A stretch of 64,000 nt of DNA. Source: Variovorax paradoxus (lineage in GTDB: Bacteria > Pseudomonadota > Gammaproteobacteria > Burkholderiales > Burkholderiaceae_C). Shown here one piece after another: positions 1-64,000 of the stretch. The notes under the pieces are model-generated. The model was not told where the DNA came from, made no database searches, and saw nothing but the letters and a program-made list of their open reading frames with translations. The position numbers were made by a program, and so were the translations under genes. The DNA lies in contig NZ_CP102931.1 of assembly GCF_024734665.1 (NCBI RefSeq), forward strand, positions 618,001 to 682,000, read 5' to 3'. Numbering within the stretch: position 1 is the stretch's first letter; every line of letters begins with the position of its first letter.

Positions 1-4
1 CGAA

Positions 5-745
5 ATGAGGCAGCCCGTGGGCCCCGCGTCTTCGCTGGCCACCGCCGCCGAAGGCGCAAAGGACATCCTGCCTGCGGTGATGGTCGCGGTTCCGATCGGT
101 CTGCTGCTCGGCGCCCTGTGCAGGTCCAAGGGCATTCCGGCGGCGGAGGCCGGATGGATGTCCCTCCTCGTCAACGCGGGCGCATCGCAGTTTGCGGCAG
201 TGCAACTGTGGGCGAACGACGGGCCAAGGCTGGGGCCCATCCTGCTGTCCACTTTGCTGATCAATGTGCGCCACGCGCTGATGAGCCTGACCCTCGTTCC
301 CAAGCTGGCGAAGGCCGGCATGACGCGCCTGCGCATGCTCGTCGCGCTGGCCTTTCTCACCGATCCGACGTGGGGATTCGCAGAGCAGCGTGCGCGCGCG
401 GGCCTGCCCGTCACCTGGTCCTATTGGATGGGCCTGGCGCTCACCTTCACGGCGGCGTGGACTGGTGCGACCATTGCCGGCGCGTGGCTGGGCGCCTATC
501 TCGGGGATCCGCGGCAGATCGGCGCGGACTTCGCGCTGGCGGCATTGTTCATCGGCATGACGGCCAGGTTCTGGGCGGGGTGGCGGCGCACCGGTCTTGC
601 CATTGCCGCCAGTGGCCTGTCGTCGGCAGCCGTGTTCCATACCCTCGGTGCACCCTGGCACGTGATTGCCGGTGCCGTGGCCGGCATTGCGGCGGCGTAC
701 TTCACGGCGCAGCCGGAGGAACCTCGGGAGCAGAAGTTCGCATGA
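5..745 (+). CDS. azlC: AzlC family branched-chain amino acid exporter, large subunit
   Basis: This is an inner-membrane protein of 246 aa with the hydrophobic segments and length of AzlC (Pfam AzlC). With the small AzlD subunit the family exports branched-chain amino acids or analogues such as azaleucine. Seen: an N-terminal stretch PAVMVAVPIGLLLGAL, the conserved family pattern around LLINVRHALM, and a hydrophobic C-terminus. Its stop overlaps the azlD start (ATGA at 742-745), so the two are translationally coupled. The start at position 5 is the first ATG in the window; sequence further 5' is not available, so an upstream start or operon partner cannot be excluded. The substrate is inferred from family only. 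Confidence 0.85.
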   Translation: MRQPVGPASSLATAAEGAKDILPAVMVAVPIGLLLGALCRSKGIPAAEAGWMSLLVNAGASQFAAVQLWANDGPRLGPILLSTLLINVRHALMSLTLVPKLAKAGMTRLRMLVALAFLTDPTWGFAEQRARAGLPVTWSYWMGLALTFTAAWTGATIAGAWLGAYLGDPRQIGADFALAALFIGMTARFWAGWRRTGLAIAASGLSSAAVFHTLGAPWHVIAGAVAGIAAAYFTAQPEEPREQKFA

Positions 746-1065
746 CGTTCCACGTGACAACACTCGAGGCGATTGTTGCGATGGCCGTCGTCACCTATCT
801 CACGCGAGTCGTAGGCATGCTGGTGATGCGTTGGGATCGATTCTCCGTCCGGGGCCGGGCGAGAGCGGCCCTGGATGCCATTCCGCCAGTCATGTTCGTG
901 ACGATCATCGCTCCGACCCTGCTTGTCACCGGCTGGCCTGAAACGTTGGCGGGCTTGCTGGCGGCTGCGGCCTCGGTCCGCCTTCCGCTCCTGGGAACGA
1001 TCCTTGTGGGCGTCGTTGCGGTGGCTGTGTTGCGTCTTGGCCTTGGCGTGCCAGGTGTTCCATGA
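742..1065 (+). CDS. azlD: AzlD family transporter subunit
   Basis: This is a 107-aa hydrophobic protein of AzlD size with three to four predicted membrane helices. The pattern TYLTRVVGMLVMR near residue 15 is the family's conserved N-terminal helix. It is the partner subunit of AzlC. The ATG at 742 lies inside the azlC stop, and its own TGA overlaps the next start at 1062 (ATGA again), so three genes are coupled in one transcript. It can be missed because longer overlapping reading frames cover the same span on both strands. Confidence 0.85.
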   Translation: MTFHVTTLEAIVAMAVVTYLTRVVGMLVMRWDRFSVRGRARAALDAIPPVMFVTIIAPTLLVTGWPETLAGLLAAAASVRLPLLGTILVGVVAVAVLRLGLGVPGVP

Positions 1066-1541
1066 GCGAGGGCGTGATGAGTCCGGCCGTACTCTCCTTC
1101 CTGACATCGAACAATGCGATCTTCACCGTTCATGAGCATGGCCCTGTGGTCACTTTCCGGGAGGCGCAGTTATCGCTTCCCTTCGATCCCGACGCGATGG
1201 TCAAGAGCCTTGCCTTCCGTCTCCCGGGTGACCGATATGCGATTGCTGCGATGCGGGCGGCCGAGCGCGCGGATTACAAGAAGATCGCTGACGCGCTTGG
1301 CGTGAAGAGAGCAGACCTCCAGATGGCGACGGATGCGGAACTGGTGCAGGCCCTGGCGATGGTTCCGGGCGGAGTAGCCCCCTTGCCAATCAACAACGCG
1401 CAGGTGGTGATAGACCTCGGAGTTACGGCGATGGAAGCGATCTATTGCGGCACTGGGCGCAATGATTCGACGCTGGAGATCCGCAGCGCCGAACTCCTCC
1501 GGGTAAATCGTGGTGCGCTGCGTGACCTCGTAAAGCGGTGA
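1062..1541 (+). CDS. YbaK/ProX-type aminoacyl-tRNA deacylase family protein
   Basis: This is a 159-aa protein of the YbaK/EbsC domain family, whose members hydrolyse mischarged tRNAs such as Cys-tRNA(Pro) or Ala-tRNA(Pro). Seen: the N-terminal region with HEHGPVVTFREAQ, the central MVKSLAFRL (lysine of the active-site region, about residue 47), and the C-terminal glycine-rich segment with CGTGRNDSTLEI, all typical of the fold. It is translationally coupled to azlD, which suggests a link to amino-acid homeostasis. Which tRNA it edits cannot be told. A 12-bp palindrome CGTCTGCAGACG (1543-1554) directly after the stop may act as a weak terminator hairpin. Confidence 0.8.
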   Translation: MSEGVMSPAVLSFLTSNNAIFTVHEHGPVVTFREAQLSLPFDPDAMVKSLAFRLPGDRYAIAAMRAAERADYKKIADALGVKRADLQMATDAELVQALAMVPGGVAPLPINNAQVVIDLGVTAMEAIYCGTGRNDSTLEIRSAELLRVNRGALRDLVKR

Positions 1542-1743
1542 TCGTCTGCAGACGACGCGATCCGAAAGTCTCGTAGCGGCACGAGACCTCGGCGCACACG
1601 AAATCGCTGCGTGCCCAAGCTCTCAGCCTTGAACTGGACGGCGTGAGAACGTGAGGGAGTCCAAAGAACATCACGGCACTCACGATCGGCAAGCGAAGAC
1701 CATCATTCGCCAGACTTGGGTAGCCGCTGCGGGCACCCGCGCC

Positions 1744-1770
1744 GCACCAGGAACCGATGATTCCTGGCGC
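1744..1770 (-). terminator. Stem-loop downstream of the autotransporter gene
   Basis: A 10-bp stem (GCGCCAGGAA read on the minus strand) with a 7-nt loop lies just after the autotransporter stop codon. One pair is a wobble. No T-run follows, so it may be a transcript-end stabiliser rather than a true intrinsic terminator. The rest of 1542-1779 shows no gene. Confidence 0.35.
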
Positions 1771-1779
1771 GGCGTCCCT

Positions 1780-4700
1780 TTACCACTTCATGCGCAGCCC
1801 GATCGAGCCCTGCAGGGAGGTCTTCACATCCGTCGCGCCGCCCGAGGCCCACAGCTTGCCGATTTCGCCGTAGATGCTGGTGGTCTGGTTCAGCGCCAGG
1901 GTGAGACCCCCGGCCAGTTCGCTGACAGTGGAGCCGGTGCGGCTCGTGATGTCAGTCGTGGCGGCAGGTCCGATGAAGCGGGCGACGTCGGCGCCGCCGC
2001 TCGCCTTGTAGACGTTGAAGCGGCCATACGGCTGCAGCATGCCGAGGCTCGTAGCGATCTCGCCCTTCACGCGCACGCCGACGCGCGCGATCCAGCCGTC
2101 GTCGCTGTCCTGCCGCACGTTCGCACCGGAGATCGCGATGTCGTCCAGGCTGATGTGCTGGCGAATCAGCTGAAGTTGCGGCTCGATCTTCCAGCCGCTG
2201 TCGCCCATTGCGAATGCCTGGCCCACTTCGATGGATGCCGTCAGGCTGTCGCCCTTGCCCGAGCTGCGCTGAGTCGACAGCGGCTCGACGGTGTAACGGT
2301 GCCGCCCGGCCTGCAGCACGGCGTCGGCGTAGAAGCCCGAATCGGCGGTCCAGGTGCCGTAGGCGCCCAGGTACTGGCTGCGCAGGTCGTTGGAACCGAC
2401 GGCCAGGTTGGCGATGCCGCTGGCGAAGCCGCTGACCCTGACGCTGCCGTCGAGCTGGCCGACGTACACGCCGGCGCGCCAGTTCGATGTGGCGAACAGA
2501 TCGGTGCCGGCCTGGAAGCCCTTGACGTTGCCCTTGCTGTGCGGGTCGACGGTGCCTTGCTGGCGGATGTCGATGTCGGTGGCGATCACGCGGCCCCAGG
2601 CGCGGCGCTCGGTGTCGGTCGATGCGGCGGCGCCTGCCTTGACATCGTCGTCGCCGATGCGTTGATGCAGGTTGCCGATCATGGCCAGGTCCGCCTGGCG
2701 CACCTGGCTGGGCAGCGCGGAGAGCAACGGCACTTCGGCGCGGTAGGCCGGCACTTGCACGGCGCTCGTGCCTGCACCGCCCGTTGTGCCGCCTGTCGAT
2801 CCGCCAGTGCCCGCGGTTGCCGTGGTGGTCGATCGCAGGTACCAGTTCTCGCCGGTGCCGCTGGCGTCGGCGGCATACAGGCGGTACTCGTAGGCACCCG
2901 CATCCACGTGGCCGCCCGCGAGCGAGAACGCGTCCTTGGTGGTCTGTGCGGTGGTGGTGGCGCCGTTGAGCGCCGAGACCACTTCGATGCCGTTGCCCAC
3001 GGTCAGTGCGCCCAGGCCACCGAGCTGGGTGATCTGCACGCTGGTCCTGCCGCTGGCCGAGGCGCTTGCACCGTTGAGCACCAGCCGGTCGCTCACGCTG
3101 GTGCTGTCGCCCAGGAAGGTGCCCAGCCGCAGCACGCCGTTGTTGCCCACATAGGCGCCGTTGACGGTGAGGGTGGTGCCTGGTGTGGTGCCTACCAATG
3201 TGACAGTGCCGCTGTTGGCGAGCGAGGCAACCGTCTGGCTGAAGCCTGCAAGGTCGAGCGTGGCACCGCTTCGCACGGTATGCGCCGAGGCTGCGCTGAA
3301 GGTGTCGGCGACGCCGGCCTTCAGGGTGCCTTCGGCCACATCGGTCGCGCCGGTATAGCTGTTGGAGCCCGAGAGCGTGAGGGTGCCGCTGCCGATCTTG
3401 GTGATGAAGCCGCCGCCGGTGATGTTGCCGCTGAGCGTGGCGCTGAAGCCGCCGGTGTCGATCACCGGGTCGTTGTTGCCGGTCAGCACCACGGCGTTGG
3501 CGAGGTTCAGGCCGTCGGCAGCGAAGCCGAGCGTGGTGCCGTCGTCCATCGCCAGCGTGCCGGTGCCCAGCGCCAGGTTGTTGCCGACGTTCAGCCGGCC
3601 TTGCTTGAGCGCGGTGCCGCCGCCGTAGCTGTTGGCCGCGGTGAGCGTCGTGGTGCCGGCGCCTTCCTTGACGAGCGAGCCGGTGCCGCTGATCGTGCCC
3701 GACAGCGTGAGCGCGTCCGAGCGGTTGATGACCAGCGTCGCGTTGTTCAGGACGTTGCCCACGATGCTGCCTGTGGTGCCGCCGTTGCCGAGTTGCAGCG
3801 TGCCGGCACTGATGACGGTGCCGCCCTCGTAGCTGTTGTCGGCGGTGAGGATCGTCGTGCCCGTGCCGGCCTGCACAAGCGCGCCGGAACCGCTGATGGT
3901 GCCCGACAGCGTCAACGCGTTCGAGCGCTGGATGGTCAACGTCGCGTTGTCGACGATGTCGCCTTTTACCGAGCCGGTGGTGCCGCCGCTGCCGAGTTGC
4001 AGCACACCGGCGCTGATCGTGGTGGTGCCGGTGAAGGCCTGGTCCTGCGTCAGCGTGAGCGTGCCCGCACCGGTCTTCTCGATGCCGCCCGTGCCGCTCA
4101 CGAGGCCGGCGTAGGTCGCGTTGTCGGGCTGGGCGAAACGCACCAGCCCGTTGTCGGTGATTGCTGCCGGCGCGAATTGCGCGCTGCTCTGCAACACGCC
4201 GCCCGAACCGACGGTCATGCTGCCTGTGTAGGTGCTGGCATCGGCGCCCAGGATCAGGGTGCCGCCATTGACGGTCGCGCTGGTGATGCCCGAGGACGGC
4301 AGCGCCACGTTGAAGGTCCAGACCCCGGCATTGCTCTGCAGCGTCTGGAACCCGGCCAGGGAAAGCGGTGCAAACGTCGAGGCGCCGCCGTTTTCGCTTT
4401 CGAGCGTGAGAAGGTTGGCGCCGCCTCCGCCGCTGATGTTGCCGGTGATCGAGGAGCCCGTGTAGGCATGCAGCGCATCGTTGCCGTTTGCGAAGTTGAG
4501 CGACCCGATGACGCTGCCCTTGTTGGTGAAATCGACAGCAGAGGTGCCGTTGGCACCGAACACCGTGGCGGTGCCGGGGTTGGTGCTGCCCGATACATAG
4601 CCCGCTTCCATCGTGCCGGTGTTGAGGATGGTGTTGTTGCCGGAGCTCGCCTGGAACCAGATCGCCGCATGGGTCGATCGCACGGTTCCGTGATTGATGA

Positions 4701-5226
4701 TCGTGTTGCCGCTGCCGACGGGATTGATGGCCTCCGAATTGGTTGCGCTTCCATTCGCGAAGACGTTGGCGCCTTGCTCGATGGTGATGGTGCTGTTGCT
4801 GTTGAACTCGATCGTGTTGGCGCCGATGCCGCCTGGGTACGGACTGTTTCCGTTGGTGGAGCTGTTCTGCACCGTGGCACCGTTGCGAATCGTGATGGTG
4901 GCATTGTTGCCAAGGCTGATCGCGGAGTTGTTGACCGTGTCGATCAATGCACCCGACTGGACATCCACCGACGTGTTGGCAGCCGTGGTCGGTCCCGTCC
5001 CGACGGTCGTGCCTTGCGTTCCTCCTGCCGAACTGCAGGCGATGGCCGCACCCGTGGCCACACAATCCGCCGCGGCCGGCATTGACACCGTGGCCAGAGC
5101 CAGTGTCACCGCTGCGCCTGCCGCGCTCACAGTGGCGCGAGCTTTCGCATGACCACGACTCAACTCCGAAACTACGGTCCATGCTGCGAGAGCATCGTTC
5201 CAAACAATGCCAAATACCTTGTTCAT
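1780..5226 (-). CDS. Autotransporter (type Va) with ESPR signal, PATR repeats and C-terminal beta-barrel
   Basis: This is a 1148-aa surface or secreted autotransporter. The start chosen is the ATG at 5226, preceded by AGGA; it gives the extended signal peptide region MNKVFGIVWNDALAAWTVVSE, followed by a hydrophobic core and an AAA cleavage site near residue 48. The passenger is a beta-helix built of passenger-associated transport repeats (pattern GSGTLTLSGSNSYTGAT and variants). Two of these form a 68-residue tandem repeat. The last ~280 residues are the autotransporter barrel, ending in an aromatic residue (RMKW), as needed for Bam recognition. No serine-protease motif is seen, so an adhesin role is more likely. 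It stands alone; the upstream region carries three phased TTAACT repeats. Confidence 0.9.
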   Translation of the reverse strand: MNKVFGIVWNDALAAWTVVSELSRGHAKARATVSAAGAAVTLALATVSMPAAADCVATGAAIACSSAGGTQGTTVGTGPTTAANTSVDVQSGALIDTVNNSAISLGNNATITIRNGATVQNSSTNGNSPYPGGIGANTIEFNSNSTITIEQGANVFANGSATNSEAINPVGSGNTIINHGTVRSTHAAIWFQASSGNNTILNTGTMEAGYVSGSTNPGTATVFGANGTSAVDFTNKGSVIGSLNFANGNDALHAYTGSSITGNISGGGGANLLTLESENGGASTFAPLSLAGFQTLQSNAGVWTFNVALPSSGITSATVNGGTLILGADASTYTGSMTVGSGGVLQSSAQFAPAAITDNGLVRFAQPDNATYAGLVSGTGGIEKTGAGTLTLTQDQAFTGTTTISAGVLQLGSGGTTGSVKGDIVDNATLTIQRSNALTLSGTISGSGALVQAGTGTTILTADNSYEGGTVISAGTLQLGNGGTTGSIVGNVLNNATLVINRSDALTLSGTISGTGSLVKEGAGTTTLTAANSYGGGTALKQGRLNVGNNLALGTGTLAMDDGTTLGFAADGLNLANAVVLTGNNDPVIDTGGFSATLSGNITGGGFITKIGSGTLTLSGSNSYTGATDVAEGTLKAGVADTFSAASAHTVRSGATLDLAGFSQTVASLANSGTVTLVGTTPGTTLTVNGAYVGNNGVLRLGTFLGDSTSVSDRLVLNGASASASGRTSVQITQLGGLGALTVGNGIEVVSALNGATTTAQTTKDAFSLAGGHVDAGAYEYRLYAADASGTGENWYLRSTTTATAGTGGSTGGTTGGAGTSAVQVPAYRAEVPLLSALPSQVRQADLAMIGNLHQRIGDDDVKAGAAASTDTERRAWGRVIATDIDIRQQGTVDPHSKGNVKGFQAGTDLFATSNWRAGVYVGQLDGSVRVSGFASGIANLAVGSNDLRSQYLGAYGTWTADSGFYADAVLQAGRHRYTVEPLSTQRSSGKGDSLTASIEVGQAFAMGDSGWKIEPQLQLIRQHISLDDIAISGANVRQDSDDGWIARVGVRVKGEIATSLGMLQPYGRFNVYKASGGADVARFIGPAATTDITSRTGSTVSELAGGLTLALNQTTSIYGEIGKLWASGGATDVKTSLQGSIGLRMKW
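3601..4008 (-). repeat. 204-bp intragenic tandem duplication in the autotransporter passenger
   Basis: Two consecutive 68-codon units (4008-3805, then 3804-3601) both begin with a G-V/T-L-Q-L-G motif and share NATL, ALTLSGTISG and a TLTAxNSY block. The DNA is also strongly conserved (for example GTGCCCGACAGCGT recurs 204 bp apart). This is a candidate site for recombination-driven passenger length change. Confidence 0.7.
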
Positions 5227-5379
5227 GATGTTCCTGGTTGATTCCGCCGCCGCGGAGTAGCGACGCAATCCAAGCCAAGATCAGGCAGAGCGGCCCTTGC
5301 CGCACAAGCCCTCAGCACTGGAGCGTCTAGCGTGAGGGCGCGAGCATATGTAACAAGCGGTCGCTCGGGGGCGATGCTT

Positions 5380-5411
5380 TGTTAACTCTAGTTAACTTTT
5401 ATTAACTAGTT
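5380..5411. promoter_or_regulatory. Three TTAACT direct repeats at exact 10-bp phasing upstream of the autotransporter
   Basis: TTAACT starts at 5382, 5392 and 5402. The first two are inside GTTAAC palindromes and the third runs into AACTAGTT. The block is AT-rich in otherwise GC-rich DNA and lies about 155-185 bp before the autotransporter start codon. Same-face, 10-bp phased direct repeats are the usual layout of sites for OmpR-type response regulators, so I infer an operator. The remaining intergenic DNA (5227-5555) shows no gene. Confidence 0.5.
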
Positions 5412-5555
5412 CACACATATAACGGGATTTCGCTTCAAAACCTTGTTGCCTGGGCCCGACGGGGCTTGGAGGACGACGTCGATCATGGTCCTCAATACAA
5501 CTCCGTCAGACGGAGCGGAGACAGGCGAAGGCCGACACACCAACCGACGTGAACA

Positions 5556-5999
5556 TCATTGCGCGTGCGCGGCAACTGATGCCACGGCACGCAGACCGAG
5601 CAGGTAGCTGTCCACGCCAAAGCCGCAGATCTGTCCTTTCACGATCTCGGCGAACACCGAGTGATGGCGAAACGTCTCGCGCGCATGGATGTTCGACATG
5701 TGCAACTCGACCACAGGCACAGTGAGGATCGCCAGTGCGTCGCGAATGCCGTAGCTGTAGTGCGTCCATGCACCCGCGTTGATGAGGACCGCATCCACGC
5801 CCTCGGTGAAGCCGCGGTGGATGCGCTCGCACATCGCGCCTTCGCAATTGGTCTGGAAGCTCTCGACCTCGGTGCCGAGCTCCCTACCGAGTGCCTGCAG
5901 TTGCGCGTCGATCTCGGCCAGCGTCACCGTGCCGTACTGCTTCGGGTCGCGCTTGCCGAACATGTTGTGGTTGATGCCGTGCAGCATGAGGATCTTCAT
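5556..5999 (-). CDS. aroQ: Type II 3-dehydroquinate dehydratase (divergent paralogue)
   Basis: This is a 147-aa cytosolic enzyme of the type II dehydroquinase family, which interconverts 3-dehydroquinate and 3-dehydroshikimate. Seen in order: the N-terminal loop with catalytic Arg and Tyr (FGKRDPKQYG, about residues 14-23), INAGAWTHYSYGIRDAL, and the C-terminal substrate-binding SNIHARETFRHHS. Two family-conserved spots differ: the usual LNGPNLNLLG-like start reads MLHGINHNMFG, and the usual NHEG reads NCEG. It is the last gene of a six-gene minus-strand operon with an aroE-like gene, so a catabolic (quinate/dehydroshikimate) role is likelier than aromatic amino-acid synthesis. That role is inference. 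Confidence 0.85.
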   Translation of the reverse strand: MKILMLHGINHNMFGKRDPKQYGTVTLAEIDAQLQALGRELGTEVESFQTNCEGAMCERIHRGFTEGVDAVLINAGAWTHYSYGIRDALAILTVPVVELHMSNIHARETFRHHSVFAEIVKGQICGFGVDSYLLGLRAVASVAAHAQ

Positions 6000-6023
6000 G
6001 GGGGTCGTCTCCTGGTCGTCGGG

Positions 6024-6845
6024 TCAGACCAAGGGAATGGTCATGCGGTCGATGAGGCTGCGCGTGTCGGGCCGCACGCCGCGCCACCACAGGAAGGCTT
6101 CCGCAGCCTGTTCCACGAGCATGCCGACGCCGTCGGCCAGCTTCGGCACGCCGGCGTTCTGCGCCAGGCGCAGGAAGGGCGTCAGGCCCTTGCCGTAGGC
6201 GAGCTCGTAGGCCAGCTTCGCACCCTGCAGCGCCTGCGCGGGCAGGGGCGGCAATTCGGCCCTGAGGCTCGCGGAGGTGCCGTTGATGACGATGTCGAAT
6301 CGCTCGCCTGCCAGATCGCCGTAGCCGCAGCCTTGCACGCGGCCGTGCCCGGCGAACTGTTTCGCCAGGTCGACGGCCTTGGCCTGCGTGCGGTTCGCCA
6401 GCACCACCACGGCCGGTTTTTGCGCGAGAAACGGCTGCAGTGCGCCACGCACCGCACCGCCCGCGCCCAACACCAGCATGCGCGCGCCCTCGAACGGGAA
6501 GCCCAGGTTGCTCTGGATGTCGTTTGTCAGGCCCACGCCGTCGAAGTTGTCGGCAAGGATGCGGTCGCCTTCGAACTTGAGCGCGTTGGTGGCGCCGGCG
6601 AGTTCGGCGCGTTCGAGCCGCTCGGTGGCCAGTGCATAGGCCTGCAGCTTGAACGGTGCGGTGACGTTCATTCCGCGCCCGCCCGCCTTGCGGAATGCGT
6701 GCACGTCGTCGGTGAAGCGCTCCAGCGAGCCTTCGATCGCGCTGTAGTCGATGTCCTGGCCGGTCGCTTGCGCGAAGCTGCCGTGGATCATCGGCGACTT
6801 GGTGTGTCCTATCGGGTTGCCGATCACGGCGTACTTGTCGGTCAT
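6024..6845 (-). CDS. aroE: Shikimate/quinate 5-dehydrogenase family protein
   Basis: This 273-aa NAD(P)-dependent dehydrogenase reduces 3-dehydroshikimate to shikimate, or acts on quinate, in the cytosol. Seen: the N-terminal substrate domain with NPIGHTKSPMIH (about 9-20), NVTAPFK with the catalytic Lys, GATNALKFEG, the Rossmann loop VLGAGGAVRGAL (about 125-136), and a C-terminal DGVGMLVEQAAEAFLWW. The start is the ATG at 6845, preceded by AAGGAGA; a longer in-frame start lies upstream but has no such site. It is 24 bp before aroQ and 10 bp after the CoA-transferase gene. Cofactor and substrate preference cannot be read with certainty. Confidence 0.85.
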   Translation of the reverse strand: MTDKYAVIGNPIGHTKSPMIHGSFAQATGQDIDYSAIEGSLERFTDDVHAFRKAGGRGMNVTAPFKLQAYALATERLERAELAGATNALKFEGDRILADNFDGVGLTNDIQSNLGFPFEGARMLVLGAGGAVRGALQPFLAQKPAVVVLANRTQAKAVDLAKQFAGHGRVQGCGYGDLAGERFDIVINGTSASLRAELPPLPAQALQGAKLAYELAYGKGLTPFLRLAQNAGVPKLADGVGMLVEQAAEAFLWWRGVRPDTRSLIDRMTIPLV

Positions 6846-6855
6846 GACTGTCTCC

Positions 6856-8085
6856 TTACTTGCTGTAGAGCACGCCATCGGCTTGCATGTCTGCGATCTG
6901 TGCGGCGTCGAAGCCGAGGCTCGCCGCGATTTCCGCGTTGTGCTCGCCCAGTTCGGGCGCCACCTGCGTGATCGAGGTGTCGCAACCCGACATGTGGAAG
7001 GGCAGGTTCGGCAGGCGGATTTTTCCGAGCACCGGGTGCTCCTGCTCGATCACCATGCCGCGCGCACGGATCTGCGGATCGGCCAGTACTTCGTCGATGC
7101 GTTGAACCTTGGCTGCAGGTACGTCGATGCCGTCCAGCATCTTCAGCACCTGCGCGACCGGCCGCGCCGCAACCCACGGCTTCACCACTTCGAGAATCTC
7201 CGTGCGGTGGGCATTGCGCCCGGCCGAAGCGTGCAGCCGCGTGTCGCTGCCGAAACCCGCGGGGCCGCCGTTCTGCTCGACCAGCGCGGCAAAGCGCTTC
7301 CACGCGTCGTCCACCTGCGCGGCGATCACGAGGTCGCCGTCCTGCGCGCGGAACACGCCGTAGAGCGTGGAATTGGGCATGTCGTGCCCGGTCTGCACCG
7401 GCACCTCCTGTCCGTTGGAGAGCGTGTAGCACTGCACCGCGTACTCGTGCATGGACACCAGCGTGTCGTACAGCGCCATGTCGATGTGCTGTCCGCGGCC
7501 GGATTTCACCCGCCCCAGCAGCGCGGCGTTGATTGCGGCGACCGCGTGGATGCCGGTGTACATGTCGCCGAGCGAGATGCGCAGCAGCGGCGGTGCTTCG
7601 CCCGGGTTGCCGACCATCTGCATGATGCCGCTCTTGGCTTCCGCGATGAGGCCGAAGCCGGCGCGGTGCGAGTCGGGGCCGGTGTGGCCGTAGGCCGAGA
7701 TCGAGCAGTACACCAGGCCGGGGTTGGTCTCGGCGAGTTCGGCATAGCCCAGGCCCAGCTTGTCGAGCGCGCCGGGGCGGTAGTTCTCGACGAACACGTC
7801 GGCGCTGTCGACCAGCTTTTTCATCAGTGCCCGGCCGCGTGGGTCCTTCGTGTTCACGCTGAGGCCCTTCTTGCCCATGTTCTGCTGCAGGAAATAGCCG
7901 CTGTGGTCGCCGACGAACCACGCATGCTGACGCCCTGCATCGCCCGTGCCGGGGCGCTCGACCTTGATGACTTCCGCGCCTAGCGCGGCGAGGCAGCGGC
8001 CGACATAGGGCCCGGCCAGGAAGTGGCTGTAGTCGACGACGCGGAAGCCGGCCAGCGGCAGCGCTTGTTTTGGCGACGTGCTCAT
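6856..8085 (-). CDS. CaiB/BaiF family (class III) CoA-transferase
   Basis: This 409-aa enzyme moves CoA between carboxylic acids through an aspartyl-CoA anhydride. Seen: VVDYSHFLAGPYVGRCLAALGAEVIKVE at the N-terminus, VENYRPGALDKLGLGY, and the catalytic Asp in SLGDMYTG (about residue 180). Its ATG overlaps the stop of the MaoC gene (8082-8085). In this operon it probably activates the acid that the MaoC hydratase then hydrates or dehydrates. It is only distantly like the two Frc proteins at 27840 and 29620, lacking their glycine-loop pattern, so the substrate is unlikely to be oxalate. Confidence 0.85.
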   Translation of the reverse strand: MSTSPKQALPLAGFRVVDYSHFLAGPYVGRCLAALGAEVIKVERPGTGDAGRQHAWFVGDHSGYFLQQNMGKKGLSVNTKDPRGRALMKKLVDSADVFVENYRPGALDKLGLGYAELAETNPGLVYCSISAYGHTGPDSHRAGFGLIAEAKSGIMQMVGNPGEAPPLLRISLGDMYTGIHAVAAINAALLGRVKSGRGQHIDMALYDTLVSMHEYAVQCYTLSNGQEVPVQTGHDMPNSTLYGVFRAQDGDLVIAAQVDDAWKRFAALVEQNGGPAGFGSDTRLHASAGRNAHRTEILEVVKPWVAARPVAQVLKMLDGIDVPAAKVQRIDEVLADPQIRARGMVIEQEHPVLGKIRLPNLPFHMSGCDTSITQVAPELGEHNAEIAASLGFDAAQIADMQADGVLYSK

Positions 8086-8543
8086 GCCGGCTTCCTAGGG
8101 ACCATCACGCGGTGCTCGCCCTTTTGCACGACCTCGTCGCGCTGGTTGATGAGCTCGGACGGCAGCACGAGGATGCCCCAGCCCGGCTTGCTCTTCGATT
8201 CACGCTTGCTGCCGACGTGGAATTTCACGCGCACCGTGTCGCCGAGCTTGATGGGGGCTACAAAGCTCCATTCCCAGCCGAGCGACATGCCCGGCATGAA
8301 GCGCATGTCGCTCTTCGTCTTGAGCCCGTCGGCCACCGACAGGCCGAACAGTCCGTGCGCCACGCGGGTGCCGAAGGGCGTGGTGCGCGCATAGGCTTCG
8401 TCGGTGTGAACGGGGGTGTGGTCGCCGGTGAGGTCTGCATACGCCATCACGCGGGCTTCTGTCACTTCATAGGGCGGGCTGATGCACTCCTGGCCGACGA
8501 CGGCGTCGTCCCAGTACTTGTCTTCGATGGTCAAGGTGGTCAT
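8082..8543 (-). CDS. MaoC-like (hot-dog fold) enoyl-CoA hydratase/dehydratase
   Basis: This is a 153-aa single hot-dog domain. The hydratase-2 motif is clear: DLTGDHTPVHTDEAYARTT, with the catalytic Asp and His near residues 40-46, followed by VAHGL. It hydrates a 2-enoyl-CoA or dehydrates a 3-hydroxyacyl-CoA. Its end overlaps the CoA-transferase start, implying coupled translation and consecutive steps. The substrate is not known. Confidence 0.82.
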   Translation of the reverse strand: MTTLTIEDKYWDDAVVGQECISPPYEVTEARVMAYADLTGDHTPVHTDEAYARTTPFGTRVAHGLFGLSVADGLKTKSDMRFMPGMSLGWEWSFVAPIKLGDTVRVKFHVGSKRESKSKPGWGILVLPSELINQRDEVVQKGEHRVMVPRKPA

Positions 8544-8579
8544 TGGTGTGTGTCTCTGTATTGGGGGAGCGGCTCTTCT

Positions 8580-8963
8580 TCAGGCACGGGGATCGATGGC
8601 GAGCGCGCGCGCCACGGCGCCGGCGCTGGCCTGGATGAATTCGACGGCCAGGCCGTCCGGCAGGCGCAGCCAGTTGCGGCCCTGCGGCATCTCGGTCACG
8701 CCGAAGGCCTGTGCGGCGGCGAGTGCGGCCTCGAGGTCTTCGCACATCACGCCGAGATGGCCGAGGCGGCCTTCAGGCCCTGCGTAGTCCGGCTTGGCCA
8801 TGAACTGCATGCCGCCGAGGGTCCAGTACTGGACCGGCTCTTCGAGCGTGCCCTGCACTTCGCGCATCGTCATGCCGCAAACGTCGTGGAAGAACCTGAT
8901 GTGCCAGTGGATGTCTTTCACCCAGATGGCGACGTGCTCCACATAGGCGCGCGGCGTGCTCAT
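8580..8963 (-). CDS. VOC family (glyoxalase/bleomycin-resistance fold) protein
   Basis: This 127-aa vicinal-oxygen-chelate protein starts MSTPRAYVEHVAIWVKDIHW. His10 (in VEHVAIWV), a central HLGVMCEDLEAA and the C-terminal VEFI with Glu are in the places of family metal ligands. Members are isomerases, lyases or dioxygenases acting on small oxygenated substrates. The start at 8963 overlaps the stop of the upstream reductase gene (ATGA 8960-8963). The exact reaction in this pathway is unknown. Confidence 0.75.
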   Translation of the reverse strand: MSTPRAYVEHVAIWVKDIHWHIRFFHDVCGMTMREVQGTLEEPVQYWTLGGMQFMAKPDYAGPEGRLGHLGVMCEDLEAALAAAQAFGVTEMPQGRNWLRLPDGLAVEFIQASAGAVARALAIDPRA

Positions 8964-9889
8964 TTCGCCTCCAGCCGGCGTTCGATGCCCTTGATGGCCG
9001 CAACCAGTGTCTGGTTGACCGGCGTCGGCACGTTGTGCTCGCGCCCGGTGCGCACCACCGCGCCGTTGATGAAATCGATCTCGGTGATGGAGCCTTTCTC
9101 CAGGCTCTGCAGCATGGAGGTCTTGAACTCGTAGGGCAGGCCTTCGGCGGCCATCACCCATGCATCGCGCGGAGACTTGATCGACAGCTTCACGCCGATG
9201 GACCGCGCGACGGCCATGGCCTCGGCCACGGCGGCGACGGCCGTGGCCTCGATCTCGGGCACCGCGTAGAGGCTGCCGTACACCTGGCCCGTGATGCCGC
9301 TGAGCGCGCCGGTCGAGACGTTGATGAGCAGCTTGTCCCACATCACGCCCAGGATGTTGTCGCTGACCTCGCAAGGGAGTTGGGCGCGCTCGAATTCGGC
9401 CGCGATGGCCCTGGCGCGGTCGCTCACGCTGCCGTCGAGTTCGCCGATCACCGTGCGCTTGCCGCGCGTGCCGGCAATGATGCGGCCCGGGCCGAGCAGG
9501 ACGCCGCCGACGTAGGTCTTGCCGGCCAGCACGTGCTTGCGGCCGGCGACGTCGGCCAGGATTTCCTCGTGGCCCATGCCGTTCTGCAGCGACATCAGCG
9601 CGGTGTCGGGTCCGACGATCGACATCGCGCCTTCGATGGCCGAGCGCGTGTGGAAGGACTTGACCAGCACGATCACCAGGTCGGCCGGCGGCAGGCCCTC
9701 GACGCTGGTCGATGCGCGCACCTTGACGCGGCGCTCCGAGTCGCCTTCCTTCATGAGGAGGCCGTCGCGCTGGATGGCGTCGACGTGCGCCTGGAACGGG
9801 TCGATGAGCGTGACGTCCGACCCGCCGGCGGCGAGCGTGCCGCCGATGGCGCAGCCGAGGGCGCCAGCGCCCAGGAAATAGATTCTCAT
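8960..9889 (-). CDS. Ketopantoate reductase (ApbA/PanE) family oxidoreductase
   Basis: This 309-aa protein has the N-terminal dinucleotide loop GAGALGCAIGG (residues 7-17), a KSFHTRSAIEGA segment with the family Lys, ALMSLQNGMGHEE, and the helical C-terminal domain with WDKLLINVSTGALSGITG. The family reduces 2-ketopantoate or other 2-keto acids with NADPH. As first gene of an operon with CoA-transferase and hydratase genes it probably acts in catabolism, not pantothenate synthesis. A second paralogue lies at 34725. The start at 9889 is preceded by AAGAGAC. It is transcribed away from the LysR gene at 9992. Confidence 0.78.
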   Translation of the reverse strand: MRIYFLGAGALGCAIGGTLAAGGSDVTLIDPFQAHVDAIQRDGLLMKEGDSERRVKVRASTSVEGLPPADLVIVLVKSFHTRSAIEGAMSIVGPDTALMSLQNGMGHEEILADVAGRKHVLAGKTYVGGVLLGPGRIIAGTRGKRTVIGELDGSVSDRARAIAAEFERAQLPCEVSDNILGVMWDKLLINVSTGALSGITGQVYGSLYAVPEIEATAVAAVAEAMAVARSIGVKLSIKSPRDAWVMAAEGLPYEFKTSMLQSLEKGSITEIDFINGAVVRTGREHNVPTPVNQTLVAAIKGIERRLEAK

Positions 9890-9939
9890 GCCTGTCTCTT
9901 GAAGGAGTGTCTCGAAGGGATGCGTCGAAGATAGGTTTC

Positions 9940-9954
9940 GACGAACATTTCGTC
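9940..9954. promoter_or_regulatory. Palindromic operator between the reductase operon and its LysR gene
   Basis: GACGAACATTTCGTC is a perfect 6-3-6 inverted repeat in the 102-bp divergent intergenic region, 51 bp from the operon start and 38 bp from the LysR start. Size and position fit a LysR-family recognition site acting on both promoters. Binding by the neighbouring regulator is inferred. Confidence 0.55.
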
Positions 9955-9991
9955 CATGACATGGAGTGAATGATCTACATTCCGTTTTGAA

Positions 9992-10936
9992 ATGAATGCC
10001 GACGACGACAACCTCGATGCAAGCGCGGGCCTGCTCAGCCTCAAGCTGCTGCGCCTGTTCGACCTGATCTACACCACGCAGAGCGTGACGCGCGCGGCCG
10101 ACCAGCTCGGCCAGAGCCAGCCGACGGTGAGCAACTGGCTGGGCCGGCTGCGCAGGCACTTGGGTGACGAGCTGTTCGTGCGCACCGCGGCAGGCATGCA
10201 GCCGACACCGCGCGCGGAAGAACTGATCGTTCCGGCGCGCGAGGCCCTGGCGGCGCTGCGCCGCGTGGCCGCGCCGCCGGAAGTGTTCGACCCGTCGAGC
10301 GCGACGCGGCGCTTTCGTATCTGCATGACGGATGCCAGCCACATCACGTTGCTGCCGCAACTGTTGGCACACGTGCGCGCCGTGGGCCCCGGCATTCGCC
10401 TGGAGGCTGCGCGCATCGACGAGCAGACCGGGCAAGCGCTGCAGTCAGGCCAGGCCGACCTGGCGATCGGACTGGTCCCCTGGCTCGAATCAGGCTTCTA
10501 CCAGCAGGTGCTGTATCCGCAGGATTGGGTATGCCTGGTGAATGCACGGCATCCGCGCGTCGGCTCGAAGGGCATGGGCCTGCGCGACTACAAGGCCGAG
10601 GCGCACATCGGCATCGTCGGCGGCACGGGCGTGCAACTGCTGGAGGCGGCACTGCTGCGGCACCGCGTCGAACGGCGCATCCTGCTGGAGCTACCCGGCT
10701 TCCTGGGACTGGCCGCCATCGTCTCGACCACAGATCTCGTGGCTACGGTGCCTCGCCAGATCGGCGAGACACTGGCCCGCACCAACGGGCTCGCTGTCTT
10801 TGATTGCCCGGTGCCTGTGCCACCCTTCACCGTCAAGCAACACTGGCATGCGCGTTACAACCAGGACCCGGCGAATCGCTGGCTGCGCGGTTTGTGCGAA
10901 CGGCTTTTTGCCAAGAAGTCGAACGCGCGTAAATAG
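9992..10936 (+). CDS. LysR family transcriptional regulator of the aroQ/aroE/CoA-transferase operon
   Basis: This is a 314-aa LysR protein. The N-terminal winged helix is clear (LLRLFDLIYTTQSVTRAADQLGQSQPTVSNWLGRLRRHLGDELF, about residues 16-60), then a periplasmic-binding-like effector domain with RFRICMTDASHITLLPQLL. It is transcribed divergently from the six-gene operon at 8960-5556 and very likely controls it; the co-inducer is presumably a pathway intermediate. The effector domain resembles the NodD/NahR-like branch (LxPQxxxHVR...). Downstream is a long gene-poor stretch. Confidence 0.88.
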   Translation: MNADDDNLDASAGLLSLKLLRLFDLIYTTQSVTRAADQLGQSQPTVSNWLGRLRRHLGDELFVRTAAGMQPTPRAEELIVPAREALAALRRVAAPPEVFDPSSATRRFRICMTDASHITLLPQLLAHVRAVGPGIRLEAARIDEQTGQALQSGQADLAIGLVPWLESGFYQQVLYPQDWVCLVNARHPRVGSKGMGLRDYKAEAHIGIVGGTGVQLLEAALLRHRVERRILLELPGFLGLAAIVSTTDLVATVPRQIGETLARTNGLAVFDCPVPVPPFTVKQHWHARYNQDPANRWLRGLCERLFAKKSNARK

Positions 10937-11924
10937 AGGATCGAGCCTGTCGACGGTCAGGGTGAAAAGCACGATGCGCTTTGAGCGCCTGCTCCGGGCG
11001 ATAGCTTCAACCCGGAGCGCAGTGAACGAAGTGGCCTTGATGGTGCGGCCCGACGGCACGACCGAATGGCATTGCGAGACCGACCTGGGCCCGATCACCG
11101 TCGCCCCAAGAAAACCCGAGTGGCCGATCAAGCTCTTGAGCGCCATGACCGAGCGCGTTTCGACGACCACGTTGGGCAGCGCAAGGTTCTGCCGCGCTGC
11201 ACGTTTCGCCGTTTCGGAGAAATCCAACCGTCGCTTGGGTGGCACACGCCACCGTTGGTCAAGGCAGAGCCGCATCACCTGATCAATGCATTCATGCGTT
11301 GTCAGGCGAGCACCCCTCGCGAGACATCGAGCGAATCAGCTTCGCGCTTCCGGGGATGTCAGGTGCCGTTCGGCGTGTTGCGTGAGCGGCTCGCCGACAT
11401 GGCTGTGGAGAAGCTCAGTCATCAGGATTGGGTGCCAGCATCCGGTGCATGGCGTTCAAAGGCTCTGCGCACGCCGTGAGAGAACAATGCCATTCCACTG
11501 AAAAATGAGTGAGTGAATCTCGATTTTCGATGCAGTCAAAAAACAAGGGATGAAGTCTTGGTTGCTCTACTCCGTCGATCGCTGCATCGTGAATGGAACG
11601 CCTTGTAATGCACAAGTGTTGGTTGATGTTAGGCCTGATGCGCCGGTATTTCCTTTTTTGTCGGACTCCACTTAAGAGCTGGCCATAACTTGTCACACGG
11701 TGAATCCGAAGCGACGCTCCGCGTCACTTTCCGGGATCAATTGGCGCGTTCTTCTCCGGCGGGGTCTGAGGCATGAATCGTGCGCCGCATGGCTTGGTCG
11801 GCGAGTGGATCCGGGCCCGAGCCTGCGACATGCCGCTGGCCATGCACGATGAAAGTATTCCCCGCATGCGAAGTACGCAACGCGTGCGGCGGCTGGTTCT
11901 CTTCAATCTAAAAAAATCATTCCC
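10937..11924 (+). other. Gene-poor stretch; possible decayed coding fragment
   Basis: About 990 bp with no gene I can support. From about 11023 to 11160 one plus-strand frame has coding-like codon use (it reads EVALMVRPDGTTEWHCETD), but it has no convincing start or Shine-Dalgarno site, and the good codon use stops about 130 bp before the frame ends at 11282. A gene remnant is possible; I recognise no family. The part from 11490 to 11700 is clearly more AT-rich than the surroundings. Confidence 0.4.
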
Positions 11925-13205
11925 ATGATGATGTTTCCCCGAGGATGCGTTTCCGCACTGATGCTTTCGGTGCTCCTGTCTGGCTGCGGCGGTGGAGGTG
12001 GAGGTGGCGGCAACCAGGGCAGTGGCCTGGCCGGCCTGTCCGGTCTGGGCAGTGGAAGTCAAGGCAGCAATGGCACCGGCCAAAGTGGCGGTGGCACAGG
12101 CGGCACGAGCGGCACGGGTGGCACGGGTGGCACGGGTGGCGGCACAGAAGGGGGCACTTCGCCCGTCGCAGCGACCACAGCACTGGTGACCAGGCTCGGC
12201 AAGCCCGCCCGGGTGCTGTTCGGGCTCGGCTCCGGTTCCATCGACGAGATGAAGAAACAGGACATTCATCCGGACATCGTGGACACCTACCTGGTAGGCA
12301 CTGGCGCAGGCGCCTGGCCCACCTGGAACAGTCCCGACGGCGCGTACCTCACATACACCGCGCAGGCCAACCAGGCCTACGGCGCGATTCCGATGTTCAC
12401 GCTCTACCAGATGCAGGGCGATCTGAGCGGCATCAACGACGCGACCTTCATGAACAAATACTGGGGGCAGACGCGGCTGATGTACCAGCACATTGCGGAC
12501 CTGCGCGGGCCCGTTCTGATCAACCTGGAGCCTGACTTCTGGGGGTTCCTTGCGGCGAAGAGGCCCGATCACGATGCGACGCAAATTCCGGCCGTCGTGA
12601 ACAACCAGCCGGAATGCGCCGGCTTGCCGAACACCGCCGCGGGCCTCGGCCAATGCCTCGTGCAGATGGGCAGGCAGATCGCGCCCAAGGCGCTGGTGGG
12701 ATTCCCGCCCTCCTTCTGGAGCGGCACCGCTGCCGAGATCGGCGCGCAGATGCGCGTGGTCGGGGCAGACAAGGCGGACTTCATCGTCGCCCAGACCAGC
12801 GACCGCGACGCGGGCTGCTGGGAAGCTGCATCGCCGCCCGACGAATGCACGGGGCGAAGCCCACCGTTCTACTGGGACGCAAGCAACAAGACCAGCCCGA
12901 ACTTCCACGACTCCCAGAAGCAGATTTCGGACTACCGTGCAGCACTGGGCAATGACCTCCCGATCCTGTGGTGGCAGACGCCTATGGGCGTGCCGTCCGA
13001 TACGCCCGGCGGCACGGACCAGCACTACCGCGACAACCATGTCGACTACATGCTGCGCAACGCCCAGGAGTACGGCGACATCCACACGTTCGCGATCGTC
13101 TTCAGCCCAGGAGGCGGCCACCAGACCTCCATCACCACCGATGGTGGCCAATTCGCCCGCCTGTCGGGCCAGTACCTTGCGCGAGGCGGTGCGGCCTTGA
13201 AGTAG
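11925..13205 (+). CDS. Glycine-rich lipoprotein of unknown function
   Basis: This 426-aa protein has a lipoprotein signal (lipobox LLSGC, Cys21), so it is probably anchored to a membrane. A ~55-residue low-complexity linker of Gly, Ser and Thr (for example GTGGTSGTGGTGGTGGG) follows. The rest is globular: RVLFGLGSGSIDEMKK, LINLEPDFWGFLA, LPILWWQTPMGVPS and IHTFAIVFSPGGGH. Several aromatic and acidic residues at ends of predicted beta strands suggest a TIM-barrel, glycosidase-like fold, but I recognise no defined family. Transcription probably starts in the AT-rich region upstream; no strong Shine-Dalgarno precedes the ATG at 11925 or 11928. A decayed paralogue follows at 13397. Confidence 0.7.
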   Translation: MMMFPRGCVSALMLSVLLSGCGGGGGGGGNQGSGLAGLSGLGSGSQGSNGTGQSGGGTGGTSGTGGTGGTGGGTEGGTSPVAATTALVTRLGKPARVLFGLGSGSIDEMKKQDIHPDIVDTYLVGTGAGAWPTWNSPDGAYLTYTAQANQAYGAIPMFTLYQMQGDLSGINDATFMNKYWGQTRLMYQHIADLRGPVLINLEPDFWGFLAAKRPDHDATQIPAVVNNQPECAGLPNTAAGLGQCLVQMGRQIAPKALVGFPPSFWSGTAAEIGAQMRVVGADKADFIVAQTSDRDAGCWEAASPPDECTGRSPPFYWDASNKTSPNFHDSQKQISDYRAALGNDLPILWWQTPMGVPSDTPGGTDQHYRDNHVDYMLRNAQEYGDIHTFAIVFSPGGGHQTSITTDGGQFARLSGQYLARGGAALK

Positions 13206-13396
13206 CGATCGGACGCCGGGATCGCACTTGATCCGGCTGCGACATCTTCTTGGATGAACGCCAGGATTCGCCCGCCTCGCGAGCCGAAAAGCCTTCAAGG
13301 CGGATCGCGGGCTGATCAATGAAATCAGCGCCTCCAGGAAAGCTGGCGGCCCGTGTCGGCCTCCGCGACTTTTCTGCGCATTAACCAACGGCTCCC

Positions 13397-13905
13397 ATGT
13401 TTGATAAAACCGATTTTGCTGCTGCGTTGCTCGTGTTGAGCGCGGTCGTGCTCCCGGGTTGTGGGAGCGGAGAATCGGGAAGTTTCCAGGCGGACGCTAC
13501 GGTCCCCGCCGCCCCGGGAGACACCCCGGTGGCCCGCGTCATCAAGCACCCCGATGTTGGGGTCACCCTCTCGCACGACATGATCGATCTTGAACCCGAT
13601 TTTTTTGGTTTCGCGCGAGGGTACGGCCTTCTGGACCAGGTCCCGGCGCAGGTGACGGCTGCGAATCCGACCGACTGCGCAGACCAGGCGAACACTGTGG
13701 CGGGTCTGGCTCACTGCCTGATCGCAATGACCCGCAAGTAAGCTCCCAACACGGCCGTCGGCCTGCACAGGTCGCGAGCGCCCATGCCGGAGCTCTGATG
13801 TTCGGCCAAGGATCGGACCTGTCGACCACGGCTGAAACCGACTGCGGCAACCTGTACAAGAAGACGGCCGCCTATCTAAATGCAGGGGGCACACCGCTCA
13901 AATAG
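13397..13905 (+). pseudogene. Decayed, internally deleted copy of the upstream lipoprotein gene
   Basis: An open frame 13397-13741 starts with a lipobox (VVLPGC) and then matches the intact gene at 11925: MIDLEPDFFGFARGYG corresponds to LINLEPDFWGFLA, and ANTVAGLAHCLIAMTRK to NTAAGLGQCLVQMGRQ. About 110 residues that lie between the linker and LEPDF in the intact gene are missing. After the stop at 13739-13741 a different frame reads NLYKKTAAYLNAGGTPLK and stops at 13903-13905, matching the intact C-terminus QFARLSGQYLARGGAALK. So two deletions and a frame change remain from a tandem duplicate. A truncated protein of 114 aa could still be made. Confidence 0.75.
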
Positions 13906-14157
13906 CGTGTCCCTGCGTGCTGTCGCATAGCCACCCTGGCGCCGGCCTGACAGCCGGCGCTTGAACTCGCCATCGCTGAGTTCCAGCTCACTTGCTTCGC
14001 GCCAGTTGTCGGTCATCGCTTCCAACAGACCTCGAGCCGCACATTCTGTCGCAGCCGTGAGCCATGTTTCCTGTTCGCGCCAGAGTGCGTGCAAGTGCGT
14101 GACTCCGAGTCGAAGCGCCTCGATGTGACACGGCAACTCCCTCAAGGTCTGGATCAA
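13876..14157 (-). pseudogene. Short unrecognised reading frame, possibly a gene remnant
   Basis: A 93-codon minus-strand frame with plausible codon use reads ...LTAATECAARGLLEAMTDNWREASELELSDGEFKRRLSGRR.... The only possible start is a TTG just after an in-frame stop, and there is no Shine-Dalgarno site, so the 5' end may be lost. It overlaps the tail of the lipoprotein remnant by 30 bp. I recognise no family; it may not be translated. Nothing else is seen between 13906 and 14296. Confidence 0.25.
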
Positions 14158-14296
14158 GGTCGACGCATGTCAGCATCTCTGTTAGCGCCGATGCAATCTT
14201 GACCAGCTGAACCGCAAAGGCCGATTGATTACGTAGGCTCCAGTTTCCCGAGGCGCTCGAACAGAACGCTCAGTCCGCGGTGAAGCCGCTGGCGCC

Positions 14297-16924
14297 CTAT
14301 GGCATTTCCCGTGCGCTGACCGGATCGGCCGTAGGCGGCAGCGCCCCACGCAGCGGGCCGGGCGCCAGCTTGCGCGTATCGACCAGCGGCTGCGACGGCG
14401 GAATGAGCTGCGTGCCTTCCATGCGGGTGCTGCCCGCACCCCGGTTGTTCGAGCGCTGCAGCAGCGTATCGGGCAGCACCGGCGCGGCGTTCGCCCCGCG
14501 CAGCATGATGTTGTCGGTGCTGGGCTGCGTCTGCAGCTGCTGGCCGCGGATCTCGTCGTAGCGGTCGTAGGCGAAGGCCTCGGTCGAGGCGCCATCGCGC
14601 ATCACCGCCGGGCGCAGGAACATCATCAGATTGCTCTTGGTGCGCGTGCGGTTCTCGCTCTTGAACAGGTTGCCGACCACCGGGATGTCGCCGGCGAAGG
14701 GCACCTTTTCAGTGTTGGTGCCGTAGGTGTCCGACAGCAGGCCGCCGAGCATGACGAGCCCGCCGTCTTCCACCAGCACGCTGGATTCGAGCGAGCGCTT
14801 GTTGGTGGTGGGGCCGTTGGGGTCGGTGGTTGTGCCGGGCGCGACGTTCGAGATCTCCTGGAAGATCGTCATCTTCACGGTGCCGTTCTCGTTGATGGTC
14901 GGACGCACGCGCAGGGTGAGGCCGACGTCCTTGCGCTCGACGGTGGTGAACGGGTTCACGCCCACCGAGCCCGAGGTGCTGGCGTAGGAGCCGGTCGGGA
15001 ACGGCACGTTCTGGCCGATGACGATCTTGGCTTCTTCGTTGTCCAGCGTCAGCAGGTTGGGCGTCGAGAGCACGTTGGCGTCGTTGTCGTTGCTGAAGAA
15101 ATTCGCCACCGCGCCCAGGATGTACTGGCCGCCGATCTTGCCGGCAATGCCGAGATTCAGGCCAGACTGGACCGACGTTGCCAGGCCGGAGGCATCCTTG
15201 GTGGCCAGCGCCTGGGTCAGCGCCAGGATGTTGCCGCCGTTGAGGGAGGAGTTGGTGCCGATGACGGCGTTGTTGCCCAGCGCGCTTTGCCACTGCACGC
15301 CGAACTTGGCGGCCTTGGTGGCGTTGACCTCGACGATCAGCGCCTCGATCATGACCTGCGCGCGCCGGCCGTCGAGCTTGTCGATCACGGCGCGCATCTG
15401 GCGGTATTGCGGCTCGGGCGCCGTGATGATCAGCGAATTGGTCGTCGGGTCGGCCTGGATCTGGCCGCCGGTGGAGGGCTGGTTGGCGGCTGGCGAGCCG
15501 CTTTGACCGCCCGTGCTGTTCTGCGTGGCCTGCTGTGGCACGGCGCTGCTGCCGTCAGCCGCACCCGCACCCGCGCCCGTGGTGCCCGATGGCCGGTTCG
15601 CTGCCATCGCGGCGCGCAGCGTGGCCGCCAGACGTACCGCATCGGCGTTCTTCAGGTAGACCACATAGATGTTGCCGGCCGCGCCGTTGCTGCTTTCCGC
15701 GGGCGGGCGGTCGAGCTTCTCGACCAGCGTGCGCACGAGCTGCGCGCGCGCCGGGTTGGCCGCGCGCATGAGCACCGAGTTGCTGCGCGGATCGGCCAGC
15801 AGCGTAGTGCGGAACGATGCGTCGGCACCACCTGGTGCTTCGCTGACGCTCGATGCGCCCGGCGCACCGCCATCGATGAGCCGCTGCACCAGCGGAATCA
15901 GGTCGGTGGCGATCGAGTGCTTCAGCTGGATGACCTCGACATCGGATGCATTCGGCACATCGAGCGCCGCGATGATGCGCGCGAGCCGGCGCATGTTGTC
16001 GGCGTAGTCGGTGATCACGAGCGAGTTGCTGCCCGGGTTCACGTTGATGGTGTTGTTCGGTGGAATCAGCGGACGCAGCACTGGCATCAGGGCGTTGGGC
16101 GACTCGTGGTTGAGCCTGAAGATCTGGGTGATGACCTGGTTGCTTGCCGACGCTGGTACGGCTCCGATGGAGGTGTTCACGGCGACGCTCTGCAGCTTGG
16201 CGTTGGCTTCGAGCACCACCTTGTAGAGGCCGTCGGCCTCCACCACTGCAAAGCCCTGCAAACGCAGCGCAGCGGCGAACTGGTTGAAGGCCGCGGCCGG
16301 CTGCACGGCGCGGTCGGTCACGAGGTCCATCGTGCCCTTCACGCGCGGATCGACCACCACATTGCGCCCGGTGACCACCGCCATGGTGCGCGCCACGGCC
16401 TCGATGTCGGCGTTGGAGAAATTGAGCGTGATCGGGCTGCTGCGAACAACAGGCGCTGGCGCGGCCTCGGCCGGCGCGGACGTTTCCACCGTCCGTGTCT
16501 CGGCAGCGGCAACCGCCTGCAGCGTGACCCGCACCGAATTGCCTTGCAGCTCTGCCGTGTACGGCACCGGCTGCCGCAGATTCAACACCACCCGGCTGCG
16601 CTCGCCTGCCTGCACCACATTGATAGAGCGCAGGTTGGGCTGATTCACTTCGATGGCTGCGCGCCCGACATCGTTGGTGGCGCCAAGGAAGTCCAGCGCG
16701 ATGCGCGCGGGGCTCGCGACCGAAAAACTGCCGGGCACGGCGGCGAGGGGTCGTGCCAGGTCGATCTGGATCACCTCCACACCCTGTTGCATGGCGCTTG
16801 CGACCGCCTTGATCGCGTTCTGCGCGCAGGCGGTGCCGACCGCGCCGGCCGCAAGCAGACCCAGGCACACGGCCCGGAGGCGGAACCGGGACCGGAGAGC
16901 GCCCCGTGCGCCGAGGTCTTTCAC
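14297..16924 (-). CDS. gspD: Type II secretion system secretin GspD with an N-terminal AMIN-like domain
   Basis: This 875-aa protein forms the outer-membrane secretin channel. Seen in order: a signal peptide ending near ACAQ (35); an AMIN-like domain (about 45-140) normally found in PilQ and amidases; the N0 domain (about 164-235, ITLNFSNADIEAVARTMAVVTGRNVVVDP); N1-N3 ring domains with repeated SNSLVITDYADNMRRLARI-type motifs; a Gly/Ser/Gln-rich insert (about 440-490); and the secretin core (about 500-770) with VPFPTGSYAS, VLVEDGGLVMLGGL and VPFAGDIPVVGNLFKS. The C-terminal tail is long and proline-rich. No other gsp gene lies nearby, so it is encoded apart from its system. Confidence 0.85.
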   Translation of the reverse strand: MKDLGARGALRSRFRLRAVCLGLLAAGAVGTACAQNAIKAVASAMQQGVEVIQIDLARPLAAVPGSFSVASPARIALDFLGATNDVGRAAIEVNQPNLRSINVVQAGERSRVVLNLRQPVPYTAELQGNSVRVTLQAVAAAETRTVETSAPAEAAPAPVVRSSPITLNFSNADIEAVARTMAVVTGRNVVVDPRVKGTMDLVTDRAVQPAAAFNQFAAALRLQGFAVVEADGLYKVVLEANAKLQSVAVNTSIGAVPASASNQVITQIFRLNHESPNALMPVLRPLIPPNNTINVNPGSNSLVITDYADNMRRLARIIAALDVPNASDVEVIQLKHSIATDLIPLVQRLIDGGAPGASSVSEAPGGADASFRTTLLADPRSNSVLMRAANPARAQLVRTLVEKLDRPPAESSNGAAGNIYVVYLKNADAVRLAATLRAAMAANRPSGTTGAGAGAADGSSAVPQQATQNSTGGQSGSPAANQPSTGGQIQADPTTNSLIITAPEPQYRQMRAVIDKLDGRRAQVMIEALIVEVNATKAAKFGVQWQSALGNNAVIGTNSSLNGGNILALTQALATKDASGLATSVQSGLNLGIAGKIGGQYILGAVANFFSNDNDANVLSTPNLLTLDNEEAKIVIGQNVPFPTGSYASTSGSVGVNPFTTVERKDVGLTLRVRPTINENGTVKMTIFQEISNVAPGTTTDPNGPTTNKRSLESSVLVEDGGLVMLGGLLSDTYGTNTEKVPFAGDIPVVGNLFKSENRTRTKSNLMMFLRPAVMRDGASTEAFAYDRYDEIRGQQLQTQPSTDNIMLRGANAAPVLPDTLLQRSNNRGAGSTRMEGTQLIPPSQPLVDTRKLAPGPLRGALPPTADPVSAREMP

Positions 16925-16940
16925 TGGCGGGCGGTTCGTC

Positions 16941-17873
16941 TCAGATCGAATGGCCGAGCACCATCGCGACGCCGGGTTGCTTGTTCGGCCGAACGAAGCT
17001 GTCGCGTGTCAGGCGCCCCATCTTGATGGTGAGCGTGTGGGTGTTGAACCACTTGTCATAGAGCGCATTGATCTCGCCGCTGGCGTACAGCTGCGAGAGG
17101 CTCAGATCGACCGCCGCGAGCAACGCGGTGTCGCCCTTGCGCACCATCACGGCGTACGGTTCGACCGACAGCGCAAGCCTGCTCAGGCTGAGCGTATCGA
17201 TCCCCTTGTCGTTCGACACGAGGCCCTGCAGCAGCGAGTCATCCTGCGCAAATGCGCGCACCTTGCCTTCCTTCAGGGCCTTGTAGGCCTCGCCGTTGTT
17301 GTCGTAGGTGGTTAACTTCGCGTCACGCAGCTCACCGTCGGCGAGTTGCTTGAAAAGCTTCTCCGAGGTCGAACCCTTGGCCAGCGCGATCGGCATGTTC
17401 TTCAGGTCCTTCACCGTCTCCACGTGAAGGCTCTTGTTCGTCAGCACGCGCATCCCGGCGACGAAGAAGGTGTAGCTGAAGTCCACCTTCTCCTGGCGCG
17501 CCATCGTGTTGGTGGTCGAGCCGCACTCGAGGTCGATTTCGCCTGCGAGCAACTTCGGAATGCGCTCGGGGCCGGCCACGAGCTTGTACTGGACCTTGAT
17601 GTCGGGAAGCTTGAGCTCGCGCTTGATCTCTTCGACCGCGTGCAGGCACAGATCGATCGAATAGCCGACTGGCTGCTTCTGCGCATCGACGAACGAAAAG
17701 GGCGGCACGGCTTCGCGCACGCCGAGCACGATCGTGTGCGTTTCGCGGATCTTGCTCATCGTGTCGGCGGCCTGCGCCGGCAGTGCCGCCAGCGCCATCA
17801 GCACGGGGACCAGGGGAATCATTGCGGCATGCAGCAGCCGCAGGGGAAAAGGGAACATGGGGTACGACGCCAA
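16941..17873 (-). CDS. Amino-acid ABC transporter periplasmic binding protein (GltI-like)
   Basis: This is a 310-aa periplasmic solute-binding protein (family 3). A signal peptide (LVPVLMALAALPAQA) is followed by TIVLGVREAVPPFSF, PVGYSIDLC, and the family signature region ECGSTTNTMARQEKVDFSYTFF, which is like glutamate/aspartate-binding proteins. No permease or ATPase gene is adjacent, so it must share a transporter encoded elsewhere or act as a sensor partner. Start is taken at 17873; Met6 is possible. It lies 16 bp before gspD and may be cotranscribed. Confidence 0.82.
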   Translation of the reverse strand: MASYPMFPFPLRLLHAAMIPLVPVLMALAALPAQAADTMSKIRETHTIVLGVREAVPPFSFVDAQKQPVGYSIDLCLHAVEEIKRELKLPDIKVQYKLVAGPERIPKLLAGEIDLECGSTTNTMARQEKVDFSYTFFVAGMRVLTNKSLHVETVKDLKNMPIALAKGSTSEKLFKQLADGELRDAKLTTYDNNGEAYKALKEGKVRAFAQDDSLLQGLVSNDKGIDTLSLSRLALSVEPYAVMVRKGDTALLAAVDLSLSQLYASGEINALYDKWFNTHTLTIKMGRLTRDSFVRPNKQPGVAMVLGHSI

Positions 17874-18465
17874 CGGCGGTTTGAATTTCGATGTCGATCA
17901 CACGCCGTTGCTGTCTCGCCGACCCTCGGGGGTCGCGTTCGCATCCACCGCCCGGCATCGCTCGCAAGAGATTCGGTTCTTGCGAGCGATGCGGACCCCA
18001 TGTGTCATTCGGTAACCTTGCGCGCTGATTGTTTACTGAAACGTGTACCTTCCATTGGCATGAAAAATGGAATTCAGACGCTCGTTTTTCGAGTCAATCG
18101 CCACGTTCTGCCGGCGCTCGAGGGAGCCATGGTCGTTTCAGCTTTGTCCTGGACTTGCGACAACTCGCCCATCGGGTCAAAGACGCTCACGTTCCAGTAG
18201 GTCGGAACGTAGTCGTGCCCTGCCAGCGCAAGGGCATTGCCGATAACGATGTGCACTATATTTCTGAACGCTGATGACGAAAAAGGCCGAATCCAGACTG
18301 CTTTGTTGAGCCACTTCACTCGCAGCCACTGCACGGCGTATTCCCTGGCAGCGGGATAACCCGTACAAGCGAAGTTTGTGAAAGCTGCCTAATAGTTCAT
18401 GTTGCATTTGAAGGTGGGCAAAAAAGTGCACTTTCTTGCAGCTGACCCTAACTTGAAGGAGACAC
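17874..18465. other. Intergenic stretch without a recognisable gene
   Basis: About 590 bp of lower-GC sequence between the binding protein and the tannase-family gene. Several short frames exist on both strands, but none has a start with a Shine-Dalgarno site or a recognisable product. It must contain the tannase promoter; no operator stands out. Confidence 0.4.
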
Positions 18466-20328
18466 ATGAAAACTCATCAGCCTTTGGCAGTTTCCGCGAT
18501 CGTCGCAGCCGTTCTCGCCAGTGGGTGCGGTGGCGGCAGCAACAACAACGCATTTCCTTTCATCGGAGTCAGCAACCCGCCTGTAGCCACCGTGCCGCCC
18601 CCTTCAGGCTCTGCGGCGCTGACATGTGATGACACGCTAAAGGCGAATTTCAAGCCTGATGCCAGCACGAGCGTTGTTGCGGTCAAGTCTTTCAAGAAGG
18701 GAGACGCTCTCGTCCTGGGTGGTGCGGCGACGGCGACGACGCCGGTGGCTGCCAGTGACGTCTGCATGGTCAAGCTCAATGTGGGGCCCGGAAATCCTGG
18801 ACCCGAGGGCGCTCCTTCGACGTCGCCCGGCATCGGCATCGAGATCTGGCTGCCATCGAAAGCGGCCTGGAACTCGCGCGTTCATGCGTTGGGAGGCGGC
18901 GGCTGGCAAGGAGGCGCCGCCGGAAGTGCAACGGCGATTGCGAGTGCCGCAGCGGCCGACGTGGCGGGCAAAGAGGGCGCCGTTTCGTCGACCACGGATA
19001 CCGGGCATTCCTCGCTCGCGGGCGGCTCGTTCGCAATGAACCCGGATGGCACCATCAACAAGACGTTGTGGACCGACTTCGCCAGCCGAGGCATTCACGA
19101 ACAGGCCGTCAAGACGAAAGCGTTGGCAGCGGCCTACTACGGAACGCCGGCCAGGTACGCCTACTGGGAGGGCGGCTCGACGGGTGGACGCCAGGGGCTG
19201 AACCTGGCGCAGAACAACCCCACCGACTTCGACGGCATCATCGCCAACTATCCTGCCATCAACTGGAGCAGGTTCATCACTGCGGAGCTCTATCCGCAGA
19301 TCGTCTTCCAGCGTGACCTGGGTGGTGTTGCACCGACCCAGGCTCAGCAGGATCTGGTTTCCAACGCCGCCATTGCCGCATGCGATGTGGTGGCCGGCCA
19401 GCACCTGGGCTATGTGCTCGACCCCGCTTCTTGTACGTATGACCCGACGACAGATCTCACGGTTCTCTGCACATCCGACGGTGGAACGAACGCAACGAGC
19501 GCGTGCGTCACGAAAGCACAAGCCACGGCCATCAACAAGGTCTGGTACGGCATGACCGCCGATGGCTCGGCACCGTCGCCGTCGACCGACAACGGCTGGT
19601 CTGCGGCTTCGTCCTCCACGCTGCTTGGCTCCGCAAACCAGCGCTGGTACGGACTGAACCGCGGGGCTTCGCTGTATGGCGCCATGTTCGCTTCTTTTGG
19701 TCTGAACGGCCTGACCAGCCCGAATGGCGCATTCCCCATCGCGTCTGACCAGGTGGCGCTCGAGTTGCAGAACTCGACCATCGGCGACCCTTCGTTCGTG
19801 AATGCGACCGGCAACGGCCAATCGCTTTGGAAGCAACTGAGCTACGCGCAGTTGAGCAATGCCTACGATCGCGGCGTGACGCTGCAGCCGCAGTTCGGAA
19901 ACATCAACACCGACAACCCGGACCTCTCCGCGTTCAAGAATCGCGGCGGCAAGATGCTGACCTGGCATGGTCTGGCCGACGAGCTCATCATGGCGCAGGG
20001 GACGGTCAACTACTACAACAGCGTGGTCGCCAGGATCGGCGGGTTGAGCGATGTCCAAGGCTTCTATCGGCTCTATCTGGTGCCAGGTGCCGGCCACGGC
20101 GATCCGAACGGAACGTCCAACCCGACAGCGGAAGTTCCCTACTTCACGCCGACCCAGTTCTACGACGCGCTGACGGCGTGGGTGGAAAAAGGCACCGCTC
20201 CGGATGCCCTGACCCTGCAGGCCCTTGGCGGTGCAACATCGAAAACTCGTCCCATCTGCGTGTACCCGAAGAAAATCACTTACACCAGTGGCGACATCGG
20301 TTCAGCGGCAAGCTACACCTGCTCGTAG
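18466..20328 (+). CDS. Tannase/feruloyl esterase family lipoprotein
   Basis: This 620-aa alpha/beta hydrolase has a lipobox (LASGC, Cys21) and a good Shine-Dalgarno (GAAGGAG) before the ATG. Family features: GGGGWQGG oxyanion region (about 143), nucleophile in YWEGGSTGGRQG (Ser238), acid in HGLADELI (Asp505) and base in PGAGHGDPNG (His544). Family members cleave gallate or hydroxycinnamate esters, MHET, or plant phenolic esters. In most relatives the Ser is preceded and the His followed by cysteines that form a disulfide (CS-D-HC); here both are Gly. It is probably exported and anchored; the substrate is unknown. No linked transporter is seen. Confidence 0.82.
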   Translation: MKTHQPLAVSAIVAAVLASGCGGGSNNNAFPFIGVSNPPVATVPPPSGSAALTCDDTLKANFKPDASTSVVAVKSFKKGDALVLGGAATATTPVAASDVCMVKLNVGPGNPGPEGAPSTSPGIGIEIWLPSKAAWNSRVHALGGGGWQGGAAGSATAIASAAAADVAGKEGAVSSTTDTGHSSLAGGSFAMNPDGTINKTLWTDFASRGIHEQAVKTKALAAAYYGTPARYAYWEGGSTGGRQGLNLAQNNPTDFDGIIANYPAINWSRFITAELYPQIVFQRDLGGVAPTQAQQDLVSNAAIAACDVVAGQHLGYVLDPASCTYDPTTDLTVLCTSDGGTNATSACVTKAQATAINKVWYGMTADGSAPSPSTDNGWSAASSSTLLGSANQRWYGLNRGASLYGAMFASFGLNGLTSPNGAFPIASDQVALELQNSTIGDPSFVNATGNGQSLWKQLSYAQLSNAYDRGVTLQPQFGNINTDNPDLSAFKNRGGKMLTWHGLADELIMAQGTVNYYNSVVARIGGLSDVQGFYRLYLVPGAGHGDPNGTSNPTAEVPYFTPTQFYDALTAWVEKGTAPDALTLQALGGATSKTRPICVYPKKITYTSGDIGSAASYTCS

Positions 20329-20757
20329 TTGCGGCCACGGCCGGCGATTGTGGTGTGGCAGCCCGTGCGCGAACTTCGAGGCGCAGGGTGGTGGCTCCGA
20401 CAGCGCCGACGAAGGTCGTCTCCACAGCGGGTGGTCCGCCGGCGGGGGGCGGCCGGTTGCCAGGCTGCCGCACGCAATGGCCTCCTGCCAGCGCACCGCC
20501 GTGCGGCTCGCGGCCTGTGCGGGCGGACGCGCGGTCGCGTCGGGATGCGGAATTCAGAGGATGCCGGTGACTGTTGGCAGCTCCCGCAGGATCTTGTCCA
20601 GCGCGCCGTGGCGATCGAATGGCTTCTCTCGCGAGCTCTCGACGTGGTTTACGCGCGATTCAGGCCCGAATTGGCAAAGCGTGGCGCGACTGGAACGCCC
20701 GAATAGGGTGCTTCGGCTGGAAGAATTCCGGCAACGGGTATCTGAACAGGGGCTTTC
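20329..20757. other. Non-coding stretch between the tannase gene and tRNA-Arg
   Basis: About 430 bp with very GC-rich overlapping short frames on both strands, none with a convincing start. No integrase fragment and no direct repeat of the tRNA 3' end is visible, so I see no sign of an integrated element. Confidence 0.4.
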
Positions 20758-20832
20758 TGGTGCCTTCGACAGGAATCGAACCTGTATCTGAGTCTTAGGA
20801 GGACCCCGTTCTATCCATTGAACTACGAAGAC
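20758..20832 (-). tRNA. tRNA-Arg (anticodon CCU)
   Basis: Read on the minus strand, the acceptor arm GTCTTCG pairs with CGAAGGC. The D-arm, the anticodon loop CTCCTAA (anticodon CCT, codon AGG) and the T-arm with GGTTCGATTCC follow, and the CCA end is encoded (20758-20760). All stems pair well. Confidence 0.95.
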
Positions 20833-20950
20833 GGATGAGGGCGCAGGGAGGCAGGACCCCACTGCGCGCCGCGATTTTATAGGCTTAGCGATGACAGGAC
20901 GCGCAGGGCCCGCCAGCGCGGGCTAACCCGGATACGAAATCTTCGAAAAG

Positions 20951-20964
20951 TTGACCGCGATCAA
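20951..20964 (+). promoter_or_regulatory. Fnr-like box upstream of tctC
   Basis: TTGAC-CGCG-ATCAA is a hybrid of the local TTGAC-N4-GTCAA motif and the classical Fnr site. It is 98 bp before the tctC start codon. A weak -10-like CACCAT lies at 20987, the same spacing as at the other boxes. Probably bound by the Crp/Fnr protein encoded at 25220-25867. Confidence 0.55.
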
Positions 20965-21062
20965 GCAGGCGTGAATCAGTGGCGCGCACCATCGTGCCGG
21001 TCCGTATCTCTGCTCAGATCCAAGAACAAAAAAGAGCGAAACACTACACAGGAGACAACCTG

Positions 21063-22082
21063 ATGAAGAAGATCGCTTCGCTCGTTCTGGGTCGTACGAA
21101 GGTCGTTGCCGCGGCCGTTCTGGCGCTGGCAGCCACCACGCCCGCCCTCGCATGGGAACCCACCAAGCCGGTGGAGTTCGTGATACCCGCCGGCACCGGC
21201 GGCGGCGCCGACCAGATGGGGCGCCTGCTGCAGGGCATCGTCATCAAATACAAGCTGATGAAGGAGCCGCTGATCGTCGTCAACAAGTCGGGCGGCGCGG
21301 GCGCCGAGGGCTTTCTGGCGGTGAAGGAAGCCAAGGGCGACCCGCACAAGATCGTCATCTCGCTGTCGAACCTGTTCACCACGCCGATGGCTACGGGCGT
21401 GCCTTTCAACTGGAAGGACATGACGCCTGTCGCCATGCTGGCGCTCGACCAGTTCGTGCTGTGGACCAACGCGACCGAGCCCTACAAGAACGCCGGCGAG
21501 TACATCACCGCGGTGAAGACCGCGGGGCCGAGCAAGTTCAAGATGGCCGGCACGGGCTCGAAGCAGGAAGACCAGATCATCACCGTCGCGCTCGAGAAAG
21601 CCACCGGCACCAAGTTCATCTACGTGCCGTTCAAGGGCGGCGGCGAGGTGGCGGTGCAGCTGGTGGGCGGCCATGTGAATTCGACGGTGAACAACCCGAT
21701 CGAGGCGGTGGCGCAGTGGCGCGCGGGCAAGCTGCGCGCGCTGTGCGTGTTCGACGACGAGCGCATGCCGTTCAAGGCCAAGGTCACGGACACGCAGTCG
21801 TGGAACGACATCCCCACCTGCAAGGAAGCGGGCGTGCCGACCAAGTACACGATGCTGCGCGGCATCTTCATGCCGCCCGGCGTGACGCCCGATCAGCTCG
21901 CGTTCTACAAGGACCTGCTGGTCAAGGTGGCCGCCACGCCGGAGTGGAAGGAGTACATGGAGAAGGGCGCCTTCAACCCGACCTTCATGACCGGCGACGC
22001 TTTCGCGAAATGGCTCACGGAGGCCGAGGCCACGCACCGCACGCTGATGGCTGACGCGGGCTTCCTCGCGAGCAACAAGTAG
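21063..22082 (+). CDS. tctC: Tripartite tricarboxylate transporter substrate-binding protein (TctC/Bug family)
   Basis: This 339-aa periplasmic binding protein captures carboxylates for the TctAB membrane pair. Start ATG 21063 is chosen because AGGAGA precedes it and a typical signal peptide follows (VVAAAVLALAATTPALA). Bug-family features: PVEFVIPAGTGGGADQMGR, VVNKSGGAGAEGF, MAGTGSKQEDQI and a C-terminal FMTGDAFAKWL. It is the first gene of tctC-tctB-tctA-cytidylate-kinase-like/BON and has an Fnr-like box upstream. Given the neighbours, oxalate or another short dicarboxylate is a likely ligand, but this is inference. Confidence 0.88.
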   Translation: MKKIASLVLGRTKVVAAAVLALAATTPALAWEPTKPVEFVIPAGTGGGADQMGRLLQGIVIKYKLMKEPLIVVNKSGGAGAEGFLAVKEAKGDPHKIVISLSNLFTTPMATGVPFNWKDMTPVAMLALDQFVLWTNATEPYKNAGEYITAVKTAGPSKFKMAGTGSKQEDQIITVALEKATGTKFIYVPFKGGGEVAVQLVGGHVNSTVNNPIEAVAQWRAGKLRALCVFDDERMPFKAKVTDTQSWNDIPTCKEAGVPTKYTMLRGIFMPPGVTPDQLAFYKDLLVKVAATPEWKEYMEKGAFNPTFMTGDAFAKWLTEAEATHRTLMADAGFLASNK

Positions 22083-22206
22083 CCGACAGGCCGCGACGGC
22101 GGCACGCGCCGCGCGGCGCCGCCGGAATGTCGGCGGCCCGACGGACGGCGTGCGCGCCGCATCCGTCCCTTCTTTCTTTCTCACACACAACCACGATGGG
22201 GGCTCC

Positions 22207-22728
22207 ATGGAGCACGACGAAACATCCGAGGGCCCGGCGCGTTCGGGCATCTCCACCCACCTGGTCGAAGCGGCGGTGGCATTGGCGCTGCTGGTGATCG
22301 GCCTGGTGGTGGTCTTCGAGGCGCGCAAGTTGGGCGCGGGCTGGACCACCGACGGCCCCGGCGCAGGCTACTTTCCGTTCTTCATCGGCGTGATCATCAC
22401 GATCTCGGGCGCCGGCATCCTCTACCAGGCACTCCTCGGCAAGAGCCGCAACACCGCAGTGTTCGTCGATTCGGTGCAGCTCAAGCGCGTGCTGTCGGTG
22501 CTGGTGCCGGCCACGGTCTACGTGCTGGCGATCACCTTCCTCGGCATCTACCTGGCTTCGGCGATCTACATCGCGCTGTTCATGGTGGTGCTGGGCAAGT
22601 ACGCGTGGTTCAAGAGCGTGCTTGCCGCGCTGGCGGTCAACACGCTGTTCTTCTTCATGTTCGAGGTCTGGTTCAAGGTGCCGCTGTTCAAGGGCACTCT
22701 CGATCCGCTTCGATTCCTCGGCTACTGA
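22207..22728 (+). CDS. tctB: Tripartite tricarboxylate transporter small membrane subunit TctB
   Basis: This is a 173-aa inner-membrane protein with four predicted helices. Features: LVEAAVALALLVIGLVVVFEARKLG then GPGAGYFPFFIGVIITISG, the hallmark region of TctB. It pairs with TctA for uptake driven by an ion gradient. The start ATG 22207 gives the family length; the upstream 124 bp contain a GC-rich stem-loop (around 22095-22120) that may separate the high-level tctC message from the membrane genes. Confidence 0.85.
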   Translation: MEHDETSEGPARSGISTHLVEAAVALALLVIGLVVVFEARKLGAGWTTDGPGAGYFPFFIGVIITISGAGILYQALLGKSRNTAVFVDSVQLKRVLSVLVPATVYVLAITFLGIYLASAIYIALFMVVLGKYAWFKSVLAALAVNTLFFFMFEVWFKVPLFKGTLDPLRFLGY

Positions 22729-22752
22729 ACCTACTCACGGAGCACAAGCGAA

Positions 22753-24288
22753 ATGGAAGAAATCAGTGCCCTGATGCAGGGCTTTTCAGTGATCCTCACG
22801 CCGATGAACATCGGCCTGATGTTCGTCGGCATCATCCTCGGCGTGTTGATCGGCGTGCTGCCTGGCCTCGGCGGTGCCAACGGCGTGGCGATCCTGCTGC
22901 CGCTCACCTTCACGATGTCGCCGACCTCGGCCATCATCATGCTGTCGTGCATCTACTGGGGTGCACTGTTCGGCGGGGCCATCACCTCGATCCTGTTCAA
23001 CATCCCGGGCGAGCCATGGTCGGTGGCCACCACCTTCGACGGCTATCCAATGGCGCAGAACGGGCAGGCCGGCGCGGCACTCACGACGGCCTTCACATCG
23101 TCGTTCGTGGGCGCCTTTCTCGCGGTGGTGATGATCACCTTCCTCGCGCCGCTGGTCGCCAGGTTCGCGCTCAAGTTCGGCTCGCCCGAATTCTTCGCGG
23201 TGTACTTGCTGACCTTCTGCAGCTTCGTCGGCATGGGCAAAGGGTCGCCCTTCAAGATCCTGGCGTCGATGGCACTGGGCTTCGCACTTGCGAGCGTGGG
23301 CATGGACACCGTCACCGGCCAGCTGCGCCTGACCTTCGGCCAGCCCGAGCTGATGCGCGGCTTCGACTTTCTGATTGCGGTGATTGGCCTGTTCGGTATC
23401 GGCGAAATTCTCCTGTCGATGGAAGAGGGCCTCAAGTTCTCCGGCAAGAGCGCGAAGATCGATCCCAAGGTCGTGTGGCAAACGTGGAAGCAGCTGCCCA
23501 AATACTGGGTGACCTCCATCCGCAGCTCGCTCATCGGCATCTGGATGGGCATCACGCCCGGCGGCGCGACACCAGCCTCGTTCATGAGCTACGGACTTGC
23601 CAAGAAGATGTCGAAGAAGGGCGCCAAGTTCGGCACCGGCGAAATGGAAGGCGTGGTCGCACCCGAGACCGCCGCGCACGCCGCCGGCACCAGCGCGCTG
23701 CTGCCGATGCTGGCGCTGGGCATTCCCGGCTCGCCAACTGCTGCCGTGCTGCTGGGCGGCCTGCTGATCTGGGGCCTGCAGCCCGGTCCGCTGCTGTTCG
23801 TCGAGCAGAAAGACTTCGTCTGGGGCCTGATCGCCAGCATGTACCTCGGCAACATCGTCGGCCTGATCGTGGTGCTCAGCACCGTGCCGCTGTTCGCGTC
23901 GATCCTGCGCATTCCGTTTTCGATCATTGCGCCGGTGATCATCGTGATCTGCGCGATCGGCGCCTACACCGTGCACAACGCGATGCTCGACATCTGGTTC
24001 ATGCTCGGCTTCGGCGTGATGGGCTATCTCTTCAAGAAGCTCGACTTTCCGCTCGCGCCGCTGGTGCTTGCACTGGTGCTCGGCGACAAGGCCGAAGACT
24101 CGTTCCGCCAGGCCATGCTGGTGTCGCAGGGCGACGTCATGGTGATGTTCTCGAATCCGCTGGTCGGCGGCATCACCACGCTGGCGCTGGTGCTGCTGTT
24201 CTGGCCGCTGATCTCCAAGGCGCTGGCGCTGCTCAACAGAAAGCCGAAGAAGCCCGACGAGTTCGCGGTCGAACGGCCGGTGGACTGA
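22753..24288 (+). CDS. tctA: Tripartite tricarboxylate transporter large membrane subunit TctA
   Basis: This is a 511-aa integral membrane permease with about 10-12 helices. Conserved motifs: GVLPGLGGANGVAILLPLTF (about 36-55), ILFNIPGEPWSVATTFDGYPMA, and the second internal glycine loop GITPGGATPASFMSYGLAKK. Start has GGAG upstream. It is cotranscribed with tctC and tctB, and followed by the kinase-like/BON gene 22 bp later. With an OxlT homologue in the same cluster, the cell probably has two routes for the same or related substrates. Confidence 0.9.
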   Translation: MEEISALMQGFSVILTPMNIGLMFVGIILGVLIGVLPGLGGANGVAILLPLTFTMSPTSAIIMLSCIYWGALFGGAITSILFNIPGEPWSVATTFDGYPMAQNGQAGAALTTAFTSSFVGAFLAVVMITFLAPLVARFALKFGSPEFFAVYLLTFCSFVGMGKGSPFKILASMALGFALASVGMDTVTGQLRLTFGQPELMRGFDFLIAVIGLFGIGEILLSMEEGLKFSGKSAKIDPKVVWQTWKQLPKYWVTSIRSSLIGIWMGITPGGATPASFMSYGLAKKMSKKGAKFGTGEMEGVVAPETAAHAAGTSALLPMLALGIPGSPTAAVLLGGLLIWGLQPGPLLFVEQKDFVWGLIASMYLGNIVGLIVVLSTVPLFASILRIPFSIIAPVIIVICAIGAYTVHNAMLDIWFMLGFGVMGYLFKKLDFPLAPLVLALVLGDKAEDSFRQAMLVSQGDVMVMFSNPLVGGITTLALVLLFWPLISKALALLNRKPKKPDEFAVERPVD

Positions 24289-24310
24289 AACACAACGAGG
24301 AGCCAAAGAC

Positions 24311-25147
24311 ATGCCTGTGATCGCACTGACCCAGGAGATGGGTTCCCTCGCGAAAGACGTTTCGCTCAAACTTGCCGAAACGCTCGGCCTCGCCGTGATG
24401 CGCCACGAAGTCATCGAGCACGTGGCAGACCGCATGCAGGTCTCCACGAGCCTGATAGGCCGGCTGCGCGGCGGCAAGGCCGGCCTGGTGGAGCGCCTGA
24501 CCACCGACTCGCGCAGCGTGGCGCTCTACACCGCCGAGGAGCTGTTCGCGCTGGCCGACCGTGGCAATGTGGTGCTGCGCGGCTGGGGTGCCACCTGCCT
24601 GCTGCGGCCGGTGCCGCACGTGGTGTGCGTGCGCATCACGCGCTCGTTGAAGAAGCGCGTCGAGTGGCTGATGGGCGACCTCGAAACCGACGACGCCGAA
24701 TTCGCCGAAGCCGAGATCCGCCGCAGCGACCAAGCGCACGCCGCCCGCATGCACGCGCAGTTCGGCGTGACCTGGGGCGACCCGGTGCTCTACGACCTGG
24801 TGCTCAACACCGATCGTCTGTCGGTCGAGAGCTGTGTCGAGCAGATCCGGCTGATGGTGAGCCGCCCCGAGTTCGCAGAAACGCCCGCATCGCGTGCGCT
24901 GCTTGCCAACATGGCGCTGGAAGCACGTGTGCGCGCTGCGTTGAAGGAGCATGAGGCAACGCGCGACATCAACGTGACGATCACGGCGAACCAGGGCGAG
25001 GTGATGTTGCGCGGCATCGTGCTCAACAGTGACGAGCGGGCGCAGACCGAGGCAGTTGCGGCGGAGGTGTCTGGTGTCAGCGGGGTCCACAACCAGTTGA
25101 GGCTGATGGCCAGCACGCGGCGCTTTGCTTCGGCGAAGCAGACCTGA
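24311..25147 (+). CDS. Cytidylate-kinase-like protein fused to a BON domain
   Basis: This is a 278-aa two-part protein. Residues 1-200 match the cytidylate-kinase-like family (IALTQEMGSLAKDVSLKLAETLGL, then MRHEVIEHVADRM, LRGWGATCLL, and a C-terminal LNTDRLSVESCVEQI). The expected P-loop is degenerate (QEMGSLAKD rather than GxxGxGK), so NTP binding may be altered. Residues about 205-270 form a BON domain (VRAALKEHEATRDINVTITANQGEVMLRGIV, then VSGVSGVHNQLRL), a fold that binds lipids or small ligands. It is the last gene of the tct operon. A sensory or regulatory job is more likely than nucleotide metabolism; this is inference. Confidence 0.75.
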   Translation: MPVIALTQEMGSLAKDVSLKLAETLGLAVMRHEVIEHVADRMQVSTSLIGRLRGGKAGLVERLTTDSRSVALYTAEELFALADRGNVVLRGWGATCLLRPVPHVVCVRITRSLKKRVEWLMGDLETDDAEFAEAEIRRSDQAHAARMHAQFGVTWGDPVLYDLVLNTDRLSVESCVEQIRLMVSRPEFAETPASRALLANMALEARVRAALKEHEATRDINVTITANQGEVMLRGIVLNSDERAQTEAVAAEVSGVSGVHNQLRLMASTRRFASAKQT

Positions 25148-25174
25148 GCGCGAGGCTCCGAATTCCCGATTTGC

Positions 25175-25200
25175 TCCCTCTCCCGCAAGCGGGAGAGGGA
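25175..25200. terminator. Bidirectional stem-loop between two convergent genes
   Basis: TCCCTCTCCCGC-AA-GCGGGAGAGGGA is a perfect 12-bp inverted repeat with a 2-nt centre, placed between the convergent kinase-like/BON and crp genes. It probably ends both transcripts. Similar CTCCCTCTCCCGC palindromes are widespread intergenic repeats in proteobacteria, so it may also be a mobile repeat copy. Confidence 0.65.
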
Positions 25201-25219
25201 ACCAATCCCTCAGCCGTGC

Positions 25220-25867
25220 CTAAATCTTCCCCCGCTTCCTCAATCGACTAAGGGTTTCTGCTGAGAGATTCAGATACGAAGCCAGCTCCTTGCTCGGAAT
25301 CCTGTCCTCAAGCTCCGGATGCTTTCGGATGAACCGATGCACGCGCCCCGCCGCATCGAGCAAATGCAGCGTGATCGTGTGCGCCATGATCTCGCTCATG
25401 CCCCGCATCACCAGGAACTCGAACAGTTCCTTGGTTTCCGCATGTCGGTTCAAAAAGGCGATCCATTCCTTCAGCGGAAGGCTCGCCACCCGCGCCTTCG
25501 TCACGCAGACGATGCCGTAGGGCGTCGGCGTGCCCAGCCGCAGCGCGGCATAGCTCGTTTCCATGTCGTTCTCGTCGGCGAAGCGAAGGATCATTTCCTT
25601 GCCCTCCGGGTTGCTCACTACCCGCTTGAGGATGCCGTCGAGGATGAAGTATTGCTCCATCTCCCGCACCCCCTGGTGCAGCAGGAACTCGCCCTTGTTG
25701 CCGTCCACGATGACGAGATGGGTTTCCAGTTCGGCGCGGTCGGCTTCGCTCAGGTCCTTGAGAAGGATGTTCTGCCGGAGCTGGGCACGAATGATGTTTT
25801 TCTCCGGGTGGTTTTCCAACAACGTCATGGTCACCGTCTTGCTCGATTTTTTCGCTGCCGGCGCCAT
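25220..25867 (-). CDS. Crp/Fnr family transcriptional regulator, likely oxalate/formate regulator
   Basis: This 215-aa protein has a cyclic-nucleotide-binding-like jelly roll (about 30-140, with GNKGEFLLHQGVREMEQYFILDGILKRV) and a C-terminal helix-turn-helix. The recognition helix reads SAETLSRLRKRG; the E-x-x-S-R pattern is that of Fnr, which contacts TTGA half-sites. There is no N-terminal cysteine cluster, so it does not sense oxygen through an Fe-S centre as Fnr does. The domain lacks the cAMP-contacting RxS motif of Crp. The gene is divergent from oxc, and five TTGAC-N4-GTCAA-like boxes lie in this window. The effector is unknown. Met14 is an alternative start. Confidence 0.85.
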   Translation of the reverse strand: MAPAAKKSSKTVTMTLLENHPEKNIIRAQLRQNILLKDLSEADRAELETHLVIVDGNKGEFLLHQGVREMEQYFILDGILKRVVSNPEGKEMILRFADENDMETSYAALRLGTPTPYGIVCVTKARVASLPLKEWIAFLNRHAETKELFEFLVMRGMSEIMAHTITLHLLDAAGRVHRFIRKHPELEDRIPSKELASYLNLSAETLSRLRKRGKI

Positions 25868-25895
25868 TCATCGGGGCGCGCCGTTTTCGGGAAAG

Positions 25896-25938
25896 TTGAC
25901 CGAGGTCAACGGCCGAAAGCTTGAGCCCGAATCATAGT
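25896..25938 (+). promoter_or_regulatory. Fnr-like box and -10 element of the oxc promoter
   Basis: TTGAC-CGAG-GTCAA (25896-25909) is a perfect 5-4-5 inverted repeat. A -10-like CATAGT begins 30.5 bp after its centre, so the box would be centred close to -41.5, the class II activator position. The box also lies 28 bp from the crp start, suggesting autoregulation. Confidence 0.65.
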
Positions 25939-25981
25939 CTTGGCTCGGGCCTTGGCCATTCACCCATGCAGAAGGAGAGAC

Positions 25982-27808
25982 ATGTCTTCAGTCAGAACAG
26001 AGAAAGAGGCAACCACCACGCTGGACGATGCCCTCAAGCCCGTGAAAACCCGCGATGCCGATGGCGAACAAGTGGTTCGCGCCCTCAAGAGCTTGACGGA
26101 AGACACGCCGGCCGCCGAGACCATCGACGGCTTCCATCTTGTCATCGATGCGCTCAAGCTCAACGACATCGACACCATCTTCGGCCTGCCCGGCATCCCG
26201 ATCACCGACCTCACGCGCATGGCACAGGCCGAAGGCCTGCGTGTCATCTCGTTCCGCCACGAGCAGCATGCCGGCAACGCAGCGGCAGCAGCTGGCTTCC
26301 TCACGCAGAAGCCCGGCATCTGCCTCACGGTGTCGGCCCCCGGCTTCCTCAACGGCCTCACAGCGCTGGCCAACGCCACCACCAACTGCTTTCCGATGAT
26401 CCTCATCAGCGGCTCCAGCGAGCGCGAGATCGTCGACCTGCAGCAAGGCGACTACGAGGAAATGGACCAGCTCGCCATCGCCAAGCCGCTGTGCAAGGCC
26501 GCCTTCCGCGTGCTGCACGCAGAAGACATCGGCGTGGGCATTGCACGCGCCATCCGTGCTGCACTGTCGGGCCGCCCGGGCGGCGTGTACCTCGACCTGC
26601 CCGCCAAGCTGTTCGCCCAGACCATGGACGCAGCGGCCGGCAAGAAGTCGCTCATCAAGGTGGTCGACCCCGCGCCGCGCCAGATCCCCGCACCTGACGC
26701 CGTCAAGCGCGCGCTCGACCTGCTCAAGGGCGCAAAGCGTCCGCTGATCCTGCTCGGCAAGGGCGCCGCCTATGCGCAGGCCGACGCCGACATCCGCGCA
26801 TTCGTCGAGAAGACGGGTATTCCCTACCTGCCGATGTCGATGGCCAAGGGCCTGCTGCCCGACACCCATGTGCAGTCGGCCGCCGCTGCGCGCTCCTACG
26901 TGCTGCAGGAAGCCGATGTGGTGCTGCTGGTCGGCGCGCGCCTCAACTGGCTGCTCTCGCACGGCAAGGGCAAGACCTGGGCGCAGGAAAAGGGCGCCAA
27001 GCAATTCATCCAGATCGACATCGCACCGACCGAGATCGACAGCAACGTTGCCATCGAAGCGCCGGTGATCGGCGACATCGGCTCCTGCGTTGCCGCGCTG
27101 CTGGCCGGCATCGATGCCAAGTGGGCCAAGCCGCCGGCCGAATGGACCGGCGCGATTGCCGAGCGCAAGGACAAGAACCTGTCGAAGATGGCCGTCACGC
27201 TGGCCGCACGGCCTTCGCCGATGAACTTCCACAGCGCGCTCAGCGTGATCCGCGACCAGGTGAAGGCGCGGCCCGATGCCATCGTCGTCAACGAAGGCGC
27301 CAACACGCTCGACTTCGCGCGCAGCATCGTCGACATGTACGAGCCGCGCAAGCGCCTGGACGTGGGCACCTGGGGGATCATGGGCATCGGCATGGGCTTC
27401 TCGGTGGCCGCGGCCGTGGTCACCGGCAAGCCGGTGATTGCCATCGAGGGTGACAGCGCCTTCGGCTTCAGCGGCATGGAGGTGGAAACCATCTGCCGCT
27501 ACAACCTGCCCATTTGCGTCATCGTCTTCAACAACAACGGCGTGTATCGCGGCACCGACGTGAACGCCAGCGGCACACCCGACGTGGCGCCCACCGTGTT
27601 CGTCAAGAACGCGCGCTACGACAAGCTGATGGAAGCCTTCGGCGGCGTCGGCGTGCATGCCACCACTGCCGATGAACTTCAAAAGGCCCTGGCCGAGGCG
27701 GTTGCCTCAGGCCGGCCGACCCTGATCAACGCCGTCATCGACGAGACCGCCGGCACCGAAAGCGGCCGCATCACGAGCCTGAACCCCAGCACGGCGAAGA
27801 AGAAGTAA
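25982..27808 (+). CDS. oxc: Oxalyl-CoA decarboxylase
   Basis: This 608-aa cytosolic ThDP- and Mg-dependent enzyme converts oxalyl-CoA to formyl-CoA and CO2. Seen: [16 protein letters not shown] and the ThDP-activating Glu in [16 protein letters not shown] (Glu94), the central domain, and the ThDP/Mg motif beginning [11 protein letters not shown] (about 490) and closing with FNNNG. The protein is about 40 residues longer at the N-terminus than the well-studied Oxalobacter enzyme; start ATG 25982 has AAGGAGA. It heads the operon oxc-frc-PAS-frc2 and has an Fnr-like box at class II spacing. An acetolactate-synthase assignment is unlikely because [11 protein letters not shown] and the neighbours are oxalate-specific. 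Confidence 0.95.
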
Positions 27809-27839
27809 CCCGAGTTCCATCATTCAAGGAGATATCCAA

Positions 27840-29102
27840 ATGAGCAGCAGCAACAACAAACCACTCAGCGGCATCAAGATCATCGACTTCACGCACGTGC
27901 AAGCCGGTCCCGCCTGCACGCAGATGCTGGCCTGGTTCGGCGCCGACGTCATCAAGGTCGAGCGCCCCGGCGCTGGCGACGTCACGCGTTCGCAGCTGCG
28001 CGACATTCCCGATGTCGATGCGCTGTACTTCACCATGCTCAACAGCAACAAGCGCTCGCTGACGCTGGACACCAAGCAGCCCGAAGGCAAGGTCGTGCTG
28101 GAGAAGCTGATCCGCGAATCCGACGTGCTGGTCGAGAACTTCGGCCCCGGCGCACTCGACCGCATGGGCTTCACCTGGGAGCGCATCCAGGAACTCAACC
28201 CCAAGATGATCGTCGCCTCGGTCAAGGGCTTCAGCGACGGCCACCACTACGACGACCTGAAGGTGTACGAGAACGTTGCGCAGTGCGCCGGCGGCGCCGC
28301 CTCGACCACCGGCTTCTGGGACGGCCCGCCCACCGTGAGCGCCGCGGCGCTCGGCGACAGCAACACCGGCATGCACCTGGCCATCGGCATCCTTACGGCC
28401 ATCATCGGCCGCCAGCAGACTGGCAAGGGCCAGCGCGTGGCCTGCGCGATGCAGGACGCGGTGCTCAACCTCTGCCGCGTGAAGATGCGCGACCAGCTGC
28501 GCCTGGACAAGCTCGGCTACCTGGAGGAATACCCGCAGTACCCGCACGGCACCTTCAGCGACGTGGTGCCGCGCGGCGGCAATGCCGGCGGCGGCGGCCA
28601 GCCGGGCTGGGTGCTCAAGTGCAAGGGCTGGGAGACCGACCCGAACGCCTACATCTACTTCACGGTGCAGGGCCATGCCTGGGCCCCGATCTGCGACGCC
28701 ATCGGCAAGCCGGAGTGGAAGACCGACCCCGACTACACGACCCCGAAGGCACGTCAGCCGCACATCACCGACATCTTCGCGACCATCGAGGGCTGGCTGG
28801 CCGACAAGACCAAGTTCGAGGCGGTCGACATCCTGCGCAAGTTCGACATTCCCTGCGCACCGGTGCTGACGATGAAGGAACTGCTGCACGACCCGTCGCT
28901 GCGCGCCAGCGGCTCCATTGTCGAAGTGCCGCACAAGGAGCGCGGCAGCTACTTCACCGTGGGCAGCCCGATCAAGTTCTCGGACCTCAAGCCCGAGATC
29001 ACCGGCTCGCCGCTTCTGGGTGAGCACACCGAGGAAGTGCTGGCGGAGCTGGGCTACAGCAAGGACCAGATCTCCAACCTGCGCGAAGCCAAGGCTGTGT
29101 AG
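27840..29102 (+). CDS. frc: Formyl-CoA:oxalate CoA-transferase, first copy
   Basis: This 420-aa class III CoA-transferase moves CoA from formyl-CoA to oxalate, closing the cycle with Oxc. Seen: [26 protein letters not shown] at the N-terminus, [11 protein letters not shown], the catalytic Asp173 in ALGDSNTG, the mobile glycine loop NAGGGGQPG (about 250-258) and [14 protein letters not shown] precedes the start. It follows oxc by 31 bp. A second, clearly related copy lies at 29620; the two differ around the active site (LGDSNTGMH versus IGDSGTGLH), which may reflect different CoA donors. Confidence 0.93.
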
Positions 29103-29107
29103 GCCGG

Positions 29108-29141
29108 GTTCACTGCGGGGGCTTCACCCCCTGCAGTGAAC
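29108..29141 (+). terminator. Intercistronic stem-loop after frc
   Basis: GTTCACTGCGGGGG pairs with the downstream CCCCC-T-GCAGTGAAC through one bulged T and a 5-nt loop, six bases after the frc stop. No T-run follows, so it may stabilise the oxc-frc message or cause partial termination before the PAS gene. Confidence 0.5.
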
Positions 29142-29176
29142 GACGACATGTAGACAGGTAGCGCCGGGAGGCACGT

Positions 29177-29623
29177 ATGCAAACGAACCTGGATTTCAAG
29201 CAGCTCGTCGAAGGCGCCGGCGACGCGATCATGGTGTGCGATGCGGCAGGCGCGATCACGTTGTGGAACCGCGCCTCCGAGCGCATCTTCGGCTTCACCG
29301 AAGCCGAGGCGCTCGGCAAGTCGCTCGACCTGATCATTCCCCAGCGGCAACGCCAGCGGCACTGGGACGGCTACAACAAGACGATGGAAACCGGCGTCAC
29401 CAAATACGGCGCCGACCTGCTGCGCGTACCGGCGCTGCACAAGGACGGGCACACGCTTTCGATCGCCTTCACGGTGTCGATGCTGTTCTCCGCCGATCAC
29501 GAGGTCACGGGCATCGTTGCCATCGTTCGCGACGAGACCGCCCGCTTTGCCGAGGAGCGCAAATTGCGCGCCCGTCTGGTAGAAGTCGAAGCCACGATGA
29601 TCAAAGAAGGAGACAGTCAATGA
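29177..29623 (+). CDS. Single PAS-domain protein in the oxalate operon
   Basis: This 148-aa protein is almost entirely one PAS domain (residues about 8-125: [23 protein letters not shown], then [22 protein letters not shown] and a typical C-terminal [19 protein letters not shown]). A short helix with coiled-coil character follows. There is no kinase, HTH or cyclase output domain. Its stop overlaps the start of the second frc gene (29620-29623), so the two are translationally coupled. It may sense a ligand or redox state and act through a partner such as the neighbouring CoA-transferase; this is inference. Confidence 0.85.
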
Positions 29624-30867
29624 GCAAAGCACTCGAGGGCGTTCGAATCCTCGATTTCACCCATGTGCAGTCCGGCCCCACCTGCACCCAACTGCTGGCC
29701 TGGTTCGGCGCCGACGTGATCAAGGTCGAGCGTGCAGGCGAAGGCGACGCAACGCGCGGCCAGTTGCGCGACATTCCCGGTGCGGACAGCCTCTACTTCA
29801 CGATGCTGAACCACAACAAGCGCTCGATCACGCTGGACACCAAGAAGCCCAAGGGCAAGGAAGTTCTCGACAGCCTGATCAAGACCTGCGACGTGCTGGT
29901 CGAGAACTTCGCGCCCGGCGCACTCGACCGCATGGGCATTACCTGGGCCCACATCCAGAAGCTCAATCCGCGAATGATCGTAGCCTCGGTCAAGGGCTTC
30001 GGCCCCGGCAAGTACGAGCACTGCAAGGTCTACGAGAACGTGGCCCAGTGCGCCGGCGGCGCGGCATCGACCACCGGCTTCGAGGACGGCCCGCCGCTCG
30101 TGACCGGCGCGCAGATCGGCGACAGCGGCACCGGCCTGCACCTGGCGCTCGGCATCCTTGCCGCGCTGTTCCAGCGCAACAGCACCGGGCGTGGCCAGCA
30201 GGTGCTCGCGCCGATGCAGGACGCCGTGCTCAACCTCTGCCGCGTGAAGATGCGCGACCAGCAGCGCCTGGAACGCACCGGCACCATGCACGAGTACCCG
30301 CAGTACCCGGACGGCAAGTTCGGCGATGCAGTGCCGCGCGCCGGCAATGCATCGGGCGGCGGCCAGCCCGGCTCGATTCTCAAGTGCAAGGGCTGGGAGA
30401 CCGACCCCAACGCGTACATCTACTTCATCACGCAGGCCGCAGTGTGGCCGGCGGTGTGCAAGGTCATCGGCGAAGAAGGCTGGATCAACGACGAGGCCTA
30501 CGCCACGCCGGCAGCGCGCCTGCTGCACCTGAAGCCGATCTTCGCGCGCATCGAGCAATGGACCATGACCAAGACCAAGTTCGAGGCCATGGACATCCTC
30601 AACGAGTACGACATTCCCTGCGGGCCGATCCTCTCGATGAAGGAGATCGCCGCGGACGAATCGCTGCGCGAGACCGGCACCATCGTCGAGGTCGACCACC
30701 CGGTGCGCGGCAAGTACCTGACGGTGGGCAACCCCATCAAGATGTCCGACAGCCCGACGGTGGTGACGCGTTCGCCGTTGCTCGGCGAACACACCGAGGA
30801 AGTGCTGCGGCAACTCGGCTATGGCGCGGACGAGCTGGAGACATTGCGCGCCGAACGCGTGATCTGA
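29620..30867 (+). CDS. frc: Formyl-CoA:oxalate CoA-transferase paralogue, second copy
   Basis: This 415-aa class III CoA-transferase is close to the first copy along its whole length. Catalytic Asp168 is in QIGDSGTG; the glycine loop reads NASGGGQPG, with one Gly replaced by Ser compared with copy one. AAGGAGA precedes the start, which overlaps the PAS gene stop. In Acetobacter a Frc-like enzyme uses succinyl-CoA to start oxalate activation; the succinyl-CoA synthetase genes that follow here make such a role for one copy plausible, but I cannot decide which copy from sequence alone. Confidence 0.9.
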
Positions 30868-30873
30868 GAAAGC

Positions 30874-30987
30874 GCGGCGGGCTCAGGCCCGTTGCCACCA
30901 TGAGTTGAAAAGAAAGCGCTGCCTGCGGGTGGCGCGGAAGGCTCTTGGGCGCGTGGATTTGGCGCCTTCCATCCATAACTCATGGTG
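30874..30987 (+). other. Structured, then AT-rich, intergenic region after the second frc gene
   Basis: A 9-bp stem (30874-30882 with 30887-30895, two G.U pairs) is followed by an 11-bp perfect inverted repeat CACCATGAGTT (30896-30906) / AACTCATGGTG (30977-30987) that encloses a smaller GGAAGGC/GCCTTCC hairpin. Beyond it, 30988-31050 is strikingly AT-rich (TTTATAAATTCATTTAATTTT) and probably holds the promoter of the next operon. No Fnr-like box is present here. Confidence 0.45.
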
Positions 30988-31102
30988 AATGGTTTTTATA
31001 AATTCATTTAATTTTTATTTATTGTCCGTCGACCCTACATTTTGAACTCGCCGGGATTTTTCATCCGATTTACCCATTCGGCATTCATTCAAGGAGAAGG
31101 TC

Positions 31103-31420
31103 ATGGAAAACCATTCACCCATTCAGTACTGGCGCGACGAAATCGAGCGCAATGCCTATAACGCAGCATTCTTCGAATTGGGCCTGCGCTGGCATTGGGA
31201 CGGCGAAACCTACGACCGTCTGATGGACCTGAGCCAGAGCGCCAACGAGCGAATCGGCCACTACCTGAAGACCCATCAGCCGCATCTGCTGAAGGCCTAC
31301 GACGCCGAATTCCTGGCCGAGGCAATCGAGCAGAAGAAGGAATTGCACAGAAAGCGTGAAATGGCTTCGTCGAGCTATTTCAATTGGGCGGAAAGCCACG
31401 GCGTCGAGCTCGGTGCCTGA
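31103..31420 (+). CDS. Conserved-looking 105-aa protein of unknown function in the oxalate cluster
   Basis: This is a small soluble protein, mostly helical, rich in charged and aromatic residues ([50 protein letters not shown]). It has a strong Shine-Dalgarno (AAGGAGAAGG) and normal codon use, so I regard it as real. There is no signal peptide, membrane segment or metal motif. It leads the second operon (with sucC, sucD, FAH, panE-like, pyk) 32 bp before sucC. I recognise no family; a helper or regulatory role in oxalate or CoA metabolism is possible. Confidence 0.75.
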
Positions 31421-31452
31421 AATTCCTTGCAAATAAGCAATCTGCTCCGACC

Positions 31453-32625
<1,173 letters not shown>

Positions 32626-32669
32626 GTATGAAAGCCTGCTCCCTCATTCGCTGTTTTTCGGGATGCGCT

Positions 32670-32757
32670 CACGCCGACGGGGTACCTTGCTCCGCGAATG
32701 TCCCCCGGCCTGCGGCCTCCTCCTTTATTTCGCTGCGCAAGGCACCCCATCGGCGTG
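32670..32757 (-). repeat. Structured palindromic repeat, copy 1 (core inverted)
   Basis: A 47-bp core (32691-32737) is the exact reverse complement of the core of copy 2. It is flanked by 21-nt arms (32670-32690 and 32737-32757) that are complementary to each other apart from two sites, which become G.U pairs when read on the minus strand, the strand on which the core has the same orientation as in copy 2. The arms share no sequence with those of copy 2. Confidence 0.85.
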
Positions 32758-32804
32758 ATCGTTCAGAGCACTGGTTGATCGGCCAGCACCAGAGCCGCGC
32801 TTCT

Positions 32805-32901
32805 TGTGCACAGGGCATCGGGTACTCCCCGCAGCGAAATAAAGGAGGAGGCCGCAGGCCGGGGGACATTCGCGGAGGGGAGTACCCGGTGTCCTGTGCA
32901 C
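32805..32901 (+). repeat. Structured palindromic repeat, copy 2
   Basis: Arms 32806-32830 and 32877-32901 (starting GTGCACAGG and ending CCTGTGCAC) form a 25-bp stem with two G.T pairs, enclosing the 47-bp core 32830-32876. The core contains a GGCC-GCA-GGCC hairpin and complementary GCGAA/TTCGC segments. The unit is about 97 bp and lies 41 bp before the sucD start. The 48 bp between the two copies hold nothing recognisable. Confidence 0.85.
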
Positions 32902-32941
32902 GCACCCCGAAGCCAAGCAACCACAAGATGGAGCAAGTGAA

Positions 32942-33841
32942 ATGTCCATCCTGATCAACAAGCACACCTGCGTCATCACGCAGGGCATCACCGGCAAGAC
33001 TGGCAGCTTCCATACACAGGCCTGCCTTGAATACGGCAACGGCAAACACTGCTTCGTAGCAGGCGTGAACCCGTTGAAAGCAGGCGGCTCGCTGGCCGGC
33101 ATCCCGATCTTCGGCACCGTGAAAGAAGCAAAGGCCGAGACAGGTGCCACCGTCTCCGTGATCTACGTGCCGCCAGCCTTCGCAGCAGCGGCAATCGACG
33201 AAGCAGTCGACGCCGAACTCGACCTCGTCATCTGCATCACCGAAGGCATCCCCGTGCGCGACATGATCCGCACCCGTCACCGGATGCAGGGCCGCAAGAC
33301 GCTGCTGCTCGGGCCCAATTGCCCGGGGCTCATCACGCCCGGCGAAATCAAGATCGGCATCATGCCGGGCCATATCCATCAGCGTGGGCGCATCGGTGTC
33401 GTCTCGCGCTCGGGCACGCTGACCTACGAGGCCGCGAGCCAGCTTGCAAGCTTCGGCATCGGGCAGTCGACTGTGGTCGGCATCGGTGGCGACCCGGTCG
33501 GCGGGCTGCGGCACATCGACGTGCTGAAGATGTTCAACGACGACCCGCGTACCGACGCCGTGATCATGGTCGGCGAGATCGGCGGCGATGCCGAAGAGGA
33601 GTGCGCGCGATGGATTCGCGACCACATGCGCAAGCCCGTTGTCGGCTTCATCGCCGGTGCCAGCGCGCCGCCGGGCAAGCGCATGGGCCATGCGGGCGCA
33701 ATCATTTCCGGCGGCCGTGGCACTGCTGAGGAAAAGCTCGCGGTGATGAAGGAATGCGGCATCCACGTGACGCGCAATCCGGCCGAGATGGGAAAGCTGC
33801 TCGCGTCGCTCGTGATCCCCGACTACCTCCCGTTCGACTGA
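32942..33841 (+). CDS. sucD: Succinyl-CoA synthetase alpha subunit, cluster-associated copy
   Basis: This 299-aa partner of SucC has a CoA-binding Rossmann domain ([16 protein letters not shown], about 11-26), [26 protein letters not shown] and the phosphohistidine motif [14 protein letters not shown] with His250. It is about ten residues longer than the usual housekeeping SucD, with changes near residue 35 ([13 protein letters not shown]), which fits a specialised copy. The start ATG follows GGAGCAAGTGAA. Confidence 0.88.
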
Positions 33842-33900
33842 CTGATTGACCGACGGTAGGCCGCCCAGAATTTTCATCAATCCAGAAAGCAGATAACAAC

Positions 33901-34677
33901 ATGGAACAGCAGCAGAAAAAATGGGTCCGCTTCGAACATGCCGGTGGCATCGGCTTCGGCACACTGGAAGGCGATGCCGTGCACGAGCGCCAGGGCGACA
34001 TGTTCGGCAGCTCGGAGCTCACGGGCCGCGTGTTCGCGCTGGCCGGGCTGCAACTGCTCACGCCCACCGAGCCGACCAAAGTGATCGCGCTATGGAACAA
34101 CTTCCACGCATTGGGCGCGAAGCTGAGCCTGCCGGTGCCGGCCGAGCCGCTGTACCTGCTGAAGACGCCAAACTCATACCTCGCGCCCGGCGCTCCCATC
34201 CGCAAGCCGCTGTGCGACGGCAAGGTGGTGTTCGAAGGCGAACTCGGCATCGTGATCGGCAAGACCGCCACCGCCGTCTCCGAGGTCGATGCGCTCGACC
34301 ATGTGTTCGGCTACACCTGCGCCAACGACGTGACCGTGGCCGACATCCTCAACCGCGACGCCTCGTTCGCGCAGTGGGTGCGCGCCAAGGGCTTCGACAC
34401 CTTCTGCCCGATGGGCCCGGTGGTCGCCACCGGCCTCGATCCTGCAACGCTCACCGTCACCACCCTGCTCAACGGCGAGGTGCGGCAGAACTACCCGATC
34501 AGCGACATGCGCTTTTCGGTGCAGCAACTCGTGAGCCTCATCTCGCAGGACATGACGCTGCACCGCGGTGACGTGATCCTCTGCGGCACCTCGGTCGGCG
34601 TCGGCTCGATGAAGCCCGGCAGCCTCGTGGAGATCGAGATCGACGGCATCGGCAAGCTCAGCAACCGCTTCGGCTGA
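33901..34677 (+). CDS. Fumarylacetoacetate hydrolase family protein
   Basis: This 258-aa FAH-superfamily enzyme carries the metal site: Glu pair in FEGELGIVIGK (about 111-121) and Asp in CANDVTVADILNRD (about 140-153); GFDTFCPMGPVV and the C-terminal GDVILCGTSVGVGSMKPGSLVEIEIDGIG are typical. Members hydrolyse or decarboxylate 2,4-dioxo acids such as oxaloacetate or acylpyruvates. In this operon an oxaloacetate decarboxylase or acylpyruvase role would link to pyruvate kinase next door, but this is inference. Confidence 0.82.
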   Translation: MEQQQKKWVRFEHAGGIGFGTLEGDAVHERQGDMFGSSELTGRVFALAGLQLLTPTEPTKVIALWNNFHALGAKLSLPVPAEPLYLLKTPNSYLAPGAPIRKPLCDGKVVFEGELGIVIGKTATAVSEVDALDHVFGYTCANDVTVADILNRDASFAQWVRAKGFDTFCPMGPVVATGLDPATLTVTTLLNGEVRQNYPISDMRFSVQQLVSLISQDMTLHRGDVILCGTSVGVGSMKPGSLVEIEIDGIGKLSNRFG

Positions 34678-34724
34678 CACATCGCCGAAGGGTCGCGCAA
34701 CGAATTCAACTCTTGGGGATCGAC

Positions 34725-35741
34725 ATGAAGATTGCAATCATCGGCGCGGGCGCCATCGGCGGACTGGTTGGCGCAAAGCTCGCGCTGGCCGGCGAGGACG
34801 TGACGTTCATCGTGCGCGGCGCCAACCTCGATGCCATCGGCAAGAACGGCATCAAGCTGATCTCGGCCGAAGGCGAGGAACAGGTGGCGCGCAACGTCAA
34901 GGCTACCGACCGCTATGACGAGGCCGGCCCGCAGGACATCGTCGTCCTCGCGATGAAGGCCCACCAAGTCGAGGCGGTGGCCAACGACGTGCCAAAGCTG
35001 TTCGGGCCCGACACGGTGGTCGTGACCATGCAGAACGGCATTCCGTACTGGTACTTCCACCAGCACGGCGGCGCGCTCGCGGGCACGCCGGTGCGCAGCG
35101 TCGATCCCTCGGGGCTGGTCGCCGCGAAGATCCCCGCGCAGCGCGTGATCGGCTGCGTGGTGTATCCGGCGTCGGAGCTGATCGCGCCCGGCGTGGTCAA
35201 GCACATCGAAGGCGACCGCTTCCCGGTCGGCGAGCTCGACGGCTCTGCGAGCGAGCGCGTCAACCGCGTCTCGGCCTGCTTCACCGGCGCAGGCTTCAAG
35301 GCGCCCGTGCTTGACAACATCCGCTCCGAGATCTGGCTCAAGCTGTGGGGTAACCTGACCTTCAACCCGATCAGCAGCCTCTCGCATTCGACCCTGGTCG
35401 ACATCTGCCAGTACCCGCCTTCGCGCGAGCTTGCCGCAGCGATGATGCGCGAGGCCCAGGCCGTTGCGCACAAGCTCGGCATCGAGTTCCGTGTGACGCT
35501 CGAAAAGCGCATTGCGGGCGCCGAGAAGGTCGGCAAGCACAAGACATCGATGCTGCAGGACGTGGAGGCAGGACGCGCACCGGAGATCGACGCACTGGTA
35601 GGCGCGGTGGTCGAACTGGCCCGGCTCACTGAGACCCCGACGCCGCACATCGACACCGTCTACAGCCTGGTCAAGCTGCTCGCGCGCACCATGGAAGACC
35701 AGCGCGGCCGCGTCAAACTCCACGAAATGACGACAGCATGA
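34725..35741 (+). CDS. 2-dehydropantoate 2-reductase family oxidoreductase
   Basis: This 338-aa NADPH-dependent 2-keto-acid reductase of the ApbA/PanE family has the nucleotide loop GAGAIGGLVGAKLA (6-19), VLAMKAHQVEAVA with the catalytic-region Lys, MQNGIPYWYFHQHGG and the helical C-terminal domain with LWGNLTFNPISSLSHSTL and KTSMLQDVEAGRAPEIDALVG. The ATG at 34725 is preceded by GGGGAT; an upstream TTG is less likely. It overlaps pyk by 4 bp (ATGA). The substrate in this context may be a 2-keto acid other than ketopantoate. Confidence 0.82.
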   Translation: MKIAIIGAGAIGGLVGAKLALAGEDVTFIVRGANLDAIGKNGIKLISAEGEEQVARNVKATDRYDEAGPQDIVVLAMKAHQVEAVANDVPKLFGPDTVVVTMQNGIPYWYFHQHGGALAGTPVRSVDPSGLVAAKIPAQRVIGCVVYPASELIAPGVVKHIEGDRFPVGELDGSASERVNRVSACFTGAGFKAPVLDNIRSEIWLKLWGNLTFNPISSLSHSTLVDICQYPPSRELAAAMMREAQAVAHKLGIEFRVTLEKRIAGAEKVGKHKTSMLQDVEAGRAPEIDALVGAVVELARLTETPTPHIDTVYSLVKLLARTMEDQRGRVKLHEMTTA

Positions 35742-37156
35742 GACGCACACGCAGCGCAAAGATCGTCGCCACGCTCGGCCCGGCCACCACCGACGAGCCG
35801 GCCATCCGCGCGCTGTTCGAGCGTGGCGTGGACGTGTTCCGGCTCAACTTCAGCCACGGCACGCAGCACGACCATGCGCGGCGGCTGGAAACCATCCGCC
35901 GTTTGGAGAAAGAATTCAACCGGCCGATCGGCATCCTGCTCGACCTGCAGGGGCCGAAGCTGCGGCTGGGTACTTTCGAAGGCGGCCGCGCGCAGCTCGA
36001 TGCGGGCGCGCGCTTCCGGCTCGACATGGACAAGACCAGCGGCAGCGCACGCCGCGCGCCGCTGCCGCATCCGGAAATCTTCGCCGCGCTGCAGGACGGT
36101 ACCGAGCTGCTGCTCGACGACGGCAAGCTGCGGCTGCGCGTGGACAGCCACGGCGCCGACTTCGCAGAGACCACGGTGCTGGTCGGCGGGCCTATCTCCG
36201 ACCGCAAGGGCGTGAACGTGCCGAGCGTGCTGCTGCCGATCTCGCCGCTGACACCGAAGGACCGCGACGACCTCGACTTCGGCCTGTCCATGGGCGTCGA
36301 CTGGGTTGCGCTCTCGTTTGTGCAGCGGCCCGAGGACATCGAGGAGGCGCGCGCCATCATCGGGACGCGCGCCTGGATCATGGCCAAGCTGGAGAAGCCC
36401 GCCGCCATCGAGCACCTGGACGCGATCGTCGCGCTGTGCGACGGCCTGATGGTGGCGCGCGGCGACCTTGGCGTGGAGCTGCCGCCAGAGCAGGTGCCCG
36501 AGCTGCAGCGCCTGATCGTGCGCGCCTGCCGCAAGGGCGGCAAGCCGGTGGTGGTGGCGACGCAGATGCTCGAGTCGATGATCGCCTCGCCGGTGCCCAC
36601 GCGCGCCGAAGTGTCAGACGTTGCGACCGCCATCTACGACGGCGTCGATGCGGTGATGCTCTCGGCTGAATCGGCTTCGGGCAAGTACCCGCTCGAAGCG
36701 GTCGCGATGATGGACCGCATCATCGTGCGCGTGGAGGCTGATCCTTCATACCGCGCGGGCATCGACGCCACGCACGATGCTGCGCTGTCGACCACGGCAG
36801 ATGCTGTCTGCGCCTCGCTGCGCCAGGTGGCCGCGCTGCTCGCGCCAGCCGCCACCGTGACGTACACCTCCTCGGGCTTCACCAGCCTGCGCGCGGCGCG
36901 CGAGCGCCCGGCCGTGCCGATATTGAGCCTCACGCCCGACACCGTCGCGGCGCGCCGCATGGCGATGGTCTGGGGCGTGCATGCGGTGCTGGTCGACGAC
37001 GTGCACGACGTGGGCGAGATGATCGAATGCGCCTGCCGCACGGCACGCACCGAGGGCTTCGCGAAGGCGGGCGACGACGTGGTGGTGGTCGCGGGGCTGC
37101 CCTTCGGGCAGTCGGGCACGACGAACCTGTTGCACGTCGCGCGAATACCGGACTGA
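35738..37156 (+). CDS. pyk: Pyruvate kinase
   Basis: This 472-aa glycolytic enzyme converts PEP and ADP to pyruvate and ATP. Motifs: KIVATLGPATTDEPAIRALFERGVDVFRLNFSHG at the N-terminus, LDLQGPKLRLG, WIMAKLEKPAAIEHLD (catalytic Lys region), MVARGDLGVELP and VATQMLESM, then SDVATAIYDGVDAVMLSAESASGKYP. The length is that of a complete enzyme with the C-terminal regulatory domain. It is translationally coupled to the panE-like gene, which is unusual for a housekeeping pyk and suggests use during C2 growth, when PEP is made from glyoxylate-derived intermediates. Confidence 0.93.
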   Translation: MRRTRSAKIVATLGPATTDEPAIRALFERGVDVFRLNFSHGTQHDHARRLETIRRLEKEFNRPIGILLDLQGPKLRLGTFEGGRAQLDAGARFRLDMDKTSGSARRAPLPHPEIFAALQDGTELLLDDGKLRLRVDSHGADFAETTVLVGGPISDRKGVNVPSVLLPISPLTPKDRDDLDFGLSMGVDWVALSFVQRPEDIEEARAIIGTRAWIMAKLEKPAAIEHLDAIVALCDGLMVARGDLGVELPPEQVPELQRLIVRACRKGGKPVVVATQMLESMIASPVPTRAEVSDVATAIYDGVDAVMLSAESASGKYPLEAVAMMDRIIVRVEADPSYRAGIDATHDAALSTTADAVCASLRQVAALLAPAATVTYTSSGFTSLRAARERPAVPILSLTPDTVAARRMAMVWGVHAVLVDDVHDVGEMIECACRTARTEGFAKAGDDVVVVAGLPFGQSGTTNLLHVARIPD

Positions 37157-37232
37157 AGCGGACTGAGCGCGCGGCGTCAGCGCAGGTGTTGCGCTGTACG
37201 ATGCCGCTCGACTGCAGCCACCTTCTTTCCCG

Positions 37233-38180
37233 ATGAAGCATGCGACCCTGCGCCAGTTGAAAGTCTTCGAGGCAGTGGCGCGGCTGCTGAGTTTTTCGCG
37301 CGCGGCCGAGGAGCTTCATCTCACGCAGCCCGCCGTCTCCACGCAGGTGCGCAAGCTCGAGGAACACGCGGGCAATGCGCTGTTCGAGCAGTTCGGCAAG
37401 AAGATCTACCTCACGCCCGCGGGCACCGAACTGCTGCAGATCAGCCGCGCGATCATTCAGCAGTTCGAGGCGGCCGAGAACGCGATGATGCAGTTCAAGG
37501 GCGTCTCGGGCGGAAAGCTCAACGTGGGCGTGATCAGCGCGGGCGACTACTTCTTTCCGCGCCTGCTGGTCGAGTTCGCTAGCCGCCACCAGGGCGTGAC
37601 GCTGAACTTCACGGTGCACAACCGCGCGGGGCTGCTGACCCACATTGCCGAGAACCTCACGGACCTCGCGATCATGGTGCGGCCGCCGACCGATCTCGAC
37701 ACGGTCAACCAGCCGTTCGCACCGCACCCTTACGTGATCGTCGCGGCACCGGGCCACCCGCTGGTGGGCGTGAAGAAGATCCCGATGGCGCGGCTGATGC
37801 GCGAGCCCTTCGTGGTGCGCGAGAAAGCATCGGACACCTGGCATTCGATGGAAGACGGCTTTGGCGGCGATCTGAGCGGCATCAACATCGCAATGGAAAT
37901 CCGCAGCACCGAAACCATCAAGCAGGCGGTGATTGCGGGTATGGGCGTGAGCTTCGTGTCGGCCCACACGGTGAGCCAGGAGATGCGCGCGGGCAGTCTC
38001 TGCGTGCTCGATGTCGAAGGCTTTCCGCTGATGCTCAACTGGTACGTGGTGCACCGCCGAAGCAAGCGCCTGCCGCCGGTGGCGCAGGCCTTCAAGGACT
38101 TTCTGCTGAGCGACGGGCCGTCGCTGATCTCGCAGATCGTGCCGTTCGGGAACCACAAGGAAAAAGAGCGCGGCGAGTAA
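37233..38180 (+). CDS. LysR family regulator, CbbR-like
   Basis: This 315-aa LysR protein has the helix-turn-helix MKHATLRQLKVFEAVARLLSFSRAAEELHLTQPAVSTQVRKLEE (residues 1-44) and an effector domain beginning KLNVGVISAGDYFFPRLL. The N-terminal pattern is typical of CbbR-type regulators of carbon fixation and C1 genes. It follows pyk by 76 bp and ends in a terminator hairpin, so it may be the last gene of the second oxalate operon or have its own promoter. The target is unknown; the neighbouring oxlT and fds genes are candidates. Confidence 0.85.
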   Translation: MKHATLRQLKVFEAVARLLSFSRAAEELHLTQPAVSTQVRKLEEHAGNALFEQFGKKIYLTPAGTELLQISRAIIQQFEAAENAMMQFKGVSGGKLNVGVISAGDYFFPRLLVEFASRHQGVTLNFTVHNRAGLLTHIAENLTDLAIMVRPPTDLDTVNQPFAPHPYVIVAAPGHPLVGVKKIPMARLMREPFVVREKASDTWHSMEDGFGGDLSGINIAMEIRSTETIKQAVIAGMGVSFVSAHTVSQEMRAGSLCVLDVEGFPLMLNWYVVHRRSKRLPPVAQAFKDFLLSDGPSLISQIVPFGNHKEKERGE

Positions 38181-38196
38181 CTCGCGCGCGCTCTTT
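38163..38196 (+). terminator. Terminator overlapping the LysR stop codon
   Basis: AAAGAGCGCGGCGAG and CTCGCGCGCGCTCTTT form a strong stem with one mismatch, the TAA stop being the loop. A short T-run is part of the right arm. It ends the plus-strand transcript and, symmetrically, may stop the small minus-strand gene at 38223. Confidence 0.65.
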
Positions 38197-38222
38197 GTGG
38201 GGGAGGGGTCCGGTGCGGCGGC

Positions 38223-38387
38223 TCAACGCTGCACTGCCGCCCTGCGGCGTTGCATCAGCGCGGCGCGTGCGGCCTTGTAGAAGATCACGATCGGCAGTGC
38301 GGCGAACAGCTCGCGCATTGCGTCGTTGGCGGTGGACGAAGAGGCAGGGGTACGGAGGCTGCTGGAATTCAGGGTGGTGTGGCTCAT
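38223..38387 (-). CDS. Small 54-aa protein beside an Fnr-like box
   Basis: This 54-aa frame begins MSHTTLNSSSLRTPASSSTA and ends MQRRRAAVQR; the middle (ELFAALPIVIFYKAARAALM) is amphipathic with a basic tail. GGAG lies 8 bp before the ATG, and upstream are an ACCCT/AGGGT repeat block and a perfect TTGACCTAGGTCAA box. These support expression. It may bind a membrane or nucleic acid, but no family is recognised. Confidence 0.6.
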   Translation of the reverse strand: MSHTTLNSSSLRTPASSSTANDAMRELFAALPIVIFYKAARAALMQRRRAAVQR

Positions 38388-38428
38388 TGAGGGCTCCAAA
38401 GGATTGAATCTAAAAGACCGAAGGGATT

Positions 38429-38452
38429 ACCCTGAATTTTAGGGTTTACCCT
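38429..38452. promoter_or_regulatory. ACCCT/AGGGT inverted repeats
   Basis: ACCCT (38429-38433), AGGGT (38441-38445) and ACCCT (38448-38452) alternate upstream of the 54-aa gene, forming two overlapping palindromes, one of which is AGGGTTTACCCT. Position between the start codon and the Fnr-like box suggests a repressor site. Confidence 0.4.
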
Positions 38453-38482
38453 AGACGAGAGCAAACGCCATTTTCGCGTTTC

Positions 38483-38496
38483 TTGACCTAGGTCAA
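38483..38496 (-). promoter_or_regulatory. Fnr-like box upstream of the 54-aa gene
   Basis: TTGACCTAGGTCAA is a perfect 14-bp palindrome fitting TTGAC-N4-GTCAA. It lies 96 bp before the small minus-strand gene and 511 bp before oxlT, so the small gene is its likely target. Confidence 0.55.
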
Positions 38497-38819
38497 TTTT
38501 TTCGGAGGCAGACAGGTTCTTGCGTAGGCCAGAAACCCGTCTGCGGGAGCGCTTCCGGAGCACATGACGGAGCGAGCAACGCGCATCGCAAATTCATGAA
38601 GGCCATCGCACGGGCCATCGAAAGTTCGCGCGAAGACTTCCGCGATTTTTTCTTCATCGCAATGCCATCGCATCGCGCGATGCACATCGCATGCAGCGTG
38701 ATGCGTGCACGCATCGCAGTGTGTTCAGTGCGGCATCCGACACACGCAAAATGCGCGCGCAACGAGACCTCGTGCTAGGGATATCACGGGGGTCCCACGA
38801 GAGCGCGATTCGTGTGAAC
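38497..38819. other. Intergenic region with repeated GCATCGCA motifs
   Basis: No gene is supported. The stretch is rich in GCATCGC/GCGATGC motifs and holds a perfect 16-bp palindrome GATGCGTGCACGCATC (38700-38715). A 60-codon plus-strand frame from 38596 has no Shine-Dalgarno and ends in low-complexity sequence. Confidence 0.4.
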
Positions 38820-38861
38820 TTGACTGAGGTCAAGAGTTTTTGAGTCGCTCGGTCCGACAGT
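38820..38861 (+). promoter_or_regulatory. Fnr-like box and -10 element of the oxlT promoter
   Basis: TTGAC-TGAG-GTCAA (38820-38833), extended to CTTGAC...GTCAAG, with a -10-like GACAGT at 38856-38861. The distance from box centre to hexamer (29.5 bp) and the hexamer itself are identical at the fds promoter (41018). Confidence 0.65.
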
Positions 38862-39007
38862 CATTCACGCGCAGAAAACTGGTGATCCCAATGCCGTGTA
38901 GCGATGCCAAGGAAACCTCGTCGCCTTTCGATGCGCACCGATCGCTCGACTGATTGCTCTGTATTCGCAGCCTGTCGGACTTAAACGAAAACACCAAGGA
39001 CAACTCC

Positions 39008-40333
39008 ATGACTCGGCCCACCTCCACGACCGCGGGTTCCAACCCCGCGATGTACCCCCCGTCCGAAACCTATGGCGCCACCGCGACGCGGTCCGAGGCG
39101 TTCCGATGGGGGCAGTTGCTGATCGGCATCGTCTGCATGGCGATGATCGCGAACCTGCAGTACGGATGGACGCTCTTCGTCAATCCGATCGCAGACAAGC
39201 ACGGCTGGAGCCGCGCCGCGATCCAGGTCGCGTTCACCATCTTCGTGCTCACAGAGACATGGCTCGTGCCCATCGAAGGCTATCTGGTCGACCGCTTCGG
39301 CCCGCGTCCGGTGGTGCTGGTGGGCGGCGTGCTGTGCGGCCTGGGTTGGGTGCTCAACTCGGTGGCCGACTCGCTGCTGCTGCTGTACATCGCGGCGGCC
39401 GTTGGCGGTATCGGCGCCGGCGCTGTCTACGGCACCTGCGTGGGCAATGCGCTCAAGTGGTTCCCCGATCGCCGGGGGCTTGCCGCGGGCATGACCGCAG
39501 CGGGCTTCGGTGCGGGCTCGGCCCTCACGATCATTCCGATCTCCGCGATGATCAAGTCGAGCGGCTATGAATCTGCGTTTCTGTATTTTGGGATCGGGCA
39601 GGGACTCATCGTGTTCCTGCTCGCATGGATGCTGACCCGCGCGCCCAGCCACTCCAAGGCGTCGAACAGCCGCAACGTGCAGCAGGCGGGCCGCGACTAC
39701 GCGCCGTCCGAGGTGCTGCGTTCGCCCGTGTTCTGGGTGATGTACGCGATGTTCGTGATGGTGGCCGCCGGCGGCCTCATGGCCACGGCGCAGCTCGCGC
39801 CTATCGCCAAGGACTTCAAGATCATGGACGTGCCGGTCAACATCATGGGCCTGGTGCTGCCCGCGCTGACCTTCGCGCTCGCCATCGACCGTGTGCTCAA
39901 CGGGCTTACGCGGCCCTTCTTCGGCTGGGTGTCCGACAAGATCGGTCGCGAGCAGACCATGTTCATCGCCTTCGCGATGGAGTCGGTCGGCATTCTGATG
40001 CTCTACCACTACGGCCAGAACCCAGTGCTCTTCGTGATCCTGACGGGTATCGTGTTCTTTGCCTGGGGCGAGATCTACAGCCTGTTCCCATCGACCTGCG
40101 CCGACACCTTCGGATCGAAGTACGCGGCGTCGAACGCCGGCATGCTCTACACCGCGAAGGGCACGGCCTCGCTGCTGGTGCCGTTGTCGAGCGTGCTCGC
40201 GGCAGCCACCGGCAGCTGGCAGGCGGTCTTCATCGTGGCCAGCGCGGTCAATGCGCTCGCGGCGCTGATGGCGTGGTTCGTGTTGCGGCCGATGCGCCGC
40301 AAGCACATCGAGGCGAGCCGCGTCGTCGAATAA
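39008..40333 (+). CDS. oxlT: OxlT-type oxalate:formate antiporter (MFS)
   Basis: This 441-aa major facilitator with 12 predicted helices is of the OxlT family. It exchanges external oxalate for internal formate across the inner membrane. The family substrate-site basic residues are in place: Arg302 in NGLTRPFFGW and Lys384 in YTAKGTASLL, 82 residues apart, as against 83 (Arg272/Lys355) in Oxalobacter OxlT. NLQYGWTLFVNPI in helix 1 and GAVYGTCVGNALKWFPDRRGLAAG are also typical. Start ATG 39008 with AAGGA. It has its own Fnr-like promoter and two tandem terminators. If formate is fully oxidised by Fds it may work as an oxalate carrier with another counter-ion. Confidence 0.88.
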   Translation: MTRPTSTTAGSNPAMYPPSETYGATATRSEAFRWGQLLIGIVCMAMIANLQYGWTLFVNPIADKHGWSRAAIQVAFTIFVLTETWLVPIEGYLVDRFGPRPVVLVGGVLCGLGWVLNSVADSLLLLYIAAAVGGIGAGAVYGTCVGNALKWFPDRRGLAAGMTAAGFGAGSALTIIPISAMIKSSGYESAFLYFGIGQGLIVFLLAWMLTRAPSHSKASNSRNVQQAGRDYAPSEVLRSPVFWVMYAMFVMVAAGGLMATAQLAPIAKDFKIMDVPVNIMGLVLPALTFALAIDRVLNGLTRPFFGWVSDKIGREQTMFIAFAMESVGILMLYHYGQNPVLFVILTGIVFFAWGEIYSLFPSTCADTFGSKYAASNAGMLYTAKGTASLLVPLSSVLAAATGSWQAVFIVASAVNALAALMAWFVLRPMRRKHIEASRVVE

Positions 40334-40357
40334 ATAGACCAACATCGGCTTTCCGTC

Positions 40358-40381
40358 AGCCGGTACCATCCGGCTTTCTTT
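40358..40381 (+). terminator. First intrinsic terminator of oxlT
   Basis: AGCCGG-TACCAT-CCGGCT followed by a TTTCTTTC tract, 25 bp after the oxlT stop. Confidence 0.8.
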
Positions 40382-40390
40382 CGCCCACGC

Positions 40391-40419
40391 AGCCCTGCCA
40401 TGAAGATGGCAGGGCTTTT
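40391..40419 (+). terminator. Second intrinsic terminator of oxlT
   Basis: AGCCCTGCC-ATGAAGAT-GGCAGGGCT followed by TTTT. The loop contains an ATG in frame with the next gene, which can mislead start calling. Confidence 0.85.
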
Positions 40420-40441
40420 CGCCGATGCACAGGAGCCCGCA

Positions 40442-40939
40442 GTGACCATCTACCGACTTGACGCGCATGAACCGGTCATCGACGCCAGCGCCCGCGTGGC
40501 CGAGAGCGCCAGCGTGATCGGCCAGGTCGTGCTCGCAGCCGGCAGCCGCGTCGGCGCGAATGCGGTGCTGCGCGGCGACAACGAGCCCATCACCATCGGC
40601 CGCGGCAGCCATGTGCAGGCGGGCGTGATGCTGCATGCCGACCCGGGCTATCCGTTGACCATCGGCGACGACGTGACGGTGGAGCCGCATGTGATGCTCC
40701 ACGGCTGCACCGTTGGCGACGGCGCAGTAGTCGGCGAGCACACCATTGCGCTCAACGGCTCGGTGGTCGGCCGTGCGTGCATCGTCGAGTCCGGTTCGCT
40801 GCTGACCGAGGGCAAGGTCTTTCCCGACCGCTCGCGCATCGCGGGCAGGCCCGCGAAGGTGACGGGCGAGGTCGATGACGCCGAGGCCGAAGCGCTTCTG
40901 CGCAGGGCGCGCGACAGCGCCGGTCCCTTCGCCCGTTAG
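40442..40939 (+). CDS. Gamma-class carbonic anhydrase-like (left-handed beta-helix) protein
   Basis: This 165-aa hexapeptide-repeat protein reads ASVIGQVVLAAGSRVGANAVLRGDNEPITIG, then HVQAGVMLHADPGYPLTIGDDVTVEPHVMLHGC. Two His that would bind zinc are present (LHADPGYP and EPHVMLHG), as in gamma-carbonic anhydrases and PaaY-like proteins. The GTG at 40442 with AGGAG 7 bp upstream is the better start; the ATG at 40400 lies inside the oxlT terminator loop. Beside decarboxylase and formate dehydrogenase genes it may handle the CO2/bicarbonate produced, but a thioesterase role, as in PaaY, is also possible. Confidence 0.75.
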   Translation: MTIYRLDAHEPVIDASARVAESASVIGQVVLAAGSRVGANAVLRGDNEPITIGRGSHVQAGVMLHADPGYPLTIGDDVTVEPHVMLHGCTVGDGAVVGEHTIALNGSVVGRACIVESGSLLTEGKVFPDRSRIAGRPAKVTGEVDDAEAEALLRRARDSAGPFAR

Positions 40940-41017
40940 GGCCTTTCCGCACCCTCCCGAAACCCTGCGCGCCCGCAGGGTTTGTGCGCATTGGCACCGT
41001 GCTTGTTTCGGCGGAAA

Positions 41018-41059
41018 TTGACTTGCGTCAAGGCCCCCGGCGCCCGATTCATCGACAGT
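41018..41059 (+). promoter_or_regulatory. Fnr-like box and -10 element of the fds promoter
   Basis: TTGAC-TTGC-GTCAA (41018-41031) with GACAGT at 41054-41059. Spacing and hexamer are the same as at oxlT, placing the box near -41.5. The predicted start is about 135 bp before fdsG, so the leader is long. The rest of 40940-41201 shows no gene. Confidence 0.65.
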
Positions 41060-41201
41060 GATCCTCAAGCGGATGGCCGCGGGATTCACGTCGAATTTCA
41101 TGACGTTGGTCCCGTGACAGAACCACGATGAAAACAGCTCCGCTTGCAGGCAGACAGCAATGCAGCAGCGGCGCCGGCAACGGACCAGATCGGACGGGAT
41201 C

Positions 41202-41735
41202 ATGAAACTACAACAAGCGCAGCAGGGGCACGAGGTACCGCATCCGGCCTTCGGCCCCACCGACAAGGAAGACGAACTCGTCGCCGTGCATCGCAGCCTG
41301 CTGCAGCATGCGGACGAACCCGGCGCGCTGCTGCCGATCCTGCACGACGTGCAGGACGCATTGGGCTACATCCCCGCGCACACGGTGCCAGTGATCGCCG
41401 ACGCGCTGAACCTCTCGCGTGCGGAGGTGCACGGTGTCGTCACCTACTACCACCACTTCCGTGCCGAGCCCGCGGGCCGCCACGTGATCCAGATCTGCCG
41501 CGCCGAGGCCTGCCAGGCCATGGGTGCGGACGCGCTGCTCGCCCACGCGGAGCTGCGACTGGGATGCAGCGCGCATGGCACCTCGAAGGACGGCGCCTTC
41601 ACGCTGGAGCCCGCGTTCTGCCTCGGCCTGTGCGCCTCGTCGCCCGCGATGACGCTGGACGACCAGCCGCATGCGCGCATGACGGCCAAGAGCTTCGATG
41701 CATTGGTCGCGCAGACCGCAGGAGGCCGTGCATGA
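41202..41735 (+). CDS. fdsG: NAD-dependent formate dehydrogenase gamma subunit
   Basis: This 177-aa NuoE-like subunit carries one [2Fe-2S] cluster with ligands Cys99, Cys104, Cys140 and Cys144 (ICRAEACQAMG and FCLGLCASSP). It passes electrons between the FMN site of FdsB and the Fe-S chain. Start ATG 41202 gives the family length; its Shine-Dalgarno is weak (GACGGGA). The stop overlaps the fdsB start. The soluble FdsABG complex oxidises formate to CO2 with reduction of NAD. Confidence 0.9.
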   Translation: MKLQQAQQGHEVPHPAFGPTDKEDELVAVHRSLLQHADEPGALLPILHDVQDALGYIPAHTVPVIADALNLSRAEVHGVVTYYHHFRAEPAGRHVIQICRAEACQAMGADALLAHAELRLGCSAHGTSKDGAFTLEPAFCLGLCASSPAMTLDDQPHARMTAKSFDALVAQTAGGRA

Positions 41736-43291
41736 GCACCATCACCGTCTACGTGCCGCGTGACTCGGCAGCGCTTGCTGCAGGCGCCGACCGCGTGGCC
41801 CGATGCATCGCGAAGGAAGCCGCCGCGCGCGGCCTCATGCTCGAACTCGTGCGCAACGGTTCGCGCGGCATGTTCTGGCTCGAACCGCTGGTCGAAGTGA
41901 ACACGCCGAGCGGCCGCATCGCCTACGGACCGGTGACGCCCGACGACGTGGCTGGCCTGTTCGATGCCGGCTTCCTCACCGGCGGCAAGCATCCGCTCGC
42001 GCTCGGCCTGACCGAAGACATTCCCTACCTCAAGAAGCAGGAGCGCCTGACCTTCGCGCGCATGGGCATCACCGACCCGGTGTCGCTGACCGACTACCAG
42101 GCCTACGAAGGCTTTGCCGGCCTGCGCCGCGCGCTGGCGCTCGCACCCGAAGAAATCGTGCAGCAGGTGCTCGACTCGGGGCTGCGCGGGCGCGGTGGCG
42201 CGGCCTTTCCGGCCGGCATCAAGTGGAAGACGGTATTGGGCACGGCTGCGGCGCAGAAGTACATCGTCTGCAATGCCGACGAAGGCGACTCGGGCACCTA
42301 CTCCGACCGCATGACGATGGAGGGCGACCCCTTCATGCTGATCGAGGGCATGACCATCGCCGGCCTCGCCACCGGCGCGACGCAGGGCTACATCTACGTG
42401 CGCTCCGAATACCCGCACGCGATAGCGACGCTGAACGAGGCCATCCGCATCGCCGAGGCAGCGGGCTTTCTCGGCGACAACATCCTGCGTTCGGGCAAGC
42501 GCTTCTCGCTCGCCGTGCGCAAGGGCGCAGGCTCGTATGTGTGCGGCGAAGAAACGGCGCTGCTCGAAAGCCTCGAAGGCAAGCGCGGCATCGTGCGCGC
42601 CAAGCCGCCGCTGCCGGCCATCGAAGGGCTGTTCGGCCAGCCCACGCTGATCAACAACGTCATCACGCTGGCAAGCGTGCCGCTGATCCTGGCGCGCGGC
42701 GCGGCCTTCTATCGCGACTACGGCGTCGGCCGTTCGCGCGGCACGCTGCCGATGCAACTGGCCGGCAACATCAAGTACGGCGGCCTGGTGGAGAAGGCCT
42801 TCGGCGTCACGCTGCGCGAGTTGCTGTACGACTACGGCGGCGGCTCCGCCTCGGGCCGGCCGATCAAGGCGGTGCAGGTCGGCGGGCCGCTGGGCGCCTA
42901 CCTGCCCGAATCGCAATGGGACCTGCCGCTCGACTACGAAGCCTATGCAGCCGTCGGCGGCACGGTGGGCCATGGCGGCATCGTGGTGCACGACGACACG
43001 GCCGACCTGTCGAAGCTCGCGCGCTATGCCATGGAGTTCTGCGCGCTCGAGTCGTGCGGCAAGTGCACGCCCTGCCGCATCGGCTCGACGCGTGGCGTCG
43101 AGGTGATCGACAAGATCCGCAGCAACCAGAACCGTCCGCAGCAGGTGATCTTGCTGCGCGACCTGTGCAACACGATGGTCCACGGCTCGCTGTGCGCCAT
43201 GGGCGGCATGACGCCGTTTCCGGTGCTCTCGGCACTCGACCACTTCCCGCAGGACTTCGGTCTCGTGGTTCCCGATCGCGAAGCTGCCTAG
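41732..43291 (+). CDS. fdsB: NAD-dependent formate dehydrogenase beta subunit
   Basis: This 519-aa NuoF-like subunit binds FMN, NAD and a [4Fe-4S] cluster. Seen: an N-terminal thioredoxin-like extension (about 1-90), the NAD loop GLRGRGGAAFPAGIKW (about 150-165), the FMN region CNADEGDSGTYSDR, GAGSYVCGEETALLESLEG and the cluster ligands ESCGKCTPCRIGS with a later Cys in LRDLCNTM. The ATG overlaps the fdsG stop; GGAGG precedes it. A longer in-frame reading from 41144 is only the shadow of fdsG. Confidence 0.92.
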   Translation: MSTITVYVPRDSAALAAGADRVARCIAKEAAARGLMLELVRNGSRGMFWLEPLVEVNTPSGRIAYGPVTPDDVAGLFDAGFLTGGKHPLALGLTEDIPYLKKQERLTFARMGITDPVSLTDYQAYEGFAGLRRALALAPEEIVQQVLDSGLRGRGGAAFPAGIKWKTVLGTAAAQKYIVCNADEGDSGTYSDRMTMEGDPFMLIEGMTIAGLATGATQGYIYVRSEYPHAIATLNEAIRIAEAAGFLGDNILRSGKRFSLAVRKGAGSYVCGEETALLESLEGKRGIVRAKPPLPAIEGLFGQPTLINNVITLASVPLILARGAAFYRDYGVGRSRGTLPMQLAGNIKYGGLVEKAFGVTLRELLYDYGGGSASGRPIKAVQVGGPLGAYLPESQWDLPLDYEAYAAVGGTVGHGGIVVHDDTADLSKLARYAMEFCALESCGKCTPCRIGSTRGVEVIDKIRSNQNRPQQVILLRDLCNTMVHGSLCAMGGMTPFPVLSALDHFPQDFGLVVPDREAA

Positions 43292-43325
43292 GCGGTTGCG
43301 GCGCAGCAGCAGGAGTAAGAAAGAC

Positions 43326-46199
43326 ATGTTGGACCATCTCAAGGAAACCGATTACGGCACCCCCAAGCGCGAATCCACGCGCGAGGTGACGCTGGAGATC
43401 GACGGCAACGAAGTGACGGTGCCCGCGGGCACTTCGCTGATGCGCGCGGCGGTGGATGCGGGCATCCAGGTGCCCAAGCTCTGCGCTACCGACAGCCTGG
43501 AGCCCTTCGGCTCCTGCCGGCTGTGCCTGGTCGAGATCGAAGGCCGCAAGGGCTTTCCGGCCTCTTGCACCACGCCCGCCGAAGCCGGCATGAAGGTGCG
43601 CACCCAGACGCCCAAGCTGCAGGACCTGCGCAAGGGCGTGATGGAGCTCTACATCTCCGACCATCCGCTGGACTGCCTCACCTGCTCGGCCAACGGCAAC
43701 TGCGAACTGCAGGACATGGCGGGCGTCACCGGCCTGCGCAACGTGCGCTACGGTTTCGACGGCGCCAACCACCTGAAGAGCGAGAAGGACGAGTCGAACC
43801 CGTACTTCAGCTACGACCCGTCGAAGTGCATCGTGTGCAACCGCTGCGTGCGCGCCTGCGAGGAAACGCAGGGCACCTTCGCGCTGACCATCAGCGGCCG
43901 CGGCTTCGAGTCGCGCGTGTCGCCGGGCCAGGACGAGGCCTTCATGGATTCGGAGTGCGTGAGCTGCGGCGCCTGCGTCGAAGCCTGCCCCACCGCCACC
44001 CTGCAGGAAAAGTCGGTGATCTGGCTCGGCCAGCCCGAGCACAGCGTGATCACCACCTGCGCCTACTGCGGCGTGGGCTGCGCCTTCAAGGCCGAGATGA
44101 AAGGCAACGAGGTCGTGCGCATGGTGCCGTGGAAAGACGGCAAGGCCAACGAAGGCCACTCCTGCGTCAAGGGCCGCTTCGCCTGGGGCTACGCGACGCA
44201 CCAGGACCGCATGCTCAAGCCGATGATCCGCAAGAACATCACCGACCCATGGCAGGAAGTGAGCTGGGACACCGCGCTCAACTACGCCGCGGGCGAGTTC
44301 AAGCGCCTGCAGGCCAAGTACGGCAAGGACTCGATCGGCGGCATCACCTCGTCGCGCTGCACCAACGAGGAAACCTACCTGGTCCAGAAGCTGGTGCGCG
44401 CCGCCTTCGGCAACAACAACGTCGACACCTGCGCGCGCGTGTGCCACTCGCCCACGGGCTACGGCCTGAAGCAGACGCTGGGCGAATCGGCGGGCACGCA
44501 GACCTTTGCCTCGGTCGACAAGGCCGACGTCATCATGGTGATCGGCGCCAACCCGACCGACGGCCATCCGGTGTTCGCCTCGCGCATGAAGAAGCGGCTG
44601 CGCCAGGGCGCGAAGCTGATCGTGGTCGATCCGCGCCGTATCGACATCGTGAAGTCGCCTCATGTAAAGGCTTCGCACCACCTGCAGCTCAAGCCGGGCA
44701 CCAACGTGGCGGTGGTGACGGCACTGGCGCACGTCATCGTCACCGAAGGCCTGATGGCCGACGACTTCGTTGCAGAGCGCTGCGACACGGCTTCGTTCAA
44801 GGAATGGAAGTCGTACGTCGAGCAGCCCGAGCAATCGCCCGAAGCCACCGAGAAGGCGACCGGCGTGCCGGCAGCCGAGTTGCGCGCCGCAGCGCGCCTG
44901 TTTGCAACGGCCGGCAACGGCGCCATCTACTACGGCCTGGGCGTGACCGAGCACAGCCAGGGCTCGACCACGGTGATGGGCATCGCCAACCTCGCGATGG
45001 TCACCGGCAACGTCGGGCGCGAAGGCGTGGGCGTAAATCCACTGCGCGGCCAGAACAACGTGCAGGGCGCGTGCGACATGGGCTCGTTCCCGCATGAGCT
45101 GCCGGGCTACCGCCATGTGTCCGACAGCACCACGCGCGCCTCGTTCGAAGCCGCCTGGGGCGTGCAGATCAACCCCGAGCCGGGCCTGCGCATTCCCAAC
45201 ATGTTCGACGCCGCCATCGGCGGCAGCTTCAAGGGCCTGTACTGCGAGGGCGAGGACATCGTGCAGTCCGACCCGAACACGCAGCACGTGGCGGCCGCGA
45301 TGATGGGCATGGAATGCGTGGTGGTGCAGGACATGTTCCTCAACGAAACCGCCAAGTACGCGCACGTGTTCCTGCCGGGCTCTTCCTTCCTGGAGAAGGA
45401 CGGCACCTTCACCAACGCCGAGCGCCGCATCTCGCGCGTTCGCAAGGTGATGCCGCCGAAGGCCGGCTATGCCGACTGGGAAGTGACCGTGAAGCTCGCG
45501 CAGGCCCTCGGCTATCCGATGGACTACAAGAGCCCCGAAGAAATCATGGACGAGATCGCCGCGCTGACGCCCACCTTCCACGGCGTGAGCTACAAGCGCA
45601 TCGACGAGCTCGGCAGCATCCAGTGGCCCTGCAACGACGAGGCGCCCGACGGCACGCCCACGATGCACATCGACCACTTCGTGCGCGGCAAGGGCAAGTT
45701 CATCGTCACGCAGTACGTGGCGACCGATGAGAAGGTCACGCGCAAGTTCCCGCTGCTGCTGACCACCGGGCGCATCCTCTCGCAGTACAACGTGGGCGCG
45801 CAGACGCGCCGCACCGACAACAACCAGTGGCACAGCGAAGACCGGCTGGAAATCCATCCGCACGATGCCGAGGAACGCGGCGTGAGCGACGGCGACTGGG
45901 TCGGCATCCAGAGCCGCGCGGGCGAGACGGTGCTGCGCGCCACGGTGTCCGAGCGCATGCAGCCGGGCGTGGTCTACACCACCTTCCACTTCCCCGAGTC
46001 GGGCGCCAACGTCATCACCACCGACAACTCCGACTGGGCCACCAACTGCCCCGAGTACAAGGTCACGGCGGTGCAGGTGATGCCGGTGATGCAGCCTTCG
46101 GCCTGGCAGCAGGAGTACAGCCGCTTCAACCAGACGCAGCAGGACCTGCTTGCCGCCGCATCGGCGCAGCAAAGCGGCGAGACGGTGCCGGCCAAGTGA
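43326..46199 (+). CDS. fdsA: NAD-dependent formate dehydrogenase alpha (catalytic molybdenum) subunit
   Basis: This 957-aa catalytic subunit has in order: a [2Fe-2S] domain (Cys53, Cys64, Cys67, Cys81), a His-Cys3 [4Fe-4S] site (HPLDCLTCSANGNC), two ferredoxin-type [4Fe-4S] sites (CIVCNRCVRACEE and CVSCGACVEACP), a further [4Fe-4S] site (CAYCGVGC), then the bis-MGD domains. The molybdenum ligand is Cys in RVCHSPTGYG, with the adjacent His of formate dehydrogenases; no selenocysteine is used. The C-terminal cofactor-binding domain contains FPLLLTTGRILSQYNVGAQTRRT. It needs FdhD, encoded next, for sulfuration. Confidence 0.95.
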   Translation: MLDHLKETDYGTPKRESTREVTLEIDGNEVTVPAGTSLMRAAVDAGIQVPKLCATDSLEPFGSCRLCLVEIEGRKGFPASCTTPAEAGMKVRTQTPKLQDLRKGVMELYISDHPLDCLTCSANGNCELQDMAGVTGLRNVRYGFDGANHLKSEKDESNPYFSYDPSKCIVCNRCVRACEETQGTFALTISGRGFESRVSPGQDEAFMDSECVSCGACVEACPTATLQEKSVIWLGQPEHSVITTCAYCGVGCAFKAEMKGNEVVRMVPWKDGKANEGHSCVKGRFAWGYATHQDRMLKPMIRKNITDPWQEVSWDTALNYAAGEFKRLQAKYGKDSIGGITSSRCTNEETYLVQKLVRAAFGNNNVDTCARVCHSPTGYGLKQTLGESAGTQTFASVDKADVIMVIGANPTDGHPVFASRMKKRLRQGAKLIVVDPRRIDIVKSPHVKASHHLQLKPGTNVAVVTALAHVIVTEGLMADDFVAERCDTASFKEWKSYVEQPEQSPEATEKATGVPAAELRAAARLFATAGNGAIYYGLGVTEHSQGSTTVMGIANLAMVTGNVGREGVGVNPLRGQNNVQGACDMGSFPHELPGYRHVSDSTTRASFEAAWGVQINPEPGLRIPNMFDAAIGGSFKGLYCEGEDIVQSDPNTQHVAAAMMGMECVVVQDMFLNETAKYAHVFLPGSSFLEKDGTFTNAERRISRVRKVMPPKAGYADWEVTVKLAQALGYPMDYKSPEEIMDEIAALTPTFHGVSYKRIDELGSIQWPCNDEAPDGTPTMHIDHFVRGKGKFIVTQYVATDEKVTRKFPLLLTTGRILSQYNVGAQTRRTDNNQWHSEDRLEIHPHDAEERGVSDGDWVGIQSRAGETVLRATVSERMQPGVVYTTFHFPESGANVITTDNSDWATNCPEYKVTAVQVMPVMQPSAWQQEYSRFNQTQQDLLAAASAQQSGETVPAK

Positions 46200-46212
46200 G
46201 GATGCTCGCTGC

Positions 46213-47064
46213 ATGAACCTCGTCACCGACGCCGTTCAGTTCTGCGAAGGCGCGCAGCTGCTGCCCGTGCGCGGTATGCGCGGTGGCCGGCCGTTCGACG
46301 TGCAGGACTGGGTGGCCGAAGAGGTGCCCGTGGCGCTCGAATACAACGGCATCTCGCATGCGGTGATGCTCGCGACGCCGCTCGACCTGGAAGACTTCGC
46401 GCTCGGCTTCTCGCTCAGCGAAGGCATCCTCGAAGCGGCGCACGAGCTCTATTCGGTGGAAGCCGAGCCATCGGCGCTCGGCGTCACGGTGCATCTGCAG
46501 GTGTCGAGCGCGGCCTTTGCGCGCCTCAAGCTGCGCCGCCGCTCGATGGCCGGGCGCACCGGTTGCGGCCTGTGCGGCACCGAGAGCCTGACGCAGGTTT
46601 CGCGCGAACTGCCCGTGCTGAGTAGTGATGGCACCGCGCAGTTCGACCGCGAAGCCATCGGCCGCGCGATGTCGCAGCTGCCATCGCAACAGACTTTGCA
46701 GGAAGCCACCGGCGCCGTGCACGCGGCCGCCTGGTGTTCGGCCGATGGCGAAGTGATGTGGCTGCGCGAGGACGTGGGCCGCCACAACGCGCTCGACAAG
46801 CTGGTGGGCGCGCTCGCGGCCAACGACGTCGACGCCTCCACAGGCTTCATTGCCGTGACCAGCCGCGCGAGTTTCGAGATGGTGCAGAAGGCCGCGATGG
46901 CCGGCGCGCCGTTGCTCGCCGCGGTGTCGGCGCCGACCTCGTTCGCGGTGGCCACGGCGCAGCGCGCGGGCCTTACGCTGGTGGGCTTCGTGCGGCAGCA
47001 GGATCTTGGGGTCTACAGCCATCCGCAGCGGCTGCGCACGGCAGACACGCAGCGCGTGCGCTGA
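46213..47064 (+). CDS. fdhD: Formate dehydrogenase accessory sulfurtransferase FdhD
   Basis: This 283-aa cytosolic protein passes sulfur from IscS-type desulfurase to the molybdenum cofactor of FdsA. The catalytic CxxC is TGCGLC (Cys118, Cys121); EEVPVALEYNG, DLEDFALGFSLSEGIL, REDVGRHNALDKLVG and TSRASFEMVQKAA are family hallmarks. It lies 13 bp after fdsA, between fdsA and fdsD, as in other fds operons. Confidence 0.93.
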   Translation: MNLVTDAVQFCEGAQLLPVRGMRGGRPFDVQDWVAEEVPVALEYNGISHAVMLATPLDLEDFALGFSLSEGILEAAHELYSVEAEPSALGVTVHLQVSSAAFARLKLRRRSMAGRTGCGLCGTESLTQVSRELPVLSSDGTAQFDREAIGRAMSQLPSQQTLQEATGAVHAAAWCSADGEVMWLREDVGRHNALDKLVGALAANDVDASTGFIAVTSRASFEMVQKAAMAGAPLLAAVSAPTSFAVATAQRAGLTLVGFVRQQDLGVYSHPQRLRTADTQRVR

Positions 47065-47101
47065 CGCTTCATCAACAAAAACTCACTTTTTCGAAGGCCC
47101 C

Positions 47102-47353
47102 ATGGAGCACGATCATTCGGCACAGCTGGTCAAGATGGCCAATCAGATCGGCACCTTCTTCCAGGCGCAATCGCCGAGCGATGCCGGCGCCGCCACGCAG
47201 GCGATTGCCGGGCACCTGAAGTCGTTCTGGGCGCCGAGCATGCGCATCCAGCTGATACGCGACTTCGACGCCGGCAAGACGCCGCTGCTGATGCCTATCG
47301 TGGCATCAGCGATTCGCGGCCATCGGGCGACGCTGCTGCCTGCTGCGCCATGA
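47102..47353 (+). CDS. fdsD: Formate dehydrogenase delta subunit
   Basis: This 83-aa protein reads LVKMANQIGTFFQAQ, then IAGHLKSFWAPSMRIQLI, the FdsD family pattern. It aids assembly of the molybdenum formate dehydrogenase and ends the operon. GAAGG precedes the ATG at 47102. Its last 59 bp overlap the 3' end of a convergent gene. Confidence 0.88.
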   Translation: MEHDHSAQLVKMANQIGTFFQAQSPSDAGAATQAIAGHLKSFWAPSMRIQLIRDFDAGKTPLLMPIVASAIRGHRATLLPAAP

Positions 47354-47621
47354 GCAGCGACTCGTAGTAGAGGCACAGCGGCATGGCCACGAACACCATG
47401 CCCGCGACGTAGATCACGAGGCTGGTGACCGGGAACTGCATGTCGTCCCAGTACGGTATGGAAGCCACCGCCGCGCTGATGGCGATCAGCGTGATCACGC
47501 CGCGTAGCGCGCCGCGCATGAACGCGATGCGCGAGAGCCCCGGTGGGGCGTATGTCCGAGGGCCTTGCGCAAAGCTCTGAAGGCTTTGAAGGCGTTTGCC
47601 CTTGTCTCCATCTTTTTTCAT
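47295..47621 (-). CDS. Small membrane protein of unknown function
   Basis: This 108-aa protein has two predicted helices (GALRGVITLIAISAAVASI and SLVIYVAGMVFVAMPLCLYY) and basic N-terminal residues; GAGGAG precedes the ATG. It converges on fdsD, overlapping its 3' end by 59 bp. No family is recognised. Confidence 0.65.
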   Translation of the reverse strand: MKKDGDKGKRLQSLQSFAQGPRTYAPPGLSRIAFMRGALRGVITLIAISAAVASIPYWDDMQFPVTSLVIYVAGMVFVAMPLCLYYESLLMAQQAAASPDGRESLMPR

Positions 47622-47716
47622 CGTCGTCGCTCCTCGGTGAAGGCGAAGACGGTTCTTATCACGCGCGCAAGACGCGGGTCAAGACCGAAGTCCGGCTACT
47701 GCGGGACAACCCGCGC

Positions 47717-50700
47717 TCAGTCGTACTTCACGGTGTAGATCAGGTCGAGCCCGCTCGTCTGCCCCGCCTGTCCGCGCAGCGTGAGCCGCGTCGTCAGGTC
47801 GTAGAAGATGAAGATCGTGCCGAAGGTGCCGCCCAGGCTGCGTTCGTAGGTGAGGTAGAAATCTTTCGACAGCCGCTTGCCCAGCGTGACCGCCGACTCG
47901 CGCAGGTCGCCGCCACTGCCCGGCCCCCTGAAGCCGAGTTCGTCCAGCCCGAAGCGGCTGGCCAGGCTGCCGCCGCTGCCACTGCCGCCGATCTTGCCGA
48001 GCAGCGAGAGCGCGGCCTGCTGCAGCAGCGCAGACTCGCCGCCGCTGGTGGCCGAAGCGCGGCCCAGGATCACCCATGACAGCGTTTCGGCATCGGACAG
48101 CGCGGGCTCCGAGTACAGCTTTACGCGTGGTGATTGCGCGGTGCCGGTGATCTGCACGCCCGCGCGCTGCGACAGGTTCGGGCGGATCGCCAGGACGTCC
48201 AGCGCCGGGTTGTCGAAGGGGCCGTTGAAACGCGCCACGCCGGTTTCCACGTCGAGCTGCTGGCCGTAGGCGCGGTACTGGCCCTTCACGGTCTTCACTT
48301 CACCGGTGATGCGCGGCGGGGCATTCAGCCTCGTGCTGCGGATCTCCAGATCGCCTTCGAGGCGCGTGGTGATGCCGCGGCCCTGCACCGCGAAGTCGTC
48401 GCCAAGGTCGAAGTTGATGACGATGTCCGGCGGCTTGGCGGTCTGCGGCTTGGCGGCTTGCGCGTCGGCCTGGGCGGATTCGCGCTGCGCCGTCTCGGTG
48501 GCCTCGCGGTCCTTGGCGGCGGAGCGCACGACGACGTCGCTGCCGAGGCTGGGTGCGGTTTCGTCGGGCAGGATGATGACGGCACGGTCGGTCTTCAACT
48601 TGCCGCGCACGTTGAACTGGCCGTTGTCGAGCCGCGCCTGCACATCGCCCGAGAGCGTGACCTGCCGGTCGGTTCGCACCAGCACGCGCAGCGCGCGCAA
48701 CTGGCCCTGCAGGGCCATGCGGATGCCCGAGGCCGTGCCGCTGGCGGGGCCCCAGCTCAGGTCGCCGCTGGCCGAGAGCGTGCCGCCGTCGCTGCGGGCC
48801 TCGCTGGCCGAGGTGCTGCGGTTGCCGCTCTGGCCGCCGATGCGCGTGGAGCTGCCGGTGCCGCCCTTGAGCGTGAATTCGGTGATCTCGATGCGCTCGC
48901 CGCTGAGCGTGGCGCGCAGGCGGCCGTCGCGCAGGTCAAGTCCTTCGACGGGCGCGCGCAATGCGAGCTTGTCGGCGCCCAGCGTGCCGTTCCAGCGCGG
49001 CACGGCGCGGTTGCCCGACAGCGTGGCGCTGGCGTCGAGCGTGCCGGCAATGCGCCAGCCCGGCGGCGCGAGCATCGACCACACGCCGAGGTTGGGCAGT
49101 GCAGCCTTGATGGTGCCGCCCAGCGGTGCGTCGGGCGTCCACTGCCAGCCGCCGGCGCGCTGCTGCACGCGGGTGTTGATGTCGGCGTCGATCTTGCCGG
49201 CGCGTTCGCTGTCCCACGCGAGCACGGCGTGCACGGCGTCGCCTTCGGCATCGAGCCGCAGCTCGGCCTGGCGCAGGCCGGCCGGCGTGCTGGGCGCGTC
49301 GCCGTTCCCGGAGGAGGAGTTCATCGTGCGCTCGCTCGCAGTGCCCGTCCCGGTGCTGGTGATGCGCGTGACGAGCGCGGCCTCGCCGGCCTGCACGCGA
49401 ATGTCGCCGCTCTGGCGCCCGATGCGAGCCTTGGCGCGCAGCGTGTCGCCGGCGTCGATGTCCCAGTCGCCGTTGAACATCAGGTCGCCGCTGATGCCGT
49501 ATTCGCCGAGCGTGGTATTGGCGCCGAACGCGCCGGCCCAGGCCAGCGGCAGGCCTTGCAGCTGGCCCTTCGACTGCACGCGGAACACGCGGTTGGGCGC
49601 CGCGCCGCTCTGGCTGAAGCGCAGCGGCTGCCAGTCGATGCGCACGGTGCCGGGCACCGGGCCGCGCAAGGTGGCCGCGGCGGCGGAGGCTTCGACGTCG
49701 AGGCGGGGCGCGTTGCCGCTGGTGGTGCGGATGGTTGACGTGACCTCGCGGCTCAGCTCCAGCACCCACGGTTCGCCGGGGCGGGCGCTGTCCTGTGCCT
49801 GCAGCTTGAGGCTGGCCAGCGCCGCGCGCCACTGGCCGGCGCCCGCGATGCCGCCGCTGGCACGGGTGTCGATGTTGAACTTCTGCGTGCCGGTGGTGGC
49901 TTCGCCCTTCAGCGTGAGCGAGGCCTGTGCGAGGCTGCCTTCGAGGTCAGCGCGCAGGTCGCGCAGCTGCACGGCGGTTGTCGCGCCGCCGGGCGCGGCC
50001 GAGGGCAGGCTCAGGTCGAGCCGCGGCACGCCGAGCATGGCCTTGAGGCTGGGCTCAGCGCCGCGCTGCGCGGGCGCGTTGGCGTTCTGCAGCCGGCGCT
50101 GGATGGTCTGCCAGCCGCCTTGCCAGCTGGCGTCGAGCTTCGCCGAGCCCTTTGCGCTGGCGTTGCCGAACACGCCTGACAGCCCCGGCAGGCTTTGCAC
50201 CCAGCGCTGCACGGTGTCGGCATCGTCGATGCTGACCTTGATGTCGCCACCGCCCGCAGACGGCGCGATGCGGCCATCGACCTGCGCGCTGCCGCCCGGC
50301 AGCACGAGGTTGAGCTTGCCGCTTGCCGCCTGCTCGGCCACGCGCACCTGCAGCCGGCCGTCGACGCTGGCGCGCTGGGCCTCGATGCGCAGCGTGCGCA
50401 GGTCGAGCACCTGGTCCTTCCACTGGCCCTGGGCCAGCGCGCGGTCGAGCGCGAAGCCGGGCAAGGCCTTGCTGCCGGCGCCGCCCTCGGCACGCAAGGC
50501 ACCGTCGAAGGTGATGGTGCTTTCCTTCTGCTCGGCCTTGAGCTGCCCGCTGACGGGCGCGCCCGAGAGTTCGCTGTACAGCGCACCGGGCCGCACGCCG
50601 CGCACGGTGGCCTGTGCCTGCCAGGGCGACGGTGCGGGGCTCCACTTGCCGGCTGCGTCGATGCGCCCGCCGCCCGCGCGCACTGTGGCTTCGGGAACGG

Positions 50701-51778
50701 TCCAACTGGTGCCGTCGAAGCCGACCTTGGCCTGCACCTGCTCGAGCGGCAGTTTCTCTTTGTCCCACGGGCCGGGCACGGTGTTGCGGATGTCGGCCGA
50801 GGCCTTCCATGCGGCGGGGCCGGTGTCGGCGTCGGGCTGCAGTTCGACGGTGCCGGTGAGCTGCGTCTGGGGCGCGCCGGGCCACAGGCTCGACGCATCG
50901 ACGTTGCGCAGGTCGGCCTTCGCGTCGATCACCGGCTGGGGCAGCCAGGGCGCGATCTGTGCCTGCAGGCTGGCTTCCATCGGGGCGTCGGCGTTCTCTT
51001 CGGCCGGCTTCAGCTCGGCCGCGACCTGCAGCCGCGCGGCGGTGCCGGCGAGCGTGCCCTTCACGGTGGCGGTGGCCAGCACGTCGATGTTGTGGTCCTC
51101 TGCCAGCGGCGCCTTCACGCGGCCCTCGAGCGATGCGTCGATGGCCATCGGCGCGGGGCCTTGCAGCTTCACGCGGGTGCTGTAGTGGCCGTCGGCAATG
51201 TCCACGCCCTTGACCTCGAGCACATGCTCGGCAGCCTTGTAGCTGTAGCTGCCCGAGAGGTTGAGCGCCTGCAGCGCGGGCGGGCCGGCCCAGCGCACTT
51301 CGTCGATGCGGAAGGGCAGCTCGATCTCGATCGGCAGCGCGAGCTGTTCGAGCGGCTCGGTGGGCTTGTCGCTGGGCGGGCCGCGCTTTTCGATGAGCAC
51401 CTGCTTCGCGTGCACCTCGCCGAGTTGCACCTTGCGCTGCAGCAGCGGCGCGAGCTGCCAGCCGATGGTGGCCTCGTTCACTTCGACGGCGATGCTCTCG
51501 CTCTGGTACTTGAGCCAGCCGATGTGGCCGCCGGTGCGCAGCGAGCCGCTCACGTCGCGGCTTTCGAGCGTCTGCCCGGCCGGCAGCCGCTGCGCTGCCT
51601 GGGCGAGCGCGAAGGCGAGCGAGGTGTTCGAGCCCAGCCACCACCACGCGCCCGCGACCAGCAGCACCACGGCGAGCAGCAGGCCGGCAACGGTCCAGGC
51701 CAGGGCGCGCATTGCCCGGCGCGCGCGCGAGCGGCGGGGGGCGAGGGGCGTTGGCGTGGGGTCTGCGTCGGTCTGCAT
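47717..51778 (-). CDS. tamB: Translocation and assembly module inner-membrane protein TamB
   Basis: This 1353-aa AsmA-like protein has one N-terminal membrane anchor (WTVAGLLLAVVLLVAGAWWWLG, about 29-50), a very long beta-rich periplasmic groove domain, and the C-terminal TamB/DUF490 domain (about 1050-1353) with GEVKTVKGQYRAYGQQLDVETGVARFNG, DLTTRLTLRGQAGQTSGLDLIYTVKYD at the end. It bridges inner and outer membrane and works with TamA in outer-membrane protein insertion or phospholipid transport. Its start is 9 bp from the tamA stop, so they are one operon. Confidence 0.9.
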   Translation of the reverse strand: MQTDADPTPTPLAPRRSRARRAMRALAWTVAGLLLAVVLLVAGAWWWLGSNTSLAFALAQAAQRLPAGQTLESRDVSGSLRTGGHIGWLKYQSESIAVEVNEATIGWQLAPLLQRKVQLGEVHAKQVLIEKRGPPSDKPTEPLEQLALPIEIELPFRIDEVRWAGPPALQALNLSGSYSYKAAEHVLEVKGVDIADGHYSTRVKLQGPAPMAIDASLEGRVKAPLAEDHNIDVLATATVKGTLAGTAARLQVAAELKPAEENADAPMEASLQAQIAPWLPQPVIDAKADLRNVDASSLWPGAPQTQLTGTVELQPDADTGPAAWKASADIRNTVPGPWDKEKLPLEQVQAKVGFDGTSWTVPEATVRAGGGRIDAAGKWSPAPSPWQAQATVRGVRPGALYSELSGAPVSGQLKAEQKESTITFDGALRAEGGAGSKALPGFALDRALAQGQWKDQVLDLRTLRIEAQRASVDGRLQVRVAEQAASGKLNLVLPGGSAQVDGRIAPSAGGGDIKVSIDDADTVQRWVQSLPGLSGVFGNASAKGSAKLDASWQGGWQTIQRRLQNANAPAQRGAEPSLKAMLGVPRLDLSLPSAAPGGATTAVQLRDLRADLEGSLAQASLTLKGEATTGTQKFNIDTRASGGIAGAGQWRAALASLKLQAQDSARPGEPWVLELSREVTSTIRTTSGNAPRLDVEASAAAATLRGPVPGTVRIDWQPLRFSQSGAAPNRVFRVQSKGQLQGLPLAWAGAFGANTTLGEYGISGDLMFNGDWDIDAGDTLRAKARIGRQSGDIRVQAGEAALVTRITSTGTGTASERTMNSSSGNGDAPSTPAGLRQAELRLDAEGDAVHAVLAWDSERAGKIDADINTRVQQRAGGWQWTPDAPLGGTIKAALPNLGVWSMLAPPGWRIAGTLDASATLSGNRAVPRWNGTLGADKLALRAPVEGLDLRDGRLRATLSGERIEITEFTLKGGTGSSTRIGGQSGNRSTSASEARSDGGTLSASGDLSWGPASGTASGIRMALQGQLRALRVLVRTDRQVTLSGDVQARLDNGQFNVRGKLKTDRAVIILPDETAPSLGSDVVVRSAAKDREATETAQRESAQADAQAAKPQTAKPPDIVINFDLGDDFAVQGRGITTRLEGDLEIRSTRLNAPPRITGEVKTVKGQYRAYGQQLDVETGVARFNGPFDNPALDVLAIRPNLSQRAGVQITGTAQSPRVKLYSEPALSDAETLSWVILGRASATSGGESALLQQAALSLLGKIGGSGSGGSLASRFGLDELGFRGPGSGGDLRESAVTLGKRLSKDFYLTYERSLGGTFGTIFIFYDLTTRLTLRGQAGQTSGLDLIYTVKYD

Positions 51779-51787
51779 CGAAAAAAA

Positions 51788-53728
51788 TCAGAAGGTGAAG
51801 CCGAGGCGGAAGTGCAGGCGGAATTTCTTCGAGTCCACGCCGTAGGCCAGGTCGGCCTGCACCGGCCCCACGGGGCTGCGCCAGCGCGCGCCCACGCCCA
51901 CGCCCACCTTGGGCTTGAGCTCGCCGGGTTTGTCGGCCACGGCGCCGGCATCGGCGAACACCACACTCTCCCATTCGGTGAGCTTGCCGTTGTAGACGAA
52001 GGGGCGCTGCCACTCCACGCTGGCCACGCCGAGGTAGCGGCCCGCAACGGTCTGGCCGTCGGCGCGCACGGTGCCGATCTGCTTGTAGCTGTAGCCGCGC
52101 ACGGTGGTGTCGCCGCCGGTCAGGAACATCAGCGTGGACGGGATCTGCGCGCTGTCTTTGGCCGACACCGCGCCAGCCTCCAGGCGCAGCTGCAGGCGGC
52201 TGCGGCGCGCGCGCGTTTCCTTGTCATCGGCCGCGCCCAGCGGCAGCACGCCGAGCCAACGCGCGTAGGTGCGCGTGAAGGGCGTCTGCTCGCCGGTGAG
52301 CGTGTAGCCCGCGGCCACTTCGAGCGCAAGGCCGAAGCCGCGCGAGGGCGACGCGTTGTCGTCGAAATAGCGGCCGGTCCAGCCCCAGTTGGCCGTCACG
52401 GCAGAGGCCGAGGGCGGTGCGTTGATGCCGCGGTTCTGCGCATAGTCGTACTGCAGGAAGTAGCTGCGGTCGATGTGGTCGCCCGACTTGCTGCGCCCGC
52501 CTCGCAGGCGTCCGCTGTCGACCACGTAGCTGCCCGATTGCTCGCTCTTCAGTTCGGCGCCCGAGAACCATTGCCAGCCCCGGTCGTCGGGAATCGCCTT
52601 CCACTCGGTGCCGAGCGACTTGATGTCGTTGTCGACCGACAGCCGTGAGACGGAGCGCCAGCCCAGCAGCGGAATCTGGTTGTGGATGTGGTCGATCGAC
52701 AGGCGCGGGCCGTTGTCGGTGGTGAAGCCCACGCCCATCACCACCTTCTGCAGCGGCGCCTCGCGCAGCTGCGCGATCACCGGCGCGGCCAGCGGGTTGC
52801 CGCTCTCGGTGTCGAGCGTGAGGAACACCGAGTCGTAGTAGCCGCTGCTGGCCAGGCGCTGCTGGGCATCGAGCAGCTTCTGCTGGTCGTAGTCGGTGCC
52901 GCTGGGCAGGCGGGCGATGCGGCGTGCGCCGTCGGGGTCGTAGCGCTGGATGCCGTGCAGCATGAGCGGGCCGAACTTGTAGGCCGGGCCCGACTGGTAG
53001 GTGACGCTGAGGCGGGCCTCGCTGCGGTCGGCATCGACTTCGGCGCGGCTGACCTCGATGCTGCCGGTGGGAAAGCGCTTGGCCGTCAGGCTGCGCAGCG
53101 CGGTGGTCTTGGCATCGTCCCAGGCCTGCTGGGTGAAGGGCTGGCCGGCGCGCAGGGCCCAGTTGGTGCGGATCGAGTCGCGCTGCGCCTCGGCGGTGGC
53201 ATCGTTTGCGATCGGGCCGCCGTAGCTGATCTGCACGTTGCTCACCTTGGTGCTCTCGCCGGGCGAGACGGTGATGACGATCTCGCGCGGGGCCTTGGTG
53301 CTTTCGGGTGTCTCGTTGAGTTCGAGCGTCAGCGTGGGCGAGAAGTAGCCCATGGTGCCGAGCAGCTCGCGTGCATTGGCCTCGGCGGCCACCATGAGGC
53401 GGGAGATTTCCGTGGCGCCGAGGTCATCGAGCTCGCGGTAGCGCTGGATCTCGAGGTGCAGCTTGAGGTAGTCGCGTACGGCCTCGGGGCCGCGCACATC
53501 GACGGTGAAGGCGTCGCGCTTGTCTACTTTTTTCTTGTTGTCGTCCTTGCCGTCGTCCGAGGTGGTGCTGTCGGCCGCGGCACCGCTGCGCACGAGGCCG
53601 GCCGCGGGCTTGTTGTCTTCGGGCGCCTCTTTCTTCGGCAGCAGGCTGCAGCCTTGCAAGAGCAGGACGCCGGAAAAAAGCAAAGCCGGCCACCATGCCG
53701 GCGAAGAAACTGAAACCACCCTGACCAT
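51788..53728 (-). CDS. tamA: Outer-membrane translocation protein TamA (BamA superfamily)
   Basis: This 646-aa Omp85 protein has POTRA domains (about 75-320) followed by the 16-strand barrel (about 330-646), including TGGDTTVRGYSYKQIG and VEWQRPF, and ends in an aromatic residue (RLGFTF). The start ATG 53728 gives an N-terminus with a hydrophobic core and a lipobox-like LLLQGC (Cys about 24), so the protein may be lipidated, which is not usual for TamA; a longer upstream frame has no signal. It is the first gene of tamA-tamB. Confidence 0.87.
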   Translation of the reverse strand: MVRVVSVSSPAWWPALLFSGVLLLQGCSLLPKKEAPEDNKPAAGLVRSGAAADSTTSDDGKDDNKKKVDKRDAFTVDVRGPEAVRDYLKLHLEIQRYRELDDLGATEISRLMVAAEANARELLGTMGYFSPTLTLELNETPESTKAPREIVITVSPGESTKVSNVQISYGGPIANDATAEAQRDSIRTNWALRAGQPFTQQAWDDAKTTALRSLTAKRFPTGSIEVSRAEVDADRSEARLSVTYQSGPAYKFGPLMLHGIQRYDPDGARRIARLPSGTDYDQQKLLDAQQRLASSGYYDSVFLTLDTESGNPLAAPVIAQLREAPLQKVVMGVGFTTDNGPRLSIDHIHNQIPLLGWRSVSRLSVDNDIKSLGTEWKAIPDDRGWQWFSGAELKSEQSGSYVVDSGRLRGGRSKSGDHIDRSYFLQYDYAQNRGINAPPSASAVTANWGWTGRYFDDNASPSRGFGLALEVAAGYTLTGEQTPFTRTYARWLGVLPLGAADDKETRARRSRLQLRLEAGAVSAKDSAQIPSTLMFLTGGDTTVRGYSYKQIGTVRADGQTVAGRYLGVASVEWQRPFVYNGKLTEWESVVFADAGAVADKPGELKPKVGVGVGARWRSPVGPVQADLAYGVDSKKFRLHFRLGFTF

Positions 53729-53790
53729 GGGCGGATTCTGACAGCAAGATTCGCCGGTTCCTGAAGCGTCCGGATACAGATGGCTTCGTC

Positions 53791-54978
53791 CTACTTGGAC
53801 AGCATGCGCATCGCGTCTTCGAGGCCTCGCAGGGTCAGAGGGTACATGCGGTTCGACATGAGCTGCTGCATCACCGCGATGCTCTGGCGGTACTGCCACA
53901 CGCCTTGGGGCTCAGGGTTGATCCACGCGAACTTCGGAAAGGTGTGCGTGAGCCGCTGTATCCACTCTGCGCCAGCCTCTTCGTTGTTGTATTCGACGCT
54001 GCCGCCGGGCTGCAGTATTTCGTAGGGGCTCATGGTCGCGTCGCCGACGAAGATGAGCTTGTAGTCCTTGTTGTACTTGCGCAGGATGTCCCAGGTCGCG
54101 AACTTCTCGGAGAAGCGGCGCTTGTTGTTCTTCCACATGAAGTCATACACGCAGTTGTGGAAGTAGAAGAATTCGAGGTGCTTGAACTCGGTCTTCACGG
54201 CCGAGAACAGCTCTTCCACGCGCTGGATGTGCTCGTCCATCGTGCCGCCCACGTCCATCAGCAGCAGCACCTTGACGTTGTTGTGGCGCTCGGGCCGCAT
54301 CTTGATGTCGAGGTAGCCGGCATTGGCCGCGGTCGAGTGGATGGTGTCGTCGAGGTCCAGCTCTTCGTCATGGCCTTCGCGCGCGAACTTGCGCAGCCGG
54401 CGCAGCGCAACCTTGATGTTGCGCGTGCCCAGCTCCTGTGTGTCGTCGTAGTCCTTGTAGGCGCGCTGGTCCCACACCTTCACCGCGCTCTTGTTCTTGC
54501 CAGCGCCGCCGATGCGGATGCCCTGTGGGTTGTAGCCACCGTTGCCGAAAGGCGAGGTGCCGCCGGTGCCGATCCACTTGCTGCCGCCCTCGTGGCGCTC
54601 CTTCTGCTCTTCGAAGCGCTTCTTGAGCGTTTCCATGAGCTCGTCCCAGCCCATCTTTTCGATCTTGGCTTTTTCCTCGGCGGTGAACTCGCGCTCGAGC
54701 GTTTTCTTGAGCCAGTCGAGTGGCACTTCCTTCGTGAAGTCGGTCAGCATCTCGACGCCCTTGAAGTAGGCGGCGAAGGCGCGGTCGAACTTGTCGTAGT
54801 GCTTCTCGTCCTTCACGAGCGCGGTGCGCGAGAGGTAGTAGAAGTCGTCGATGCCGTAGGCGCCGTCGGAGTTGGGCCCCACCACGTCGGCCTGCAGGGC
54901 CTCGAGCAGCGTGAGGTATTCCTTGACCGACACCGGCAGCTTGGCCGAGCGCAGGGTGTAGAAGAAGTCGATGAGCAT
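53791..54978 (-). CDS. CoxE-like VWA domain protein
   Basis: This 395-aa protein has an N-terminal helical part (LIDFFYTLRSAKLPVSVKEYLTLLEAL), a Gly-rich middle and a C-terminal von Willebrand A-like domain (about 230-360). The MIDAS-like motif reads DVGGTMD where D-x-S-x-S is classical. Such proteins pair with MoxR AAA+ ATPases as chaperone-like complexes for metalloenzyme or membrane-complex assembly; a MoxR gene lies 879 bp upstream in the same direction. The target is unknown. Confidence 0.83.
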   Translation of the reverse strand: MLIDFFYTLRSAKLPVSVKEYLTLLEALQADVVGPNSDGAYGIDDFYYLSRTALVKDEKHYDKFDRAFAAYFKGVEMLTDFTKEVPLDWLKKTLEREFTAEEKAKIEKMGWDELMETLKKRFEEQKERHEGGSKWIGTGGTSPFGNGGYNPQGIRIGGAGKNKSAVKVWDQRAYKDYDDTQELGTRNIKVALRRLRKFAREGHDEELDLDDTIHSTAANAGYLDIKMRPERHNNVKVLLLMDVGGTMDEHIQRVEELFSAVKTEFKHLEFFYFHNCVYDFMWKNNKRRFSEKFATWDILRKYNKDYKLIFVGDATMSPYEILQPGGSVEYNNEEAGAEWIQRLTHTFPKFAWINPEPQGVWQYRQSIAVMQQLMSNRMYPLTLRGLEDAMRMLSK

Positions 54979-54999
54979 GGGGTGCTCCTTGTGTGTCTG

Positions 55000-55587
55000 T
55001 CAGCCGCGCGGCTTGTCGAGCAGGTACAGCAGCTGGGCCTTCACCTCGGGCCATTCGCCCGCGCGCAGGCTGTACATGACGGTGTCGCGGATGGTGCCGT
55101 CGCGGCGCATCACGTGGCCGCGGATCACGCCGTCTTTCTTCGCGCCCAGGCGCTCGATGGCGCGCTGCGAGGCGTAGTTGAAGTTGTCGGTGCGCCAGCC
55201 CACCACGTTGCAGCCGAGCGCGTCGAAGGCGTGTGTGAGCATCAGCAGCTTGCAGGTGGTGTTGACGTGCGTGCGCTGGCAGCGCGCCGCGTACCACGTG
55301 TAGCCGATCTCCACGCGCTTCACGCCCGGCAGGATGTCGTGGAAGCTGGTGCTGCCGAGCACCGTGCCGGTGGCCTCGTCGGTCACTGCGAAGGCGAAGC
55401 GGTCTGCGGTCTTCAGCGCGGTCTCGATGTAGGCGCGCGTGTCCTGCGGCTCGGGCACGGAGGTGACGCGCAGCTTCCACAACTCGCCATCGGCGGCCGC
55501 GGCGCGCAGGCCTTCTTCATGAGCCAGCGACAGCGGCACCAGCGCGATGCCGCGGGCCTTCAGCGTGACGGGTTCGACGAACGCCAT
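55000..55587 (-). CDS. GNAT family N-acetyltransferase (RimJ/RimL type)
   Basis: This 195-aa protein has an acetyl-CoA-dependent GNAT fold: VTLKARGIALVPLSLAHEEGL, SFHDILPGVKRVEIGYTWYAARCQRTHVNT (motif A region) and NFNYASQRAIERLGAKKDGVIRGH. The RimJ/RimL type acetylates N-terminal amino groups or small molecules. The start at 55587 gives the domain start; a longer frame upstream overlaps the next gene. The gene lies between the membrane protein and CoxE-like genes and is probably cotranscribed. Confidence 0.8.
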   Translation of the reverse strand: MAFVEPVTLKARGIALVPLSLAHEEGLRAAAADGELWKLRVTSVPEPQDTRAYIETALKTADRFAFAVTDEATGTVLGSTSFHDILPGVKRVEIGYTWYAARCQRTHVNTTCKLLMLTHAFDALGCNVVGWRTDNFNYASQRAIERLGAKKDGVIRGHVMRRDGTIRDTVMYSLRAGEWPEVKAQLLYLLDKPRG

Positions 55588-55606
55588 TTCAAACTCTCTT
55601 GTGTTT

Positions 55607-55852
55607 TCAGCCTTTGGGATCGCCATACTTGCGCACGTACCAGGCGCGCGCCAGCTGCACCCCGCCACCGCCGCCCAGGCCGATCAGCAGAATCCCGAAG
55701 ATTTCCTTGTTGCCATAGCCGGCGGCGCCGAAGGCATCGAGCCCCAGCAGCAGCCCGAGCCCGCGGCCGAGCAGCGCACCCAGCACGAACAGCACTGCCT
55801 GGGCAATGCCCAGCTTCATCAGTTGCCCGGTGGGATGCGGCGTCTGGCTCAT
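55607..55852 (-). CDS. Small two-helix membrane protein of unknown function
   Basis: This 81-aa hydrophobic protein (LGIAQAVLFVLGALLGRGLGLLLG and IFGILLIGLGGGGGVQLARAWYV) lies 4 bp after the MoxR stop. Glycine-rich helices suggest tight packing or oligomers. No family is recognised; context suggests a link with the MoxR/CoxE pair. Confidence 0.65.
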   Translation of the reverse strand: MSQTPHPTGQLMKLGIAQAVLFVLGALLGRGLGLLLGLDAFGAAGYGNKEIFGILLIGLGGGGGVQLARAWYVRKYGDPKG

Positions 55853-55856
55853 GGAC

Positions 55857-56711
<855 letters not shown>

Positions 56712-56816
56712 GAGTGAGATGAGTGAGACGGAGGCTGGGGTGGAGAAAAGAACACACTCGACACGCGTTGTGCAGCCTCAGGGTTGGCCTGCACAGGGTT
56801 CCAGGGGACCCCTGCA

Positions 56817-56837
56817 TATAATCGAATGTTGATTCGA
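56817..56837 (+). promoter_or_regulatory. Consensus -10 and palindrome before cytochrome c4
   Basis: TATAAT at 56817-56822 is followed by an inverted repeat TCGAAT-GTTG-ATTCGA (56822-56837) that would sit at the transcription start. A CAGGGG-A-CCCCTG palindrome (56802-56814) precedes it. No clear -35 is seen. Confidence 0.5.
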
Positions 56838-56871
56838 AAAACTGTACTCTCCACGAGATTGTGCGCGCAAA

Positions 56872-57564
56872 ATGAACAAGTTGTTGACCACGATGTTTGC
56901 CCTTGCTGTCGCTTGCGTGACGGTCTCGGCTGAAGCCCAGCAAGTCACTGGCAAGGCCCAGGACGGAGCAAAGAAGGTTGCGATGTGCGTGGGCTGCCAC
57001 GGCATCATTGGCTATCAGGCCAGCTTCCCAGAGATCCACAAGGTGCCGATGATCGCCGGCCAGAGCGCCACGTACATCACGGCCGCGCTCACCGCATACA
57101 AGGGCGGCGACCGCAAGCATCCCACCATGCGCGCCATTGCCGACACGCTCACCGACCAGGACATCGCCGACCTCGCTGCTTACTACAGCCAACTGGGTCT
57201 GAAGGACGGCAGCGCACCGCCGGCCACGCTGGCCAAGGCAACGCCCCCGAACGTCGAGGCGCTCGTCACCCGCAACGCCGACAACAACTGCACCAAGTGC
57301 CACGGCGCCAACTTCAACACGCCGAACGACGGCACCGTGCCCAAGCTTGCCGGCCAGCATGCCGACTACCTGTTCGTCGCGCTCAAGTCGTACCGCGTGA
57401 AGAACAACCCGCACCTCGGTCGCTCCAACGCCGTGATGGGCCAGCAGGTCGAAGACAAGAAGTTCACCAACGCCGAACTCAAGACGCTGGCCAGCTACAT
57501 CAGCTCGCTGCCCGGCGAACTGAAGACGGTGCCCGAATCGCGCATTCACCACGGCGCTGAATAA
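56872..57564 (+). CDS. Dihaem cytochrome c4-type protein
   Basis: This 230-aa periplasmic cytochrome has a signal peptide (LAVACVTVSAEAQ) and two haem sites, CVGCH (39-43) and CTKCH (140-144), each followed by a domain with a Met ligand candidate (HPTMRAIADTLTDQDIADLAAYY and NAVMGQQVEDKKFTNAELKTLASYI). Cytochromes c4 carry electrons to terminal oxidases. It is a single-gene unit with its own promoter and a strong terminator. Confidence 0.88.
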   Translation: MNKLLTTMFALAVACVTVSAEAQQVTGKAQDGAKKVAMCVGCHGIIGYQASFPEIHKVPMIAGQSATYITAALTAYKGGDRKHPTMRAIADTLTDQDIADLAAYYSQLGLKDGSAPPATLAKATPPNVEALVTRNADNNCTKCHGANFNTPNDGTVPKLAGQHADYLFVALKSYRVKNNPHLGRSNAVMGQQVEDKKFTNAELKTLASYISSLPGELKTVPESRIHHGAE

Positions 57565-57580
57565 GCGCTTCACTCATAAC

Positions 57581-57609
57581 AAAAAAGCCCGCTGTGAGCG
57601 GGCTTTTTT
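57581..57609. terminator. Bidirectional intrinsic terminator
   Basis: AAAAAAGCCCGC-TGTGA-GCGGGCTTTTTT serves both cytochrome c4 and the convergent pcaG. Confidence 0.93.
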
Positions 57610-57630
57610 GCGTCCGGGATTTCCCTGAGA

Positions 57631-58239
57631 TCAGACGTCGAAGAAGGCAGTCTCGTCAGTGCCCTGCATGCGGATGTCGAAGCGATACGTCACCGCGCCG
57701 CCTTGCTCCACGCGCTCTGCGATCAGCGTGTGGCGGCGATCGGCCGGCACGCTCTGCAGCACTGTGTCCTTCGCGTTGGCTTCGGCTTCGTCGCTGAAGT
57801 ACGCGCGCGTGAACGCATGCAGCAGCAGGCCGCGCATCAGCACGATCACGTTGATGTGCGGTGCTTCGCCGGGCGATTCGGCGCCGGGCTTCACGGTGTG
57901 GAACACGAAGCGGTTGCCTTCGGCGGTGCCTGTGCCGACGCGACCGAAGGCACGAAAGCCCATGGCGCGCGCCTCGTCGGGCGTGTGCGGGTAACGGCCT
58001 TCGCCATCGGGCTGGCTGATCTCGACCAGCGCGTCGTTGATCGGGTTGCCGTCGCCGTCGATCACGCGGCCTTCAAGGCGGATGCGCTGGCCTGCGGCCT
58101 TGTCGAGCGCCAGCACGGCGTCGAAGGGCTGGTCGAAGTCGTAGCCGTACTGCGTGGCGGTGAGGCCGTAGGCGAAGTAGGGGCCCACGGTTTGCGAGGG
58201 GGTCTGGCCGAAGTCGGCTTCCTGTGCGGTCATCAACAT
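57631..58239 (-). CDS. pcaG: Protocatechuate 3,4-dioxygenase alpha subunit
   Basis: This 202-aa intradiol dioxygenase subunit reads TPSQTVGPYFAYGL, GRVIDGDGNPINDALVEISQPD and APHINVIVLMRGLL. The alpha subunit lacks the iron ligands and completes the active site with PcaH. Start at 58239, AGGAG 10 bp upstream; the third codon is also ATG. It opens the ring of protocatechuate in the beta-ketoadipate pathway. It follows pcaH by 17 bp. Confidence 0.92.
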   Translation of the reverse strand: MLMTAQEADFGQTPSQTVGPYFAYGLTATQYGYDFDQPFDAVLALDKAAGQRIRLEGRVIDGDGNPINDALVEISQPDGEGRYPHTPDEARAMGFRAFGRVGTGTAEGNRFVFHTVKPGAESPGEAPHINVIVLMRGLLLHAFTRAYFSDEAEANAKDTVLQSVPADRRHTLIAERVEQGGAVTYRFDIRMQGTDETAFFDV

Positions 58240-58256
58240 GGTGTGTGTCTCCTGGC

Positions 58257-58982
58257 TCAGCGGTTCTCGAAAGGCGTTTCGTCTGCGCCGCGCAGCACGA
58301 TGTCGAACTGGTAGCCCAGTGCGTAGCCCTCTTCGGTGATGTCGAGGCTGAAGTCGGCGATGAGCCGGTTGCGGTAGCGCTCGGGCGTGCCGGTGATCAT
58401 CGGGTCGTACTGCATCAGCGGGTCGCCGGGGAAGTACATCTGCGTGACCAGGCGGCTCGCGAAGCTCTGGCCGAACAGCGACAGGTGGATGTGTTGCGGG
58501 CGCCAGGCATTCGGGTGGTTGCCCCAGGGGTAGGCGCCGGGCTTGATGGTGAGAAAGCGGTAGCGGCCTTCGCTGTCGGTCAGGCAGCGGCCCGCGCCCA
58601 GGAAGTTGGGGTCCAGCGGCGCGTCGTGCTGGTCGACCTTGTGCACGTAGCGGCCGGCGGCGTTGGCCTGCCACAGCTCGACCAGCGTGTTGGCCACCGG
58701 GCGGCGGCGATCGTCGAGCACCCGGCCGGTGAGGATCATGCGTTCGCCCAGCGGCTCGCCGTTGCGGCGCGCGTTGCGCGTGAGGTCGTTGTCGAACTCG
58801 CCGATGCTGTCGTGGCCGTACACCGGCTGCTGCAATTCGCCGAGCGAGGCCTTCAGCGGAATCAGCGGCTTCTGCGGGCCGCGCTTCACGGTCGACTTGT
58901 AGCCGGGGTAGACATAACTGGGGTGGGCTTCCCAGTCGCGGGGGGTGAGGATGGGCGAGGAGCCCTTGGTCTTGGTCAACAT
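58257..58982 (-). CDS. pcaH: Protocatechuate 3,4-dioxygenase beta subunit
   Basis: This 241-aa catalytic subunit binds non-haem Fe(III). The ligands are visible: Tyr112 (GRYVHK), Tyr151 (PGAYPWGN), His164 and His166 (RPQHIHLS). The start ATG 58982 follows AGGAG. It converts protocatechuate and O2 to beta-carboxy-cis,cis-muconate. It is divergent from pcaQ, its likely activator. Other pca genes are not in the window. Confidence 0.94.
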   Translation of the reverse strand: MLTKTKGSSPILTPRDWEAHPSYVYPGYKSTVKRGPQKPLIPLKASLGELQQPVYGHDSIGEFDNDLTRNARRNGEPLGERMILTGRVLDDRRRPVANTLVELWQANAAGRYVHKVDQHDAPLDPNFLGAGRCLTDSEGRYRFLTIKPGAYPWGNHPNAWRPQHIHLSLFGQSFASRLVTQMYFPGDPLMQYDPMITGTPERYRNRLIADFSLDITEEGYALGYQFDIVLRGADETPFENR

Positions 58983-59086
58983 GTACGTTGTCTCCTGTCG
59001 TGGGACGAATCCGGAAGCCGCCACTTTAGAAGCGCCATCCGATGATGTAAATTGAAGATTGCTCCGTTCTCAATAACCAGAAGGCA

Positions 59087-60088
59087 TTGAAAGACCGCGT
59101 GAAAGACTCCGCCGATCTTCGCCAGGACTTCGTGCGCAACGTGCAGTTGCGGCACCTGCGCTGCCTCGTTGCCGTGGCGCAGGAGCGCCACCTCGCGCGC
59201 GCGGCCGAACGGCTGGCGTTGAGCCAGCCGGCCGTGTCGAAGACGCTATCCGAGCTGGAGGCGATCGTCGGCACGCGGCTGGTCGAGCGCAGCAAGGCCG
59301 GCCGGCGCGGCGTGCAAGGCCTCACGGCCGCTGGCGAGCAACTGCTCGCGCACGCGCTGCGCGTGCTCGAAGCGCTCGATGCCAGCGCGCAGGCCGTGGC
59401 GCCGGCGGCGGGCGGGCGCATCGAGCGGCTACGCATCGGCGCGCTGCCGAGCGTGGCGCCGGCCCTGCTGCCGGTGGCGCTGGCACGGCTGCGCGACAGC
59501 CGGCCCTCGGTGCAGATCGTGGTGAAGAGCGCCGCCAACCCCACGCTGCTCGACGAGTTGCGCGCCGGCGAGCTCGACCTGGTGGTCGGCCGCATGAGCG
59601 ATCCGCGCCTGATGGGCGGCCTGAGCTTCGAGCTGCTGTACACCGAGCCGCTGGTGTTCGCCGTGCGCGCGGGCCATCCGCTGGCGCTGAAGGCGGCGTC
59701 GGTGCAGGCGGTGCTGGCCTATCCGCTGGTGGTGTACGGCGAGGGCACGATCCCGCGCCACAACACCGAGAGTTTCCTGTCGGCGCGCGGCCTCGTGCTG
59801 CCGGCCAATGCATTGCAGACGCTCGACGTGGCGGTGGCACGCGCGCTGGTGGCGGTGTCCGATGCGGTATGGATCACGCCGCTGGGCGCCGCGCGCGGCG
59901 AGCTGGCGGACGGGCGCCTCGCGCGGTTGCGCATCGAGACCGTCGGCACCGAGGAGCCGGTCGGGCTGCTTCAGCGCAGCGATGCCGAGCCTTCGGCACT
60001 GCGCGGCGCCATGGCAGCGCTGCTGCGCGAGGCCGCGAAGCAGCAGGGCGCGGTGCCGCAGCGGCCCCGGAAAACCTCTCGTGGCTAA
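59087..60088 (+). CDS. pcaQ: LysR-type activator of pca genes (PcaQ family)
   Basis: This protein is about 333 aa. HTH: LRHLRCLVAVAQERHLARAAERLALSQPAVSKTLSELEAIVGTRLVERS (about 20-70), then an effector domain with RIGALPSVAPALLPVALARL. Divergence from pcaHG and the overall pattern match PcaQ, which responds to beta-carboxy-cis,cis-muconate. No ATG is available; the TTG at 59087 (with AGAAGG upstream) or the GTG at 59099 must be used. The 104-bp divergent region holds ATAACC (59073-59078), like one half of the known PcaQ site. Confidence 0.87.
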   Translation: MKDRVKDSADLRQDFVRNVQLRHLRCLVAVAQERHLARAAERLALSQPAVSKTLSELEAIVGTRLVERSKAGRRGVQGLTAAGEQLLAHALRVLEALDASAQAVAPAAGGRIERLRIGALPSVAPALLPVALARLRDSRPSVQIVVKSAANPTLLDELRAGELDLVVGRMSDPRLMGGLSFELLYTEPLVFAVRAGHPLALKAASVQAVLAYPLVVYGEGTIPRHNTESFLSARGLVLPANALQTLDVAVARALVAVSDAVWITPLGAARGELADGRLARLRIETVGTEEPVGLLQRSDAEPSALRGAMAALLREAAKQQGAVPQRPRKTSRG

Positions 60089-60092
60089 CTGA

Positions 60093-60527
60093 CTAGTCTT
60101 TCGTGGCCCTGCGCTGCACGCAGGCCACGTAGCCCTCGCCATCCGGCGGCCGGCCCGCGCGCTGGCTCTCCCACATCATCTGGCCCAGGCAGTCCATCGC
60201 CTCGTGATGCGCATGAAGCAGCGAGCCGCGGCGAGCTGCCAGCAGCTCGACGGCCTGGCGGATGCCGCGCGGCTGGTCGATGGAGCACTGCTCGCTGATC
60301 GACAGATGCATCGACAGATGAAGGAACGGGTTCTCGCGCCCGTTCGATCCGTCGTAGACACGCGCCACTGCCGCGTCGGCGTCGACAAGGTCCTCGTGGT
60401 ACTCGGGGTGTTCGTCGATCCAGCCGGCCGCGATGGTCTCTAGCGCTTCCATCGGCAGGCCCTGGCGGTGCTTGGCGTACACGTCGCAGAAGAAGCGGCG
60501 CACGTCTTCCTGGGAGGGGTTGAACAT
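60093..60527 (-). CDS. DUF1841 family protein
   Basis: This 144-aa soluble protein of the DUF1841 family, common in beta- and gammaproteobacteria, starts MFNPSQEDVRRFFCDVYAKH and contains ENPFLHLSMHLSISEQCSIDQPRGIR and EAMDCLGQMMWESQR. Function is unknown; conserved His residues (HLSMHL, HAHHEAMD) might bind a metal. It converges on pcaQ with 4 bp between the stops. Confidence 0.85.
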   Translation of the reverse strand: MFNPSQEDVRRFFCDVYAKHRQGLPMEALETIAAGWIDEHPEYHEDLVDADAAVARVYDGSNGRENPFLHLSMHLSISEQCSIDQPRGIRQAVELLAARRGSLLHAHHEAMDCLGQMMWESQRAGRPPDGEGYVACVQRRATKD

Positions 60528-60840
60528 ATATAGATAGAGCAGAAGAAAAAGAGGGATGGGAGCCGTGTGTGGGGCCGTGTTTGCGAGCCGTTTCGCAGGC
60601 GGCTTCGGGCGCTTGGGATGTGTCGGATGTTCCGGGTACAGGGCGTTACATCGTTACGTAACGAATCACCAAATGACCTTCTTACGAGCTGTTTCCACAC
60701 CCCGGTGGAAACCCCCGCCTAAAGAAAAATTTCCATACAAATCAACAGGTTGCATTGCTCTGGACCGCTTTGGCATGGGGCGCAAAAAAAGCGGCACGCT
60801 AGTTGCCCCTTAGTAGGCATCTTTTGTCACAGAGGCTGCC
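60528..60840 (+). promoter_or_regulatory. Upstream region of the giant surface protein, with a 14-bp palindrome
   Basis: The 313 bp hold no gene. TCGTTACGTAACGA (60651-60664) is a perfect palindrome, preceded by another GTTAC at 60644; it lies 177 bp before the start codon and may be an operator. A-rich tracts at 60540-60550, 60722-60730 and 60784-60790 could be promoter elements or bent DNA. Confidence 0.4.
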
Positions 60841-63800
60841 ATGACCGCTCAACAAGCATCGACCAATTCGACCGAAGGACTTGCCGCCGCTGGCGTCGCT
60901 CCTGTGGTCATTGCCCAGGCCACCGTCACTCCGCTGGGCGCTCCTGCCTCGCTGGGTTCGGCGGCGCCCGCCGCAGCTGCTGGCCCGTCCAGCATCGGCA
61001 CATTATCGAATGCCACGCCGGGTGTCGCAGTGATGCGCGACGGTGTCAGCATTCCCGTCGATGGCAATCAGACGCTGATGGCCGGCGACCGCGTGATCGT
61101 TCCGCAGGACGGCCACGCCAATGTTCTCTTCCCCGGATCGGCCACCAACAAGGCCCCGCTGGCTGGTGTGTTCACCGGCGGCACCGACGCCACCATCGGC
61201 TCGACCAAGCTGCCGGGCGGCCTCGAACAAGTGAATGTGGATGTCGCCTCGGGCGACCTGCAAGTGACCCCGCCGGACAGCGACGCAGATGCCGCTGCCC
61301 TGGCCGTGACCAAGAAGCTCGCTGCCGGCAGCGGCATCGGGCTGGGTGAATTCGCACTCGGCGCCCTGGGCGCCGCAGCGCTTGGCGCCGCCCTCAGCGG
61401 CGGTGGCGGCGGCAGCGACAGCGTTGTTCCGCTGCTCGTCGGTTCGGGCAATCCGACCACGCCCACCACGCCGGGCGACTCCGACGCGGATGCCGACTCG
61501 GATGCAGATGCCGACGCCGATGCGGATGCGGACGGTGATGCAGACGCTGATGCCGACGCTGATGCTGATGCTGATGCCGATGCCGATGCCGATGCCGATG
61601 CCGATGCCGATGCCGATGCCGATGCCGATGCCGATGCCGATGCCGATGCCGATGCTGATGCTGATGCTGATGCTGATGCTGATGCCGATGCCGATGCCGA
61701 TGCCGATGCCGATGCCGATGCCGATGCCGACGCTGATGCCGATGCCGATGCCGATGCCGATGCCGATGCCGATGCTGATGCTGATGCTGATGCCGATGCC
61801 GATGCCGATGCCGATGCCGACGCTGACGCCGATGCAGACGCAGACGCCGATGCCGATGCCGATGCCGATGCCGATGCAGACGCCGACGCCGATGCCGATG
61901 CCGATGCCGATGCCGATGCAGACGCAGACGCAGACGCAGACCACCTCCTCGATCCAGGCGACGGCGCCGTCGGTCACATCACCGACAGCCTCGGCAATGC
62001 GCTCGGCCTTGGCGACTCGCTCACGCCGGTCAACAACGTGGTCGACGGCCTGACCGACACGCTCGACGACGTGCTGGCTCCGCTGCTCGGCAGCGAGTTC
62101 ACGCCGAACGATCCCAACCAGTTCGACCCCATCGACAACACCGTCGGCAGCGTGACCGGCCTGCTGGGCGACTCCCTGAGCCCCACGCTCGACAACCTGC
62201 TGGGCGAGGGCGCCACGACCGCCATCCTCGGCACGGTGCTGGGCCAGGTCGATTACCTGACCGACGCGCTGGACAACGGCCTGACCAACCTGATCGGTGA
62301 CCACGGCATCATCAGCGGCCTGACCGACGCCCTCGGCCTCGGCGGCCTCACCGACCAGCTGGTGGGCGACGACGGCCTGCTGGGCGGCGTGCTCGGCAAC
62401 GTGCTCGGCGACGGCAGCCTGGTGTCAGGCCTGCTGGCTGACGATGGCCTTGTCGGCGGTCTGCTCGGTGAAGACGGCCTCGTCGGCGGCCTGCTGGCCG
62501 AAGACGGCGCCGTGGGCGGCCTGCTGGGCAATGTGCTGGGCAGCGACGGTCTCGTGGGCGGCCTGCTCGGCGACGGCGCGGTGGGCAGCCTGACCGGCGG
62601 CCTGCTCGGCGACGAGGGCCTGCTGGGTGGCCTGCTCGGCGACGGCAGCGCACTGGGCGGCATTCTGGGCGACGACGGCCTCGTAGGCGGCCTGCTCGGC
62701 GGCGACGGCGCCCTCTCGGGCCTGCTCGGCAGCAGCGGCCTCACTGGCGAACTGCTGGGCCATGGCGGCCTGGTCGACAGCCTGCTCGGCCAGGACGGCG
62801 CGATCTCCGGCCTCATCTCTGACAGCCCGCTGGGCGGCCTGCTCGGCGGCGAAGGCGGGCTCCTGGGCGGCGCGCTCGACGGCCTGCTTGCAGACGACGG
62901 CCTGGTAGGCGGCTTGCTGGGTGACGATGGCCTCGTCGGCGGTCTGCTCGGTGGCGATGGCCTCCTGGGCGGCGTGCTGGGCGGCGACGGCCTGCTGGGC
63001 GGTGTGCTCGGCGACGACGGCCTGCTCGGTGGCGTGCTGGGTGACGACGGTCTGGTGGGTGGCCTGCTCGGTGGCGATGGCCTTCTGGGTGGCGTGCTGG
63101 GCGATGACGGTCTGGTCGGCGGCCTGCTGGGCGGCGACGGCATCGTGGGCGGCCTGCTGGGTGACGACGGTCTGGTGGGTGGTCTGCTGGGCGACGATGG
63201 CCTGCTGGGCGGTGTGCTCGGCGGCGACGGCCTCGCTGGCGGCCTGCTCGGGCCGGATGGCCTGGTTGGCGGCCTGCTTGGCGAAGACGGTCCGGTCGGT
63301 GGCCTGCTGGGTGAAGACGGCCTGCTTGGCGGTCTGCTCGGCGATGTGCTGGGTGGCATCGGCGGTGGCGGCACCCCCGGCACCGGCGCGGCGCTGCTCG
63401 ACCCGGCCGACGGCGTGCTCGGCAACCTGGCCGACGGCCTGAACACCGGCCTGCTGGGCGGGCTCGGCCTGGGCAACGTACTCGGGCCGGTGGTCGGCGT
63501 CGCGGACGGCCTGACCGACACGGTCGACGGCCTGCTGGGCCCGGTGCTCGGCACCAGCTTCACGGAGAACGACCCCAACGTGCTCGACCCGGTCGACGGC
63601 CTCGTTGGCCAGGTGGCGAGCGGTGCCTCCGGCCTGCTGAGCCCGCTGACAGATCAACTGCTCGGCGCGAACACGACGGCCGCGTTGCTGAACGGTGTCA
63701 CGGCTCAAGTCGACTACCTGACGGACGGTGTGGCCAACCTGCTGGGGGGCGATGGCCTCCTCGGCGGTGTCCTGGGTGACGACGGTCTGCTGGGTGGCGT

Positions 63801-64000
63801 ACTCGGCGGTGACGGTGGCCTCCTCGGCGGTGTCCTGGGTGACGACGGCCTGCTGGGCGGCGTGCTCGGCGGCGACGGTGGCCTCCTCGGCGGTGTTCTG
63901 GGTGACGACGGTCTGCTGGGTGGTGTGCTCGGCGGTGACGGTGGTCTCCTCGGCGGTGTCCTGGGTGACGACGGCCTGCTGGGCGGCGTGCTCGGCGGCG
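60841..64000 (+). CDS. Giant repetitive surface protein (LapA-like adhesin), 5' part
   Basis: The frame is open from ATG 60841 (AGAGG upstream) to the window end: at least 1053 residues, C-terminus missing. Residues 1-150 hold a retention-like domain ([30 protein letters not shown]). Then a Gly/Ala segment ([21 protein letters not shown], about 167-187), about 77 Asp-Ala type dipeptides (213-367), module A (368-493), a Gly/Leu/Val/Asp repeat block (about 500-840), module A' (about 853-965) and a 21-residue repeat block to the edge. No Sec signal is seen, which fits type I secretion through a C-terminal signal. The Ala-Ala in the retention region might be a LapG-like protease site. A role in biofilm or cell-surface coating is inferred. 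Confidence 0.8.
61477..61941 (+). repeat. Asp-Ala dipeptide array (GATGCC-type hexamer repeat)
   Basis: 155 codons, nearly all alternating GAT/GAC and GCC/GCA/GCT/GCG with a few TCC, TCG and GGT exceptions near the 5' end. The 6-bp unit keeps the reading frame whatever the copy number, so length variation would change a spacer without disrupting the gene. The encoded stretch is strongly acidic and may bind Ca2+. Confidence 0.9.
62330..63360 (+). repeat. Gly/Leu/Val/Asp repeat block 1
   Basis: Degenerate units of about 10 residues of the type D-D/G-D-G-L-V/L-G-G-L/V-L-G, encoded by 30-bp units (GGCGGCCTGCTGGGCGACGACGG-like). Units become more uniform towards 62880-63360, as expected from recent expansion. 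Confidence 0.85.
63736..64000 (+). repeat. 63-bp repeat block 2, running off the window
   Basis: A 21-residue unit, [11 protein letters not shown] followed by [10 protein letters not shown], is repeated almost perfectly with mainly synonymous changes. The number of copies is unknown because the window ends inside the array. Confidence 0.85.

What the first reader, a model, noticed from the sequence alone, without database searches (positions are those of the whole stretch)
20951..41059. A local Crp/Fnr regulon: five TTGAC-N4-GTCAA boxes across the oxalate/formate island
Boxes at 20951 (tctC; right half ATCAA), 25896 (crp/oxc), 38483 (54-aa gene), 38820 (oxlT) and 41018 (fdsG) share the same inverted repeat. 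At 38820 and 41018 the same hexamer GACAGT starts exactly 29.5 bp after the box centre; at 25896 CATAGT starts at 30.5 bp. That is the class II activator layout. The only Crp/Fnr gene in the window lies next to oxc, has an E-x-x-S-R recognition helix suited to TTGA half-sites, and lacks both the Fnr cysteines and the Crp cAMP motif. I infer a dedicated regulator that senses an oxalate, formate or CoA-linked signal. I know of no described regulon with this exact make-up.
Basis: partly seen in the sequence, partly recalled or inferred. Interest (0 to 1): 0.8.

Follow-up and report, generated by a model that had tools for sequence, protein, structure and literature searches.

The report
Dedicated switch for oxalate-eating genes
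A small Crp-type regulator sits beside the oxalate-breakdown genes of a soil bacterium, and its likely DNA landing site recurs at a nearly fixed distance before the oxalate genes of many relatives, which points to a dedicated on-switch for eating oxalate.

Summary
In detail: four perfect TTGAC-N4-GTCAA boxes (0.02 expected) plus a near-box before tctC; the 7.29-Mb genome has only 10. Comparison makes it a strong regulon prediction. The crp-like gene and oxc co-occur: both in 67, oxc only 8, crp only 9, neither 315 of 399 genomes of the order. In 80 named relatives a box with at most one mismatch precedes crp/oxc in 77 of 78 testable loci, tctC in 54 of 55, oxlT in 10 of 12. Nine oxc genomes without crp have none before oxc; a tenth, G052, has boxes. 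Boxes persist where oxc is unlinked from crp (4 of 6 testable) or in tandem with it (4 of 4). A -10-like hexamer follows the box centre by 29.5-30.5 bp without a -35: class II activation (weak at tctC). The protein is a wingless CRP fold with an E-T-L-S-R helix, without cAMP-site residues or FNR cysteines. Signal and binding are untested. The 54-aa gene's box lacks the layout; fds is a member only in some lineages. No published description found in the open-access library.

The parts
25220..25867 (-). crp-like regulator, 215 aa, wingless Crp/Fnr type, recognition helix E-T-L-S-R; proposed binder of the boxes
   Evidence: PF00027 match, no Pfam HTH match; orthologues; AlphaFold model pLDDT 83.8 with CRP-fold neighbours
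25896..25909 (+). box TTGACCGAGGTCAA between divergent crp and oxc
   Evidence: at most 1 mismatch in 77 of 78 testable loci
25933..25938 (+). -10-like hexamer CATAGT of oxc, 30.5 bp from the box centre
   Evidence: CATAGT in 16 of 42 non-redundant oxc promoters at that offset
25982..27808 (+). oxc, oxalyl-CoA decarboxylase (target)
   Evidence: TIGR03254 996 bits, cut-off 739
27840..29102 (+). frc, formyl-CoA transferase (presumed same operon as oxc)
   Evidence: TIGR03253 731 bits, cut-off 504
29623..30867 (+). second formyl-CoA transferase-like gene (presumed same operon)
   Evidence: resembles frc in its translation (no family search of its own); kept beside frc in many relatives
20951..20964 (+). 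box TTGACCGCGATCAA (1 mismatch) before tctC
   Evidence: box at the same place in 54 of 55 testable tctC loci with at most 1 mismatch, 40 perfect
20987..20992 (+). -10-like hexamer CACCAT of tctC, 29.5 bp from the box centre
   Evidence: weakest of the four groups
21063..22082 (+). tctC, receptor of a tripartite transporter (target, with tctA 22753-24288); substrate presumed, not shown
   Evidence: PF03401
38820..38833 (+). box TTGACTGAGGTCAA before oxlT
   Evidence: box in 25 of 25 Variovorax oxlT loci L168-L192, 21 perfect
38856..38861 (+). -10-like hexamer GACAGT of oxlT, 29.5 bp from the box centre
39008..40333 (+). oxlT, oxalate/formate antiporter (target)
   Evidence: TIGR04259 670 bits, cut-off 335
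41018..41031 (+). box TTGACTTGCGTCAA before fdsG
   Evidence: box on the fds side in 12 of the 25 Variovorax oxlT loci
41054..41059 (+). -10-like hexamer GACAGT of fds, 29.5 bp from the box centre
41202..43291 (+). fdsG (41202-41735) and fdsB (41732-43291), NAD-linked formate dehydrogenase (target in some lineages)
   Evidence: frames; the fdsG relative L151:8046-8489 is called formate dehydrogenase subunit gamma by NCBIfam, below its cut-off
38483..38496 (+). box TTGACCTAGGTCAA upstream of the divergent 54-aa gene; no class II hexamer
   Evidence: same position and flank in 12 of 25 Variovorax loci
38223..38387 (-). 54-aa conserved small gene of unknown function
   Evidence: ORF recovered in 11 of the 12 Variovorax loci that keep the box above it

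Best explanation
The gene at 25220-25867 encodes a Crp/Fnr-family activator dedicated to oxalate use. It binds the palindrome TTGAC-N4-GTCAA (most often TTGACC-N2-GGTCAA) through an E-T-L-S-R recognition helix. It stands at about -41.5 of promoters that lack a -35 element (class II) and so recruits RNA polymerase to oxc-frc, the tctC-tctA transporter, oxlT and, in this lineage, formate dehydrogenase. Without it these promoters should be weak; an oxalate-linked signal in the beta-roll domain would switch the dimer on. Shown by sequence: boxes, near-fixed hexamer spacing, missing -35, co-occurrence, box presence and absence, fold. Inferred: that this protein is the binder, activation rather than repression, and the signal, most likely oxalate, oxalyl-CoA or formyl-CoA.
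For: Box enrichment. Half-site permutation control over 80 loci: TTGAC 133 hits in 74 loci, next of 60 permutations 16, median 0. Upstream boxes with at most 1 mismatch: crp/oxc 77 of 78, tctC 54 of 55, oxlT 10 of 12; same-length gene-body controls 1 of 78, 3 of 55, 0 of 12. crp/oxc co-occurrence: 67/8/9/315 of 399 (Fisher 1e-56; by genus 1e-18) and 49/3/1/246 of 299. No box with at most 1 mismatch before oxc in 9 crp-less genomes (L198, L218, L219, L221, L228, L256-L259). In nine crp-bearing genomes whose places are fully listed, 19 of 64 perfect places lie within 20 kb of crp or of the unlinked oxc operon, where about 0.6 are expected by area. Unlinked targets keep the box: G197 operon, oxc 679 kb from crp (L154), and 4 of 6 testable oxc genes on other contigs. 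In 4 of 4 loci read with crp and oxc in tandem the box sits before oxc (L213, L214, L216, L217). -10-like hexamer at offset 29-30 and no -35. CRP fold.
Against: No binding, transcript or mutant data. Six of the 10 perfect boxes of the genome lie near unrelated genes; one of these has a class II hexamer (L008, TAGCAT before an AAA ATPase). Genome-wide box numbers are only modestly higher in crp-bearing than in crp-less genomes (142 in 20 against 94 in 20). G052 has oxc and three boxes but no crp hit; its contig ends just beyond oxc. Two of 6 testable unlinked oxc genes (G783, G903) have only 2-mismatch boxes. fds lacks the box in crp-bearing G046 and G099. The tctC hexamer is weak: offset 29 is its second-best offset, z 2.0. 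The 38483 box does not fit. G661's own crp has no box beside it.
Confidence: 0.83

Rival explanations
1. The boxes belong to a general FNR/ANR-type regulator of the cell, for example the E-S-V-S-R protein at G000:C1:3228062-3228811, which ties oxalate genes to oxygen or redox.
For: That paralogue has an FNR-type helix; TTGAC-N4-GTCAA is close to the FNR consensus (recalled); perfect boxes are above the reversed control in crp-less genomes too (94 against 42 places in 20 genomes); one box lies before a gene that looks like uspA in G145 (L164, my reading; NCBIfam gave no hit at 1e-20).
Against: Boxes before oxc track crp, not the paralogue: 9 of 9 crp-less oxc genomes have a related protein (E at most 1e-25) and no box before oxc, while box-bearing G017 and G504 have no such match. 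The matches outside G197 (82%) are only 31-39% identical, so orthology is loose.
Confidence: 0.08
2. The box is an operator through which the Crp-like protein represses these genes.
For: A repressor bound over the -35 place would also conserve the spacing.
Against: The -35 place is no better than background (mean 2.17-2.31 matches of 6 against 2.28-2.42 in controls), so the promoters should need help to fire; the centre-to-hexamer spacing is the class II activator value (recalled).
Confidence: 0.06
3. The box is only the autoregulatory site of crp and recurs elsewhere by chance or duplication.
For: In most named loci the box lies in the crp/oxc divergent gap.
Against: Boxes at tctC, oxlT, fds, panE and unlinked oxc; tandem arrangement with the box before oxc and not before crp.
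Confidence: 0.02
4. The LysR gene at 37233 is the main oxalate regulator and the Crp-like protein is secondary.
For: LysR homologues lie in the oxalate islands of many relatives; in crp-less G1031 and G1106 a LysR 62-64% identical lies right upstream of oxc.
Against: LysR is not seen in the fetched flanks of many crp/oxc loci (flanks are limited) and the palindrome is of Crp/Fnr, not LysR, type (recalled). Both may act.
Confidence: 0.1

Closest known systems
E. coli CRP and its class II promoters
   Same: CRP fold; box centre to -10 spacing of about 29.5 bp (class II value recalled), no good -35
   Different: cAMP-site residues replaced (G-E to T-S, R-S to T-P in the alignment; which residues bind cAMP is recalled); half-site TTGAC rather than TGTGA (recalled); no wing after the recognition helix
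FNR/ANR/FixK and DNR regulators (half-site TTGAT, recalled)
   Same: E-x-x-S-R recognition helix (recalled for FNR); TTGA half-site with 4-bp centre; DNR 3dkw among sequence and fold matches, FNR structures among fold matches
   Different: no N-terminal cysteine cluster; half-site position 5 is mostly C; the target genes are oxalate genes
3dn7, Cytophaga hutchinsonii 'cyclic nucleotide binding regulatory protein', and short Bacteroidota Crp/Fnr proteins
   Same: best sequence match in the PDB, aligned almost to its end (1.4e-14); short C-terminus; at least 20 of 31 plasmid records with a relative bear Bacteroidota genus names (phylum recalled except Chryseobacterium)
   Different: 21% identical (3dn7) and 25-34% (ten best plasmid rows); I know of no target or ligand for them
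Oxalate gene clusters oxc-frc-oxlT (e.g. Cupriavidus oxalaticus operon, PMC9476978, passages seen)
   Same: same enzymes and antiporter
   Different: that text has no word beginning 'regulat' or 'crp'; four 6-7.8-Mb genomes of another family of the order have oxc and lack this crp

Membership tests
Crp/Fnr superfamily | N-terminal cNMP-type beta-roll domain | tested here: met
   PF00027 38.7 bits over cut-off 27.5; fold
Crp/Fnr superfamily | C-terminal helix-turn-helix with recognition helix | tested here: met
   helices 192-198 and 203-211 in the model; E204-T-L-S-R208 invariant in 56 sequences
Crp/Fnr superfamily | full winged helix (Pfam HTH_Crp_2 PF13545) | tested here: not met
   no Pfam HTH match; stop codon straight after the aligned C-terminus G-K-I in 79 of 80 loci. 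The wing is missing but the recognition helix is there, so I call it a wingless variant
CRP (cAMP receptor) | cAMP-binding residues of the phosphate cassette | tested here: not met
   alignment to CRP; columns 104-117
FNR (Fe-S oxygen sensor) | N-terminal cysteine cluster | tested here: not met
   49 of 56 sequences have no cysteine in their first 40 aligned residues, none has more than 2 (some rows start a few residues late)
FNR-type DNA recognition | E-x-x-S-R helix with TTGA half-sites | tested here: inconclusive
   helix and boxes present; binding not tested
Class II activator promoter | box centre at -41.5, i.e. 29.5 bp to the -10 | tested here: met
   oxlT best at offset 29; oxc best at 30 then 29; fds and tctC second best at 29, tctC weak; no -35. 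Start sites not mapped
Ligand-sensing activator of oxalate use | binds an oxalate-linked ligand | not testable with these tools
   only conserved residues of the pocket region are known

The most novel reading that the evidence does not exclude
An order-wide oxalate regulon run by a wingless Crp-type protein that senses oxalate or an oxalyl/formyl-CoA ester, the first Crp-fold sensor of that kind as far as I know; and its box exposes a second, unrecognised class of oxalyl-CoA decarboxylase (a TPP enzyme 26-27% identical to Oxc that stands beside crp in crp-bearing, oxc-less genomes).
Probability: 0.35. Interest if true: 0.78.

Novelty: new variant of a known kind. Interest (0 to 1): 0.64.

Why it matters
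Oxalate is abundant in plants, soil and diet, and the enzymes that break it down are well known, but my searches found nothing on what turns them on in these bacteria. A predicted activator, an exact DNA site and predicted promoters make the question directly testable in soil bacteria, give a possible oxalate-responsive genetic sensor, and let the box be used to find missing oxalate genes (transporter, porin, acyl-CoA ligase, possible second decarboxylase).

Tried and rejected
Loose matching with 2 mismatches: only weakly enriched, dropped for exact boxes. Testing whether fds boxes depend on crp: I gave a shadow reading frame (41803-43386) in place of fdsB; it still fetched six fds loci, which I re-read with the true fdsG and fdsB. 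That shadow ORF is also the query row called fdsB and one of 15 training genes of my home-made gene caller; no argument rests on it. The 54-aa gene as a class II target: rejected. CstR of Methylobacterium as a known oxalate regulator: the passages seen call it CheY-like, so unrelated (PMC13344952). Literature: nine answered searches showed no oxalate Crp/Fnr regulon in the listed titles and abstract starts; three of them returned nothing, and only 20 of 73, 10 of 40 and 10 of 59 papers were listed. Of PMC9476978, PMC12927642 and PMC10192776 I searched the text for regulator words and saw passages of the first two, none of the third. The library is open access only. VIA-align search not available.
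Full report
Observation. By dinucleotide shuffling 0.02 perfect boxes are expected in 64 kb and none of 100 shuffles gives 4. The whole genome (7.29 Mb, one contig) has 10 perfect places; the reversed control pattern has 4. Four of 10 within 15.1 kb has a chance of 9.5e-6. The other six lie near htpG, a LysR and small ORFs, a cupin/LysR pair, an AAA ATPase, zapE/lpdA and an SDR/TetR pair (names from my reading of translations, not from family searches); only one of the six, the AAA ATPase site, has a good -10-like hexamer at 29.5 bp.

Surroundings. NCBIfam calls oxc (996 bits to TIGR03254), frc (731 bits to TIGR03253) and oxlT (670 bits to TIGR04259), all above cut-off; tctC is PF03401. fdsG is 41202-41735 and fdsB 41732-43291. 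The nearest named record, 99% identical in the regulator, is a Variovorax (L068), so the window is probably from that genus.

Conservation in relatives. The regulator was sought in 299 genomes of the family: 50 have an orthologue at 62% identity or more, then come three paralogues at 44-48%, one at 38% and weaker hits. In all 30 loci taken from it a TTGA[CT]-N4-[AG]TCAA box lies before crp, in 28 of them in the gap to oxc; in L043 the divergent gene is a TPP enzyme 27% identical to Oxc, and in L064 the contig ends. A scan of GTDB genomes found 501 related stretches, of which the best 80 are held: Variovorax, Polaromonas, Rhodoferax, Methylibium, Collimonas, Herminiimonas, Oxalicibacterium and others. 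In these 80 loci the best match in front of the gene had 0 mismatches in 69, 1 in 8 and 2 in 1 of 78 testable crp genes; 40, 14 and 1 of 55 tctC genes; 0 in 10 and 2 in 2 of 12 oxlT genes. The same length of gene body gave at most 1 mismatch in 1 of 78, 3 of 55 and 0 of 12. Many of the 80 are close Variovorax, so these are not independent events; the -10 analysis below uses non-redundant sets. Among all 60 permutations of the half-site letters, TTGAC has 133 hits (74 of 80 loci); the next has 16 and the median is 0.

Genome-wide counts. Twenty crp-bearing genomes hold 142 perfect places (reversed control 55), twenty crp-less ones 94 (control 42). The exact box is therefore not private to this regulon, and other Crp/Fnr proteins probably use such sites. 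But in the nine crp-bearing genomes whose places one search lists in full (G133, G031, G197, G246, G173, G130, G017, G298, G145) 19 of 64 places lie within 20 kb of crp or, in G197, of the unlinked oxc operon, where about 0.6 are expected by area. The list for the other eleven was cut.

Presence and absence. In a draw of 399 genomes of the order, 75 have oxc and 76 have crp: 67 both, 8 oxc only, 9 crp only, 315 neither (Fisher 1.4e-56; counted by genus 25 both, 6, 5 of 158, 1.0e-18). In the family draw of 299 it is 49/3/1/246. Genomes are related, so these p-values overstate independence. Of 398 genomes drawn across the phylum 8 have crp at E 1e-20, all in the order. Nine genomes with oxc and no crp (G049 and the eight of the order draw) have no box with 0 or 1 mismatch within 550 bp upstream of oxc. 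Of the two further oxc-only genomes, G281 was not examined and G052 does have boxes (L199); its contig ends just beyond oxc and its genus mates G168 and G246 carry crp behind oxc and frc, so an assembly gap is possible but not shown. Of the nine crp-only genomes I read seven: in five (G524, G770, G780, G858, G997) crp is divergent from a TPP enzyme 26-27% identical to Oxc with a box between (one mismatch in G997) and a CoA transferase behind; G1108 has crp beside an oxlT-like gene with no box in the stretch read, and G1006 has crp near frc-, oxlT- and panE-like genes. G810 and G821 were not read.

Trans action. In G197 (one contig) crp is at 5.491 Mb and a tctC-tctA-oxc-frc-fah operon at 4.81 Mb, with a perfect TTGACCGCGGTCAA before tctC (L154). 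In eight genomes of the order draw crp and oxc are on different contigs of draft assemblies; two have no upstream sequence; of the other six, four have a perfect box before oxc (G744, G661, G787, G1033 with two) and two only 2-mismatch versions (G783, G903). In four small genomes of another family crp and oxc run in the same direction and the box lies before oxc, not before crp (L213, L214, L216, L217); other tandem cases were not read. So the box goes with the target promoters. Further box-bearing genes in relatives are panE and a 709-aa NDP-forming acyl-CoA ligase (L159, L206), a porin-like gene by its sequence (L160) and fds in G246 and G168 (L151, L203).

Promoter layout. Aligning non-redundant promoters (at most 80% identical over 110 nt) on the box centre, the mean match to a -10 matrix (frequencies recalled) is best at offset 30 then 29 for oxc (42 sequences; z 3.7 and 3.5) and at 29 for oxlT (23; z 3.7). 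For fds (5 sequences from 12) offset 29 is second best (z 2.7), with GACAGT in 4 of 5. For tctC (29) offset 29 is second best and weak (z 2.0). Hexamers at offset 29: TCATAG/TATGAT/TGATAG/TATCAT (oxc), GACAGT/GACATT/CACAAT (oxlT). At the -35 place matches to TTGACA are no better than at random places in all four groups. In the Variovorax genus search (61 genomes, 27 with a match) 25 loci with oxlT at 79% identity or more were read (L168, the window itself, to L192; the five lower-identity loci L193-L197 were left out): all 25 have the box before oxlT, 21 perfect and 4 with one mismatch, and 12 have one on the fds side; fdsG itself was seen behind it in three of these genomes (L168, L187, and G215 through L268), the other loci end too early or were not checked. 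fds is not a universal member: no box in crp-bearing G046 and G099, one mismatch in G116, none in crp-less G212 and G007.

The protein. PF00027 only; the HTH is not seen by Pfam. The best PDB sequence match is 3dn7 from Cytophaga (1.4e-14), then CRP and DNR. The AlphaFold model (pLDDT 83.8, pTM 0.73, 56 sequences) ends with the recognition helix 203-211; Foldseek neighbours are GlxR, CRP, DNR and FNR (TM by query 0.47-0.60 in the 50 rows shown, most at rmsd near 11, as when the domains are turned), with TM 0.79-0.80 by target length for 3dn7. The stop follows the aligned C-terminus directly in 79 of 80 loci, so the wing is missing. In the alignment to CRP the cAMP cassette residues are replaced; E-T-S-Y-A-A and P-Y are almost invariant instead. 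There is no FNR cysteine cluster. Relatives on 31 plasmid records are all below 60% identical and at least 20 bear Bacteroidota genus names.

Rival binder. The genome holds at least 16 other Crp/Fnr-type proteins, one FNR-like with E-S-V-S-R. All nine crp-less oxc genomes have a related protein and no box before oxc, while box-bearing G017 and G504 have none at E 1e-25; box presence before oxc follows crp.

Mechanism and novelty. Most likely an oxalate-dedicated class II activator; the ligand is open. Nine answered searches of the open-access library and look-ups in four papers gave no described oxalate Crp/Fnr regulon. Subscription papers and regulon databases were not seen. I file it as a new variant of a known kind: Crp/Fnr family, wingless, with a target set and site that I did not find described.

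Noticed in passing
L265:7115-8809, L260:2626-4251, L261:3385-5040, L262:3545-5170, L263:6722-8368, L155:12124-13866: In crp-bearing genomes without oxc (and in G197, which has both) crp is divergent from a TPP enzyme 26-27% identical to Oxc, with the box between and a CoA transferase behind. NCBIfam gives no hit over cut-off for the L155 enzyme (best PRK05858, 443 of 587 bits) or the part of the G524 enzyme searched (L211). A possible second oxalyl-CoA decarboxylase class.
   Followed up: partly
window 38223-38387 (-): 54-aa gene conserved in Variovorax; after the box a strongly conserved GTCTAGGGTAAACCCTAAAAT stretch with TAAAAT about 48.5 bp from the box centre, closer to a class I spacing.
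   Followed up: partly
G000:C1:3274110-3274123 (L165:9111): Box TTGACCCAGGTCAA with TAGCAT at 29.5 bp before a 557-aa AAA ATPase: possible unlinked target or target of another Crp/Fnr protein.
   Followed up: partly
L258:2153-3052, L259:2267-3163: In crp-less G1031 and G1106 a LysR 62-64% identical to the window's LysR (37233-38180) sits right upstream of oxc: possibly a different regulator in place of crp.
   Followed up: no
L160:7942-9635: Box before a 528-aa gene that looks like a porin, next to oxlT, in G173: candidate oxalate porin (NCBIfam gave no hit at 1e-20).
   Followed up: no
L159:15096-18412, L206:12332-15708: Box between divergent panE and a 709-aa NDP-forming acyl-CoA ligase: candidate oxalyl-CoA reductase and oxalate-CoA ligase.
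   Followed up: partly
L164:6798: TTGACCTCGGTCAA before a gene that looks like uspA in G145, a type of gene often under FNR/ANR (recalled): some genome-wide boxes may belong to other Crp/Fnr proteins.
   Followed up: no
window 24311-25147: Cytidylate-kinase-like plus BON domain protein between tctA and crp, syntenic in many relatives; role in oxalate use unknown.
   Followed up: no
L096:10001-10627: The crp copy of Variovorax sp. J22R133 shows an in-frame stop under the matched coordinates, beside a full oxalate island.
   Followed up: no
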